Assembly: GCA_028824555.1 (NCBI GenBank)
Contig: JAPPDJ010000123.1
Coordinates: 1 to 42,546 of the forward strand
Reading direction: 5' to 3'
Source of the DNA: Gammaproteobacteria bacterium
GTDB taxonomy: Bacteria > Pseudomonadota > Gammaproteobacteria > Pseudomonadales > Azotimanducaceae
Length of the DNA stretch: 42,546 nucleotides
Positions 1 to 42,546 of this stretch are shown here, piece by piece (the stretch's first letter is position 1; every line of letters starts with the position of its first letter). The translations under genes and the position numbers were made by a program. The notes under the pieces are model-generated. The model did not search any database. It was given only the letters and a program-made list of their open reading frames with translations, and was not told the origin of the DNA.

Positions 1-190
1 GCGGGGGAGTCGAGAAAGGCCGTCCTCGGCCTTTCTCGGAGGGGGGGCTTGCTGGCAACCGGGCAAGGACTCTTTCTTAGGGCTGCCTGTTGATTCCTTT
101 TCAAGGGGCGTTCATGAGTTGGTGGGCCGGTCACGAGTCGGCTAGCCCCCCCTCCGAGAAAAGCGAGGACGCTTTTCTCGACTCCCCCGC
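1..190. repeat. MITE-like palindromic element, cut by the window edge
   Basis: Bases 1-50 and 142-190 are inverted repeats of each other of about 48 bp, separated by roughly 90 bp. Each arm is also a hairpin: the left one pairs GAGAAAGGCCG with CGGCCTTTCTC, the right one GAGAAAAGCG with CGCTTTTCTC. The inner stems differ in sequence but both still pair, so changes have been compensated. A further C-rich/G-rich stem follows at 182-202. No protein is encoded. The left end probably continues before the window. The design, with long inverted ends and no transposase, matches a non-autonomous element (MITE), but mobility is inferred. Confidence 0.6.
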
Positions 191-266
191 AAGGGGGGAG
201 TGACGGGAGGGGGCGCATTTGGCGGCGGGTGAGGAGGGGCGAGGGGCATTTGCTCGCCTAACACCG

Positions 267-626
267 CTACGAATGCCCCGGGTCCAAGTAGAACACGTTG
301 CCTTCCGGGTCGCGCAGGAGCGCCAAGGTGCCGCCCCACGGTTGCTTGGTGGGAGGCATGTCGAACACAACGCCCTTCGCCTTGAGTTCTTCATACGCGG
401 CGTCGATGTCGTCCACAATCAGACCGATGCCCGTGTGACGGCCGACCTGTGATGCATCGTCGGTCTCGGCCAGCGCCATCGACACCGGGCCGGCATCGAA
501 CGAGGCATAGCCGAACTGATCCTCTCGCATCCGCAAGGGCAGGCCGAGCACGTCGGCATAGAACCGCACCGCCTCGTCGAAACGGGTGACGAAGACGTTC
601 ACGTAGCCAACTTTGGGCGCTTGCAT
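267..626 (-). CDS. VOC family protein (glyoxalase/bleomycin-resistance fold)
   Basis: This 119-residue protein has the features of a single-domain vicinal oxygen chelate protein. It shows a beta-strand opening (VGYVNVFVTRFDEAVRFY) with the typical 'FY..VLGL' helix end at residues 21-29, a central GRHTGIGLIVDDIDAAY segment near 62-78 that starts the second beta-alpha-beta-beta-beta module, and the family-typical closing segment RDPEGNVFYLDP near 105-116. Such proteins bind a divalent metal and act as lyases, dioxygenases or antibiotic-binding proteins; the substrate cannot be read from sequence. It is monocistronic, with the MITE-like repeat downstream. The ATG at 626 gives a full-length domain, so the start is likely correct. 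Confidence 0.85.
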   Translation of the reverse strand: MQAPKVGYVNVFVTRFDEAVRFYADVLGLPLRMREDQFGYASFDAGPVSMALAETDDASQVGRHTGIGLIVDDIDAAYEELKAKGVVFDMPPTKQPWGGTLALLRDPEGNVFYLDPGHS

Positions 627-741
627 GTCGAGTTCCGGGCTGCAACGGGGCGACCATCAAAGGACGCGAACCGGCCTTTCGTCAACCCCCGTGCGGAAAA
701 CCGTCGGCTCCGGCCATCGCCGCCTTGACTTGCCGGTTCTT

Positions 742-942
742 GTCGTTATGGTGCGCGCCCTTGCCAACCCGAACGGCCTCGCCATGACCTCACCCGCCAC
801 CGCAAGCCAGTACACCCATGTCCGCCAAACGTGGCGGCTGGGCTGTGCCGCCATGGATCCCGGTTCGGGGGGATAGACACGCCACAAGCTGTCACGCACG
901 AGAACCCCGAAGCGCGCCGCCCTTCGGGGTTCGTCGTTATGG
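742..942. repeat. Unassigned segment with 10-bp direct repeats and a strong hairpin
   Basis: The 363 bp between the VOC gene and the MFS gene (627-989) holds no convincing gene. The decamer GTCGTTATGG occurs at 742-751 and again at 933-942. Just inside the second copy, 902-912 (GAACCCCGAAG) pairs perfectly with 922-932 (CTTCGGGGTTC) around a 9-nt loop. A second possible stem pairs CCGCC with GGCGG near 820-836. Direct repeats flanking structured non-coding DNA could mark an inserted element with target duplication, or could be chance. The promoter of the MFS gene must also lie here, but no clear -35/-10 pair was found. Confidence 0.35.
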
Positions 943-989
943 GACCCAGAAAACCTGCAAACGACAAAACGAGAACGAAACCAGCCGCC

Positions 990-2339
990 ATGAATACGCC
1001 AACCCCTCGCCAGTTGCAGCGCAATGTGCCGCGCACCCTGTGCCTTTCGTTCCTGCAGGTGTTCATGCTGCTGATGCCGGTCATCGTCATCTTCTTCGAG
1101 TCCCGGGGCCTTGCTCTGTCGGACGTGCTGCTGCTGCAGGCATGGTTCGCGGTGCTCGTGGGCGCGCTGGAGGTGCCGTCCGGCTACGTCGCCGACCTGC
1201 TCGGGCGTCGGGGGACGATGATCGTCGGCGGCCTCTTCCTCGGCATCGGCCACACGTGGCTCGTGTTCGCGCACGGGTTCTGGCCGCTGGCGGCGTTCGA
1301 GGCGAGCCTCGCAGTGGCGTTCAGCCTCATATCGGGCGCCGACCTTGCGCTGCTCTACGACACCGAACTCGCCCTCGCGGAAAGTGGAGAACACGAGCAG
1401 AAGCGCCGCGGTGCCAGCCCGGAACCGGCCCAACCCCGTCGTGCTTCGACGGCACCCTCGCCTCGTTCGCAAGCGCTCCCCCCGACGGGCGGCCCGCCGC
1501 AGGCCGTGCGACGGCTGTTCTTCGCCCGCAACCTGTCCGAGGCCCTCGCCGCGGTGCTGTGCAGCGTGCTGTTGTTGGTGGTTTCCATGGACGGCATCGC
1601 CATTGCCCAAGCCATCTGCGGCTGGCTTCCGTTCCTGCTCGCATTCGGCCTCGTGGAGCCGCCGCGCAAGCGTCTCGACACGCGCTCGCACGGCCGCAAC
1701 GCCGTGCTGATCCTGCGCGCGCTGGTGCTCGACAACCGCATCCTGCGGCTGACGTTCCTGGCGCTGTCGATCTGGTCGCTCACCACCATGTACGCGGTGT
1801 GGCTGCTGCAAGCGCATTGGCGCAGCCAAGGCGTGGAGCTCGCGCACTTCGGCTACATCTGGGGAGCTTTGACGCTGCTGTCGGCGGTGGCCGGGCGCTA
1901 CGCCGCATCGCTCGAGAACCGCCTCGGCACCGTCGCCATGCTGGCATTCATCGGCATTGGCCCGGTGCTGGGCTACATCGCCTTGGGCCTCACGGGCATG
2001 GTGGCTGGTGTCGGCTTGAGTTCGCTTTTCTTCCTTTGCCGGGGGTTTGGCCTGGTGATCCTGCGCGATGCCCTGAATCGACGGATCGGAAGCGAAATCC
2101 GCGCCACGGCGAACTCGCTCGCAAGCTTCGGCTTTCGCACCGCGTTCGCCATCACTGCGCCACTTGTGGGCGGTGCGCTGGATCTGTGGGGGCTCGACAC
2201 GACGCTGCTGTTGCTGGCGGCCGCGAGCGCCGGCATCTTCCTCTCGCTGATCTTGCCGTTGATCCTGGCGGCGGGTCGTTCCGGGGCGGAGCCGGAAGGG
2301 ACGGTCGTGGCATCGGTTGCGGCACCTGCCGAACGTTAA
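990..2339 (+). CDS. Major facilitator superfamily transporter
   Basis: The 449-residue protein is almost entirely hydrophobic helices. The first half contains GYVADLLGRRGTMIVGG near residues 66-82, matching the MFS loop 2-3 signature (G-x-x-x-D-x-x-G-R-R), followed by membrane segments rich in L, A, V and G. Residues about 131-171 form a Pro/Ser/Arg-rich hydrophilic stretch before the next helices; this is longer than the usual loop at this place. The second half repeats the helical pattern to about residue 430. Transport substrate is unknown; many relatives are drug or metabolite antiporters. The ATG at 990 was chosen because upstream in-frame residues are unlike a membrane protein N-terminus and fall in the hairpin region. 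It ends in a palindrome that contains its TAA. Confidence 0.8.
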   Translation: MNTPTPRQLQRNVPRTLCLSFLQVFMLLMPVIVIFFESRGLALSDVLLLQAWFAVLVGALEVPSGYVADLLGRRGTMIVGGLFLGIGHTWLVFAHGFWPLAAFEASLAVAFSLISGADLALLYDTELALAESGEHEQKRRGASPEPAQPRRASTAPSPRSQALPPTGGPPQAVRRLFFARNLSEALAAVLCSVLLLVVSMDGIAIAQAICGWLPFLLAFGLVEPPRKRLDTRSHGRNAVLILRALVLDNRILRLTFLALSIWSLTTMYAVWLLQAHWRSQGVELAHFGYIWGALTLLSAVAGRYAASLENRLGTVAMLAFIGIGPVLGYIALGLTGMVAGVGLSSLFFLCRGFGLVILRDALNRRIGSEIRATANSLASFGFRTAFAITAPLVGGALDLWGLDTTLLLLAAASAGIFLSLILPLILAAGRSGAEPEGTVVASVAAPAER

Positions 2340-2359
2340 GCCCCGTAGGGGCGGGGCTT
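2338..2359 (+). terminator. Hairpin at the MFS stop codon
   Basis: AAGCCCC at 2338-2344 pairs perfectly with GGGGCTT at 2353-2359, and the left arm includes the last two bases of the MFS stop codon TAA. There is no T-run after it, so it is terminator-like rather than a clear intrinsic terminator. The core CCCCGTAGGGGCGGGG is a short form of the CGTAGGGG repeat family seen at 17527, 27859 and 36385. Confidence 0.45.
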
Positions 2360-2389
2360 GCGTTGTGGCGCGGTGTTGGGGCGTTCAGA

Positions 2390-4783
2390 ATGCCGTCGGT
2401 GCTCTCGCGGATTGATGGCTTGGTGAGGTCTGGTTTGTTCGCGCCCGTCGCCGCGGCAATGCTCGGCTTGCCGGCCGCCGGCGACGACCACGGCGATACA
2501 TTGCTCACGTCCACGCCCATCGAATACGGCGTGCGGGTCGCCGGCACGATCGACTCGGCCACGGATGTCGATATTTTCCGCATCGACCTGCACGCGCAAG
2601 CAACGCTCGACATGCGCAGCGGCGGCAGGCTCGACACCGTGGGCACGCTCTACGACGGCTCCGGCGCGACCATCGCCACAGATGACGACAGCGGCTCCGG
2701 CATGAACTTCCGCCTGCGCGAGACCTTGGGCGGCGGCGTGCATTACCTGGCCGTGCAAAGCGATGTCGACACCGGCGACTATCGCCTCATCGTGCGCATC
2801 GAGCGGGCGGACGACCACGGCAACACCTCCGCGACCTCCACACTGCTACCGGCCGACGTTAGCTTGGCTGGCACGATTGGCGCACCGGACGACGTGGACG
2901 TGTTCCGCATCGACGTGAACGTGCCTTCGCACCTAACGGTTGCCACGGGCGGGCCCGCAGACACCACCGGCGAACTGCGAGACGGTTCGGACAGGGTGCT
3001 TGTCACCGCGGACGAGGGTGGCAGCCGTGCCAACTTCCGCATCGAGCGCAACGTGCAGACCGGACCGCACTATCTGCATGTCACCGCCGACCAGGCGAGC
3101 GCGTATTACATCGAGGCGAACCTGCAGGCCTTGGAGGAAGGGGACCCGGGTGGCACCGACCAAGAGGACCCAGACGTCACCCACGGTTCTGCCGCTGCCC
3201 TCTTCGGCGCGGCCATCTCGCAGGAAATCGTCCAAGCCCGGTGCATACGCTGCCATGTTGCTGGCGGCGAGTCCGGCAATACCCGGCTGGTGTTTGTCTC
3301 CTCCATCGAGCAAGACCACGAGGCGTCCAATCTCGGCGTGTTGCGGGCGTTCGTCTTCGAGGCTGGCGACGGTGACACCGCCGACAACGCCATGCTCGTG
3401 CTCGACAAGATGTCCGCAACAGTCAGCCACGGCGGCGGCGTGCAGGTGCAGGTTGGCTCGGAGGATTACCTCAACATGGAAGCCCTCCTCGCCCGCATCG
3501 TGGCGGAGGGCAGCGAGCTGGGGGCGGGCAAGGCCGTCGCTGATCAGACGGTGGAGGCAGGCAAGGAGCTTCGGATCACCATCGCCGGCGGGCCATTGGA
3601 TGTGCTTTCGAGCGACACTTGCGTCGCCACCGCAACCGTCGAGGGTGACGGCGTTCTACTGACGGGCCACATCGTCGGCACCACCGCCGTTTCGGTCACG
3701 ACCGACTCGAGCACCGAGGCCACCACGTTCCAACTCGACGTGCAGCCGCCGAGCGTGCCGGATTGGGCGTTGCCACGAGGAGTGCCGGACAACCAAGACG
3801 TCACGCCCTGCGCCGTGGCCGGCGTTCTCGACCTCATATACACGGACACTGCGGTGCAGTCCGCGCTACTCGTTCGCGGCGGCGAAGTCATCGGCGAACG
3901 CTATGCCGACGACTATGACATCGCGAGCCTCGGCACGAGTTGGTCCGTTGCCAAGAGCCTTTACAGCGCCGCCATCGGCACCGCCATCGACCACGGCCAC
4001 ATCTCCTCGGTGGAACAGGAAGCCAGCGACTTCCTGAACGAATGGAACGGCTCCGACCGGGAGCGAATCACCATCCGCAACATCCTGGAGATGCGGGCAG
4101 GGCTCTCGGACCCGGAGAGCTTCTTCACGCAGGCCGATCAGACCCGAGCCGCGCTCAACGTCCCTCGCGTGCGGGTACCGGGAACGCGGTTCGAGTACTC
4201 AAACGCGACCTCCCAGCTCTTCGAGCCCCTGCTCAGACGTGCCACCGGTATGAACGCCCATGACTGGCTTTGGCAGACCATCCTCGAACCCATCGGCGTG
4301 GACCGCGGCGCCATCGGCATGTGGCTCGACCCCACCGGCGTCAACCCCATGACGTATTGCTGTCTCGACATGCGCCCGGACGACTTCGCGCGCTTCGGCG
4401 TCCTGTTCGCTGCCGGCGGCGTGTGGCGGGGTGAACGCCTGATCTCCGCCAGCTACGTCCGCGAGAGCCTGACGGCGCAAAGCCCGTTCTACGGCTTCCA
4501 ATGGTGGGTGATGAACGCCGCGTACCTCGGCCGCCAGCCGCCCATCGACATCGTGGCGGCGCACGGCCTGGAAGGTCAGCACATCTATGTCTGGCCAGAC
4601 GCCGACGTAGTGCTGGTCGTCCTGACCAAGTTCGAACACGACCCCAACCGGGGCTATGTCCTGAGCCTCACCAACTTCCCGAGCACTTGCGGCGCCCGCA
4701 ACACCTGCCCGGGCAACGACCGGAGGTTTGTGCCCACATATGACGACTGGGCGTTGCTGCAGCGTTTGGCGGCGATGCGGTGA
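2390..4783 (+). CDS. Secreted fusion: two PPC-like domains, cytochrome c-like domain, S12-type serine hydrolase
   Basis: The 797-residue product starts with a hydrophobic signal-like segment (residues 12-30, ending near PAAG). Two repeats follow, about residues 31-142 and 143-245. Both read D-H-G-(D/N)-T-x-x-x-(S/T)...G-T-I-x-x-x-x-D-V-D-x-F-R-I-D, as in bacterial pre-peptidase C-terminal domains. Residues 275-385 contain C285-I-R-C288-H289, the CxxCH covalent haem motif, with later Met and HGGG positions. Residues about 440-797 form a class C beta-lactamase-like hydrolase: S519-V-A-K522 (SxxK), Y603-S-N605, and H725-G-L-E-G. It resembles 6-aminohexanoate-dimer hydrolases and related esterases. 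The substrate is unknown. The combination of haem motif and hydrolase in one exported chain is unusual. Upstream in-frame sequence overlaps the MFS gene, so the ATG at 2390 is preferred. Confidence 0.8.
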   Translation: MPSVLSRIDGLVRSGLFAPVAAAMLGLPAAGDDHGDTLLTSTPIEYGVRVAGTIDSATDVDIFRIDLHAQATLDMRSGGRLDTVGTLYDGSGATIATDDDSGSGMNFRLRETLGGGVHYLAVQSDVDTGDYRLIVRIERADDHGNTSATSTLLPADVSLAGTIGAPDDVDVFRIDVNVPSHLTVATGGPADTTGELRDGSDRVLVTADEGGSRANFRIERNVQTGPHYLHVTADQASAYYIEANLQALEEGDPGGTDQEDPDVTHGSAAALFGAAISQEIVQARCIRCHVAGGESGNTRLVFVSSIEQDHEASNLGVLRAFVFEAGDGDTADNAMLVLDKMSATVSHGGGVQVQVGSEDYLNMEALLARIVAEGSELGAGKAVADQTVEAGKELRITIAGGPLDVLSSDTCVATATVEGDGVLLTGHIVGTTAVSVTTDSSTEATTFQLDVQPPSVPDWALPRGVPDNQDVTPCAVAGVLDLIYTDTAVQSALLVRGGEVIGERYADDYDIASLGTSWSVAKSLYSAAIGTAIDHGHISSVEQEASDFLNEWNGSDRERITIRNILEMRAGLSDPESFFTQADQTRAALNVPRVRVPGTRFEYSNATSQLFEPLLRRATGMNAHDWLWQTILEPIGVDRGAIGMWLDPTGVNPMTYCCLDMRPDDFARFGVLFAAGGVWRGERLISASYVRESLTAQSPFYGFQWWVMNAAYLGRQPPIDIVAAHGLEGQHIYVWPDADVVLVVLTKFEHDPNRGYVLSLTNFPSTCGARNTCPGNDRRFVPTYDDWALLQRLAAMR

Positions 4784-4941
4784 GGAACGCTTGACGATTG
4801 CTTTGCGCCCGTGCGGCGTGACGGCAGGCGAAAGACGCCTTGCCTGCATGAACCCGCGGAGTGAGGGCACCTTTGCCTTCGCACGCCATATGGCGCCCGA
4901 GCGAACGCTTTGCCTCGAACATCGTTCTCGAGTGGCAATCA

Positions 4942-5310
4942 CTAATTGGCAAGCGAATACTCGCGTACCAGCGCGCTAGTCGGGAGATTCCACCTTTCCG
5001 ACAAGGCCCGGATCATTGGCAAAGTCAACGCGCGGCGGCGGTTCAGGATTTCGGACGCTCGTGGCTGGGAGCCGATCAATCTCGCAAGGTCCTTCTGCTG
5101 CCATCCATTCGCCTCCATCACATGCACGATCGCCGACACGGGGTCCGGCGCTTCGATCGACCAATGAACGGCCTCGTACGCTTCAACCAGAGTCACGAGA
5201 ACTTCGAGCTTGTCGCCGTCCCTCGAGTCGAGCGGACTCCCCATCAGGCGGTCGATTTCCGCCAGTGCGGCGTCGTAGTCATCCTCGGTCTTGATGGGCT
5301 TCACGTCCAT
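4942..5310 (-). CDS. HigA-type antitoxin, helix-turn-helix
   Basis: The 122-residue protein has an N-terminal acidic helical part (DYDAALAEIDRLMG, residues 10-23) and a C-terminal Xre-like helix-turn-helix at about 75-115 (WQQKDLARLIGSQPRASEIL followed by LTLPMIRALSERW). This is the layout of HigA antitoxins, which neutralise HigB and repress their own promoter. It lies 12 bp downstream of the toxin gene, with GGAGA before its ATG, so the order is toxin first, as in other higBA operons. The length fits the family. Both genes probably come from one transcript starting upstream of 5619. Confidence 0.9.
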   Translation of the reverse strand: MDVKPIKTEDDYDAALAEIDRLMGSPLDSRDGDKLEVLVTLVEAYEAVHWSIEAPDPVSAIVHVMEANGWQQKDLARLIGSQPRASEILNRRRALTLPMIRALSERWNLPTSALVREYSLAN

Positions 5311-5322
5311 TCCAAAATCTCC

Positions 5323-5619
5323 CTAGACTTTCGACGCATCGACCTTGTCGTACTCCCTGTGCGGCCCAACGAACCTGACGAACCACCCTATTCCTCTCGA
5401 ATAGTCGAAGCGCACGATGAGGCGATGCTTGTTCCCACCTATGTTGAACACCACGCGATCCGCGCCGACGATGCTCGCGTTGCCGTAAGTCGCCTTGACA
5501 TCGTGGGGCGTAGCCCAATTCGCTTCGGCCGCAATCGCGTACCATGACTTAAGCGGCTGCTCTGCATCGGAACTTTCCTCCCAATAGGAACGCAGTGTGC
5601 GCTTTGAAATGATCCTCAT
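5323..5619 (-). CDS. HigB-type mRNA interferase toxin
   Basis: The 98-residue protein opens with MRIISKRTLRSYWE and contains the HigB-like pattern of an N-terminal helix pair, W-(Y/A)-x-x-x-x-x-A-x-W, then D-V-K-x-x-Y-x-x-A followed by beta strands VVFNIGGNKHRLIVRFDY and a final FVGPHREYDKV. In this family the toxin cleaves translated mRNA at the ribosome. The H and Y near the C-terminus (positions about 88-91) fit the family's active-site end. Upstream, the short near-palindrome GTACCGTAC at 5634-5642 lies about 15 bp before the start codon and could be an autoregulatory operator; this is only a suggestion. Confidence 0.9.
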   Translation of the reverse strand: MRIISKRTLRSYWEESSDAEQPLKSWYAIAAEANWATPHDVKATYGNASIVGADRVVFNIGGNKHRLIVRFDYSRGIGWFVRFVGPHREYDKVDASKV

Positions 5620-5683
5620 ACTCGAAAGCCCCTGTACCGTACGAAATCCAGTGGGTCACCTACCGTAATGACGGAAATCTAGT

Positions 5684-5702
5684 GCATCCCAAACTGGGAT
5701 GC
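5684..5702. other. Perfect 7-bp hairpin upstream of higBA
   Basis: GCATCCC at 5684-5690 pairs with GGGATGC at 5696-5702 around a 5-nt loop. It lies in the 287 bp between higB and the small gene at 5907, which otherwise holds no gene I can support. It may be an operator or a short leader structure for higBA on the minus strand. It has no T-run. Confidence 0.35.
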
Positions 5703-5906
5703 AAGGACGTTTCTGCGGATTTCGCACTGCATTCGGATCTCTGGAACCACCGGGAGTCGCGCAAAAAAGGCCCTTGACGGAACCCCCGCTGACGAATCAG
5801 CGCGCGAGCAGTCATGTCTTGACGCGGCGGGGCGAAGGTGCGTGAATTTTCCGCTGGGCAAGTCGGGAGCGTGCGAGGCGTGTCAGGCGAAGATGAGGGA
5901 TCAAAG

Positions 5907-6140
5907 GTGGACCGGAGCCATTGGCCCATTCGGAAGTACCGCCTTGGCGAGGAGCCCGAGGACGGTTTCACGCAGGGTCTGACGATGGAGGAGAACTTCC
6001 GCATCACCCTGGAGCTCAGCGAGGCGAGCTTCGCGCTCACGCCCGCCGGCCGCAAGCGGTTGCCGCGCGATCAATGGCCGATCCGCGTGCTGCAACTCCC
6101 ACGGAAGGACGGATTTCGAGCAACTGCACCTTCGGGGTGA
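5907..6140 (+). CDS. Small uncharacterised protein (about 77 aa)
   Basis: Reading from GTG 5907 gives VDRSHWPIRKYRLGEEP..., preceded at 5895-5900 by GAGGGA, a good ribosome binding site 6 nt upstream. The protein is soluble-looking and charged. The opening resembles a group of short proteobacterial proteins beginning (R-x-x-R-L-G-E-E-P) with a middle segment of the form T-x-E-E-x-x-x-x-x-x-x-L-S; no function is known to me for them. The last six residues and the TGA stop come from the palindromic repeat that starts at 6129, so the original C-terminus may have been shorter or different. No operon partners. Confidence 0.5.
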   Translation: MDRSHWPIRKYRLGEEPEDGFTQGLTMEENFRITLELSEASFALTPAGRKRLPRDQWPIRVLQLPRKDGFRATAPSG

Positions 6141-6241
6141 GGGCATCTTGCCCTCACACGCGCCGCAAGGCGCGAAAGGGCAAGCCCTCGGAGGACGCGC
6201 CTCGCGGCGCGTTGTGAGGGCGAGACGCCCTCACCCCAAGG
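6129..6241. repeat. MITE-like palindromic element, 113 bp
   Basis: The ends 6129-6164 and 6206-6241 are imperfect inverted repeats of about 35 bp. Each arm has its own hairpin, GAGGGCATCTTGCCCTC on the left and GAGGGCGAGACGCCCTC on the right, so stem bases are retained while the loop differs. The interior holds ACGCGCCGCAAGGCGCG, a form of the hairpin block seen in several other repeats of this window. The left end overlaps the 3' end and stop codon of the small gene at 5907. Confidence 0.7.
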
Positions 6242-6324
6242 CCCGCCATCCCCAGGGCATCCCCAAGGTGCCGTGCTTCCCTAAGAGTGGCGCCGTTCCA
6301 AATGGGGCGGTTTGTGAGGTGGAG

Positions 6325-7311
6325 CTACCTTGTGAAGCGAAGCAGGTGGCAGAAGTGGGCGCCTTCAAAGACGAAGGGGCGGTCTTCTTCGGTGGTGAAG
6401 CCGTGGGATTGGAGGCGGCGTTTCATGGCTTCTAGATCCGCATCGGTTTGGGCAGCGGAGATTAGGTCACGCATTCGCTGGCGATAGGCGTCGGTTTCGG
6501 TGGTCACGTGTTGGAGCATGGCAAGTTTGTCCGCCAAGGGTTTGCCGGCCGTGACTTGGGGGTTGAAGGTGGACATGGAGTTTTCGACGTAGAAGACGAG
6601 CTGGTTTGGGTCTTGGTAGCGGCCGCCCTCTTGCTGAAGCTCTGCGAGGATGCGGTTGACGTTGGCGCGCAGGTCCACGGCGCGGGAGTCTTGAACCGGG
6701 TCCTCTCCCCGGGTGGCGAGGCGGTCCAAGTGCTTGTGCAGGTCGCGCACGGCGCCGGCGAGGCCAGACTTCACGCACGCTGCAATCTGTGCGAGACCAT
6801 CCTTGGCTTGGCGGATGATGGCGGAGTCGGCGTGGTGGAGCATGGCGGCGAAGGTCGCAGCCTTGGGCTTGAGCACGCGGGCAACTTCCCGCGCCGCAGC
6901 TTCCGGCTCCCCATACTCAAAGCCGAACTGGCTGATGGCGAGGTCGAAACTTGCCGTGTCGAGGCCCGAGTCCTCTAGCCTTGCCCGGCCGCGAAAGTCG
7001 ATGGCGCGTAAATGCCGTGCAAACGCCTTGCCGGAGAACTGCTTGGGTGGGTCGATGTCGGCGTAGTCGATGCCGGTGACCTTGTGCGCCAGCCCCTCAC
7101 GCGCCGAATGCTGCTGAGCCAAGAGGGCTAACGCACCGTTGCCGGTGGCGAGGTCCACGATCGCGGCACCCGTCGGCAAGAGCGAAAACAGCCCATGCCA
7201 ATACTCCCGAACCGCCCCATCGTAGTTGCCGGCGAAGCGCCCATGGAACGTCGTGATGGTGCCCTTCCGCCAGTACGTCGCCCATTCCTTTGCGCCAAGC
7301 CGCTCGCTCAT
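6325..7311 (-). CDS. Class I SAM-dependent methyltransferase
   Basis: The 328-residue protein carries a Rossmann-type methyltransferase core. Motif I is AIVDLATGNGALALLA at about residues 50-65. An acidic residue ends the next strand (TGIDYAD, about 79-85), and SFDLAISQFGFEYGEPEAAAREVARVLKPKA at about 120-150 gives motifs IV-VI. The C-terminal 140 residues are helical and lack known motifs, which is longer than a minimal methyltransferase. The substrate is unknown; small-molecule or lipid methylation is most common for this pattern. It is divergent from nothing and sits alone between two palindromic elements (6129-6241 and 7330-7468). Confidence 0.85.
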   Translation of the reverse strand: MSERLGAKEWATYWRKGTITTFHGRFAGNYDGAVREYWHGLFSLLPTGAAIVDLATGNGALALLAQQHSAREGLAHKVTGIDYADIDPPKQFSGKAFARHLRAIDFRGRARLEDSGLDTASFDLAISQFGFEYGEPEAAAREVARVLKPKAATFAAMLHHADSAIIRQAKDGLAQIAACVKSGLAGAVRDLHKHLDRLATRGEDPVQDSRAVDLRANVNRILAELQQEGGRYQDPNQLVFYVENSMSTFNPQVTAGKPLADKLAMLQHVTTETDAYRQRMRDLISAAQTDADLEAMKRRLQSHGFTTEEDRPFVFEGAHFCHLLRFTR

Positions 7312-7329
7312 TTCCCTTGCCCAACTTCT

Positions 7330-7468
7330 GGAGGGAGGGCGTCTCGCCCTCCATCGCGCATCCGAAAAAGGAGCCGAAGCGAAGGATGAACCCTTGATCT
7401 AGGGCACTTCTGGCGCAGACCAACGCGCGCCCTACAGGGCGCGATGGAGGGCGAGACGCCCTCCCTCC
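7330..7468. repeat. MITE-like element with perfect 30-bp terminal inverted repeats
   Basis: Bases 7330-7359 and 7439-7468 are exact reverse complements over 30 bp, enclosing 79 bp with no coding sequence. Each terminal arm also folds on itself (GAGGGCG pairs with CGCCCTC). Next to the right arm lies CGCGCGCCCTACAGGGCGCG, a version of the GC hairpin block found in other elements here. It sits just upstream of the methyltransferase start and downstream of the 2OG oxygenase stop, so it separates two minus-strand genes. Perfect arms suggest a recent origin or strong structural constraint. Confidence 0.8.
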
Positions 7469-7502
7469 GAGGGTTCGTTGAAAGCACTGGCATCACTCGT
7501 GC

Positions 7503-8150
7503 CTATGCTCGACCGAAAGTAGCAAACCAGAAGTTTGCCGCTACGCTCACTCGGGGCCTTCGCCCCGAATACGGCTCCACGGCGTGCAGGATGTAAGAAG
7601 GAAAGATCAGCAAATCCCCAGCGACCGGCCGCATCCGCACCGCATCGAACGAAAACTCCCGCCGCATCTGTCGGTTCGCCGTATCGAGATACATGCTCGC
7701 TGTCGCCCGCGGGTCGTTGAACACCAGATGCCCCGCCTCGAAATCCGCCGCGTCCTCATCTCCCGGATCCGCGCAATACACGAGACTCCAAGACGCCAGC
7801 GGATGGTTGTGGTTCGGAAAGTACCCGCCCTGCCGCGTCACGTGAAACCAGCAATGGCTATGGAAGCGCAGGTTCTTGAGCGCCGCGTCGTCGATCCCGT
7901 TGGCCGTCTTCACCACCCCAGCTAAGTGGTTGTGGAAGAGCTGCTTGAGATCGGCGGTGACGTCGCTGCCCCAATCGAGGAAGTCGAAGGAACTCTCGAA
8001 CACCCCCGGATGCGCACGCTGCGGCGAATCGGGCTTGCGCCGACCCTCGCTCTCGTTCGCAAGCACATACTCGGTCACCCGAGCCGCCCGCTCGGGCTCG
8101 GTGCGGTTGCGATAGAACGGCGTCGCCCAGAAGTGGAGGATGTCGTCCAT
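7503..8150 (-). CDS. Putative 2OG-Fe(II) oxygenase
   Basis: The 215-residue protein resembles the small proteobacterial 2-oxoglutarate/Fe(II) oxygenase family known as TIGR02466 (2OG-FeII_Oxy_5). H114 and H116 in FPNHNHPLASWSLVY, the FNDPRA segment near 145-150, and FPSYILHAVEPYSG at 183-196 (H189) supply the expected iron ligands. An Arg near 199-200 in the following RVSVAANFWF strand is placed to hold 2-oxoglutarate. Members often accompany tetratricopeptide or sulfotransferase genes, which are not seen here. The substrate is unknown. The start at 8150 gives the usual length. Confidence 0.8.
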   Translation of the reverse strand: MDDILHFWATPFYRNRTEPERAARVTEYVLANESEGRRKPDSPQRAHPGVFESSFDFLDWGSDVTADLKQLFHNHLAGVVKTANGIDDAALKNLRFHSHCWFHVTRQGGYFPNHNHPLASWSLVYCADPGDEDAADFEAGHLVFNDPRATASMYLDTANRQMRREFSFDAVRMRPVAGDLLIFPSYILHAVEPYSGRRPRVSVAANFWFATFGRA

Positions 8151-8171
8151 CAGGTGGGGTGGTCAGGCACG

Positions 8172-8203
8172 ACGCATTCGAGAGCGTCTGCCCTCGAATG
8201 CGT
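8172..8203 (-). terminator. Strong hairpin downstream of the first TonB receptor
   Basis: ACGCATTCGAG at 8172-8182 pairs perfectly with CTCGAATGCGT at 8193-8203 across a 10-nt loop. It lies between the receptor stop (8236) and the start of the next minus-strand gene (8150), where a terminator for the receptor would be expected. No T-run follows on the minus strand. The loop AGCGTCTGCC resembles the loops of the MITE arms, so it may be a solo repeat arm used as a terminator. Confidence 0.5.
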
Positions 8204-8235
8204 CATGTGCCTGTGTCGGCTAGCGTCAGCTTGCG

Positions 8236-10878
8236 CTAGAACGTATGCCGGTAGCTCATGAACGGGGTGCGGCCGGCGACGTCGTAGAGCGGCAGGACAA
8301 AGGAGTCGTCGTAGCCGTTCACCAAGTCATAGGCGGGGTCCTCATCCATGAGATTGCGAATACCGAGTGTGAGTTCGCCACCCCACGGCAATAGCGTGGC
8401 AGCGGTGATGTCCTGACTGAAGTGCCGCTCGTACATCCCGTTACCCGCGCCTTCATGCTCGTCGATCACCCGCAGATAGTACGCGACCGTGTAGCGGTCG
8501 AAGTCCCACTGCACGTTGAAGATCGCCCGGTGCTGCGGGTTGCCTTCGAGGCCCACCAAGTCCACCACATCCTCGCCCGGCGAAGGCGTGAACTCGTATG
8601 CCTCGATGCGGGAAATGGTGAGGTTGAAAGCCAACCTCCCCCAATCGGCCGTCTCCCAATCGTACTGGGCACGCAGGTCATAGCCGGAAACGTCCTGGAT
8701 GGCGAGGTTTGCGAACACGCGATCGATGGACACCAGCGCACCCGGATCGCCGGCCTGCGTCGGAGCGCCGCGGCGCACTGCCACGCCAGAAGGAAGCCGT
8801 CCCTCTTGCTCCAATCGCAGCACCGTGCCGATGCCAAGCTGCGCCACCGAATCCTCGATCGTGATCTGGTATGCGTCGATTGAGAAGGAAAGCGACTCGA
8901 GTGGTTGTACCACAATGCCCAAGTTGAAGGATTCGGCGGTTTCGGCATCGAGGTCGGGGTTGCCGCCGGTGAAGTTCTCAACTTGGTTGGTGGGACAGGG
9001 ATCGATGCCGATCGCCGCGCAACGGAACACGTCCGTCGTGTCGTTGAAGGACTGGGACCTCGACTGATACAGCTCCGTGAGATTCGGTGCCTTGAAACCC
9101 TCGCCCCAGGACGCGCGTAGGACAAGCATTTGGAACGGGCTGTACCGCACTGCTACTTGCGGCGAAAACGCATCCCCGAAATCGTCGTAGGAGTCGAAGC
9201 GACCTGCAACGCTGGCCTCGAGGTTGTCAAGCACGGGGATGGACACCTCGCCGAAGATCGCGCTACGACTGCGGTCGCCACCGGAGCTATTGCCAGCAGA
9301 ACCTAGGATGTTGCCAGCTTCGCGGTAGCTGTCGTAGTCGTCCATGTATTCTTCGGATGCGGTCTCCGCGCCGGCGGCCCAACCAATGGGGCCAGCCGGG
9401 AGGTTCCACGCAAACCCGTCGAACGTTACGCCTGCTGACGTGTAGTCCGTGAGGATGTCACGGAACAGCGTCGCACCCATCCGTCCCACAGCCGCGAGAT
9501 TGACCGGGTCACGCGAGAACGGATTGGTGAGATCGTAGTTCCCGGCTTCGACCTCGAGCTCCACTTGACTCTGCAAGATGTACGTCTCGCCCTCCTCCGC
9601 GCCTTCGTAGCGGTAGAAGCGGGCATAGGCTTCATAGTTGATTGGATTGGCAAACTCGAAGGAACCTCGGCCGCCGACAGCGGTATCGAACTCGTAGCGC
9701 ACCGTGTCGTCATCCCGAGGACCGTGTGCAACAAAGCGGTGGAACACCGAGAAGTCGAGCGGAACCCCATTGGCATCCTTGGGATAGGATGCGAGGCTCG
9801 TGTCGAATGGGTTATGTGGGCTGTCATGCGGCACACTGAAGAAGCCAACGGCGGGCGCATATCGACCAAAGCTCGAGATGCGTGAATAACGGTTGTCCAT
9901 GAACAGCTCGTGCCCCGGGGTCCACTCGTAGCTGCCCGTGAGGAACGTGCTGATGCGGTCCAAGCCCCCCGTCTGCGCGGAAATGTCGGCATAGCCGAAC
10001 CCACACGCCGTGCCGGGAATGCCAAATGGATCCTCAACGATGCCGGCATAGACATCCATGGGGCAGTCACCGATTGCTTCCGCAGCCGCAAACCAAGGAT
10101 GGAACGCTGTGTTACCCCCCGCCGACACGCCGGTGGTGTCCACGCCAAGGTTCGGTCGTGTTCCGTCGCCTGGATCGCGAACATCCACCTTGCTGTAATC
10201 GCGGTCCCCGTCAAAGATCGGATTGCGCGTGAACCACTCGGCGGTAAAGAGCAGGTTGCCCTTTTCGCCCGCACTGCCCCAACTGAAGCTGAGGTTGTCC
10301 TCCTCCGCTCCGGCGCGCTGTGGATTGGCGGCACCGAACTTCATTTCGACACCTTCGTAGTCATCTCGCAGGATGACGTTCACCACCCCGCCCAGGGCAT
10401 CGGTTCCGTAAATGGCCGAGGCGCTGTCGGTCAGAATCTCAATGCGCTCGATGGCAGACAGCGGTATGGAGTTGAGATCGACCGACGCCGATCCTGTGAA
10501 GGGGTTGCCAGGGACGCGACGACCGTTCACAAGCACCGCCGTGCGGTCGGGACCGAGCCCTCTAAGGTCGATCAGCGCGATCTGGCCGAACGATGTGCCC
10601 GACCGCTCACGGAACGAGCCGAAACTGTTGTAGGTAGTGCTGCGCAGCACATCGGCTACGCTCTCGAGCCCCGTCATCTCGATTTCAGCACGCTCAATCA
10701 CGGTAACGGGGCTTGGAGAATCGTCAACCGCTCGTCGAATCCTCGACCCGGTGACGATCATCTCCTCCACCTCTTCGGAGGCCCCGGGCGCGTCTTCCTG
10801 CGCCTGCACGGGAACGGCCGCGAGGGCCGCGGCTGTGATTGCGCCTACGGCGCTGGCCAATGGCGTCTTCTTGAACAT
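8236..10878 (-). CDS. TonB-dependent outer-membrane receptor 1
   Basis: The 880-residue product has a signal peptide (MFKKTPLASAVGAITAAALA..., cleavage near VQAQ), then a TonB-box-like stretch EEMIVTGSRIRR at about residues 38-49. The plug domain spans about 50-175 and includes DLRGLGPDRTAVLVNGRR and the conserved YGTDALGGVVNVI. The remaining 700 residues form the beta-barrel and end in ...FMSYRHTF with the C-terminal Phe required for outer-membrane insertion. There is no N-terminal signalling domain. The ligand is unknown; the plug type is common in aquatic proteobacteria for large organic compounds or siderophores. The ATG at 10878 was chosen because GGAGAGAC lies just before it and the signal peptide begins there. 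Confidence 0.9.
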   Translation of the reverse strand: MFKKTPLASAVGAITAAALAAVPVQAQEDAPGASEEVEEMIVTGSRIRRAVDDSPSPVTVIERAEIEMTGLESVADVLRSTTYNSFGSFRERSGTSFGQIALIDLRGLGPDRTAVLVNGRRVPGNPFTGSASVDLNSIPLSAIERIEILTDSASAIYGTDALGGVVNVILRDDYEGVEMKFGAANPQRAGAEEDNLSFSWGSAGEKGNLLFTAEWFTRNPIFDGDRDYSKVDVRDPGDGTRPNLGVDTTGVSAGGNTAFHPWFAAAEAIGDCPMDVYAGIVEDPFGIPGTACGFGYADISAQTGGLDRISTFLTGSYEWTPGHELFMDNRYSRISSFGRYAPAVGFFSVPHDSPHNPFDTSLASYPKDANGVPLDFSVFHRFVAHGPRDDDTVRYEFDTAVGGRGSFEFANPINYEAYARFYRYEGAEEGETYILQSQVELEVEAGNYDLTNPFSRDPVNLAAVGRMGATLFRDILTDYTSAGVTFDGFAWNLPAGPIGWAAGAETASEEYMDDYDSYREAGNILGSAGNSSGGDRSRSAIFGEVSIPVLDNLEASVAGRFDSYDDFGDAFSPQVAVRYSPFQMLVLRASWGEGFKAPNLTELYQSRSQSFNDTTDVFRCAAIGIDPCPTNQVENFTGGNPDLDAETAESFNLGIVVQPLESLSFSIDAYQITIEDSVAQLGIGTVLRLEQEGRLPSGVAVRRGAPTQAGDPGALVSIDRVFANLAIQDVSGYDLRAQYDWETADWGRLAFNLTISRIEAYEFTPSPGEDVVDLVGLEGNPQHRAIFNVQWDFDRYTVAYYLRVIDEHEGAGNGMYERHFSQDITAATLLPWGGELTLGIRNLMDEDPAYDLVNGYDDSFVLPLYDVAGRTPFMSYRHTF

Positions 10879-10950
10879 GGGTGTCTCTCCCCGCACGAAT
10901 TCAGATTCGCTTAAGGCGCGCAGCACCGTCCAAGACGCACTCCCACGCCC

Positions 10951-10965
10951 ATTACAAAATGTAAC
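10951..10965 (-). promoter_or_regulatory. AT-rich palindrome upstream of TonB receptor 1
   Basis: TTACA-AAA-TGTAA is a perfect short palindrome in otherwise very GC-rich DNA, 73 bp before the receptor start. On the minus strand it ends in TGTAAT, close to a -10 box. It could be a regulator site, a promoter -10 region, or both. The rest of 10879-11179 (about 300 bp between the two receptor genes) contains no gene that I can support. Confidence 0.4.
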
Positions 10966-11179
10966 GAGCCTTTGCGCCGGTGGCAAGCGAAATCGGAGCG
11001 GTCGTTGCTGATTGGGAAGCCCTGCGTAGGCCCCCCGTGTGGGCACCCCTCGCGGCCCTTGCACGCCAAACAATCCGCCTTTCGGGCGCAATACTCTCCC
11101 TTCAGAGAGGTGTCGCGCCCTTCAGGGGCACATGGCGCCTCCCAAGCGTGGAGACGGCGACCTTGCCGAAGGCTTCAAC

Positions 11180-14100
11180 CTAGAAATCCACGCCCACGTT
11201 CAAGAACACATACCGCCCCAAGGCGTCGAAGAACGCCGGGAAGGTGTTGCCGTTGCCCGGGGCCGTGCCCGCATCCGAGCTCACTTGCGGGTCCGCGTCG
11301 AAGAGGTTCGTGATGCCGAGCGTGGCGGAGTAGTTGCCAATCGGGGTCCATTCCAAGGTCAAGTCCCAATACGTCTCGGCATCGAAGTCGATGTTGTTGG
11401 AGTTGAGGTCGTCCGTTGCGCCGAGATACCGCAGCCCCAGCGCAATCCTGAGGTCGTACTCCGTGAGCAGCGTCGCCTTGTAGTTGCCGCTCCACTCCGG
11501 CTGCGGGTTCTTGCCGCACGCCGCGCCCCAGACGCCAGCGCACTCCAAGGCACTCTCGCCCGGCAACTCGATGAGGTCAGACGTCATCAGGAACGTCGTC
11601 ACGCCTTCGAGCGACAAGGGCCCAAACGGCGTGTCGAAGCCGTAATCGAAGATGATGTCCACGCCCTGCACGTCCTCTTGGCTGAGGTTCGTCGTCTGCG
11701 CCGAGATGTAGCCGCCGGTCAGCCACAGCGAGCCGTTCACAGGATGGCGGTTGATGAGGTTGCAGAACGCGCCGATGCCCGTCTCCAGGCACTTCTCCAG
11801 CGCCGTCGCGGCCGGAATGCTGCCGATGCCTTCCTCCACCTGAATGTCGAAGTAGTCCACCGTGAGCACCAGTTCCGGCAGGAACCAGGGCGTGATCACC
11901 GCGCCGATGGTCGTGGACTCGGCTTCCTCCGGCGCCACCTGCGGGTTGCCGCCTTGCAGGATGTTGTACTGGTCGGCGGGCGACTTGAGGTCGGTGCCGT
12001 AAAGGTTGGCCGCGAGGCCCGTGTTGGCGCATTGCGCTTGGGTTGCGCTCATGGAAAGCCCGCACGGGTCGTCCGCAAGGTCCACAAGGTTGAAGCCCGT
12101 GGCGCGGAAGAGTTCCCAGAGGCTCGCGTGCCGCACAGCGCTCTGGAACGACGCCCGCAATGCGACAGCTTCCGTCGCTTGCCAGAACGCGCCGACCTTG
12201 TAGGTGTTGGTCTCGGCGCCCGTGGCGTAGTCGGCGAAGCGGTAGCCCACATCCGCGCTCAGCGTGTTCAAGAGCGGCACGCCAAGCTCGACGAAGTACT
12301 CGCTCACGTCGTAGCCGCCGGAGAGCGGCAGGGTTGCGCCGCCCGAGCCCGAACGGTCGCCGGTGCGGCTCGGCCGGTCTGGACGGAAACTGGTGCTCAC
12401 GTCGCGCATCTCAAGGCCGAGTGCGGCCGAGATGGCGCTCGGTGCACCCGGAATGACGATGCCCGACTGGCCGGACACCACGGCCTGGAGAATCTCCTGC
12501 TCGCCGGTGCCGTTCACGAAGGTGGAGTTGGCGATGTATTGCTGCAGCGCGGCGCCGCCGTCGATCACACCCTGAATGCCGGCGTCGCCCGGCATCCCGC
12601 CTTGGAACAGGTTGTAGGGGATACACGAGCCGTCGGCTCCGTTCAGAACGGAAACGCAGGTGGGCACGCCGCCGACGTTGATCACGTCGATGGCGCGGGT
12701 GATGGCAACCACCGAGAGGTCGTTGCGGTATTCGCTCGAATACTCCACCTCCGAGAGCTGATAGGAGATGTCGTAGCTCCACGTTGGCGAGAGATCGCCG
12801 CGCAGGCCATACACCTGCACCACGTTGTCGTAGCCGGTGATGTTCTGGCGCGGGCCGCCTTCGACGTTGCGCTTGAGGGAGTAGAGCGGCGCCCGGTAGT
12901 CGATGATCTCTTCCGCGCCGACGGCGATGTCGAGCGAGGAGATGTACGCGAGCGCCTCGGCGGCAGAATCGAAGTTGGGTGCGTGGTCGCCGCCCATGCC
13001 TTCCCAGTCACCGCACACAGTGTCGTATTGCTGCTTCGAGAGCAGCGGGTTGTAGCAGGGGATGGACGTGATGTTGCCGAACGTGCCGGAATAGGCGATC
13101 TGCGCGTTGGACTCCGACGACATCGAGCGGATGTTGGCGTAAGCCTCCGCATACTCGCTGATCTCGAACTTGCCGAAGAAGCCGACGTTCAGGCGCTCGT
13201 CCGGGCGCTGGAAGAAGTTGGTGGGGTTGTAGTTGAAGGTCTGCCCGGCGCGGGGAACGAACTCGTTGCCCTCAACCTTGAGATCAAGCCGGGTGATGTC
13301 TGGGTCCTTGTTGACGAAGCCGGCGGCGCCGTAGCGGCCAAAGTCTGCCCAGCGACCCGGCGGGATGGTGGATGAGCCACCGCACGCGCTCTTGCCGCGG
13401 GTGAGGGCGCAGGCGGAAACGTCGTAGTCCCCTTGCAGGATGGGGCTCGTGTCCGTGCGCTCCATGAAGCCGGTGATGTGCCCCCGGTCCTCGAACACGG
13501 AGCCACCGAAGGCGATGGCCACCTTGTTGGTCTCGCCGGTGGTCACGTCCCCCGGCGCCTGGGCATAGCCGAAGCTCTGCACCAGGTCGCGGAACTCGTC
13601 GTTGTCGTTGGTGTGCTGATAGAAGCTGTGCGTGACGCTGGCGCGGAAGCCCTCGAACTCGTCGTCAAGGATGAAGTTGACGACCCCGGCCACGGCATCG
13701 GAGCCATACACGGAGGATGCGCCGCCGGTGAGCACTTCCACCCGCTCAAGCAGCAGCGACGGGATGGAATTGAGGTCGGCGCAGTTGCCGCCCCCGGTGG
13801 TGCCCGGCGCCAACCGCTGCCCGTTCAACAAGACGAGGGTGCGGGCGCAGCCAAGGTTGCGCAGATTCACCGTGGCGGTGCCGCTCGCGCCATTCGAGGC
13901 GGTGATGGCCTGGCCCGGAGAAACTTGGGGCAGGTCGTTCAGATAGTCCTCAACGCGGGTGATGCCGCGATCGGCGATGTCGTCGCTGTCGACCGTGGTG
14001 ATCTGCGACGAACTGAAGACGTTGCGGTCGCGGATGCGGGTGCCAGTGACGATCAACTCCTCAACCTCCGAAGCCCCCTCCGCCGCCAAATCCTGTGCGA

Positions 14101-14185
14101 CCGACGGCAACGAAACCAAGCAAGCCGCTGCCACGGGCAGGACAAAGGCAGAGCGACAAATGCGTAAGAAAGCTGCAAGGCGCAT
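11180..14185 (-). CDS. TonB-dependent outer-membrane receptor 2
   Basis: The 1001-residue product has a signal peptide (residues 1-31, cleavage near PSVAQ), a TonB-box-like EELIVTGTRIRDR at about 40-52, and a plug domain with NLRNLGCARTLVLLNGQR and YGSDAVAGVVNFIL (about 50-170). The barrel ends in ...YVFLNVGVDF with a terminal Phe. It contains several Cys pairs in barrel loops, in contrast to receptor 1. It lies in the same direction as receptor 1 and 301 bp upstream of it, so the two may be independently transcribed. The ligand is unknown. The ATG at 14185 is preceded by GAGGGG and begins the signal peptide; the reading frame extends upstream without such features. Confidence 0.9.
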   Translation of the reverse strand: MRLAAFLRICRSAFVLPVAAACLVSLPSVAQDLAAEGASEVEELIVTGTRIRDRNVFSSSQITTVDSDDIADRGITRVEDYLNDLPQVSPGQAITASNGASGTATVNLRNLGCARTLVLLNGQRLAPGTTGGGNCADLNSIPSLLLERVEVLTGGASSVYGSDAVAGVVNFILDDEFEGFRASVTHSFYQHTNDNDEFRDLVQSFGYAQAPGDVTTGETNKVAIAFGGSVFEDRGHITGFMERTDTSPILQGDYDVSACALTRGKSACGGSSTIPPGRWADFGRYGAAGFVNKDPDITRLDLKVEGNEFVPRAGQTFNYNPTNFFQRPDERLNVGFFGKFEISEYAEAYANIRSMSSESNAQIAYSGTFGNITSIPCYNPLLSKQQYDTVCGDWEGMGGDHAPNFDSAAEALAYISSLDIAVGAEEIIDYRAPLYSLKRNVEGGPRQNITGYDNVVQVYGLRGDLSPTWSYDISYQLSEVEYSSEYRNDLSVVAITRAIDVINVGGVPTCVSVLNGADGSCIPYNLFQGGMPGDAGIQGVIDGGAALQQYIANSTFVNGTGEQEILQAVVSGQSGIVIPGAPSAISAALGLEMRDVSTSFRPDRPSRTGDRSGSGGATLPLSGGYDVSEYFVELGVPLLNTLSADVGYRFADYATGAETNTYKVGAFWQATEAVALRASFQSAVRHASLWELFRATGFNLVDLADDPCGLSMSATQAQCANTGLAANLYGTDLKSPADQYNILQGGNPQVAPEEAESTTIGAVITPWFLPELVLTVDYFDIQVEEGIGSIPAATALEKCLETGIGAFCNLINRHPVNGSLWLTGGYISAQTTNLSQEDVQGVDIIFDYGFDTPFGPLSLEGVTTFLMTSDLIELPGESALECAGVWGAACGKNPQPEWSGNYKATLLTEYDLRIALGLRYLGATDDLNSNNIDFDAETYWDLTLEWTPIGNYSATLGITNLFDADPQVSSDAGTAPGNGNTFPAFFDALGRYVFLNVGVDF

Positions 14186-14265
14186 TGGCGTACCCCTCGT
14201 TGGGAATCTGGTGTGATTTGGACATGGCCCCGACAAGGGGCGGCGCATCTTAAGCGCGGGTCGGC

Positions 14266-14285
14266 CTAGGCGCAAACACGCCTAG
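14266..14285. other. Perfect hairpin between uvrA stop and TonB receptor 2 start
   Basis: CTAGGCG at 14266-14272 pairs with CGCCTAG at 14279-14285 around a 6-nt loop. Both flanking genes are on the minus strand, so it may end uvrA transcription or lie in the leader of receptor 2. No T-run is present on either side. Confidence 0.4.
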
Positions 14286-14387
14286 CAGGGGAAGCATCCT
14301 CGGTGGGGAAGGAGAAGAGTCGTTGCGCTCGTGTCAGTGGCCTCTTGGTTCTCGACGCGAACGACGAGGCGCACTCGGGTGGGTGCG

Positions 14388-17354
14388 TCAATGGCCCATT
14401 TTTGCAAGCACTGGCGCCAGAAAGCGGCCCGTGTGGGAGGTTTCGTCTGCGGCGATGTCCTCCGGCGTGCCCACCGCGACGATCTCGCCGCCTCCGGCAC
14501 CGCCTTCCGGGCCTAGGTCGATGATCCAGTCGGCGGTTTTCACGACGTCGAGGTTGTGTTCGATCACTACCACCGTGTTGCCTTGGTCGCGCAAACGGTG
14601 GAGCACGCGCAGGAGCTGCTGGATGTCCTGGAAGTGCAGGCCTGTGGTGGGTTCGTCGAGGATGTAGAGGGTCTTGCCGGTGTCTCGCTTGGAGAGCTCG
14701 CGAGAGAGCTTCACCCGCTGCGCCTCGCCGCCCGAGAGCGTGGTGGCGCTCTGGCCCAGGCGAACATACGAAAGCCCCACGTCCACCAAGGTTTGCAGCT
14801 TGCGCTTCAGCATCGGCACGGCGTCGAAGAACTCGTGGGCTTCCTCGATGGTCATGTCGAGCACTTCGTGGATGTTCTTGCCCTTGTAGCGCACCTCCAG
14901 CGTCTCACGGTTGTAGCGCTTGCCCCGGCAGACATCGCACGGCACGTAGATGTCCGGCAGGAAGTGCATCTCCACCTTGATGACGCCGTCGCCCTGACAC
15001 GCTTCGCAGCGCCCGCCGCGCACGTTGAAGCTGAAGCGACCGGGCTTGTAGCCACGTGCCCGGCTTTCCTGCGTTTGCGCGAACAGTTCGCGGATGGGGG
15101 TGAAGAGGCCCGTGTACGTTGCCGGGTTCGAGCGGGGGGTGCGCCCGATGGGGCTCTGGTCGATGTCCACCACCTTGTCGAGTTGATCGAGCCCTTCCAC
15201 ATCTTCGTGCGCCTGCGGCGTGAGCGTGATGGCACCGTTAAGCATTCGCGCTGCCAGCGGATAGAGCGTGTGGTTGATGAGGGTGGACTTGCCGGAGCCG
15301 GACACGCCGGTGACGCAGGTCATGAGACCCAAGGGGATGTCGGCGGTGATGCCCTTGAGGTTGTTGCCTTGCGCCTTGACGAGGCGCACCACCTTGTCGG
15401 CGTTTACCTGGCGGCGGGTCTGGGGGATGCGGATGGCCTTGCGGCCAGCGAGGAAGTCTCCCGTGACCGATGCGTCGTTGGCGACGATATCGGCAAGGTT
15501 GCCGGAGGCGACGATTTCGCCGCCGTGGACGCCGGCGCCGGGGCCGATGTCGAGAATGTGATCGGCGGTGCGGATGGCCTCTTCGTCATGCTCCACCACC
15601 AGCACGGTGTTGCCGAGGTCCCGAAGGTGCGTGAGCGTGCGCAGGAGGCGTTCGTTGTCGCGCTGGTGCAGGCCGATGGACGGCTCGTCCAGGATGTACA
15701 TGACACCGACCAGGCCAGCGCCGATCTGGCTTGCGAGGCGGATGCGCTGCGCTTCGCCGCCGGACAGGGTCTCGGCGCTGCGGTCGAGGGTGAGGTAGTT
15801 CAGCCCCACGTCCACGAGGAAGCGCAGGCGGGCCTGAATTTCCTTGAGGATTTTCTCGGCGATGGCACCGCGACGACCGCTGAGCTCAAGCCCAAGGAAG
15901 TAATCGAGCGCTGCCTCCACCGAGCTCGTGTTGATCTCCGGCAGGGTGGTCTCGTCGATGAAGACGTGCCGGGCGTCTTGCTTGAGCCGCGTGCCGGCGC
16001 ACGCCGGACAGGCGCGCACCGTCAGGTACTTCTGCAAATGCTCCCGCACGCCGCTCGAACTCGTTTCGCGAAAGCGCCGTTCCATGTTGGGGATGACGCC
16101 CTCGAAATGGTGGCGGCGTGTGATGCGGTCGCCGCGGTCGTTGACATAGCTGAAGTCGATCCGTTCGCCCTTGGAGCCGAACAGCACCGCGTCGCGCTGC
16201 TTCTTCGTCAGCTTGCCGAAGGGCTTTTCGACATCGAAGCCGTAGTGCCGAGCAAGGGACGTGAGCAGGTGGAAGTAATAGACGTTGCGGCGGTCCCAGC
16301 CGCGCACCGCGCCCTCGGCGAGCGTCAATGTGGGGTCGGTCACGACGAGGTCGGGGTCGAAGAACTGCTTGACGCCGAGGCCATCGCAGTCGGGGCAGGC
16401 GCCGGCGGGGTTGTTGAAGGAGAACATGCGCGGCTCGAGCTCGCTGATGCTGTAGCCGCAGGTCGGGCAGGCGAAGCGGGCGCTGAAAACGAGATCGCCT
16501 GCTTCCTCGTCGTCCACCAGGCTCACTACCGCCACGTCTTCGCCGAGGTTGAGCGCGGTCTCGAACGACTCCGCGAGACGCTGCTGGACATCGGGGCGCA
16601 CCCGCAGGCGGTCCACCACCGCCTCGATGGTGTGCTTCTTGTTCTTGTCGAGGGCAGGAGGATGGTCAAGACCGGTGACGATGCCGTCGATTCGGGCGCG
16701 GATAAAGCCGTCTGCCACGAGCTCGGAAAAGACGAGCTGGTGCTCGCCCTTGCGCTCCTGGATCACGGGCGCCAGCACCATGATGCGGGAGCCTTCCGGC
16801 AGCGCGAGCGCTTGATCCACCATCTCGCTGACGGTCTGCGCTGCGAGCGGAAGGCCGTGTTCGGGGCAGCGCGGCTCGCCCACTCGGGCGTAGAGCAGGC
16901 GCAGGTAGTCGTGAATCTCGGTAATGGTGCCGACGGTGGAACGCGGGTTGTGGGAGGTGGACTTCTGCTCGATGGAGATGGCCGGAGACAGTCCCTCGAT
17001 GTGATCGACGTCCGGCTTCTCCATCATCGACAGGAACTGCCGGGCGTACGCGGAAAGCGATTCGACGTAGCGCCGCTGACCTTCGGCATAGAGGGTGTCG
17101 AAGGCGAGGGAGGACTTGCCGGAACCGGAAAGACCCGTCACCACCACGAGGCGATCGCGGGGGATGTCGACGTCGATGTTCTTGAGGTTGTGCGTACGGG
17201 CACCGCGCACTGAGATGGCGGCTGTGCCGGGCGAATCGGCTAGCGGCGGCTCTGTTGCCGGGCTTCCATTGGCCGCTGCATCGACGGAATCCTTCCGTGC
17301 TGGCGCGGGAGAGTTGCCCGCGGCGAGTTTCCCGACCCTTTCAACAACCGCCAT
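14388..17354 (-). CDS. uvrA: Excinuclease ABC subunit A
   Basis: The 988-residue protein is a full UvrA, the damage-recognition ATPase of nucleotide excision repair. The first Walker A is GLSGSGKSS (residues 74-82), and the second is GVSGSGKST. Two ABC signature motifs read LSGGEAQR. Zinc-binding cysteines appear as CPTCG...CPDC and CEAC...CDVC. The core starts with [19 protein letters not shown] at about 47, so the first 45 residues are a low-complexity extension not usual in the family; a downstream start is not obvious. It is divergent from ssb, as in many gammaproteobacteria. Confidence 0.97.
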
Positions 17355-17526
17355 CGATTCTCATGTGCCGCGAAAAACGCCTTGCTGAGGCTTCGCGGAC
17401 GGCCCGCTCCTCGCCGATTGCCAAACAGTCAAAACTACGCCGATGGCGCGGCAACGGCAACTGCGATTTTCGGCAAACGCCGTGAAACCGGCACGGGCGG
17501 GGTGACACGGGAGGAACATGGATGGG

Positions 17527-17605
17527 CCGTAGGGGACGGGCCTGTCCCGTCCCGTGCCCAATTCGTTGAAATGTCGAGCACGGGAGGGGACAAGCCGCCC
17601 TACGG
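17527..17605. repeat. CGTAGGGG-type inverted-repeat element
   Basis: The left arm 17527-17557 (CCGTAGGGGACGGGCC...) and right arm 17578-17605 (...GCCGCCCTACGG) are imperfect inverted repeats of about 28-31 bp with a 20-bp centre. A relative lies at 27859-27945, and short forms lie at 2338 and 36385. It occupies the 382-bp uvrA-ssb intergenic region (17355-17736). The rest of that region shows no gene. A canonical gammaproteobacterial LexA box (CTGT-N8-ACAG) was not found by eye. Confidence 0.65.
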
Positions 17606-17736
17606 AAAATACGCCCAACATCAGTTGATTGCATGATTTTCTCAATGCAAGGGGAACATCCTGCCTTCCGTTTAGGCACGTTCTTGGTGGAGAGGCTGCT
17701 AGACTGTTGGTAGTCGAAAATCATGGAACGAAAACG

Positions 17737-18219
17737 ATGGCCCGAGGCATCAACAAGGTCATTCTCATTGGCAATCTCGGGCGCGATCCCGAGACTCGCT
17801 ACACCCAATCCCAAACACCGGTCACGACGCTCAGCGTCGCAACGAGCGAAAGCTGGACGGACCGCAACACCAACGAGCGTCAGGAACGCACGGAATGGCA
17901 CCGAGTCGTTTGCTGGCGTCGCCTGGCGGAAATCGCCGGCGAATACCTCCGCAAGGGCTCGAAGGTGTACATCGAAGGCAGTCTGCAAACGCGCTCTTGG
18001 GAAGGTCAGGACGGCCAGACCCGATACACGACGGAAATCGTCGCACGCGACATGCAGATGCTCGACAGCCGCGGCGCGATGGCTGGCGGTGGCGGCATGG
18101 AAGACGGCTACCGAGCGCCGCCGTCGAGTGCAAACCGCCCGCCAGCGCGACCGGCCCCCGCTCCCGCGCCAGCGCCAGCGGACGACCTCGACGATCTCGA
18201 GGACGACATTCCGTTCTAG
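17737..18219 (+). CDS. ssb: Single-stranded DNA-binding protein
   Basis: The 160-residue protein has the OB-fold domain at residues 1-110 ([21 protein letters not shown]54-type aromatic residues in TEWHRVVCW, and [16 protein letters not shown]). A Gly/Pro/Ala-rich linker follows, then the acidic tip [12 protein letters not shown], which docks repair and replication partners. It protects single-stranded DNA and recruits RecQ, PriA and others. The ATG at 17737 starts exactly at the family N-terminus MARGINKV, so upstream in-frame sequence is not used. It is divergent from uvrA. Confidence 0.97.
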
Positions 18220-18240
18220 GAGTAGTGAGCGGATGCGAAC

Positions 18241-18314
18241 CCGAAGCCCAGCAGTTCGCGGAGCGAACTGCCGACGCGCCCGCTAGGGCGCGCTAGCAGC
18301 CTGCGGGACTTCGG
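18241..18314. repeat. Two-hairpin palindromic element, copy A
   Basis: Outer bases CCGAAG (18241-18246) and CTTCGG (18309-18314) are complementary. Inside are hairpin 1, GCAGTTCGC-GGA-GCGAACTGC, and hairpin 2, GCGCCC-GCTA-GGGCGC, followed by GCTAGCAGCC. It fills the gap between ssb and the Lon-domain gene. Copies B (22576), C (23922, reversed, shortened) and D (24981) have the same order of hairpins. Confidence 0.75.
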
Positions 18315-18328
18315 ACGCACGACCGCAC

Positions 18329-18934
18329 ATGACGGAACGGCAGGAAATCCCGTTGTTTCCGCTCGGCGCCGTGCTGTTCAACGGCGGCCGGCTGCCGCTC
18401 AAGATCTTCGAGCCGCGCTATCTCGACCTCGTCAGCCGCTGCATGAAGGACGGCAGCGGCTTCGGCGTCGTGCTCATTCGCCAAGGCAGCGACGTCCACA
18501 AGGCAGACCAAGCCGTGCCGACCATCTTCAACATCGGCACGCTGGCGAAGATCGTGGACTTCGATCCCCTCGCTGGCGGACGGCTCGGCATCGTCTGCGC
18601 CGGCGAGGGAAAGTTCCGCATCCACCGTTCCTGGATGGCGGACAACCACCTGACCATGGCGGAGGTGGAGTTCCTGCCTGAGGAGACGGCGAGTCCGGTG
18701 GGTGAGGAGTTCGCTCCGCTCGTGGATGCCTTGAAGGAGATCGCTAAGCATCCGATGGTGGAAAAGCTCGGCATCGTCGTGGACTACGACGACGCTCGGT
18801 CGGTGGGCTGGCGACTGGCCGAACTCCTGCCGGTGTCGCCGGAGATCAAACAAGGCCTGCTGCAGATGCACATGCCGAGGGAGCGCCTCGCCGAGATTCG
18901 CCGCTTGCTGGGCAATCTCGGCAAGTCCGGCTAG
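18329..18934 (+). CDS. Lon substrate-binding-domain protein
   Basis: The 201-residue protein matches the N-terminal substrate-binding domain of Lon protease as a stand-alone protein. It has the opening IPLFPLGAVLFNGGRLPLKIFEPRYLDLV (residues 6-34), then FGVVLI and VGTLAKI-type strands (here IGTLAKIVDFDPL), and an all-alpha C-terminal part (about 120-201). It has no ATPase or protease domain. Stand-alone members are widespread in proteobacteria; the role is not settled, possibly peptide or substrate binding. It is 39 bp upstream of nadD and probably co-transcribed with it. Confidence 0.88.
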   Translation: MTERQEIPLFPLGAVLFNGGRLPLKIFEPRYLDLVSRCMKDGSGFGVVLIRQGSDVHKADQAVPTIFNIGTLAKIVDFDPLAGGRLGIVCAGEGKFRIHRSWMADNHLTMAEVEFLPEETASPVGEEFAPLVDALKEIAKHPMVEKLGIVVDYDDARSVGWRLAELLPVSPEIKQGLLQMHMPRERLAEIRRLLGNLGKSG

Positions 18935-18972
18935 GGCCGGGCGCACGCGGCAACGCGCCATTCCACGTCGCA

Positions 18973-19599
18973 ATGCAGGCGATTCTCGGCGGCACCTTCG
19001 ATCCCGTGCATCGCGGCCACCTGCACATCGCCCAGGCTGGGCGCGATCTGCTCGATGCGGAGTCGGTCACCCTCATGCTGTCGGCACGACCTTGGCATCG
19101 TGACACTCCAGAGGCACCGGCGGAGCACCGCTGGAACATGCTGTGCCTTGCGGCGCAGTCGGCGCCGGGCCTGGTTGCGTCCGACATCGAGGCTGAGCGG
19201 CCTGGGCCGTCGTACACGGCGGACACCCTGCGGGAACTGCGCCGCCGCGTTGGCTGCATGGAACCGTTGGTGTGGCTCATCGGCGAGGACGCAGTGACGC
19301 TGCTGTCGTCATGGCGGGATCACGAAGCGTTGCCTGGGCTTTGTCATTTGTTGGTGTTCGCGCGAGAGGGCAGGCCGCACCGCGTCCCCGACGGGTTTCG
19401 GCTTGCAGAACGCCCGCAGGAACTGTCGGAGCTGCCGGCCGGCAGCGTGCATTTTGCCGGCACGCCGCCGATGGCCGTGTCGAGCACCGAAGTGCGCCGC
19501 GCCATCGCGACGGAAAACGACGCTAGCGCATTGCTACCCGCCGCCGTGTGGGCATATATTAGGCGGCATGGACTCTACGCAGGCGTCGGCAGAGCTTAG
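18973..19599 (+). CDS. nadD: Nicotinate-nucleotide adenylyltransferase
   Basis: The 208-residue enzyme joins ATP with nicotinate mononucleotide to make deamido-NAD in NAD synthesis. It shows the nucleotidyltransferase motif GGTFDPVHRGHLHIA at residues 6-20 (both HxGH histidines are present), the substrate-binding ARPWHRDTPEAPAEHRWNM segment, and VSSTEVRRAI near 173-182, the ISSTxIR motif. Length fits. Its 3' end overlaps the start of rsfS by 32 bp, implying coupled translation. In Escherichia coli nadD also lies in this neighbourhood, behind holA; here the preceding gene is the Lon-domain protein. Confidence 0.96.
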   Translation: MQAILGGTFDPVHRGHLHIAQAGRDLLDAESVTLMLSARPWHRDTPEAPAEHRWNMLCLAAQSAPGLVASDIEAERPGPSYTADTLRELRRRVGCMEPLVWLIGEDAVTLLSSWRDHEALPGLCHLLVFAREGRPHRVPDGFRLAERPQELSELPAGSVHFAGTPPMAVSSTEVRRAIATENDASALLPAAVWAYIRRHGLYAGVGRA

Positions 19600-19960
19600 A
19601 GAACTGGTGCTGGACGCCGCTCACGACCTCAAGGCGGTGGATGTCGTCGCCTTGGAAGTGTCCGACATGACGGACATCACCGACACGATGATCGTCGCCG
19701 GCGGCACCTCCGATCGCCACGTCAAGGCGATCGTCGACAACGTGCTCGCCGTGCTCAAGGGTGCCGGCAAGGAAGTGCTTGGTGTCGAAGGCCGCGATGT
19801 CGGTGGGTGGGTGCTGCTCGACCTTGGCGATGTCGTGCTGCATGTCATGCGCGCCGAAGCCCGCAGCTTCTACGATCTAGAACGGCTCTGGGAGAACCTC
19901 GACGCAACGATGGACGCTCCGGCCACAACCGCAAGCAACGATGGACGTGAAACCGCCTAG
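19568..19960 (+). CDS. rsfS: Ribosome silencing factor
   Basis: The 130-residue protein (RsfS/Iojap family) binds ribosomal protein uL14 and blocks joining of the subunits in starved cells. It has the family core LKAVDVVALEVSDMTDITDTMIVAGGTSDRHVKAI (about 22-56) and VEGRDVGGWVLLDLGDVVLHVM (about 75-96), then a conserved RSFYDLERLWEN end. About 20 extra residues at the C-terminus lead into a palindromic element, and the TAG stop is part of that element's outer arm. The start ATG lies inside nadD. Confidence 0.95.
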   Translation: MDSTQASAELRELVLDAAHDLKAVDVVALEVSDMTDITDTMIVAGGTSDRHVKAIVDNVLAVLKGAGKEVLGVEGRDVGGWVLLDLGDVVLHVMRAEARSFYDLERLWENLDATMDAPATTASNDGRETA

Positions 19961-20008
19961 CAGCCATCGCACTTCGCCGCTACGCGGCAAAGTCCGACAG
20001 GCTGCTAG
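19957..20008. repeat. Two-level palindrome at the rsfS stop codon
   Basis: CTAGCAGCC at 19957-19965 and GGCTGCTAG at 20000-20008 are perfect inverted repeats. Inside, ACTTCGCCGC and GCGGCAAAGT form a second stem with one mismatch. The outer CTAGCAGCC also occurs in copy A of the two-hairpin element (18293-18301 region). The TAG of rsfS lies within the left arm, so the element now sets the end of the protein. Confidence 0.65.
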
Positions 20009-20053
20009 CCCGCATTTCTCACCTGGCCACGCGGCTCGCCGGGCGCCTTGGCG

Positions 20054-20521
20054 ATGAGGGCGCGGCTGGTGGCGGTTGGCAAGGCACCGGCCTGGGTGGA
20101 CGAGGGATTCTCGGAGTATGCGTCCCGGCTGCCGAGGGATTGCTCCATGGAACTCAAGGTGGTGGCACCAGGGCGCAATCAGTCGGATGAACAGCGTCTG
20201 CTCGCGGAAGTGCGACGAGACGAAACGGCCATCGTCTTCGACGCGCGCGGCAAGAGCCTCACGAGCGCAGAGCTCGCCGAAGCGCTTGCCGACTGGCGCA
20301 TGGCCGGCCGCAACCTCGCGCTGCTGGTGGGCGGCGCGGAGGGCTTCGGGGCCGAGGCGTGGCGACGCGCGCATCAGGTCATTTCCCTTTCCCACCTGAC
20401 ATTCCCGCACCAGTTGACGCGCGTGATCGTCGCCGAGCAGTTCTACCGCGCCTGGACGATCCTCGCCGGGCATCCCTACCATCGCGCCTCGCGGGCCAGA
20501 GGCCATGCAGATGGCCGTTAA
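20054..20521 (+). CDS. rlmH: 23S rRNA pseudouridine-1915 N3-methyltransferase
   Basis: The 155-residue SPOUT methyltransferase modifies helix 69 of 23S rRNA. It has MRARLVAVGKAPAWVDEGFSEYASRLP at the start, the SAM-binding trefoil knot with LALLVGGAEGFG (about 93-104), and the C-terminal LTFPHQLTRVIVAEQFYRAWTILAGHPYHR. Length is the family norm plus a short C-terminal tail. The ATG at 20054 was chosen over the in-frame TTG at 20048. The 3' end overlaps mrdA by 17 bp. Confidence 0.96.
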   Translation: MRARLVAVGKAPAWVDEGFSEYASRLPRDCSMELKVVAPGRNQSDEQRLLAEVRRDETAIVFDARGKSLTSAELAEALADWRMAGRNLALLVGGAEGFGAEAWRRAHQVISLSHLTFPHQLTRVIVAEQFYRAWTILAGHPYHRASRARGHADGR

Positions 20522-22631
20522 CTGGCTGCGCCGGAAACGGGGGCTCGGCCGAAATGGCGGGCTCCGCGGCGTTTCGGCAGCGCCGGCTCCCGCAAGGGAG
20601 TTGCACGACCGCAACAAGGAACAGCACACGTTTAATGCGCGTGCCGCCATCAGCATGGTGCTGGTGGCCGCTGCCTTCTTGGTGCTGTTCGGACGCATGG
20701 TGCAGCTTCAGGTGTTCGAGGCCGACGCCTATCGCGCCCGCTCGGACAACAACCGGGTGCAGACAGTGGCCGTGGCACCCAGGCGCGGCCTTATTTATGA
20801 CCGCAATGGCCAACTGCTGGCCGGCAACCGCACGATCCACTCGATTGCGGTGGTCACGGAACTCGCCCGCAACATCGATGCCCTGCTCGAGGAGGTGGGT
20901 GCGCTGGTGCCGCTCGGGGAGGCGGACGTCGCCGGCTTCCACAAGCGCCTGAAGGCCAAACGACGGCCGCTCGAACCCATCCCACTCAAGCTCAACATCA
21001 ACGAACAAGAGCGCGCCACCGTCCGCGTGAACGAGTTTCGCCTGCCAGGCGTCCAAGTGCGCGCCGACATCGTGCGGCACTACCCGGAACCGTTACAGAT
21101 GACCCATGCCATCGGCTCGGTGCGGCGCATCGACGAGACCGATCTTGAGCGGCTCGACGAGGCCCGCTATGCGGCCACCGCCTTCATCGGCCGCCACGGC
21201 GTGGAACAGTTCTACGAGGATTCGCTGCACGGCGAACCGGGCCATCGTCGCATCGAAACCGACGCCCGGGGGCGGCAGGTGCGGACACTGTTCGAGCAAC
21301 CGGCCCGCGCCGGAGCGGACATTACGCTGCACCTCGACGCGAGCCTGCAACGCGCCGCCGCGGACGCGCTCGGCGACCGCCGAGGTGCAGTGGTGGCCAT
21401 CGAACCGCGCACGGGGGGCATCCTCGCGCTCCTCAGCCAGCCCGGCTACGACGCCAATCTCTTCGTCACCGGCATCAGCGCGGCGCAGTATCACGAACTC
21501 AAGGCATCGCGGGAGACGCCGCTGTTCAACCGTGCCACGCGCGGTCTCTACGCGCCCGGTTCCACCTTCAAGCCGGTCATGGGCCTCGCCGGCGTCAGCC
21601 ACGGCGTCACCACTTGGGAAGACACCGTCAACGACCGCGGCTCGTTCCGCATCAATGGCGAAGGCCGCGTCTACCGCGACTGGAGCTGGCAACCCGGCAA
21701 CTCCGGCGGCCAGGGCATCGTCAACCTGCACCGTGCCATCTATCGCTCGTCCAACGTGTACTTCTACAGCTTGGGTTCCGAGCTCAACATCGATGACCTG
21801 GCGAGCTTCGCGGGGCAGTTCGGCTACGGTCGGAACACAACAGTCGATATCGCCTTTGCCCAGGCCGGCGTGCTGCCGAGTCGGGACTGGAAGCGCGGCG
21901 CGTTGAACGAGGCGTGGTATCCCGGAGACACGGTGAATCTGGCCATCGGCCAAGGGTTCCTGCTGGCAACGCCGCTGCAACTGGCCGCTGTCACCGCCAC
22001 CATCGCCAATCGCGGCCACCCCGTGCGTCCGCGCCTGCTGCTGTCGAGCGACGGCGAGGTGCGCGAAAACGATCCGCCGCCGCCCCTGCCAGCCGTGGCC
22101 GGGCCGACGCCAGAAGACTGGGAGCGCATGGTGGATGCCATGGAGGCGGTGGTGCACCGCGGCAACAAGGGCTACCAGCAGAACGGCACGGCGTGGTTCT
22201 ACATCGGACAAGACGACATTCCCTATCGCATGGCGGGCAAGTCGGGCACCGCCCAAGTGGTGGGGATTCCGCAAGGTGAGGAATACGACGAGGAGGCGCT
22301 CGACGAATTCGAGCGCAAGCACGCGTGGTTCATCGCCTTCGCCCCGGCAGACGATCCCCGCATCGCCCTCAGCGTGCTGGTGGAGAACGGCGGTGGCGGC
22401 AGTTCCGTAGCGGCGCCGGTGGCGCGCGCCGTGCTCGACTCCTATCTGCTCGATGAAGCCGGCGACCTCAAGGAGTTGCCGCCGCATTGGCTCGCGGCCG
22501 GTGCGGCAACGGGATCTGCCGGCGCCGGCGGCCGGCAGCCGAGACGGTCAGTAACCCTCAAGCAACGGCCAACGTCCGAAGGCCAGCAGTTCGCGCAGCG
22601 AATTGCCGACGCGCCGGTTACGGCGCGCTAG
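20505..22631 (+). CDS. mrdA: Penicillin-binding protein 2, elongasome transpeptidase
   Basis: The 708-residue class B PBP cross-links murein during rod elongation, in complex with RodA. A short cytoplasmic region precedes one membrane helix at about residues 47-65 (ISMVLVAAAFLVLFGRMV). The pedestal domain follows, with APRRGLIYDRNGQLLA at about 87-103. Transpeptidase motifs are S353-T-F-K356, S415-S-N417 and K579-S-G581. The last about 15 residues (EGQQFAQRIADAPVTAR) are encoded by palindromic element copy B and are not part of the domain. It precedes mrdB as in E. coli. The ATG at 20505 or 20511 could be used. Confidence 0.96.
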   Translation: MQMAVNWLRRKRGLGRNGGLRGVSAAPAPARELHDRNKEQHTFNARAAISMVLVAAAFLVLFGRMVQLQVFEADAYRARSDNNRVQTVAVAPRRGLIYDRNGQLLAGNRTIHSIAVVTELARNIDALLEEVGALVPLGEADVAGFHKRLKAKRRPLEPIPLKLNINEQERATVRVNEFRLPGVQVRADIVRHYPEPLQMTHAIGSVRRIDETDLERLDEARYAATAFIGRHGVEQFYEDSLHGEPGHRRIETDARGRQVRTLFEQPARAGADITLHLDASLQRAAADALGDRRGAVVAIEPRTGGILALLSQPGYDANLFVTGISAAQYHELKASRETPLFNRATRGLYAPGSTFKPVMGLAGVSHGVTTWEDTVNDRGSFRINGEGRVYRDWSWQPGNSGGQGIVNLHRAIYRSSNVYFYSLGSELNIDDLASFAGQFGYGRNTTVDIAFAQAGVLPSRDWKRGALNEAWYPGDTVNLAIGQGFLLATPLQLAAVTATIANRGHPVRPRLLLSSDGEVRENDPPPPLPAVAGPTPEDWERMVDAMEAVVHRGNKGYQQNGTAWFYIGQDDIPYRMAGKSGTAQVVGIPQGEEYDEEALDEFERKHAWFIAFAPADDPRIALSVLVENGGGGSSVAAPVARAVLDSYLLDEAGDLKELPPHWLAAGAATGSAGAGGRQPRRSVTLKQRPTSEGQQFAQRIADAPVTAR

Positions 22632-22635
22632 CGGC
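22576..22635. repeat. Two-hairpin palindromic element, copy B, inside the mrdA 3' end
   Basis: It aligns with copy A over about 60 bp with few differences, including CCGAAG, CCAGCAGTTCGC, GCCGACGCGCC and GGCGCGCTAGC. In hairpin 2 the closing C-G pair of copy A is G-C here (GCGCC-G-GTTA-C-GGCGC), a compensatory change. It is translated as the mrdA C-terminal tail and spans the mrdA-mrdB junction. Confidence 0.75.
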
Positions 22636-22642
22636 CCACACA

Positions 22643-23788
22643 ATGAGCGACTTCAGTCGCACCGCCAGCGTCGATGCGACAGCGTCAACCAGGCGCAAAC
22701 GCCGGCGCATTCGCACAGACGGCTGGCTGCTGGCGGGGCTGGCCCTGGTGTCGTGCTTCGGCTTGGTGGTCATGTACAGCGCCAGCGGTCGCGACATGGG
22801 CGCCGTGGTCGATCAGGCGACGAAACTGGGCCTTGGCTTTCTGGCCCTGATTGTGCTGGCGCACCTGCAACCGGAGCTGTTCCGACGCTGGACGCCAGCG
22901 GTGTATGGCGCGAGCGTCCTTCTGCTGGTCTGGGTGCTGTTCGACGGCGCCACCGTGAAGGGTTCGCAGCGCTGGATCGACTGGCCTGGGCTGCCCCGAT
23001 TCCAGCCTTCCGAGGCAATGAAGGTGGCGGTGCCGCTTGGGCTCGCCTGGCTCATCGGTCGCCACACGCTGCCGCCCCGCTTCCGGGATGTGGCGGTGGC
23101 ACTGCCGATCATCGGCGTGCCGGCGCTCTTGGTCGCGCTGCAGCCCGATCTCGGCACCGCAGTCGTGATCGCGGCTGGCGGCCTTGGCGTGATTTTCCTG
23201 GCGGGAGTGCGCTGGCGCTGGATCGCGGCGGCCGTCCCCGCGGCGCTCGCCGCGCTGCCGGGGCTGTGGTTCGTGATGACGGACTACCAGCGCGGCCGAG
23301 TGCTCACCTTGTTCGATCCGGAGCGCGATCCCCAAGGCGCCGGCTGGAACATCATCCAGTCGAAAACCGCCATCGGCTCGGGTGGATTCTTCGGCAAGGG
23401 GCTCGGCAACGGCACGCAGAGCCAGCTCGACTTCCTGCCGGAACGCGAAACCGATTTCATCATCGCAGTGATCGGCGAGGAACTCGGGCTTTTGGGCGTT
23501 TTGGTGATGGTGCTGCTGTACCTGCTTGTGGTGGCGCGCTGCCTCTACATGGCGACCGAAGCGCGCGACAACTTCGGGCGCCTGTTCATCGGCGGCTTCA
23601 CCATCGTGTTCGCGCTTTCGGCCTTTGTTAACATCGCGATGGTGTCGGGGCTCCTGCCCGTTGTGGGGCTGCCGCTGCCGCTTGTGAGCATGGGAGGCAC
23701 GTCCACGCTGGTGGTGTTGGGCGCATTTGGCGTGGTGATGGCAATCCACGGCGCCGGGCAGCAGGCGAGGGTCCGGCCACGGGGCTGA
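22643..23788 (+). CDS. mrdB: Rod-shape glycosyltransferase RodA (SEDS family)
   Basis: The 381-residue polytopic membrane protein polymerises murein glycan with PBP2. After a basic N-terminal tail it has about ten hydrophobic helices. Family features include the segment KGSQRWIDWPGLPRFQPSEAMKVA (about 112-135, with the SEDS-type Q-P-S-E), the extracellular loop RVLTLFDPERDPQGAGWNIIQSKTAIGSGGFFGKGLG (about 219-255), and the ERETDFIIAVIGEELGLLG end of the loop. The P-L-P-L-V-S-M-G-G-T motif lies near the C-terminus. The start ATG lies just behind copy B, with no strong ribosome binding site, so translation may depend on mrdA. Confidence 0.96.
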   Translation: MSDFSRTASVDATASTRRKRRRIRTDGWLLAGLALVSCFGLVVMYSASGRDMGAVVDQATKLGLGFLALIVLAHLQPELFRRWTPAVYGASVLLLVWVLFDGATVKGSQRWIDWPGLPRFQPSEAMKVAVPLGLAWLIGRHTLPPRFRDVAVALPIIGVPALLVALQPDLGTAVVIAAGGLGVIFLAGVRWRWIAAAVPAALAALPGLWFVMTDYQRGRVLTLFDPERDPQGAGWNIIQSKTAIGSGGFFGKGLGNGTQSQLDFLPERETDFIIAVIGEELGLLGVLVMVLLYLLVVARCLYMATEARDNFGRLFIGGFTIVFALSAFVNIAMVSGLLPVVGLPLPLVSMGGTSTLVVLGAFGVVMAIHGAGQQARVRPRG

Positions 23789-23921
23789 ATGCCGGCGAAC
23801 CGGGTATGAAGACAGGACCTTCGATGACAAGTCGTAGCCAGATTGCACCCGTGACCGACCCTACGCACCACTCCCCTCAAATGCTCGTCCGACTCCCCTC
23901 CGGTTCCTCCCGTGCAAGGAA

Positions 23922-23966
23922 CCTGCTAACGGGCGCGTTGGCAGTTCGCTGCGCGAACCGCTGGCC
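23922..23966. repeat. Two-hairpin palindromic element, copy C, reversed and shortened
   Basis: Read on the minus strand it matches copies A and B over CCAGCGGTTCGCGCAGCG, AACTGCC and AACGCGCCCG, but lacks the second half of hairpin 2. It lies between mrdB and the mltB start. Because it is in frame with mltB it could be read as part of an upstream extension, which argues for choosing the later start at 23974. Confidence 0.6.
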
Positions 23967-23973
23967 GCGACGA

Positions 23974-24963
23974 ATGGCGATGCTCGCGACCGCGTTTGGC
24001 CTTCTCTGGCAGGGGGCGGCTCTCGCGGAAGGCTATGTCGAACGCGAAGACGTTCGCGCCTATCTCGACTCCGTCGCCTCGCGATACGGCTTCGATCGCG
24101 ACTGGCTCACGTCTGTCATTGCCGACGCATCCCATCAAGAGAGCATCATCGCGGCGATTTCGCGCCCTGCCGAACGAGCGCTCGCATGGCACGAATACCG
24201 CAACATCTTCATCACCGAACGCCGCATCGCCGGAGGAGTGCAGTTCTGGAATGGCAACCAAGCCGCTCTGGACGCCGCGGCCGCGCGCTACAACGTACCG
24301 CCGCACATCGTCGTCGCCATCATCGGTGTCGAGACCAACTACGGCGGCAACACCGGCAGCTATCGGGTGCTCGACGCGCTGACGACCCTCGGCTTCGACT
24401 ATCCGCGTCGCGCCGAATTCTTCCGCGGGCAACTGACGGAGTTCCTGCTCTTGGTGCGGGAAGAGGGCATGGACGCGGGCGCCCTCAAGGGTTCCTATGC
24501 CGGCGCGATGGGGCTCGGACAGTTCATCCCGTCGAGCTACCGTACCTTTGCGGTGGATTTCGACGACGACGGCATTCGCGACATCTGGAACAACCGCACC
24601 GATGCCATCGGCAGCGTGGCCAATTACTTCGCCGAGCACCGCTGGAAGGGTGCGCCGGTGATCGCCTTCAAGGTGGATTCGCCCCCTGCCAATGCCAGCG
24701 AACTGGTCGATTCCGACCTCAAGCCCACCCGCACGGCCGGGGATCTGCGCGCCCTTGGCATCGCCGTGCCGGCCGAGGTGAGCGACGACGAACCGGCGAG
24801 CCTGCACCGCTTTGAGGCGGCTGACGGTGTGCAGTACTGGGTGGGCCTTGGCGACTTCTACGTCATCACGCGCTACAACCACAGCCGCATGTATGCCCTC
24901 GCCGTGTTCGAGCTGGCCGAAGCCATCCGCGAACGGCGCGAGAGTACGGGGGCCGGCACGTGA
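23974..24963 (+). CDS. mltB: Lytic murein transglycosylase B
   Basis: The 329-residue periplasmic enzyme cuts murein glycan between MurNAc and GlcNAc. A signal peptide covers about residues 1-22 (MAMLATAFGLLWQGAALAE). Catalytic E120 sits in IIGVETNYGGNTG, and the following LDALTTLGFDYPRRAEFF, GSYAGAMGLGQFIPSSY and DIWNNRTDAIGSVANYF segments are the MltB/SLT70-like family core. There is no lipobox, so it is predicted soluble rather than lipid-anchored as in E. coli. The ATG at 23974 directly precedes the signal peptide. Its stop overlaps the rlpA start by 4 bp. Confidence 0.93.
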   Translation: MAMLATAFGLLWQGAALAEGYVEREDVRAYLDSVASRYGFDRDWLTSVIADASHQESIIAAISRPAERALAWHEYRNIFITERRIAGGVQFWNGNQAALDAAAARYNVPPHIVVAIIGVETNYGGNTGSYRVLDALTTLGFDYPRRAEFFRGQLTEFLLLVREEGMDAGALKGSYAGAMGLGQFIPSSYRTFAVDFDDDGIRDIWNNRTDAIGSVANYFAEHRWKGAPVIAFKVDSPPANASELVDSDLKPTRTAGDLRALGIAVPAEVSDDEPASLHRFEAADGVQYWVGLGDFYVITRYNHSRMYALAVFELAEAIRERRESTGAGT

Positions 24964-25919
24964 CTGAGCCCTCAGCACTGGCAAGCAGAAGTTCCGCGCC
25001 AGCGGAACTTCCAACGCGCCCGCAAGGGCGCGCGAGCGCGAGGGGCCTCCCCTCGCATGAGGATCCCGTTGCCGGCGCGCTTGCGGCGCGATGGAGGGCG
25101 GGACTCGGCGCGGATGCCTTCGGACTTCGACTGCGGCGCGGAGCTTGGCTCCTTCTCCCGCCGCTGCTCGCGGCATGTGTGAGCCAAGTGCCGGTGACAC
25201 GGCCCGATGCAGAGCAGACCCTGCCGCCGTCGCAACTGCCGGACGGCGCACCTGCCGCGCCGCCGCCGGGGCTCGAACTGCAGCCGAATCCAACCGTCAC
25301 CCACGAAACGCCGCTGCCGTCCAAGAGCCGTCCCTATGAGGTGTTCGGCGAACGCTACGAGGTGCTCGAAAGCGCCGACGGCTATGTCGAGGAGGGCTTG
25401 GCTTCCTGGTACGGCACCCGCTTCGATGGCCTCGCCACCGCCACGGGCGAGACGTACGATGTCTACGAACTCAGCGCCGCGCATCGTTCGTTGCCGCTGC
25501 CCTGCTGGGCTCGGGTGACGAACCTCGCGAACGGTAAGTCCACCATCGTCCGGGTCAACGACCGCGGCCCCTTTCACGAGGACCGCATCATCGACTTGTC
25601 GTACGCCGCCGCGGTGAAGCTCGGCTTCGCCGACGCCGGCACAGCCAGGGTTCGGGTCGAGACCGTGACGCCGGCAGATTTCCTGCCGCGTCCGCCACCG
25701 CGCTACTTCGTCGAGGCCGGACCTTTTGTGGACTTCGACAGCGCCGCTGGCAGCGCCGACGCAATCGCGGCCATTGCCGAGACGAATGCGATGGTGGCGC
25801 GGGCGCGCAACGCCTTCATGGTGCGAATCGGGCCGCTGCCGGATCGATCCGAGGCGGAAAGACTCAAGATGGTGGTCGCGTTCGGGCGCGAATGGTCGCC
25901 AGTAGTGATCGAGCAGTGA
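24960..25919 (+). CDS. rlpA: RlpA-like septal ring lytic transglycosylase lipoprotein
   Basis: The 319-residue product has a lipobox LLAAC (C73), a proline-rich linker (about 85-125), and the RlpA double-psi beta-barrel: EEGLASWYGTRFDGLATATGETYD (about 142-165), VTNLANGKSTIVRVNDRGPF, and DLSYAAAVKLG. A SPOR-like domain from about 249 follows (RYFVEAGPFVDF...). Family members cut denuded glycans at the septum. The start is GTG 24960 in a GTGA overlap with mltB. No other ATG, GTG or TTG lies nearer the signal peptide, so the product would carry about 60 extra residues before it, and this region includes palindromic element copy D. Either the long N-terminus is real or an atypical start is used. 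Confidence 0.9.
   Translation: MTEPSALASRSSAPAELPTRPQGRASARGLPSHEDPVAGALAARWRAGLGADAFGLRLRRGAWLLLPPLLAACVSQVPVTRPDAEQTLPPSQLPDGAPAAPPPGLELQPNPTVTHETPLPSKSRPYEVFGERYEVLESADGYVEEGLASWYGTRFDGLATATGETYDVYELSAAHRSLPLPCWARVTNLANGKSTIVRVNDRGPFHEDRIIDLSYAAAVKLGFADAGTARVRVETVTPADFLPRPPPRYFVEAGPFVDFDSAAGSADAIAAIAETNAMVARARNAFMVRIGPLPDRSEAERLKMVVAFGREWSPVVIEQ
24981..25040. repeat. Two-hairpin palindromic element, copy D, inside rlpA
   Basis: Hairpin 1 is AAGTTCCGC-GCCA-GCGGAACTT and hairpin 2 is GCGCCCGCAAGGGCGC, in the same order as in copy A, while the stem bases of hairpin 1 differ from A by paired changes. It lies in the reading frame of rlpA, ahead of its signal peptide. Confidence 0.65.
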
Positions 25920-25940
25920 ACCGTTAGGAGGTTGTCGTCC

Positions 25941-27137
25941 ATGCCGAATTCGGCACCCAAGCATTCGATCTGGGCGAAGCGCACCCGGGCCCTTCTTTGC
26001 GGCTGCGTTTTGGCTGCAACGCTGGTTCCGACTGGCGCTGGCTTTGCCGCATCCGCCGCCATCGTGCCGGCGGCGCCATCGGTTGCTGCCCGCAGCTATG
26101 TGATGATGGACGCTGAGACGATGCGCGTGCTGGCCGAGGGCGAGAGCCGGTTGCCGCTGCCACCGGCGAGTCTGACCAAGATCATGACGAGCTATGTAGC
26201 CGCGGTGGAACTCGCTGCCGAGCGCATTGCGCTCGACGACGAAGTGCCCGTGAGCGTCAACGCCTGGCGCACCGGCGGCTCACGCATGTTCGTGCGTGAG
26301 GGCACCAAGGTTGCGCTCACCGACCTTTTGCGCGGCATCATCATTCAGTCCGGCAACGACGCCAGCGTAGCCGTGGCGGAATACATCGGCGGCGCCGAGA
26401 GCTCCTTTGCCGACATGATGAACCAGCACGCGGCAGAGATCGGCATGACGGACTCCACCTTCCGCAATTCCACGGGCCTGCCCGACGACGAGCACCTTTC
26501 CTCCGCCTACGACCTTGCGCTGCTCTCCCGCGAACTCATCCGGCGCTATCCCGACCACTATGCGATCTACGCCGAAAAATCCTTTACCTACGCCGACATA
26601 GAGCAATCAAACCGGAACCAGTTGTTGTGGCTGGACGATTCCGTGGACGGCGTGAAGACGGGCCTCACCGACGCTGCGGGCTTTTGCCTCGTGGCTTCGG
26701 CAGAGCGCGCCGGGATGCGCCTCATCACCGCCGTGATGGGCACCGACAGCGCCGACATCCGCTCGCGGGAGACGCAGAAGCTCCTGTCCTGGGGCTTCCG
26801 CTATTTCGAAACGAAGCGAATCTACAGCGCCGATGACGTGCTCGCGACGCCGGAAGTGTGGTACGGCGAAGAGGAGAGCGTTGCACTGGGAGTCGAGGAA
26901 CTGCACGCCACCTTCCCGCGCGGACGCCAGGAGGAGATGGAAACCGTCATCGACCTGCCGCCGGTGCTCGAAGCACCCATCGAGGTCGGCGCCGAAGTGG
27001 GCGAGATGCGGCTGGTGCTCGACGGCGACACGCTAGCCACGGCGCCCCTGTTGGCGCGAGCGGCGGTGCCGGAAGCCGGCTTCTTCTCCCGCGCGTGGGA
27101 CGGCATCTATCTTTTCTTCCGAGACCTCATTGGCTGA
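25941..27137 (+). CDS. dacA: D-alanyl-D-alanine carboxypeptidase (PBP5/6 type)
   Basis: The 398-residue class C penicillin-binding protein removes the terminal D-Ala of murein pentapeptides. A signal peptide covers residues 1-39. Catalytic motifs are S77-L-T-K80, S137-G-N139 and K239-T-G241. The C-terminal beta-domain covers about 285-370, and an amphipathic anchor helix ends the protein (AGFFSRAWDGIYLFFRDLIG). AGGAGG at 25926-25931, 9 nt before the ATG at 25941, sets the start; the in-frame TTG at 25932 overlaps that site. It follows rlpA and precedes lipB as in E. coli. Confidence 0.96.
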   Translation: MPNSAPKHSIWAKRTRALLCGCVLAATLVPTGAGFAASAAIVPAAPSVAARSYVMMDAETMRVLAEGESRLPLPPASLTKIMTSYVAAVELAAERIALDDEVPVSVNAWRTGGSRMFVREGTKVALTDLLRGIIIQSGNDASVAVAEYIGGAESSFADMMNQHAAEIGMTDSTFRNSTGLPDDEHLSSAYDLALLSRELIRRYPDHYAIYAEKSFTYADIEQSNRNQLLWLDDSVDGVKTGLTDAAGFCLVASAERAGMRLITAVMGTDSADIRSRETQKLLSWGFRYFETKRIYSADDVLATPEVWYGEEESVALGVEELHATFPRGRQEEMETVIDLPPVLEAPIEVGAEVGEMRLVLDGDTLATAPLLARAAVPEAGFFSRAWDGIYLFFRDLIG

Positions 27138-27167
27138 GCGCAGCAGCGTCGGCGGAGGCTAGGTCAA

Positions 27168-27863
27168 ATGGTGACGCAAAGACCCGGCCCCCCTTCGCAG
27201 AAGGCCATGCCTTCGCTGCGCGTCCGTGACCTGGGGCTGGGCGACTACGAAGAGGTGTTCCGCGCCATGCGCGAGTTCACCGATGCGCGCGGCGCCGACA
27301 CCGTGGACGAACTCTGGTTCACCCAACATCCTCCAGTCTTCACCCAAGGCCAAGCGGGCCGAAGCGAGTTCATCCTTGCGCCCGGGGACATTCCCGTGGT
27401 GCAAAGCGACCGCGGCGGCCAGGTGACCTACCACGGCCCCGGCCAGATCGTCGGCTACCTGATGCTGGACTTGCGCCGCCTGGGGCTTTCCGTGCGGGAA
27501 CTGGTGAACGGCATCGAACGCGCAATCGTGGCCCTCTTGGCCGAACATGACATCGAGGCGGTCGGCCGCTCCGACGCCCGCGGCGTCTATGTCGGCAACG
27601 ACAAGATCGCCGCCTTGGGCCTGCGCATCCGCCACGGCTGCAGCTATCACGGCCTCGCCCTTAACGTCGACATGGACCTCGAGCCCTTCTCCCGCATCAA
27701 CCCATGTGGCCTGACGGACATCGGCGTGACGATGATGTCCGCCCTAGCCCCCGGCTGCACAGTGGCCACCGTGCAACCCAAACTAACCCGCCACCTCGCA
27801 GCGCACTACGGCTTCGAGGCCACCTCTGAACCGTCGACGGCGCAAGTTCCTGATGTCCCGTAG
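27168..27863 (+). CDS. lipB: Lipoyl(octanoyl) transferase
   Basis: The 231-residue enzyme moves octanoyl from acyl carrier protein to lipoyl-dependent enzyme domains. Family residues are present: [16 protein letters not shown] (82-97), catalytic K146 in [27 protein letters not shown] (156-171), and catalytic C180 in [13 protein letters not shown] at 27154-27158 supports the ATG at 27168. The TAG stop is the TAG of a CGTAGGGG repeat, so the C-terminus is set by that element. lipA, the usual partner downstream, is absent here. Confidence 0.96.
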
Positions 27864-27945
27864 GGGCTGGGCTTGTCCCTGGGCTTGTCCCCGCCCGTCT
27901 TCAAAGCATCGACGAACCCGCACGGGGGACAAGCCCGTCCCTACG
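27859..27945. repeat. CGTAGGGG-type element at the lipB end
   Basis: The left arm CGTAGGGGCTGGGCTTGTCC begins at 27859, and the right arm, ending ...GACAAGCCCGTCCCTACG at 27945, is its imperfect inverted repeat. A second GGGCTTGTCC copy in the left arm suggests a short internal duplication. The element supplies the lipB stop codon on one side and directly abuts the Zur-like site on the other. Confidence 0.65.
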
Positions 27946-27967
27946 AAATGATATGTTGTAACATCTC
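27945..27967 (+). promoter_or_regulatory. Zur-like operator
   Basis: The 23-bp site reads GAAATG-ATATGTTGT-AACATCTC. It is partly symmetric (GAnATGnTA ... TAnCATnTC) and close to the gammaproteobacterial Zur box built on GAAATGTTATA and its complement. It lies 35-57 bp before the start of the small CxxC gene. It is notably AT-rich for the region. The downstream receptor resembles ZnuD, a zinc receptor regulated by Zur in other bacteria, which fits. No second site was found upstream of the paralogous module at 39826. Confidence 0.65.
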
Positions 27968-28001
27968 GTCCCTGACATCGGCGGCTTCTTCAATCGGCAC
28001 C

Positions 28002-28295
28002 ATGACAAGCGTGGCACCAAGACCAAGGCAGGGGTTGCAGCGGTGGGTTTCCGTTGCCGCAGTGGTGCTGTGCATTGGGCACTCGGTTGCGGACACGCAC
28101 GTAGACGTCGGTAAGGACGAAGAGGAGGTCTGTGCGGTCTGTGCAATCTCCGAACCGGGTCACGTTGCGGAGGTTGCCCTCTTTGACGCGCGACCGTCCG
28201 CATGGCGCCGGTGCGGCAACCTGCCGTTGGCTTCGGCCACCGTTTCTGCCCGCCCCTACGAGGTCCCCCACCCCCGCGCCCCACCCATCTCCTGA
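28002..28295 (+). CDS. Small exported CxxC protein, first copy
   Basis: The 97-residue protein has a hydrophobic segment at about 14-29 (signal peptide or anchor), then H33, an acidic stretch, C44-A-V-C47, and a C-terminal P-H-P-R-A-P-P-I-S. The same order (His, acid residues, CxxC, PRAPP near the end) occurs in the protein at 39826. I do not know a firm function. It faintly resembles small metal-related proteins of the DUF2946 kind, but this is from memory and was not checked. It is 66 bp ahead of a ZnuD-like receptor and just behind the Zur-like site, so a role in metal delivery or sensing is inferred. The ATG at 28002 is preferred because earlier in-frame sequence lies in the operator and repeat. 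Confidence 0.65.
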   Translation: MTSVAPRPRQGLQRWVSVAAVVLCIGHSVADTHVDVGKDEEEVCAVCAISEPGHVAEVALFDARPSAWRRCGNLPLASATVSARPYEVPHPRAPPIS

Positions 28296-28312
28296 CCGCG
28301 ACAGTATCGAGT

Positions 28313-28336
28313 GCGCAACCCTCCCAGGCGTTGCGC
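28313..28336 (+). other. Hairpin with a nearby T-run between the CxxC gene and its receptor
   Basis: GCGCAAC at 28313-28319 pairs perfectly with GTTGCGC at 28330-28336. A run of six T lies at 28346-28351, just before the receptor's GGAG ribosome binding site. The 9-nt gap between stem and T-run is too long for a standard intrinsic terminator, so it may only lower read-through or protect the message. Confidence 0.4.
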
Positions 28337-28361
28337 CTGTTCGTGTTTTTTGGAGATGCAC

Positions 28362-30575
28362 ATGAATCGCATGCAACGAATCTTGCTGGGCGCAGCGGCC
28401 TGCCTCGGTGTCGCCGTGACAGGCGCGCAGGAAGCCACGGAACAACCGGAAATCGAGGAAGTCATCGTCACGGCGCACCCGCTCGGAGAAGAAGGACTCG
28501 CGCAGGCGAGCGATGTGCTAACGGACGACGAACTCGAACGCAAAATGGTGGACACCATCGGTGCTACCGTCGGCAACGAGCCGGGCATCCACAACAGTGC
28601 CTATGGCGTGGGTGCGGGCCGCCCCGTCATTCGCGGCCTCGGCGGGGCGCGCGTGCGCATCATGGAAGAACAGATCGACACGCTAGACGTTTCCGTCAGC
28701 AGCGGCGACCACGCGGTCACGGTGGACCCCTTCCTCGCCGAGCGGGTGGAAATCCTGAAGGGTTCGGCAACGTTGCTCTACGGCTCCGGCGCCATCGGCG
28801 GCGTGGTCGATGTCCACACCGGCCGTATTCCGAGCGAAGTGCCGGAGCGCATCCACGGCACCCTCGACGTGCGCGGCTCGGACAACGGCAGCGGCAAGAA
28901 CGGGAGCTTCCGGCTCGACGGCGGCAGCGGCAACGTTGCATGGCACGTTGACGCCTTCTCCCGCGAGTCCGACGACTATGACATTCCCGGCTTCGCCGAG
29001 TCCGCGGCCCTGCACGCCGCGGAAGGGCACGACGAGGAAGGGCACGGGCACGAGGAAGAAGGCCACGACGAGGACGAAGACCACCACGACGAGGAGGACC
29101 ACCACGACGAGGAAGGGCACGAGGAGGAGGAAGAAGCCTTCGGAACCGTGCCCGGCAGCGCCTCCGAGACCCGCGGCGGTTCCGTCGGCTTTTCCTTCGT
29201 CGGCGATCGCGGCTTCGGCGGCATCTCCATCAGCGGTCTCGACTCCGAGTACGGCATCCCCGGCCACAGCCATGCCCACCACGAGCACGACGATCACGAA
29301 GAAGAGGGGCACCACGACGAGGAAGAGCACCACGACGACGAGGAAGAGCACGCTCACGAAGAGCACGACGACCACGAAGACGAAGACGATCACGGCGAGG
29401 AGAGCCCTCCCGTCGTCGTCCTCGAGCAGACACGCATCGATCTGGAAGCTGGTCTTGCGGACCCGTTCGACGGCTTCGAGAGCCTGAGCCTTCGCCTCGG
29501 CATCAACGACTACGAACACGTGGAAAACGAGGCCGGCGAGGTCGGAACGGCCTTCTCGAACAGCGCCTGGGAAGGGCGCGCGGAACTGACCCACGAGCCG
29601 ATGGGCGGCTGGCGTGGCGCCCTCGGCATGCAACTCGGCAACCGCGAGTTCTCCGTCGCCGGCGAAGAGGCCTTCACGCCGCCCGTTGACACCTCATCGA
29701 GCGGCTTCTTCTGGGTCGGCGAGCGCTCCGTCGGCGACCTCGGTCTCGAGGCAGGGGTGCGCTACGACCGCGTCGAACACACTCCCGCAAACGGCCAGAG
29801 CCGCGACTTCGGCGGACTCAGCGCTTCGATGGGCCTCATCCTGCCGTTCAGCCCGAGCTGGCAGGGCAGCCTGCTGGCCGATTACTCGTCCCGTGCGCCG
29901 GTGGGCGAGGAGCTCTTTTCCGATAGCCCGCACCCCGGTACGGGCGTCTACGAGATCGGCGATCCGAACCTCGACACCGAGCAGGCCCGCAATCTGGCCG
30001 CGACCCTCACCGGCGGTGGCGACGGCTGGTCCTTGGTCGGAACGACCTACTACACGAGCTTCGCCGGCTTCATCTACCAGGCCGCGACGGACGAGGAGCG
30101 GGAAGGCTTCGACGTGCGCCGCTACTCCCAGGACGACGCCACGTTCACCGGCTTCGAGGTGGAAGGCCACGTCACCGTCGCCGAGTGGGGCATCGGAACG
30201 CTCGACCTCGGCGCCTTCTACGACATCGTGTCGCCGGAAATCGACGTTTCCGGAAACGACAACCTGCCCCTCATGCCACCCTCCCGCGTCGGCCTCTCCC
30301 TAGAGTTCAGGGGCAACCGCCTGCGCGCCAACGTGGACTACATCCGGGCTTCCGAACAGGACGACGTGGCGGAGTTCGAACTGCCAACGGAGTCCTACGA
30401 CGACCTCCGCGCCCGCATCGCGTGGCGCTTCCGCCCGGGCGAAAGCACGGTCGACCTGTTCCTCGCCGGCCGCAACCTCACCGACGACGAACAGCGCCTG
30501 CACACCTCGGTCGTCAAGGACATGGTGCCGCAACCAGGCCGCACGGTAGAAGCGGGATTGCGCATGCGCTTCTAG
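28362..30575 (+). CDS. ZnuD-like TonB-dependent receptor with His/Asp/Glu-rich stretches, copy 1
   Basis: The 737-residue product has a signal peptide (about 1-22), a TonB-box-like EEVIVTAHP at about 29-37, and a plug domain with GRPVIRGLGGARVRIMEEQIDTLDVS and YGSGAIGGVVDVHTGRIP, which are close to ZnuD zinc receptors. Two tracts made almost only of His, Asp, Glu and Gly lie at about 219-258 and 301-347, in predicted barrel loops. The C-terminus ends in ...AGLRMRF. It most likely imports zinc or another soft metal through the outer membrane, powered by TonB. GGAG at 28352-28355 supports the ATG at 28362. The module order is small CxxC gene then receptor. Confidence 0.85.
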   Translation: MNRMQRILLGAAACLGVAVTGAQEATEQPEIEEVIVTAHPLGEEGLAQASDVLTDDELERKMVDTIGATVGNEPGIHNSAYGVGAGRPVIRGLGGARVRIMEEQIDTLDVSVSSGDHAVTVDPFLAERVEILKGSATLLYGSGAIGGVVDVHTGRIPSEVPERIHGTLDVRGSDNGSGKNGSFRLDGGSGNVAWHVDAFSRESDDYDIPGFAESAALHAAEGHDEEGHGHEEEGHDEDEDHHDEEDHHDEEGHEEEEEAFGTVPGSASETRGGSVGFSFVGDRGFGGISISGLDSEYGIPGHSHAHHEHDDHEEEGHHDEEEHHDDEEEHAHEEHDDHEDEDDHGEESPPVVVLEQTRIDLEAGLADPFDGFESLSLRLGINDYEHVENEAGEVGTAFSNSAWEGRAELTHEPMGGWRGALGMQLGNREFSVAGEEAFTPPVDTSSSGFFWVGERSVGDLGLEAGVRYDRVEHTPANGQSRDFGGLSASMGLILPFSPSWQGSLLADYSSRAPVGEELFSDSPHPGTGVYEIGDPNLDTEQARNLAATLTGGGDGWSLVGTTYYTSFAGFIYQAATDEEREGFDVRRYSQDDATFTGFEVEGHVTVAEWGIGTLDLGAFYDIVSPEIDVSGNDNLPLMPPSRVGLSLEFRGNRLRANVDYIRASEQDDVAEFELPTESYDDLRARIAWRFRPGESTVDLFLAGRNLTDDEQRLHTSVVKDMVPQPGRTVEAGLRMRF

Positions 30576-30592
30576 GCTCACCTCCGGTAAAC

Positions 30593-30627
30593 GGCACGAC
30601 CGCCCCTCGTTGGGGGGCGGCCATGCC
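30593..30627 (+). terminator. Hairpin downstream of the first ZnuD-like receptor
   Basis: GGCA at 30593 pairs with TGCC at 30624-30627, enclosing CCGCCCC paired with GGGGCGG around a short loop. It follows the receptor stop by 17 bp. It is GC-rich with no T-run, so it is a probable, not certain, transcription end. Confidence 0.5.
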
Positions 30628-30692
30628 AAGGGAGCTTTGGGCGAGGTGCGTCCCTACCCGCGCCCGTGGCCGTCCACGCCAGCACGTTGGCT

Positions 30693-30720
30693 TTGACGGC
30701 GATACCGTATCCGGTATCGT
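30693..30720 (+). promoter_or_regulatory. hicAB promoter and palindromic operator
   Basis: A -35 box TTGACG lies at 30693-30698 and a -10-like TATCGT at 30715-30720, spaced 16 bp. Between and over them is the perfect palindrome GATACCG-TATC-CGGTATC (30701-30718), with 7-bp arms. Its position would let HicB, a DNA-binding antitoxin, block RNA polymerase. Transcription would start about 7 nt after the -10, which is at the hicA ATG itself (30727). No ribosome binding site precedes hicA, so its mRNA may be leaderless. Confidence 0.6.
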
Positions 30721-30726
30721 ACACAA

Positions 30727-30966
30727 ATGGTGCGCGCGGCAAAACTACTCGACGCTATGCGGGCCAATCCGCGGGCAGATTGGACGCCAGAGAATGTTCG
30801 GACCGTAGCTCGTGCACATGGGTTGACAATGCGCCAACGCGGGACGAGCCATGCCGTCCTGACGAACAAGCTCGGTAGGCACCTGACTGTGCCGATGCAC
30901 AAGCCCATCAAGCCCGTTTACATCAGGCAACTGGTGGAACTCGTGGAGGAAACTGATGAAGTTTGA
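30727..30966 (+). CDS. HicA-type mRNA interferase toxin
   Basis: The 79-residue protein has the double-stranded-RNA-binding-like HicA fold. The sequence RQRGTSHAVLTNKLGRHLTVPMHKPIKP places catalytic H42 after G-T-S, as in other HicA toxins, followed by the (V/T)-V-P-x-H-x-x-x-x-x-P pattern. It is slightly longer than usual, with an N-terminal helix. The gene overlaps hicB by 11 bp. It probably acts by cleaving mRNA when HicB is lost. Confidence 0.9.
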   Translation: MVRAAKLLDAMRANPRADWTPENVRTVARAHGLTMRQRGTSHAVLTNKLGRHLTVPMHKPIKPVYIRQLVELVEETDEV

Positions 30967-31291
30967 GGACTATGCGATCAATGTGAATCCCCTTCCTACC
31001 GAGGAAGGCGGTGGCTTCTTGGCGAGCATTCCGGACCTGCCGGGCTGCGTCGCCGACGGTGCGACGATCGATGAAGCGATCTCCGAGGCCCGCGATGCGT
31101 TCGCCGCCTGGACGATGGCCGAACGCGAGGACAAGGGCGAGTTGCCGCGGCCGAAGACTTACAGCGGCCAGTTCCTGCAGCGCATCCCGAAGACGCTGCA
31201 CATGAGACTAGCCCATCGAGCAGCGACCGAGGGCGTCAGTCTGAACCAGCTCGCCGCGACATTCCTCGCCGAAGGGCTGGCGAGCCGATAG
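30956..31291 (+). CDS. HicB-type antitoxin
   Basis: The 111-residue protein has the partial RNase H-like HicB core, with EEGGGFLASIPDLPGCVADGATIDEAISEARDAF at about 16-49 (the family G-x-x-x-x-x-P-D-L-P-G-C). A C-terminal ribbon-helix-helix-like segment LHMRLAHRAATEGVSLNQLAATFLAEGL follows. It neutralises HicA and likely represses the palindrome at 30701-30718. GGAGG at 30945-30949 precedes its ATG inside hicA. Confidence 0.92.
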   Translation: MKFEDYAINVNPLPTEEGGGFLASIPDLPGCVADGATIDEAISEARDAFAAWTMAEREDKGELPRPKTYSGQFLQRIPKTLHMRLAHRAATEGVSLNQLAATFLAEGLASR

Positions 31292-31401
31292 CGCTTGAAG
31301 CGGTTTCAACCGTAGCGGATCGTCGGTTCTGGCGCCCGCGTCGAACCAGCATAGCCCTGGGTCAATCACACCGACGACACGTGCCGGAGGCACGGAACTG
31401 C

Positions 31402-31424
31402 TGACAGGAAGGCCCCTCCTGTCA
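31402..31424. terminator. Hairpin shared by the convergent hicB and moeB ends
   Basis: TGACAGGA at 31402-31409 pairs perfectly with TCCTGTCA at 31417-31424, and the right arm includes the moeB stop codon. It lies between two converging genes, so it may stop transcription from both sides. There is no T-run on either strand. Confidence 0.45.
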
Positions 31425-32171
31425 CCCCCCGGCCGAGCAAGTTGGGCAGGTTGGGTCCTTCGGCAGGCGGAGTTTGCGCCATTCCATGCGCAGAGCGTCT
31501 AGGTAGAGGACATAGCCGGCGAGGGATTCACCGGCATTGGTGACGAGTTTCATGGCTTCCATTGCTTGGATGCAGCCGATGATGCCAACCACTGGAGCGG
31601 CAACGCCGTTTTCGGCGCAGTTGAGGGCTTCGTCGCTGCCGTCGCGGTAAAGGCAGCGATAGCAGGGGGCGTCTTCGACGCGGGAGTCGAAGACGGCGAC
31701 TTGGCCTTCCATGCGGATGGCGGCGCCGGAAACCAAGGGCGTCCTTGCGGCGACGCAGGCGTCGTTGATGGCATAGCGGACGAGGAAGTTGTCGGTGGCG
31801 TCGAGTACCACGTCCACCTCGCTTGCCAATTGCCGGAGCTCGTCGCCTTCGAGCTTGCGCGGGAGGGTGCGAACGTTGGTCTCGGGATTGAGACGAGCGA
31901 TGCGCTCGGCGGCGGACGCCACCTTGGGGCTGGCGATGGCGTCTTCGGTGTGGACGATCTGGCGCTGCAGATTGGATGCGTCGACGACATCGTGGTCCAC
32001 CAAGGTGAGAGAACCGAAGCCGCAGGCGGCGAGATAGAACGCGACTGGGGAGCCGAGGCCGCCGAGGCCTATGATGGCCGCGCTGGCGCCCAGAATCGCT
32101 TCCTGACCGGCGACGTCGATCTCCGGCAGCATGATCTGGCGGCTGTAGCGCAGCAGTTCGTCGTCGTTCAT
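31422..32171 (-). CDS. moeB: MoeB/ThiF-type adenylyltransferase
   Basis: The 249-residue E1-like enzyme has the nucleotide-binding GLGGLGS motif (residues 35-41), the LVDHDVVDASNLQRQIVH segment (57-74), the catalytic DATDN motif (124-128), and two zinc-binding pairs C170-Y-R-C173 and C242-P-T-C245. It activates the C-terminus of a small sulphur-carrier protein (MoaD or ThiS) with ATP. Its place after prmC fits moeB. Whether the partner is MoaD or another carrier cannot be told. ATG 32171 overlaps the prmC stop (ATGA). Confidence 0.9.
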   Translation of the reverse strand: MNDDELLRYSRQIMLPEIDVAGQEAILGASAAIIGLGGLGSPVAFYLAACGFGSLTLVDHDVVDASNLQRQIVHTEDAIASPKVASAAERIARLNPETNVRTLPRKLEGDELRQLASEVDVVLDATDNFLVRYAINDACVAARTPLVSGAAIRMEGQVAVFDSRVEDAPCYRCLYRDGSDEALNCAENGVAAPVVGIIGCIQAMEAMKLVTNAGESLAGYVLYLDALRMEWRKLRLPKDPTCPTCSAGG

Positions 32172-33013
32172 GGCGCGCGGCCACAGCTGACCCGGTCGTG
32201 CCCGGCGAGGTCCCGAACGCAAGTCACGTCCTCGAGCCCAGCGATCTCGAACAAAGCTCCAACGGCGTTCGCCTGATCGAAGCCGTGTTCGAGCACGAGC
32301 CAGCCGTCCCGGCTCAAGTGCGCGGGGGCGGCGTCGACGATGCGGGCGATGGTGGCGAGGCCCCCCACCAAGGCATGGCGTGGCTCGAAGCGCAGGTCCC
32401 CACGCGTCAGGTGGGGGTCGTCCGGCTCGATGTAAGGCGGATTGGTAACCACGGCGTCGAACTTCCCGGACACGCCGCAGAAGGCGTCTGCGACGCGGGT
32501 CTGCACGCGCAGTCCAAGTGCTTCGGCATTGCGTTTGGCAACCTCGATGCAGTCCCGGTCGATGTCGGTGGCGAGCACCTGCGCGTTTGGACGTTCACTC
32601 TTGACGGCGAGGGCGACGCAGCCGGAGCCGGTGCCGAGATCGAGCACGCTGGCGTCGTCGCCAATGCGCTCTAGAGCGGCTTCCACCAGCGTCTCGGTGT
32701 CGGGGCGTGGAATGAGGACCCGCGAGTCCACGGCAACCTCCAAGCCCCAGAACTCGCGCTGGCCGACAATGTACGCCACGGGCTCGCCCTGCATGCGCCG
32801 TTCCACCCAATGGGCAAGGCAACTGCAAGCTGCGGCCGGCACCGGTCTTTCCGGGAAGGCATGGAGGTGGGCTCGGGTGATGCCCAAGGCAGCGGCGGTT
32901 AGCGCATCGGCATCCACTCGCGACAACCTTGCGCGGGCGAACGCCGCACACGCGCCCACGCTTCCGAGCGGACTCGGGCATTCCTCCAAAGCCGCCGCCG
33001 CCACGATGGTCAC
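32168..33013 (-). CDS. prmC: Release-factor glutamine N5-methyltransferase
   Basis: The 281-residue enzyme methylates the GGQ glutamine of release factors. It has the SAM-binding DLGTGSG (125-131), the diagnostic N191-P-P-Y194, and the N-terminal helical domain that binds the factor. It lies directly downstream of its substrate gene prfA. The start is GTG 33013 in a GTGA overlap with the prfA stop. A GTG at 33004 is possible but less likely. Confidence 0.95.
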
Positions 33014-34158
33014 GCCTCGCCCATCGCCCGCAAGGCGTCCGCCTGGCGTTCTTGCCTCAGCGGCTGGATCAACTGGTCCAGTTCGCCCGACATCACGTCG
33101 GTCAGCGAATGCAGCGTCAGGTTGATGCGGTGGTCGGTGACCCGCCCCTGGGGGAAGTTGTAGGTGCGGATCTTCTCGGAACGGTCGCCGGAACCCACCT
33201 GCGTGCGGCGTTCGGCGGCCTGCTCCGACTTCTGCTTCTCCTGCGCCGCGTCGAGCAGTCGCGCCCGCAGGAGCTGCATGGCGCGGGCGCGATTCTTGAG
33301 TTGCGAGCGTTCGTCCTGACACTCCACCACGATCCCCGTGGGCAGGTGGGTGAGGCGCACGGCCGAATCGGTCTTGTTGACATGCTGGCCGCCGGCGCCG
33401 GAGGCGCGAAACGTGTCCACGCGAAGCTCGTCGCGGGCGATTTCCACCTCGGTGACTTCATCGATGTCCGGCAGCACCGCCACCGTGCAGGCGGAGGTGT
33501 GGATGCGGCCCTTTGCTTCGGTTTCTGGGACCCGCTGCACCCGATGGATGCCGGATTCGTAGCGCAGGCTGCCGTACACCGCTTGGCCCTCGACGCCGAG
33601 AACCACTTCGCGAAAGCCGCCTTGCTCGCCGGCACTTTCGGCGAGGGGGCGCAGGCGCCAGCCACGGGCATCGGCATAGCGGGCGTACATGCGATAGAGG
33701 TCACCGGCAAAGAGCGCCGCCTCGTCCCCGCCGGTGCCGGCGCGGATTTCGAGAAAGACGTTGCTGTCGTCGCGTTCGTCCTTGGGAATCAGCAGCGTCT
33801 TCAGTTCGGCAGCCGAGACGCGCATCTTGTCGCCAATCTCGACCATGTCGTCGCGCGCAAGTTGGCGCAGTTCCTCGTCGGGATCGTCGGCCAGGCTCTG
33901 CGCCTCGGCAAGGTCCTCCTCCAGGCGACGATAGGCGGCGAAGGCTTGCACGACGGGCGTGCGCTCGGAGAACTCCCGCGACAGTGCCGCAAACCGCTGC
34001 CGGTCGTTGACCACCTCGGCCTCGCCCAGGAGATGAGCCAGCTCCTCCTGACGCTCGTCAAGTTCCTCGAGCTTGCGGCGCAAAGAGTCGGCAAGGGCCG
34101 GCGTCGTCTCACGCCCCCGCGTGGCGCGTGGCTCCAACGCTTTCGCTGACGTGGCCAT
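33010..34158 (-). CDS. prfA: Peptide chain release factor 1
   Basis: The 382-residue factor ends translation at UAA and UAG. It has the stop-reading P211-E-T213 (PxT) segment in [16 protein letters not shown] and the catalytic G256-G-Q258. The coiled helical domain 1 is at the N-terminus. About 20 residues at the start are extra compared with E. coli; the ATG at 34158 with GAAGG upstream is still the best start. It follows hemA by 9 bp, as in many gammaproteobacteria. Confidence 0.96.
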
Positions 34159-34167
34159 GTCGCACCT

Positions 34168-35481
34168 TCAGGAAGAATAGTGCTCGCGCAGCCACGCAAG
34201 GACGGCCTCGTCCTCGTGTGCGCTTGCCTGGCGGATGGCCACCGTGGGCCGGTGCAGGAGCTTGTTGGTAAGGTCTGCGGCCAGCCGTTCCATGATCTGG
34301 TCGGGTTCCTGGCCGGCATCGAGCCGCCGCCTTGCCGCCGCGAGCGCCGCGTCGCGCAGTTCCTGCGCCTCGGCGCGGTATTGGCGCAGCACCGCTTGGC
34401 CGGCGCGCATGCGGCGCTCGCGGGCGTATTCCGCAGTGCCTTGCGCCACCAGTTGCTCCGCCTCGGCGGCGGCGCTTTCACGACCTGCAAGGTTTTCGCC
34501 GATGATCTCGGTCAGGTCGTCGATGGAGTAGAGATAGACATCGGAAAGCTCTCCCACTTCCGGCTCGATGTCTCGGGGCACGGCGATGTCCACCATGAAC
34601 ATCGGGCTGTGCCGCCGCCGCTTGACGGCGCGCTCCACCGTACCCTTGCCAATCACCGGCAGAGGGCTCGCGGTGGAACTCACGACGATGTCGAACTCGG
34701 CGAGCCGGTCGGCAACGCTGGTGAGAGGCATGGCATCGCCGCCCAATCGGGTTGCCAAGGCGCTCGCGCGCTCGAGCGTGCGATTGGCAACGCTGATGGC
34801 CGTGATGCCAGCCCGCTGCATGTGCTGCGCCACCAAGTCGATGGTCTCGCCGGCGCCGATCAGGAGCGCGTGGGCGGAACCGAGGTCTGCGAAGATGCGC
34901 CGCGCCAGGGTGACGGCCGCATAGGCAACCGAGACTGGGTTCCGGCCGATTGCCGTCTCGGTGCGCACGCGCTTGGCGATGCGCAGGCTCGTCTCCACCA
35001 TGAGGCCGAGTTCCGAACCCACGGTGCCCGTCTCGCGGGCGCTCTCGTAGGCGACCTTCACCTGGCCCATGATCTGCGGCTCGCCGAGCACTTGCGAGTC
35101 GAGGCCGGAGGCGACACGCATCATGTGCCAAGCCGCTTGCTCGTCCCGATGCACATAGGCGACCTCCCGCAGCCGCTCGGGCTCGAGGCCGCTCGCCTCG
35201 GCCAGCCACCGCCCCACGAGAGGCAGTGGTGCGAGGGCGTGGCCGTTGGCTGTGGCCGAACCGTTGCTGGCCGAGACGGGAACCTCGGCGACGGCGTCGC
35301 TGAGGACGCAGTAGATTTCGGTGCGGTTGCAGGTGGAGAGGATGACCGCTTCGGTGACGTCCGGTGTCTTGTCTGAGAGCGCTTTCAGGGCAGCCGGCAG
35401 GTCCGACTCCGCAAACGCCACCCGTTCGCGCAGATCGATTTGAGCGGTGCGATGATTCAGGCCAAACGCCAGAATGGGCAT
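34168..35481 (-). CDS. hemA: Glutamyl-tRNA reductase
   Basis: The 437-residue enzyme makes glutamate-1-semialdehyde from Glu-tRNA for haem and sirohaem synthesis. It has C51 in VILSTCNRTEIYC (the thioester Cys), the GLDSQVLGEPQIMGQVK segment (about 113-129), the NADPH domain with LLIGAGETIDLVAQHM (about 180-196), and the dimerisation helix at the end. The ATG at 35481 begins MPILAFGLNHRTA, the family N-terminus. An upstream in-frame extension is not family-like. It is divergent from lolB with overlapping 5' ends, so the two share a promoter region. Confidence 0.95.
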   Translation of the reverse strand: MPILAFGLNHRTAQIDLRERVAFAESDLPAALKALSDKTPDVTEAVILSTCNRTEIYCVLSDAVAEVPVSASNGSATANGHALAPLPLVGRWLAEASGLEPERLREVAYVHRDEQAAWHMMRVASGLDSQVLGEPQIMGQVKVAYESARETGTVGSELGLMVETSLRIAKRVRTETAIGRNPVSVAYAAVTLARRIFADLGSAHALLIGAGETIDLVAQHMQRAGITAISVANRTLERASALATRLGGDAMPLTSVADRLAEFDIVVSSTASPLPVIGKGTVERAVKRRRHSPMFMVDIAVPRDIEPEVGELSDVYLYSIDDLTEIIGENLAGRESAAAEAEQLVAQGTAEYARERRMRAGQAVLRQYRAEAQELRDAALAAARRRLDAGQEPDQIMERLAADLTNKLLHRPTVAIRQASAHEDEAVLAWLREHYSS

Positions 35482-36112
35482 GGCGACGCTTGTGGGAGCC
35501 GAACGGCTCGAATCCGACGTGGACAAACATCATAGCATTGTGGGCGCTTTCGCCGCCCGGGCCAGCGCGTGGCTCGTGTGCCTCGTGATGGTGGTGCTGG
35601 CCGGGTGTGCCGGACGCGCGCCAATGCCGGATCAGGGGATGGAGGATCTGGTCTTTCGCGTGGAAGGCAAGATCAGCGTGCGGGGTGCTGGCGGGGGGGC
35701 TTCGGCGTCGTTCGTCTGGTGGCAACGACCGGGTTCCTACGAGGTGGAGTTCTGGGGGCCACTGGGGAGTCAGCGCACACGAATCCAAGGCGATGAAGGT
35801 GCCTTCGCCATCATCGATGCGACCGGAAAGCGAATTGCAGGTGCCGATCCTGAAGCACTCATGCAGCGGGAGTTGGGTTGGTCTGTGCCCGTTGCCGTGC
35901 TGTCGCATTGGATTCGGGGCGCACCGTCGCCGGCATTGCCTTGGCAGACACCATCGCACGACAGCGCCGGCCGTTTCGTGGCATTCGAGCAGGCTGGGTG
36001 GCAGGTGGAGGTGCTCGCATGGGGCGAGCAGGCGATGCCGGCCCGCATTCGCGCCGAGCGTGGCCGCGACCGCATCGTGGTAGCTTGCAGGAGTTGGAGT
36101 TTCGGGGCGTGA
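35474..36112 (+). CDS. lolB: Outer-membrane lipoprotein receptor LolB
   Basis: The 212-residue product has a lipobox LAGC near residue 45 after a hydrophobic stretch. The mature part matches LolB: DLVFRVEGKISVRG, then YEVEFWGPLGSQRTRIQGDEG, and the LSHWIRGAP segment. LolB receives lipoproteins from LolA at the outer membrane. The ATG at 35474 overlaps the hemA start by 8 bp; GTG at 35540 would give a normal-length signal peptide and is a real alternative. It is usually followed by ispE and prs, which are absent here. Confidence 0.88.
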   Translation: MGMATLVGAERLESDVDKHHSIVGAFAARASAWLVCLVMVVLAGCAGRAPMPDQGMEDLVFRVEGKISVRGAGGGASASFVWWQRPGSYEVEFWGPLGSQRTRIQGDEGAFAIIDATGKRIAGADPEALMQRELGWSVPVAVLSHWIRGAPSPALPWQTPSHDSAGRFVAFEQAGWQVEVLAWGEQAMPARIRAERGRDRIVVACRSWSFGA

Positions 36113-36387
36113 CGGCGGAGGCTGTGGCAAGGCTACCGGAAAGAGTGTGCATGGCTGCTGCGGCCCTCTTCGCCTCGGCGCTGCTGTCGTCCTGCGCCGA
36201 AGTCGGCTACGCCGTGCTGCAGGAGCCGGACACGCCGCATGCCCGCTCCCAATGCGACGCGATCCACAACCGCACCCTGCGCGAACGCTGCCACGCACGC
36301 ATCGTTCCGCCCTTTGAGGACTACGTGCAGCAACGCGAGGACTTGGCCGAGTCCATCCGCAAGGAGCAACGCGAAAAACCCCCGTAG
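36109..36387 (+). CDS. Small putative lipoprotein
   Basis: The 92-residue protein has a signal peptide with lipobox L-S-S-C (Cys near residue 29) and a short mature part with a CDAIHNRTLRERCHARIVPPFEDY segment, two Cys and many charged residues. It starts at GTG 36109, overlapping the lolB stop (GTGA), with GGAG upstream. The C-terminal KPP and the TAG stop come from a CCGTAGGGGCGGG repeat. Function is unknown; a cell-envelope role is inferred from the lipobox and the lolB context. Confidence 0.6.
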   Translation: MTAEAVARLPERVCMAAAALFASALLSSCAEVGYAVLQEPDTPHARSQCDAIHNRTLRERCHARIVPPFEDYVQQREDLAESIRKEQREKPP

Positions 36388-36437
36388 GGGCGGGACTTGC
36401 CCCCCACCCACATTGAACCCACCGATCGGCTCGGCAC

Positions 36438-36623
36438 GGGCCCTTTGGAGGGAAGGCATTCTGCCAACGCGCCCGAAGGGCGCGCCCCTAGCGCCGATAG
36501 GCGCTTTCTGTGCAAGAGGGCGTGCAGGGAAGGCCCATCCATCTGCGCCAACGGGCGAGGCCCCATCGAGCCAAGCGCGCTGACGCGCGCTAGGGAAGGC
36601 AGGATGCCTTCCCTCCGAAGGCC
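36438..36623. repeat. MITE-like element, left flank of the LLM gene
   Basis: The ends carry GGAGGGAAGGCATTCTGCC and an inverted GGCAGGATGCCTTCCCTCC. Inside are ACGCGCCCGAAGGGCGCG and AGCGCC-GATA-GGCGCT hairpins. The first about 63 bp are nearly identical, in the same orientation, to the element at 37695. Its right part differs from that copy. Confidence 0.75.
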
Positions 36624-36664
36624 CATCCTTGCCCAAGCGCTAGTGCCCCGTATGGGCGGGGCGG

Positions 36665-37588
36665 TCAATTCAAAGCCGCCACCTCCGGCAGCACCTCCTC
36701 GATCAACCGCCGCGTTTGCCGCATCATCTCGTCGGCGCCATTCGCGATGGGCCTCAGGATGAACTTGTGCGCGCCAGCCGAATGGAAGCCCCTCAAGAGC
36801 CCCATGATTTCCTGGGCCCCGCCCACAGCCGTGAACGCATCCGGCGGCTGCCCCATGCCGCGGGTGAAGCCGTCGATGTAGCGCCGCATGATGGGTTCGT
36901 CCGGGCTGCCGAAGCGGAACCCAAAACCGGCACCGAAATGATCCTCATCGATGCTGCGACCGAGTTCGGCAGCGCGGGCCTTGATCGCCCGCACCACCGG
37001 GCCAACATTCCCGGCCGAGGCAATGCCGGCCTGCCAGCCCGTGCCCCAGCGCGCCGTGCGCTCGATGGCTTGTTTGGCGCTTCCGCCAACCCAAAGCGGC
37101 AACGGGCTTTGCACCGGGCGGGGCGAAATCGACGCCGAGTCGAGCCGAAAATGCTCGCCCTCAAACGTCACCGCCTCTTCCACCCACAGCCGCGACATGA
37201 TCTGCATCGCCTCGTCCATGCGCTTGCCGCGCCGACGCGTGGCGATGCCGGTGGCGGTGTAGTCGCGCGAGCGCGTGCTGCCGAGGCCAAACGCCGGCAG
37301 CAGGCGACCGTCTGACAGCACGTCGATGGTGGCGCACTGCTTGGCGGTGAGCACCGGATCGCGCAGCCCCAGGCTCGCCACGTTCATGCCGAATTTGATG
37401 TGCTTGGTGGCGCCGGCGAGCGCGGCCATCACGCTCATGCATTCGAGGTTGGGGTCGCGGCTGATGAGTCGGTCGGACTGCCAGATGGAGTCGATGCCGC
37501 CGGCCTCGCACAAGTCCACCCAGCGCCAGAACCCACGCGCATCCTCGAACGGAAAGTTGGCGATGCCGATGCCGGCGCTGATGGTCAT
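36665..37588 (-). CDS. LLM-class flavin-dependent oxidoreductase
   Basis: The 307-residue protein has the luciferase-like TIM-barrel pattern: GIGIANFPF at the start, WVDLCEAGGIDSIWQSDRL (about 22-40), IKFGMNVASLGLRDPVLTAKQCATIDVLSDGRL (about 64-96), GLGSTRSRDY and PLPLWVGGSAKQAIERTARWGTGW (about 162-185). Such enzymes use FMN or F420. The substrate is unknown. The gene lies between two same-orientation copies of one palindromic element, 36438 and 37695. No neighbours suggest a pathway. The ATG at 37588 fits the family start. Confidence 0.85.
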   Translation of the reverse strand: MTISAGIGIANFPFEDARGFWRWVDLCEAGGIDSIWQSDRLISRDPNLECMSVMAALAGATKHIKFGMNVASLGLRDPVLTAKQCATIDVLSDGRLLPAFGLGSTRSRDYTATGIATRRRGKRMDEAMQIMSRLWVEEAVTFEGEHFRLDSASISPRPVQSPLPLWVGGSAKQAIERTARWGTGWQAGIASAGNVGPVVRAIKARAAELGRSIDEDHFGAGFGFRFGSPDEPIMRRYIDGFTRGMGQPPDAFTAVGGAQEIMGLLRGFHSAGAHKFILRPIANGADEMMRQTRRLIEEVLPEVAALN

Positions 37589-37694
37589 GGGTTCAAACCT
37601 CGTCCTTGGCCGCGGTTGGCGGGGCGGCATTATCGCCCTACGAGTTTCCATCCCGCCGAGGACGCCGAGTCTGACCTGCGAGGAACAGGCTTGA

Positions 37695-37833
37695 AGGGCC
37701 TCGGAGGGAAGGCATTCTGCAAACGCGCCCGAAGGGCGCGCCCCTAGCGCCGACAGGCGCTTTTCCACCTGCCCCAATGAAACAGGTGCGCTGGCGCGCA
37801 CCGGAAGGCAGAATGCCTTCCCTCCGAGGCCCT
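37695..37833. repeat. MITE-like element, right flank of the LLM gene, perfect 26-bp ends
   Basis: Bases 37695-37720 and 37808-37833 are exact inverted repeats of 26 bp (AGGGCCTCGGAGGGAAGGCA...). The interior carries ACGCGCCCGAAGGGCGCG, AGCGCC-GACA-GGCGCT and a third stem CAGGTGCGC...GCGCACC. The first part matches the element at 36438 in direct orientation. Confidence 0.8.
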
Positions 37834-37891
37834 CACTTCGAATCAAATCGTCTAAGCATCAAGGTGTTACGCGTTCTCCTCCATGGAAAGC

Positions 37892-38752
37892 TCAGCCGTA
37901 GAAACGGCGCGGCGCTTGCGGCTCGGTTCCGGTCCAAGCGTCTCGAAGTCGGTCGCCCAGGATGTTGAGTGCGAACAGGGTCAATGCCAGCAATGCGGCG
38001 GGGAACAGCAGCTGCCACGGCGAGGAGTGCATGTTGCGGGCGCCCTCGGCGATCAGCATGCCCCAGCTCGTGCGCGGCTCCTGCACGCCGAGCCCCAGGA
38101 AGCTGATGAAGCTCTCGGCGATGATGACGCCGGGAATCGTGAGTGTGGCATACACCACCGCCGGGCCGATGACATTGGGGATGATGTGCCGGAGGATGAC
38201 CCGCGAGCGGCCGGCACCGAGCGCCCGGGCGGCATCGACATAGGCTTCGTGCCTCGCGGCGAGCGTCTGGCCGCGCACGATGCGGGCGATGTCGAGCCAC
38301 GACACGGCGCCCAAGGCCACGAACAAGAGCAGGATGTTGCGGCCAAACGCCACCACCAAGAGGATCACCAGCAACACGAAGGGCAAGGCATACATGCCAT
38401 CCACCACCCGCATCATGGCCTGATCCGCCGCGCCGCCCAGATAGCCGGCGGCGGCACCCCAAGGAATGCCGATCAAGGTGCTCACCAAGGTCGCGAGCGC
38501 AGCAATCGCGAGCGAAGTGCGGGCTCCGTCAAGCGTGCGGGCGAAGAGGTCACGCCCGATGCCATCGGTGCCGAACCAATGCACGGCGTTCGGGGCTTGG
38601 TCGATGGCGTCCCAGTCGATTTCGTCCGCCGGCCAGGGCGCGAGCCAAGAGCCCGCCAGCGCTCCCCCAACGACCACCAACAGCACGACCACACAGCCGC
38701 TCGACAGTTTCGTGCCGAAAAATGTCCTACGCATGAAGAGCGCCCTACGCAT
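37892..38752 (-). CDS. ABC transporter permease, OppC/DppC type
   Basis: The 286-residue membrane protein has an N-terminal helix (about 17-37), the N-terminal DppC-like HWFGTDGIGRDLFARTLDGARTSL signature (about 58-81), and the EAA loop EAYVDAARALGAGRSRVILRHIIPN (about 167-191), which contacts the ATPase. The segment IAESFISFLGLGVQEPRTSWGMLI is also typical. It overlaps the OppB gene by 8 bp. No solute-binding protein or ATPase is present, so the transported peptide, nickel or other solute cannot be told. Confidence 0.9.
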   Translation of the reverse strand: MRRALFMRRTFFGTKLSSGCVVVLLVVVGGALAGSWLAPWPADEIDWDAIDQAPNAVHWFGTDGIGRDLFARTLDGARTSLAIAALATLVSTLIGIPWGAAAGYLGGAADQAMMRVVDGMYALPFVLLVILLVVAFGRNILLLFVALGAVSWLDIARIVRGQTLAARHEAYVDAARALGAGRSRVILRHIIPNVIGPAVVYATLTIPGVIIAESFISFLGLGVQEPRTSWGMLIAEGARNMHSSPWQLLFPAALLALTLFALNILGDRLRDAWTGTEPQAPRRFYG

Positions 38753-39662
38753 GGCGAATACGCGGGTCCAGCCGCGAATAGCTCACGTCCACGAGAAAGT
38801 TGAACGTCAGCACCAGCCCCGCATAGACGATCACCGTGCCCATCACCAGCGTGTAGTCGCGGTTCAGCGCCCCTTGCACGAAATAGCGGCCGAGGCCGGG
38901 CAGCGAAAACACCTCCTCCACCACCATGGACCCCGCCAGCAGTGCCGCAGCCGCAGGGCCCAGGAACGAAAGCACCGGCAGCGCCGCCACCGGCGCTACA
39001 TGGCGCAGGAAGATGCGCTGCCCCGGCAACCCCTTGGCCCGAGCCGTCCGCACATGGGGCCTCGCCAATGCCTCGATGACGCCACCGCGCGTTAGCCGGG
39101 CGAACGCAGCCGCAAAGGGCAGCCCAAGCGCCACCGCCGGCAACAGGTAATGCACTGCCGTGTCGTTGCCGCCGGCCGGCAGCCAGCGCAGCGTGACGGC
39201 GAAGACCAGCACCAGCACGGGTGCGACGATGATGGGCGGAAAGGCAAGCCCCGCCGTCGCCAGCAGCGCCACCGCCCGATCGCTGGGCCGATCTCGATGC
39301 CAGCCGGCCCACGCGCCGGCGGCAATGCCCACGCCCAGCGCAAACGCAAGAGCCACGCCGCCCACGGCCAGACTCACCGGCAAGCCGCGCCCGAGCAGCT
39401 CGTTCACGGAGAAGTCGCGCTGCCGAAACGACGGTCCCAAGTCGCCGCGCAGAACCGACGTCACATAGCGCAGGTATTGACGCGGCAGCGATTCGTCCAA
39501 ATGGTAGGCGGCACGAAGATTCGCCTCCACCGCCGGCGGCAAGGGCCGTTCCCCGTCGAACGGCCCGCCCGGTGCCAGCCGCAGCAGGAAGAACGTCACC
39601 GAAACCACCGCCCAAGCCGTCACCAAGGCAAACAGCAACCGACGAAGTACGAATCGCGCCAT
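38745..39662 (-). CDS. ABC transporter permease, OppB/DppB type
   Basis: The 305-residue membrane protein has the N-terminal MARFVLRRLLFALVTAWAVVSVTFFLLRLAPGGPF segment and the DPxxxLPxQYxRYV-like DESLPRQYLRYVTSVLRGDLGPSF of OppB permeases. The EAA loop (ARPHVRTARAKGLPGQRIFLRHV, about 209-231) follows, and EEVFSLPGLGRYFVQGALNRDY is close to the end. Six membrane helices are expected. It forms a pair with the following OppC gene. The ATG at 39662 begins the first helix; earlier residues are not family-like. Confidence 0.9.
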   Translation of the reverse strand: MARFVLRRLLFALVTAWAVVSVTFFLLRLAPGGPFDGERPLPPAVEANLRAAYHLDESLPRQYLRYVTSVLRGDLGPSFRQRDFSVNELLGRGLPVSLAVGGVALAFALGVGIAAGAWAGWHRDRPSDRAVALLATAGLAFPPIIVAPVLVLVFAVTLRWLPAGGNDTAVHYLLPAVALGLPFAAAFARLTRGGVIEALARPHVRTARAKGLPGQRIFLRHVAPVAALPVLSFLGPAAAALLAGSMVVEEVFSLPGLGRYFVQGALNRDYTLVMGTVIVYAGLVLTFNFLVDVSYSRLDPRIRHA

Positions 39663-39825
39663 CGCACCCTGCACGCCAAATGCGAGCGTCGAAGCATAAA
39701 TCGGGCCAAGCGGCGGCCCCTTCAAGGGCGCGCGGAACGCCGCTCAAGCGCGACAGATTGCCCGGCGCCAGCAAGAGCGCTCGCCCGGGCGCAGCCCGGT
39801 AGCGATGGTGGTATAAAGGCGCGTC

Positions 39826-40101
39826 ATGCCGACGACCCGACTTCCCGGGGCCTCTCTTGTGCACGCCGCCATGGTGTGTGCGGCGCTGGCTCTGGTCACG
39901 GACGTCACGGGCGCCCACCTCCACTTCGACGAGGAGTGCGCGCCCTGCATCATGGTGGAGGCAGACGGCACGTCCGAGCTGTCTGCCACCTCCGATCGCC
40001 CCGTCTTCGCCAACTCGCGGCCCGTCGAGGCCTGCGCCAACAGTGCATTGACGCTGTCGCAAGCCTCGCATCAGCCCCGAGCACCCCCAATCCTCCCCTA
40101 A
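39826..40101 (+). CDS. Small exported CxxC protein, second copy
   Basis: The 91-residue protein has a hydrophobic segment (about 10-25), H31 and H33, an acidic FDEE, C38-A-P-C41, and a C-terminal Q-P-R-A-P-P-I-L-P. It parallels the 28002 protein in order and spacing, while most other residues differ. AAGG lies 7 nt before the ATG, and TATAAA at 39812-39817 could be a -10 box. It precedes the second ZnuD-like receptor by 73 bp. Function unknown; see the first copy. Confidence 0.6.
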   Translation: MPTTRLPGASLVHAAMVCAALALVTDVTGAHLHFDEECAPCIMVEADGTSELSATSDRPVFANSRPVEACANSALTLSQASHQPRAPPILP

Positions 40102-40174
40102 CTGCCAACGCGGTGCGTCGCGCCGCCTTTGGAGCATTCGAGCTTCACCGAAGAGCCGTAGCTAGGAGGAACAC

Positions 40175-42382
40175 ATGAAGGGGTTTGGACACGTGACCGT
40201 CACCGCGGTCGTGGCGTGGGCAGGGGTTGCCTTCGCCGAGGAGGCAGGCCGTTCAGAAGCCGCCGAGGCGCCGGGCGTTGAGGTGATTGAGGTTCAAGCC
40301 CACCCACTCTCGGGTGAAGGCCTGGCGGACACCACCACGATCGTCGAGGGCGAGGAACTGCGGCGCAGCGCGGAACCGAGCATCGGCGCGACGCTCGACG
40401 GGGAAGCGGGCATCCACACATCCTCGTTCGGACAGGCTGCCGGGCGTCCCGTCGTGCATGGCCTCGGCGGCGCCCGCGTGCGGGTGATGGAAGACCGCAT
40501 CGACACGATGGATGCGTCGGTGACCAGCCAAGACCACCCCACCACGGTAGAGCCCTTCATCGCCGACCGCGTCGAAGTGCTGAAGGGCCCGGGCACTCTG
40601 CTGTACGGTTCCGGTGCCATCGGCGGTGTCGTGGACGTTCACACCGGGCGCATCCCGCACACGGTGCCGGACGGCATCCAAGGCCGTGCGGAACTGCGCG
40701 CCAGCGACAACGGCGAACGTCAGACTGGCGCTGTCCGCTTGGACGGCGGCGGCAACGGCTTTGCCTGGCACCTCGATGCCTACACCCGCGATGCCGGCGA
40801 GTACGACATCCCAGGCTTCGCCGAGTCTGCGCGACTGCGAGCGATGGAGGAGCATGACGAGCACGAGCACGACGACCATGAAGGCGAAGATCACGACGAG
40901 GATGCCGAAGAGCATCACGAAGACGAGGAAGATCACGACGAGCACGAGGAAGAAGAGGAAGCCTACGGCCACGTTCCGGGCAGCCAGCTCGAAATGTCCG
41001 GCGGCGCCTTGGGCGCATCGTTCATCGGCGAGCGCGGCTTCGCCGGTGTCGCCATCAGCACCAATCGTGCCCTGTTTGGCCTTCCCGGCCACAGCCACGC
41101 GCACCACGACCATGAGGAAGAGCACCACGACCACGAGGACGAGCACGCCGAGGACGAAGACGAACACGAGGGCGAACACGAAGACGAGGATGAGCACCAC
41201 GAGGAGGAAGAAGGCAATCCCACGCTGGATCTGGAACAGACCCGCATCGATGTGGAAGTAGGCCTGCGCGACCCCTTCGCCGGCTTCTCAGCCCTCAACT
41301 TCCGCATGGGCAAGAACGACTACGAACACGTCGAGCTCGAACCCAACGGCGAATTGGGCACCCGGTTCCAGAACGAAGCCTACGAAGGGCGCATTGAACT
41401 CGTGGACGACGACATGGGCGCCGGCAGCGTGTTCGGCCTGCAGTTTTCCGGCCGCGACTACTCCATCTCCGGCGCGGAGGCGTTTGTTCCGCCGACCCAA
41501 TCCGACTCGTTCGCCGCCTTCTGGGTGGGCCAGTTCGCCCTTGAAGGCGTGGACATGGACGCCGGCGTCCGCCTCGGCCGCGTGACGCACGACTCGCGTG
41601 TGCATTCGAGCGAGGACTTCACGCCGTGGTCGGCCTCGGTCGGCGTCTTCATCCCCACGGAATCGGAATGGCAGATTGGCTTCCGCGCAGACATCTCAAG
41701 CCGCGCCCCGGTGATCGAGGAGCTGTTCTCGAACGGGCCCCACCTCGCCACGCAGTCGTTCGAGGTGGGGGACCCCGGCCTCGGTGCCGAACGCGCCACC
41801 AACCTCTCCGCCACGCTGAGCCGCAGCACGGAACGGTTTTCGGTCCACGCCACGGCCTATCGCAACGGTTTCGCCAACTTCATCTATCAGCAATGGACTG
41901 GCGAGGAAGAGGACGAGCTTCCCGTGGCCGTCTACGCCCAAGACGACGCCTCGTTCGTGGGGCTCGATCTCACAGTCGAGTACAAATGGCTCGAGTTCGA
42001 CAATGGCGACGTGTCGCTCAAGCTGATGTACGACGTGGTGGATGCGGAGCTCGACATCTCCGGCAACGGCAACATGCCTCGCCTGCCGCCATCTCGCATT
42101 GGCCTCGGCATCGACGGCAACTGGGGCGATCTCACCGCTTCGCTCGACTACCGCCGGATGGGCGACAGCGATGACGTGGCAGTGAACGAGTTGCCCACGG
42201 ACGGCTTTACGGACGTGCGCGCCTACATCGGTTACCGGCTGCCGGCGGCGCAGGGCCTCGAGGTCTTCCTCCAAGGCCGCAACCTCACCGACGAAGAACA
42301 GCGTGAGCACGTCTCGGCGATCAAGGACTTGGCCCCGCTGCCAGGCCGAACCCTCGAGGCGGGCGTCCGCATCCGCTTCTAG
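40175..42382 (+). CDS. ZnuD-like TonB-dependent receptor with His/Asp/Glu-rich stretches, copy 2
   Basis: The 735-residue product is a paralogue of the receptor at 28362. It has a signal peptide (about 1-21), plug motifs GRPVVHGLGGARVRVMEDRIDTMDAS and YGSGAIGGVVDVHTGRIP, and His/Asp/Glu-rich tracts at about 224-263 and 305-347 in the same loops. The C-terminus ends in ...AGVRIRF. AGGAGG at 40164-40169, 5 nt before the ATG, is a strong ribosome binding site. The role is likely outer-membrane uptake of zinc or a related metal. No Zur-like site was seen upstream. Confidence 0.85.
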   Translation: MKGFGHVTVTAVVAWAGVAFAEEAGRSEAAEAPGVEVIEVQAHPLSGEGLADTTTIVEGEELRRSAEPSIGATLDGEAGIHTSSFGQAAGRPVVHGLGGARVRVMEDRIDTMDASVTSQDHPTTVEPFIADRVEVLKGPGTLLYGSGAIGGVVDVHTGRIPHTVPDGIQGRAELRASDNGERQTGAVRLDGGGNGFAWHLDAYTRDAGEYDIPGFAESARLRAMEEHDEHEHDDHEGEDHDEDAEEHHEDEEDHDEHEEEEEAYGHVPGSQLEMSGGALGASFIGERGFAGVAISTNRALFGLPGHSHAHHDHEEEHHDHEDEHAEDEDEHEGEHEDEDEHHEEEEGNPTLDLEQTRIDVEVGLRDPFAGFSALNFRMGKNDYEHVELEPNGELGTRFQNEAYEGRIELVDDDMGAGSVFGLQFSGRDYSISGAEAFVPPTQSDSFAAFWVGQFALEGVDMDAGVRLGRVTHDSRVHSSEDFTPWSASVGVFIPTESEWQIGFRADISSRAPVIEELFSNGPHLATQSFEVGDPGLGAERATNLSATLSRSTERFSVHATAYRNGFANFIYQQWTGEEEDELPVAVYAQDDASFVGLDLTVEYKWLEFDNGDVSLKLMYDVVDAELDISGNGNMPRLPPSRIGLGIDGNWGDLTASLDYRRMGDSDDVAVNELPTDGFTDVRAYIGYRLPAAQGLEVFLQGRNLTDEEQREHVSAIKDLAPLPGRTLEAGVRIRF

Positions 42383-42403
42383 TCGTCGAACAAGCGCGGG
42401 CCG

Positions 42404-42432
42404 CGGAGGGAGGCGCCCGCCCTCCGTTGCGC
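42404..42432. repeat. Solo arm of the 7330-type element
   Basis: CGGAGGG-AGGCGCCCG-CCCTCCG forms a 7-bp hairpin and continues as TTGCGCCC. It aligns with one terminal arm of the element at 7330-7359 (GGAGGGAGGGCG...CGCCCTCC...GCGC). Only one arm is present. It lies between the second receptor and a converging gene and could act as a terminator. Confidence 0.5.
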
Positions 42433-42472
42433 CCGCATGGGTTTGCTTGCCGGCGCTGGCGCTTTGTTGGCG

Positions 42473-42546
42473 TTATCTGGAACGCTTGCTCGCGGTGGCC
42501 TTGGCCGGCTCCGCTGCGTGCGCGCCTTCGGCACGCTTGGAGGGCG
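42473..42546 (-). CDS. 3' end of an unidentified gene, cut by the window edge
   Basis: Read on the minus strand, the last bases give ...KRAEGAHAAEPAKATASKR and end in TAA at 42473-42475. An Ala/Lys/Pro-rich tail of this kind is common at the C-terminus of RNA- or DNA-binding proteins such as ribonucleases or translation factors. The gene cannot be identified from 23 codons. Confidence 0.4.
   Translation of the reverse strand, partial: PSKRAEGAHAAEPAKATASKRSR

Follow-up and report, generated by a model that had tools for sequence, protein, structure and literature searches.

The closest described relatives of the modules analysed here are leader genes that respond to copper. CruR of Bordetella pertussis (bp2923, DUF2946) precedes bfrG/crtA, the gene for the receptor BfrG/CrtA; its CxxC and RAPP motifs are spaced by 45 residues, RAPP lies three residues from the C-terminus, and control is described as copper-responsive and Rho-dependent, with an intergenic region of 162 nt (PMC9426467). 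Arrest at RAPP has been demonstrated for CruR in vitro, and RAPP and RGPP are named as arrest-prone forms in the same source (PMC12992588). Arrest peptides of this kind are small leaders with the motif at their C-terminus ahead of a regulated gene, and TonB-receptor genes are reported among the enriched classes downstream of them (PMC10987492, PMC12992588, PMC10951233), although the best-studied members monitor Sec/YidC. CutF (cutFOG, Rhodobacter capsulatus) and ‘CutF-like’ proteins share with our modules an exported leader, a proline-rich C-terminus, a metal motif and a stem-loop over the next Shine-Dalgarno; in CutF, however, the motif is CxxxC, control acts on a multicopper oxidase, whose expression copper switches on, and, as the system is described, stalling was not directly seen (PMC9973294). 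Zinc-related operons can also begin with such genes: in Caulobacter the DUF2946 gene CC2720 comes first in the czr efflux operon, which Zur activates (PMC4176598), and CzcI, encoded before czcCBA, has been called a CutF-like protein (PMC9973294). Both cases concern efflux rather than uptake, CzcI has no C-terminal proline motif, and the parts of PMC4176598 drawn on here do not ascribe a role as leader peptide to CC2720. Neither PMC10987492 nor PMC12992588 uses the word ‘zinc’ in its main text, and we found no zinc-responsive arrest peptide in the literature searched.

The window (the whole analysed stretch of 42,546 nt) contains two modules of related design, both on the forward strand, and we consider it likely that each consists of a metal-responsive arrest-peptide leader and a receptor gene under the leader’s control. 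Module 1 opens with a 97-aa ORF (28002–28295) that combines a hydrophobic export-like segment, H(VD), an acidic run, CxxC, a 44-residue spacer and RAPP-IS-stop; the RAPP codons, CGC GCC CCA CCC, occupy 28275–28286, and arrest is ascribed to this motif from PMC9426467 and PMC12992588. After a gap of 66 nt follows the gene for receptor 1 (28362–30575; ATG at 28362, in a frame open from GTG 28311). Module 2 has a 91-aa ORF (39826–40101) with a hydrophobic export-like segment, HLH, CxxC, a 43-residue spacer and RAPP-ILP-stop (RAPP codons CGA GCA CCC CCA, 40078–40089), followed after 73 nt by the gene for receptor 2 (40175–42382). The earlier note had described this layout, a small CxxC gene and then a ZnuD-like receptor after a short gap, and its coordinates hold; its remark that it knew of no described system with exactly this pairing is wrong in kind, given CruR before BfrG/CrtA (PMC9426467). 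Like CruR, each upstream ORF is small, has an export-like signal and CxxC, carries RAPP at a spacing near 45 and is the first gene directly before a TonB-dependent receptor. CruR differs in its copper response, its Rho dependence, its 162-nt gap and its CrtA-family receptor followed by PepSY_TM, whereas the window modules combine ZnuD-like receptors with a His conserved ahead of CxxC, shorter gaps, a predicted anti-Shine-Dalgarno hairpin and no DUF2946 match.

The two small proteins are only 21% identical, in line with the earlier remark that they are alike in little beyond H, CxxC and RAPP. Both end as RAPP-type arrest peptides do, with the motif two (module 1) or three (module 2) residues ahead of the stop codon of a short leader. 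Their relatives retain this anatomy: RAPP occurs in 56 and RGPP in 7 of the 72 home-family profile matches, and in 48 and 7 members of a class-wide set of 60. For measurements we used 116 relatives with both motifs, namely 65 home-family leaders (7 of the 72 left out) and 51 leaders of the second set (9 of the 60 left out). Two home-family matches without RxPP (L128, L130) were judged to be chance hits; L129, which lacks RxPP yet has the receptor, L111 and L118, which have RAPP with CxxC absent in range, and L094 and L095, truncated by contig ends, were dropped from the counts. The home genome gave a third, weak profile match (G000:C172, E 0.0077); with RHPP and without a CxxC in range, it was likewise attributed to chance. 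Across the 116, the length from CxxC to RAPP is 43.8 residues with an SD of 0.98, while the spacer sequence is near random (median pairwise identity 9% among 64 spacers of length 44). A His lies at most 18 residues before CxxC in all 116, and HxH is common (75/116), module 1 having HVD instead.

Pfam DUF2946 (PF11162), the family of CruR, gave no match to either small protein of the window at E ≤ 10, and plain membership was therefore rejected; among relatives, 2 of 19 match, with a best E of 0.051. When 150 family genomes were searched with PF11162, 21 had a match at E ≤ 0.01 and 8 one above the cut-off, the own genome having none. This search recovers four leaders directly before receptors (G005, G045, G084, G147), which places the leader group at the fringe of the DUF2946 family. 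A scripted re-reading of PF11162 loci for CxxC and RxPP was positive in 5 of 18, which were kept out of all other counts; three precede TonB receptors, one a porin-like gene and one (L133) another kind of gene.

Each receptor has a Plug domain and a TonB barrel domain, and the best NCBIfam model for both is ZnuD (NF038289), matched over nearly its full length with 389.8 (receptor 1) and 368.1 bits (receptor 2), both far below its cut-off of 950 bits. A PDB search with receptor 2 matched only ZnuD (4rdr) at E ≤ 1e-10, with E 1.4e-63. The earlier assignment to ZnuD-type receptors is upheld, the sequence relation extending across most of the receptor. The loops of ZnuD contain His; the window receptors differ in staying under the ZnuD cut-off and in carrying two long acidic His tracts. 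These His/Asp/Glu-rich tracts, which the earlier note had matched between the copies, do lie at corresponding places: residues 218–259 (29013–29138) and 301–344 (29262–29393) in receptor 1, and residues 225–262 (40847–40960) and 305–346 (41087–41212) in receptor 2. The receptors are 53% identical and fall into separate clades of the tree, each with relatives from other genomes, which rules out a recent local tandem duplication. By sequence, they are old paralogues.

The end of each leader can pair with the Shine-Dalgarno region of its receptor gene. In module 1, CATCTCC at the end of the ORF (28286–28292) forms seven perfect pairs with GGAGATG (28352–28358), which are also present in the minimum-energy fold (z -3.33, equalled by none of 200 shuffles). 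In module 2, TCCTCC in the codons following RAPP (40091–40096) forms six perfect pairs with GGAGGA (40165–40170; z -2.22, 7 of 200 shuffles as good). Masking the footprint of a stalled ribosome raises the computed unpaired probability of the Shine-Dalgarno from 0.17 to 0.68 for receptor 1 and from 0.14 to 0.68 for receptor 2. As in CutF- and SecM-like control, the Shine-Dalgarno is thus predicted to be sequestered by RNA that would lie under the stalled ribosome.

The same arrangement was found in related junctions. From 59 receptor loci, 3 without a measurable spacer and 3 without a receptor start were removed, and 46 of the remaining 53 have a gap of at most 127 nt. The tail pairs with a probability of at least 0.5 in each of the two modules and in 39 of these 46, falling below 0.5 in 7. 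Pairing between footprint and Shine-Dalgarno has a mean energy of -10.1 kcal/mol, the mean for other windows within each leader being -5.2 (46 loci, p 1.8e-11); it is within the best 5% of its own leader’s windows in 27 of 46 (module 1 ranks at 0.07), and the pairing peaks, measured from the third codon of RAPP, are limited to offsets of 0 and +6 nt. Mean accessibility across the 46 increases from 0.18 to 0.39 on footprint masking and stays at 0.18 with control masks, with a gain in 39 junctions and none in 7. After removal of one near-duplicate (46 to 45 loci), leaders pair better with their own receptor than with swapped ones, the observed mean being reached by 0 of 5000 permutations, though, taken singly, no more than 19 of the 45 tails outdo their shuffles at the 5% level. 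In a second set, scores could be obtained for 40 of the 45 porin-type loci and 10 of the 12 ZnuD-type ones: the pairing recurs in the 40 leaders before this different gene family (p 2.8e-10), and the accessibility gain is not significant in the 10 class-wide ZnuD-type junctions (p 0.16). Since related loci are not independent, all these p-values are optimistic.

The link between small gene and receptor that the earlier note had drawn recurs in other genomes. We collected 30 same-family receptor loci, 28 of them with enough upstream DNA to score; a small ORF of this kind precedes the receptor in 19 and is absent in 9, against 0 of 28 on the opposite strand, so that the pairing exceeds chance. 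Among the home-family profile matches, 59 of 72 precede receptors related to those of the window. Loci picked by receptor rather than by leader profile, which partly overlap with the leader-profile loci, gave a leader in 27 of 76 named loci and none in 49 (opposite-strand control, 1/76), and the CxxC–RAPP gaps of the 27 fall within 41–45 residues although 38–50 were permitted; Kangiella spongicola and Microbulbifer halophilus are among the carriers of a leader. Ten genomes of the same genus, including the own, have the receptor, 4 of them without a leader match. For a class-wide search we used profile A2, whose 58 rows include three porin/ZnuA-type, one ZrgA-type and two PepSY-type leaders and which therefore has a wider basis than ZnuD-type leaders. 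It returned 91 matches, 88 outside the home genome; the 60-locus set consists of 59 fetched best-scoring first, with some skipped, and the third match of the home genome. Downstream lies a porin-like gene in 45 of these loci, followed by a ZnuA-type gene in 41 (the other 4 end within 1.4 kb), a related TonB receptor in 12 and ZrgA in 1, with 2 assigned to no class. The earlier note had said that it would speak against its reading if most homologues of the small proteins occurred elsewhere than beside TonB receptors; this is not so in the home family, and among the class-wide loci read most leaders precede porin-like genes. The downstream genes point to zinc: ZnuD-like in the home family, mostly porin-like plus ZnuA-type class-wide.

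A Zur-type operator, GATATGTTGTAACATC, was predicted before module 1 (27950–27965, forward strand), as a near-palindrome 36 nt before the small ORF. It emerged from a palindromic EM search that followed an exact-dyad search without informative outcome, and with a matrix built from sites of other genomes and other sites of the home genome it is the top match in the window (score 22.9; the best unrelated site after it has 9.1). As expected of a Zur regulon, the home genome shares this operator between module 1, zur and zinc-ABC genes, and similar sites adjoin zur-like and COG0523-like genes there and in chosen relatives. In these neighbourhoods the zur assignment relies on the NCBIfam Zur model being best for the two genes tested, at 88 and 107 bits (cut-off 167), the neighbours match zinc ABC AztA/AztC best, under cut-off, and permease and COG0523-like genes were named by eye. 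Before module 2 the best matrix score is -2.8, and an operator there was rejected. Among the 65 leaders scored most have no such operator, a clear score being confined to about 15, to which the matrix had been fitted. Zur regulation, which the earlier note had called frequent among ZnuD-type receptors, has a candidate site at module 1; of its suggestion that the copies serve different metals or conditions, different control is plausible because module 2 has no operator.

The computed features (the anatomy of the motifs, a spacer of constant length, the potential for pairing and where it lies, the recurrence of the arrangement, the zinc-import neighbourhood and the operator) can be joined in one mechanism. 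A spacer conserved in length and not in sequence, RAPP before the stop and Shine-Dalgarno pairing argue for a cis-acting regulatory ORF. A ribosome translating the leader would stall at the C-terminal RAPP; by what is generally known of the exit tunnel, this should place the CxxC, 46–47 residues back, at the point of emerging from the ribosome and the His about ten residues beyond it. If zinc is scarce, the stall would persist and the ribosome would cover the codons after RAPP that otherwise pair with the receptor Shine-Dalgarno, leaving this site free for receptor synthesis. If zinc is ample, it would bind the His and CxxC of the nascent chain, and folding or pulling would relieve the stall; the ribosome would terminate at the nearby stop codon, the hairpin would close and the receptor would be switched off. 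We infer the stall itself, zinc as the ligand and the sign of control, the last taken from CruR; as an uptake gene is concerned, the sign is expected to be opposite to that of CutF. The operator of module 1 would add transcriptional repression, and in module 2 the leader alone appears to control the receptor.

Transcriptional action as in CruR, where a RAPP stall blocks Rho and release lets Rho terminate before the receptor, would make the hairpin incidental or secondary. This mechanism is the one reported for CruR (PMC9426467), and the leader ends are C-rich and G-poor (0.49 C/0.20 G in module 1, 0.43/0.22 in module 2), but the gaps of 66 and 73 nt are short next to 162 and the Rho model has no need of recurrent Shine-Dalgarno pairing at the stall footprint; we regard it as unlikely. 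Rho termination and the hairpin could operate together. We likewise doubt that the sensed metal is copper or another one, with receptors that take up chelated copper or resemble ZnuD in shape alone. CruR and CutF do respond to copper (PMC9426467, PMC9973294), and three leaders close to that of module 1 (L071, L078, L082) precede a different TonB receptor and a PepSY_TM gene, the gene order of the copper CruR–CrtA operon, so that the leader by itself cannot separate zinc from copper. In the loci read, the downstream genes are nevertheless mostly of zinc-uptake types (ZnuA, ZnuD-like, ZrgA), and the operator that module 1 has in common with zur, zinc-ABC and COG0523-like genes is present on those three leaders as well.

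The earlier note’s periplasmic handler, a small protein that is exported, remains stable and binds metal in partnership with the receptor, would suit the export-like segment, the His, acidic and CxxC residues and the adjoining uptake genes. It fits poorly with a near-random spacer of fixed length, the RAPP motif and C-terminal codons that pair with the next ribosome-binding site, and CruR is reported absent from proteomes (PMC9426467) and CutF rapidly degraded (PMC9973294); this reading is disfavoured and has become very improbable. At least as hard to credit is a monitor of leader export or disulphide status that involves no metal. The export-like N-terminus and other RAPP peptides, which monitor Sec/YidC (PMC10987492) or head thiol-redox genes (PMC12992588), speak for it, yet the downstream genes read serve metal uptake and neither Sec nor Dsb, and the His before CxxC is present in all 116 relatives. 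CruR is reported to keep its metal response after removal of the export segment.

Returning to zinc-sensing leaders, we lean, with some reserve, towards the broader view that arrest peptides built from His, CxxC, a ruler of 44 residues and RAPP or RGPP stand before no fewer than three unrelated classes of zinc-uptake gene (ZnuD-like, porin plus ZnuA-type, ZrgA) throughout Gammaproteobacteria and unmask the next Shine-Dalgarno, beside or instead of Zur. Control by a metal-responsive arrest peptide has so far been demonstrated for copper, with CruR as the known prototype. Bacterial zinc control is ascribed chiefly to DNA-binding repressors such as Zur. If our reading is true, the ribosome-bound nascent chain would itself be a zinc sensor, forming a second, translational layer that reports zinc during translation, and metal-responsive arrest peptides would extend from copper to zinc. 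It would account for a group of small genes that adjoin genes of the ZnuD, ZnuA and ZrgA types and would supply a search rule for more of them: CxxC, about 44 residues, RxPP and then an anti-Shine-Dalgarno arm.

Re-reading the coordinates bears out the earlier note's description of two modules of the same layout in the window, each a small ORF (28002-28295 in module 1, 39826-40101 in module 2) followed by a ZnuD-like receptor gene (28362-30575 and 40175-42382). The His/acidic tracts that it described also occupy corresponding positions in receptors 1 and 2. The two receptors are 53% identical, and a tree of 38 receptors places them in different clades, with local support of 0.998 (module 1) and 0.966 (module 2), so they are old paralogues. 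The window is contig 164 in a 182-contig genome of 4.2 Mb in total. It also carries a HicB-like antitoxin gene 3' of receptor 1 (30956-31291) and, at 818-4783, a gene whose 1321-aa product has a beta-lactamase-type (serine hydrolase) domain at its C-terminus; its PPC-like stretches score slightly below the Pfam cut-off.

The pairing of leader and receptor is real, and the small protein adjoins a related receptor in other genomes. We scored as a leader any small ORF with CxxC, then 38-50 residues, RxPP and a stop close by. Such an ORF lies upstream in 19 of 28 same-family receptor loci (those with sufficient upstream DNA among 30) and in 0/28 on the opposite strand. A profile built from 19 small proteins (A1) gave 72 matches spread over 57 of 150 same-family genomes, and in 59 of the 72 a receptor related to the window's comes next. 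Among the other 13, four reach contig ends (L094, L095, L099, L124), three are followed by a porin-like gene plus a ZnuA-type one (L107 confirmed by Pfam, with an ABC-3 permease; L100 and L121 by reading), one precedes ZrgA (L117, by Pfam), and three precede a different TonB receptor plus PepSY_TM (L071, by Pfam, L078 and L082). L128 and L130 are probably chance matches. The converse association is weaker: a related receptor is present in 82/150 same-family genomes, and of 10 same-genus receptor-bearing genomes, a count that takes in the home genome, 4 have no leader match. In a named set of receptor-selected loci, which partly overlaps the family set, 27 of 76 scored loci have a leader (opposite strand, 1/76; four further loci had too little upstream DNA) and 49 ZnuD-like receptor loci (within L238-L317) have none. 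Leader presence seems to follow lineage, since 32 of these 49 bear genus names that we take to be Xanthomonadales (Xanthomonas, Lysobacter, Luteimonas and kin).

The small proteins have a hydrophobic, export-like start, then His, CxxC and RxPP ahead of the stop. His lies at most 18 residues N-terminal to CxxC in all 116 leaders having both motifs (HxH in 75), and their CxxC-RxPP gap is 43.8 (SD 0.98), although median identity among the 64 spacers of length 44 is only 9%. Profile selection may itself favour a fixed gap length, and the receptor-selected named set therefore matters for the ruler claim: its 27 leaders have gaps of 41-45 within the allowed 38-50. The layout is that of CruR, an upstream ORF reported to control a TonB-dependent receptor in Bordetella pertussis, with which the window's small proteins share the export-like start, CxxC and RxPP near the stop. 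In CruR, CxxC is described as sensing copper, which relieves arrest at RAPP so that Rho terminates transcription; the CxxC-RAPP gap is 45, and one or two added residues are tolerated, five not (PMC9426467). Arrest at RAPP was later demonstrated in vitro for CruR, and upstream RAPP/RGPP leaders are reported as enriched at TonB receptors (PMC12992588). The related exported leader CutF is said to work with a stem-loop covering the next gene's Shine-Dalgarno sequence (PMC9973294).

A comparable element is predicted here. In module 1, CATCTCC in the last leader codons (28286-28292) pairs perfectly with GGAGATG (28352-28358); in module 2, TCCTCC (40091-40096) pairs with GGAGGA (40165-40170). Against 200 shuffles, RNA folding gave z -3.33 for module 1 (0/200 as good) and -2.22 for module 2 (7/200). 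Across 46 home-family junctions, the footprint of a ribosome stalled at RAPP pairs with the Shine-Dalgarno sequence at a mean of -10.1 kcal/mol, versus -5.2 elsewhere in the leader; it is among the top 5% of windows of its leader in 27/46 (module 1 rank, 0.07), and tails pair with a probability of 0.5 or more in 39/46. With the footprint masked, mean Shine-Dalgarno accessibility rose to 0.39 from 0.18 (control masks left it at 0.18; gain in 39/46); in modules 1 and 2 it went from 0.17 and 0.14, respectively, to 0.68. With offsets counted from the third RAPP codon, the pairing signal is confined to 0 and +6. Tails beat shuffled tails on average, individually in 19/45 at 5%. Own partners paired better than exchanged ones (0/5000 permutations, 45 loci). 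The 5' arms comprise 42 distinct sequences in 45 loci. The signal also precedes porin/ZnuA genes (p 2.8e-10; 40/45 loci scored), and for class-wide ZnuD-type receptors (10/12 scored) pairing strength reached p 0.01 with no significant accessibility gain (p 0.16); these junction p-values are optimistic because loci share ancestry. All this is read from sequence and describes a candidate switch with a putative stall, ligand and sign of response, in which the hairpin, Rho or both may act.

Among 369 genomes of the class, 86 were matched by a second profile (A2; 58 leaders, six of non-ZnuD type). We read 60 loci, namely 59 of the 88 matches in other genomes together with the weak third match of the home genome. 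A porin-like protein comes next in 45, with a ZnuA-type gene 3' of it in 41 (the other four loci end too early); a TonB receptor related to the window's comes next in 12 (118-672 bits) and ZrgA in one, and two have no assigned kind. ZnuA and ZrgA were assigned by Pfam for examples. The porin-like gene (L318-L377) encodes an outer-membrane protein of ~400 aa, 'FNPAISLILDGRY'. One example tested scored below the Porin_4 cut-off and had no NCBIfam match; the protein is possibly an uncharacterised zinc porin.

Because of these zinc-uptake-type genes and Zur-type operator sites, zinc is favoured as the sensed metal. Of 65 home-family leaders, ~15 have a clear operator score, among them that of module 1 (27950-27965). 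Its pattern (at most two mismatches) occurs in 6/6 chosen genomes, five of them picked for having a site at a leader, and the reversed control pattern in 0/6. Five of the 14 FUR-family genes of these genomes lie within ~0.7 kb of a site; for two tested, the best NCBIfam model was Zur, at a score below cut-off. One site in the home genome separates zur, which is followed by zinc ABC genes (AztA- and AztC-like, the permease named by eye), from a gene presumably encoding a COG0523-like GTPase. In genome G062, a zur-like FUR gene (L196:6654-7130, +) is divergent from a leader-receptor module, ~0.6 kb from the module's operator. A TonB receptor gene of G145 (L203:7958-9946, -), like the PepSY-linked one of L071, has a Zur-type operator at 10044, ~100 nt upstream, an interval too small for a leader ORF; znu-like ABC genes, named by eye, lie ~7 kb away. 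Copper is the competing reading: the leaders similar to module 1's that head a TonB receptor plus PepSY_TM (L071, L078, L082) count against zinc, as this is the arrangement described for the CruR-CrtA copper operon (PMC12914433). These three also carry a Zur-type operator.

Among the papers listed in the literature searches, judged by title and the start of the abstract, none joins arrest peptides to zinc uptake. The word 'zinc' is absent from the main texts of the CruR (PMC9426467), CutF (PMC9973294), RAPP-distribution (PMC10987492) and RAPP-proteome (PMC12992588) papers. Near precedents exist. CC2720, a DUF2946 gene, is described as first in a Zur-activated zinc efflux operon of Caulobacter (PMC4176598); the CutF paper remarks that copper may not be the specific metal of some CutF-like members, with nickel and cobalt named, and it cites a suggestion that CzcI is a metal-sensing regulator (PMC9973294); and TonB-receptor leaders already feature in the RAPP papers. 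Given these precedents, the zinc-linked leaders predicted here would extend a known kind of control rather than found a new one.
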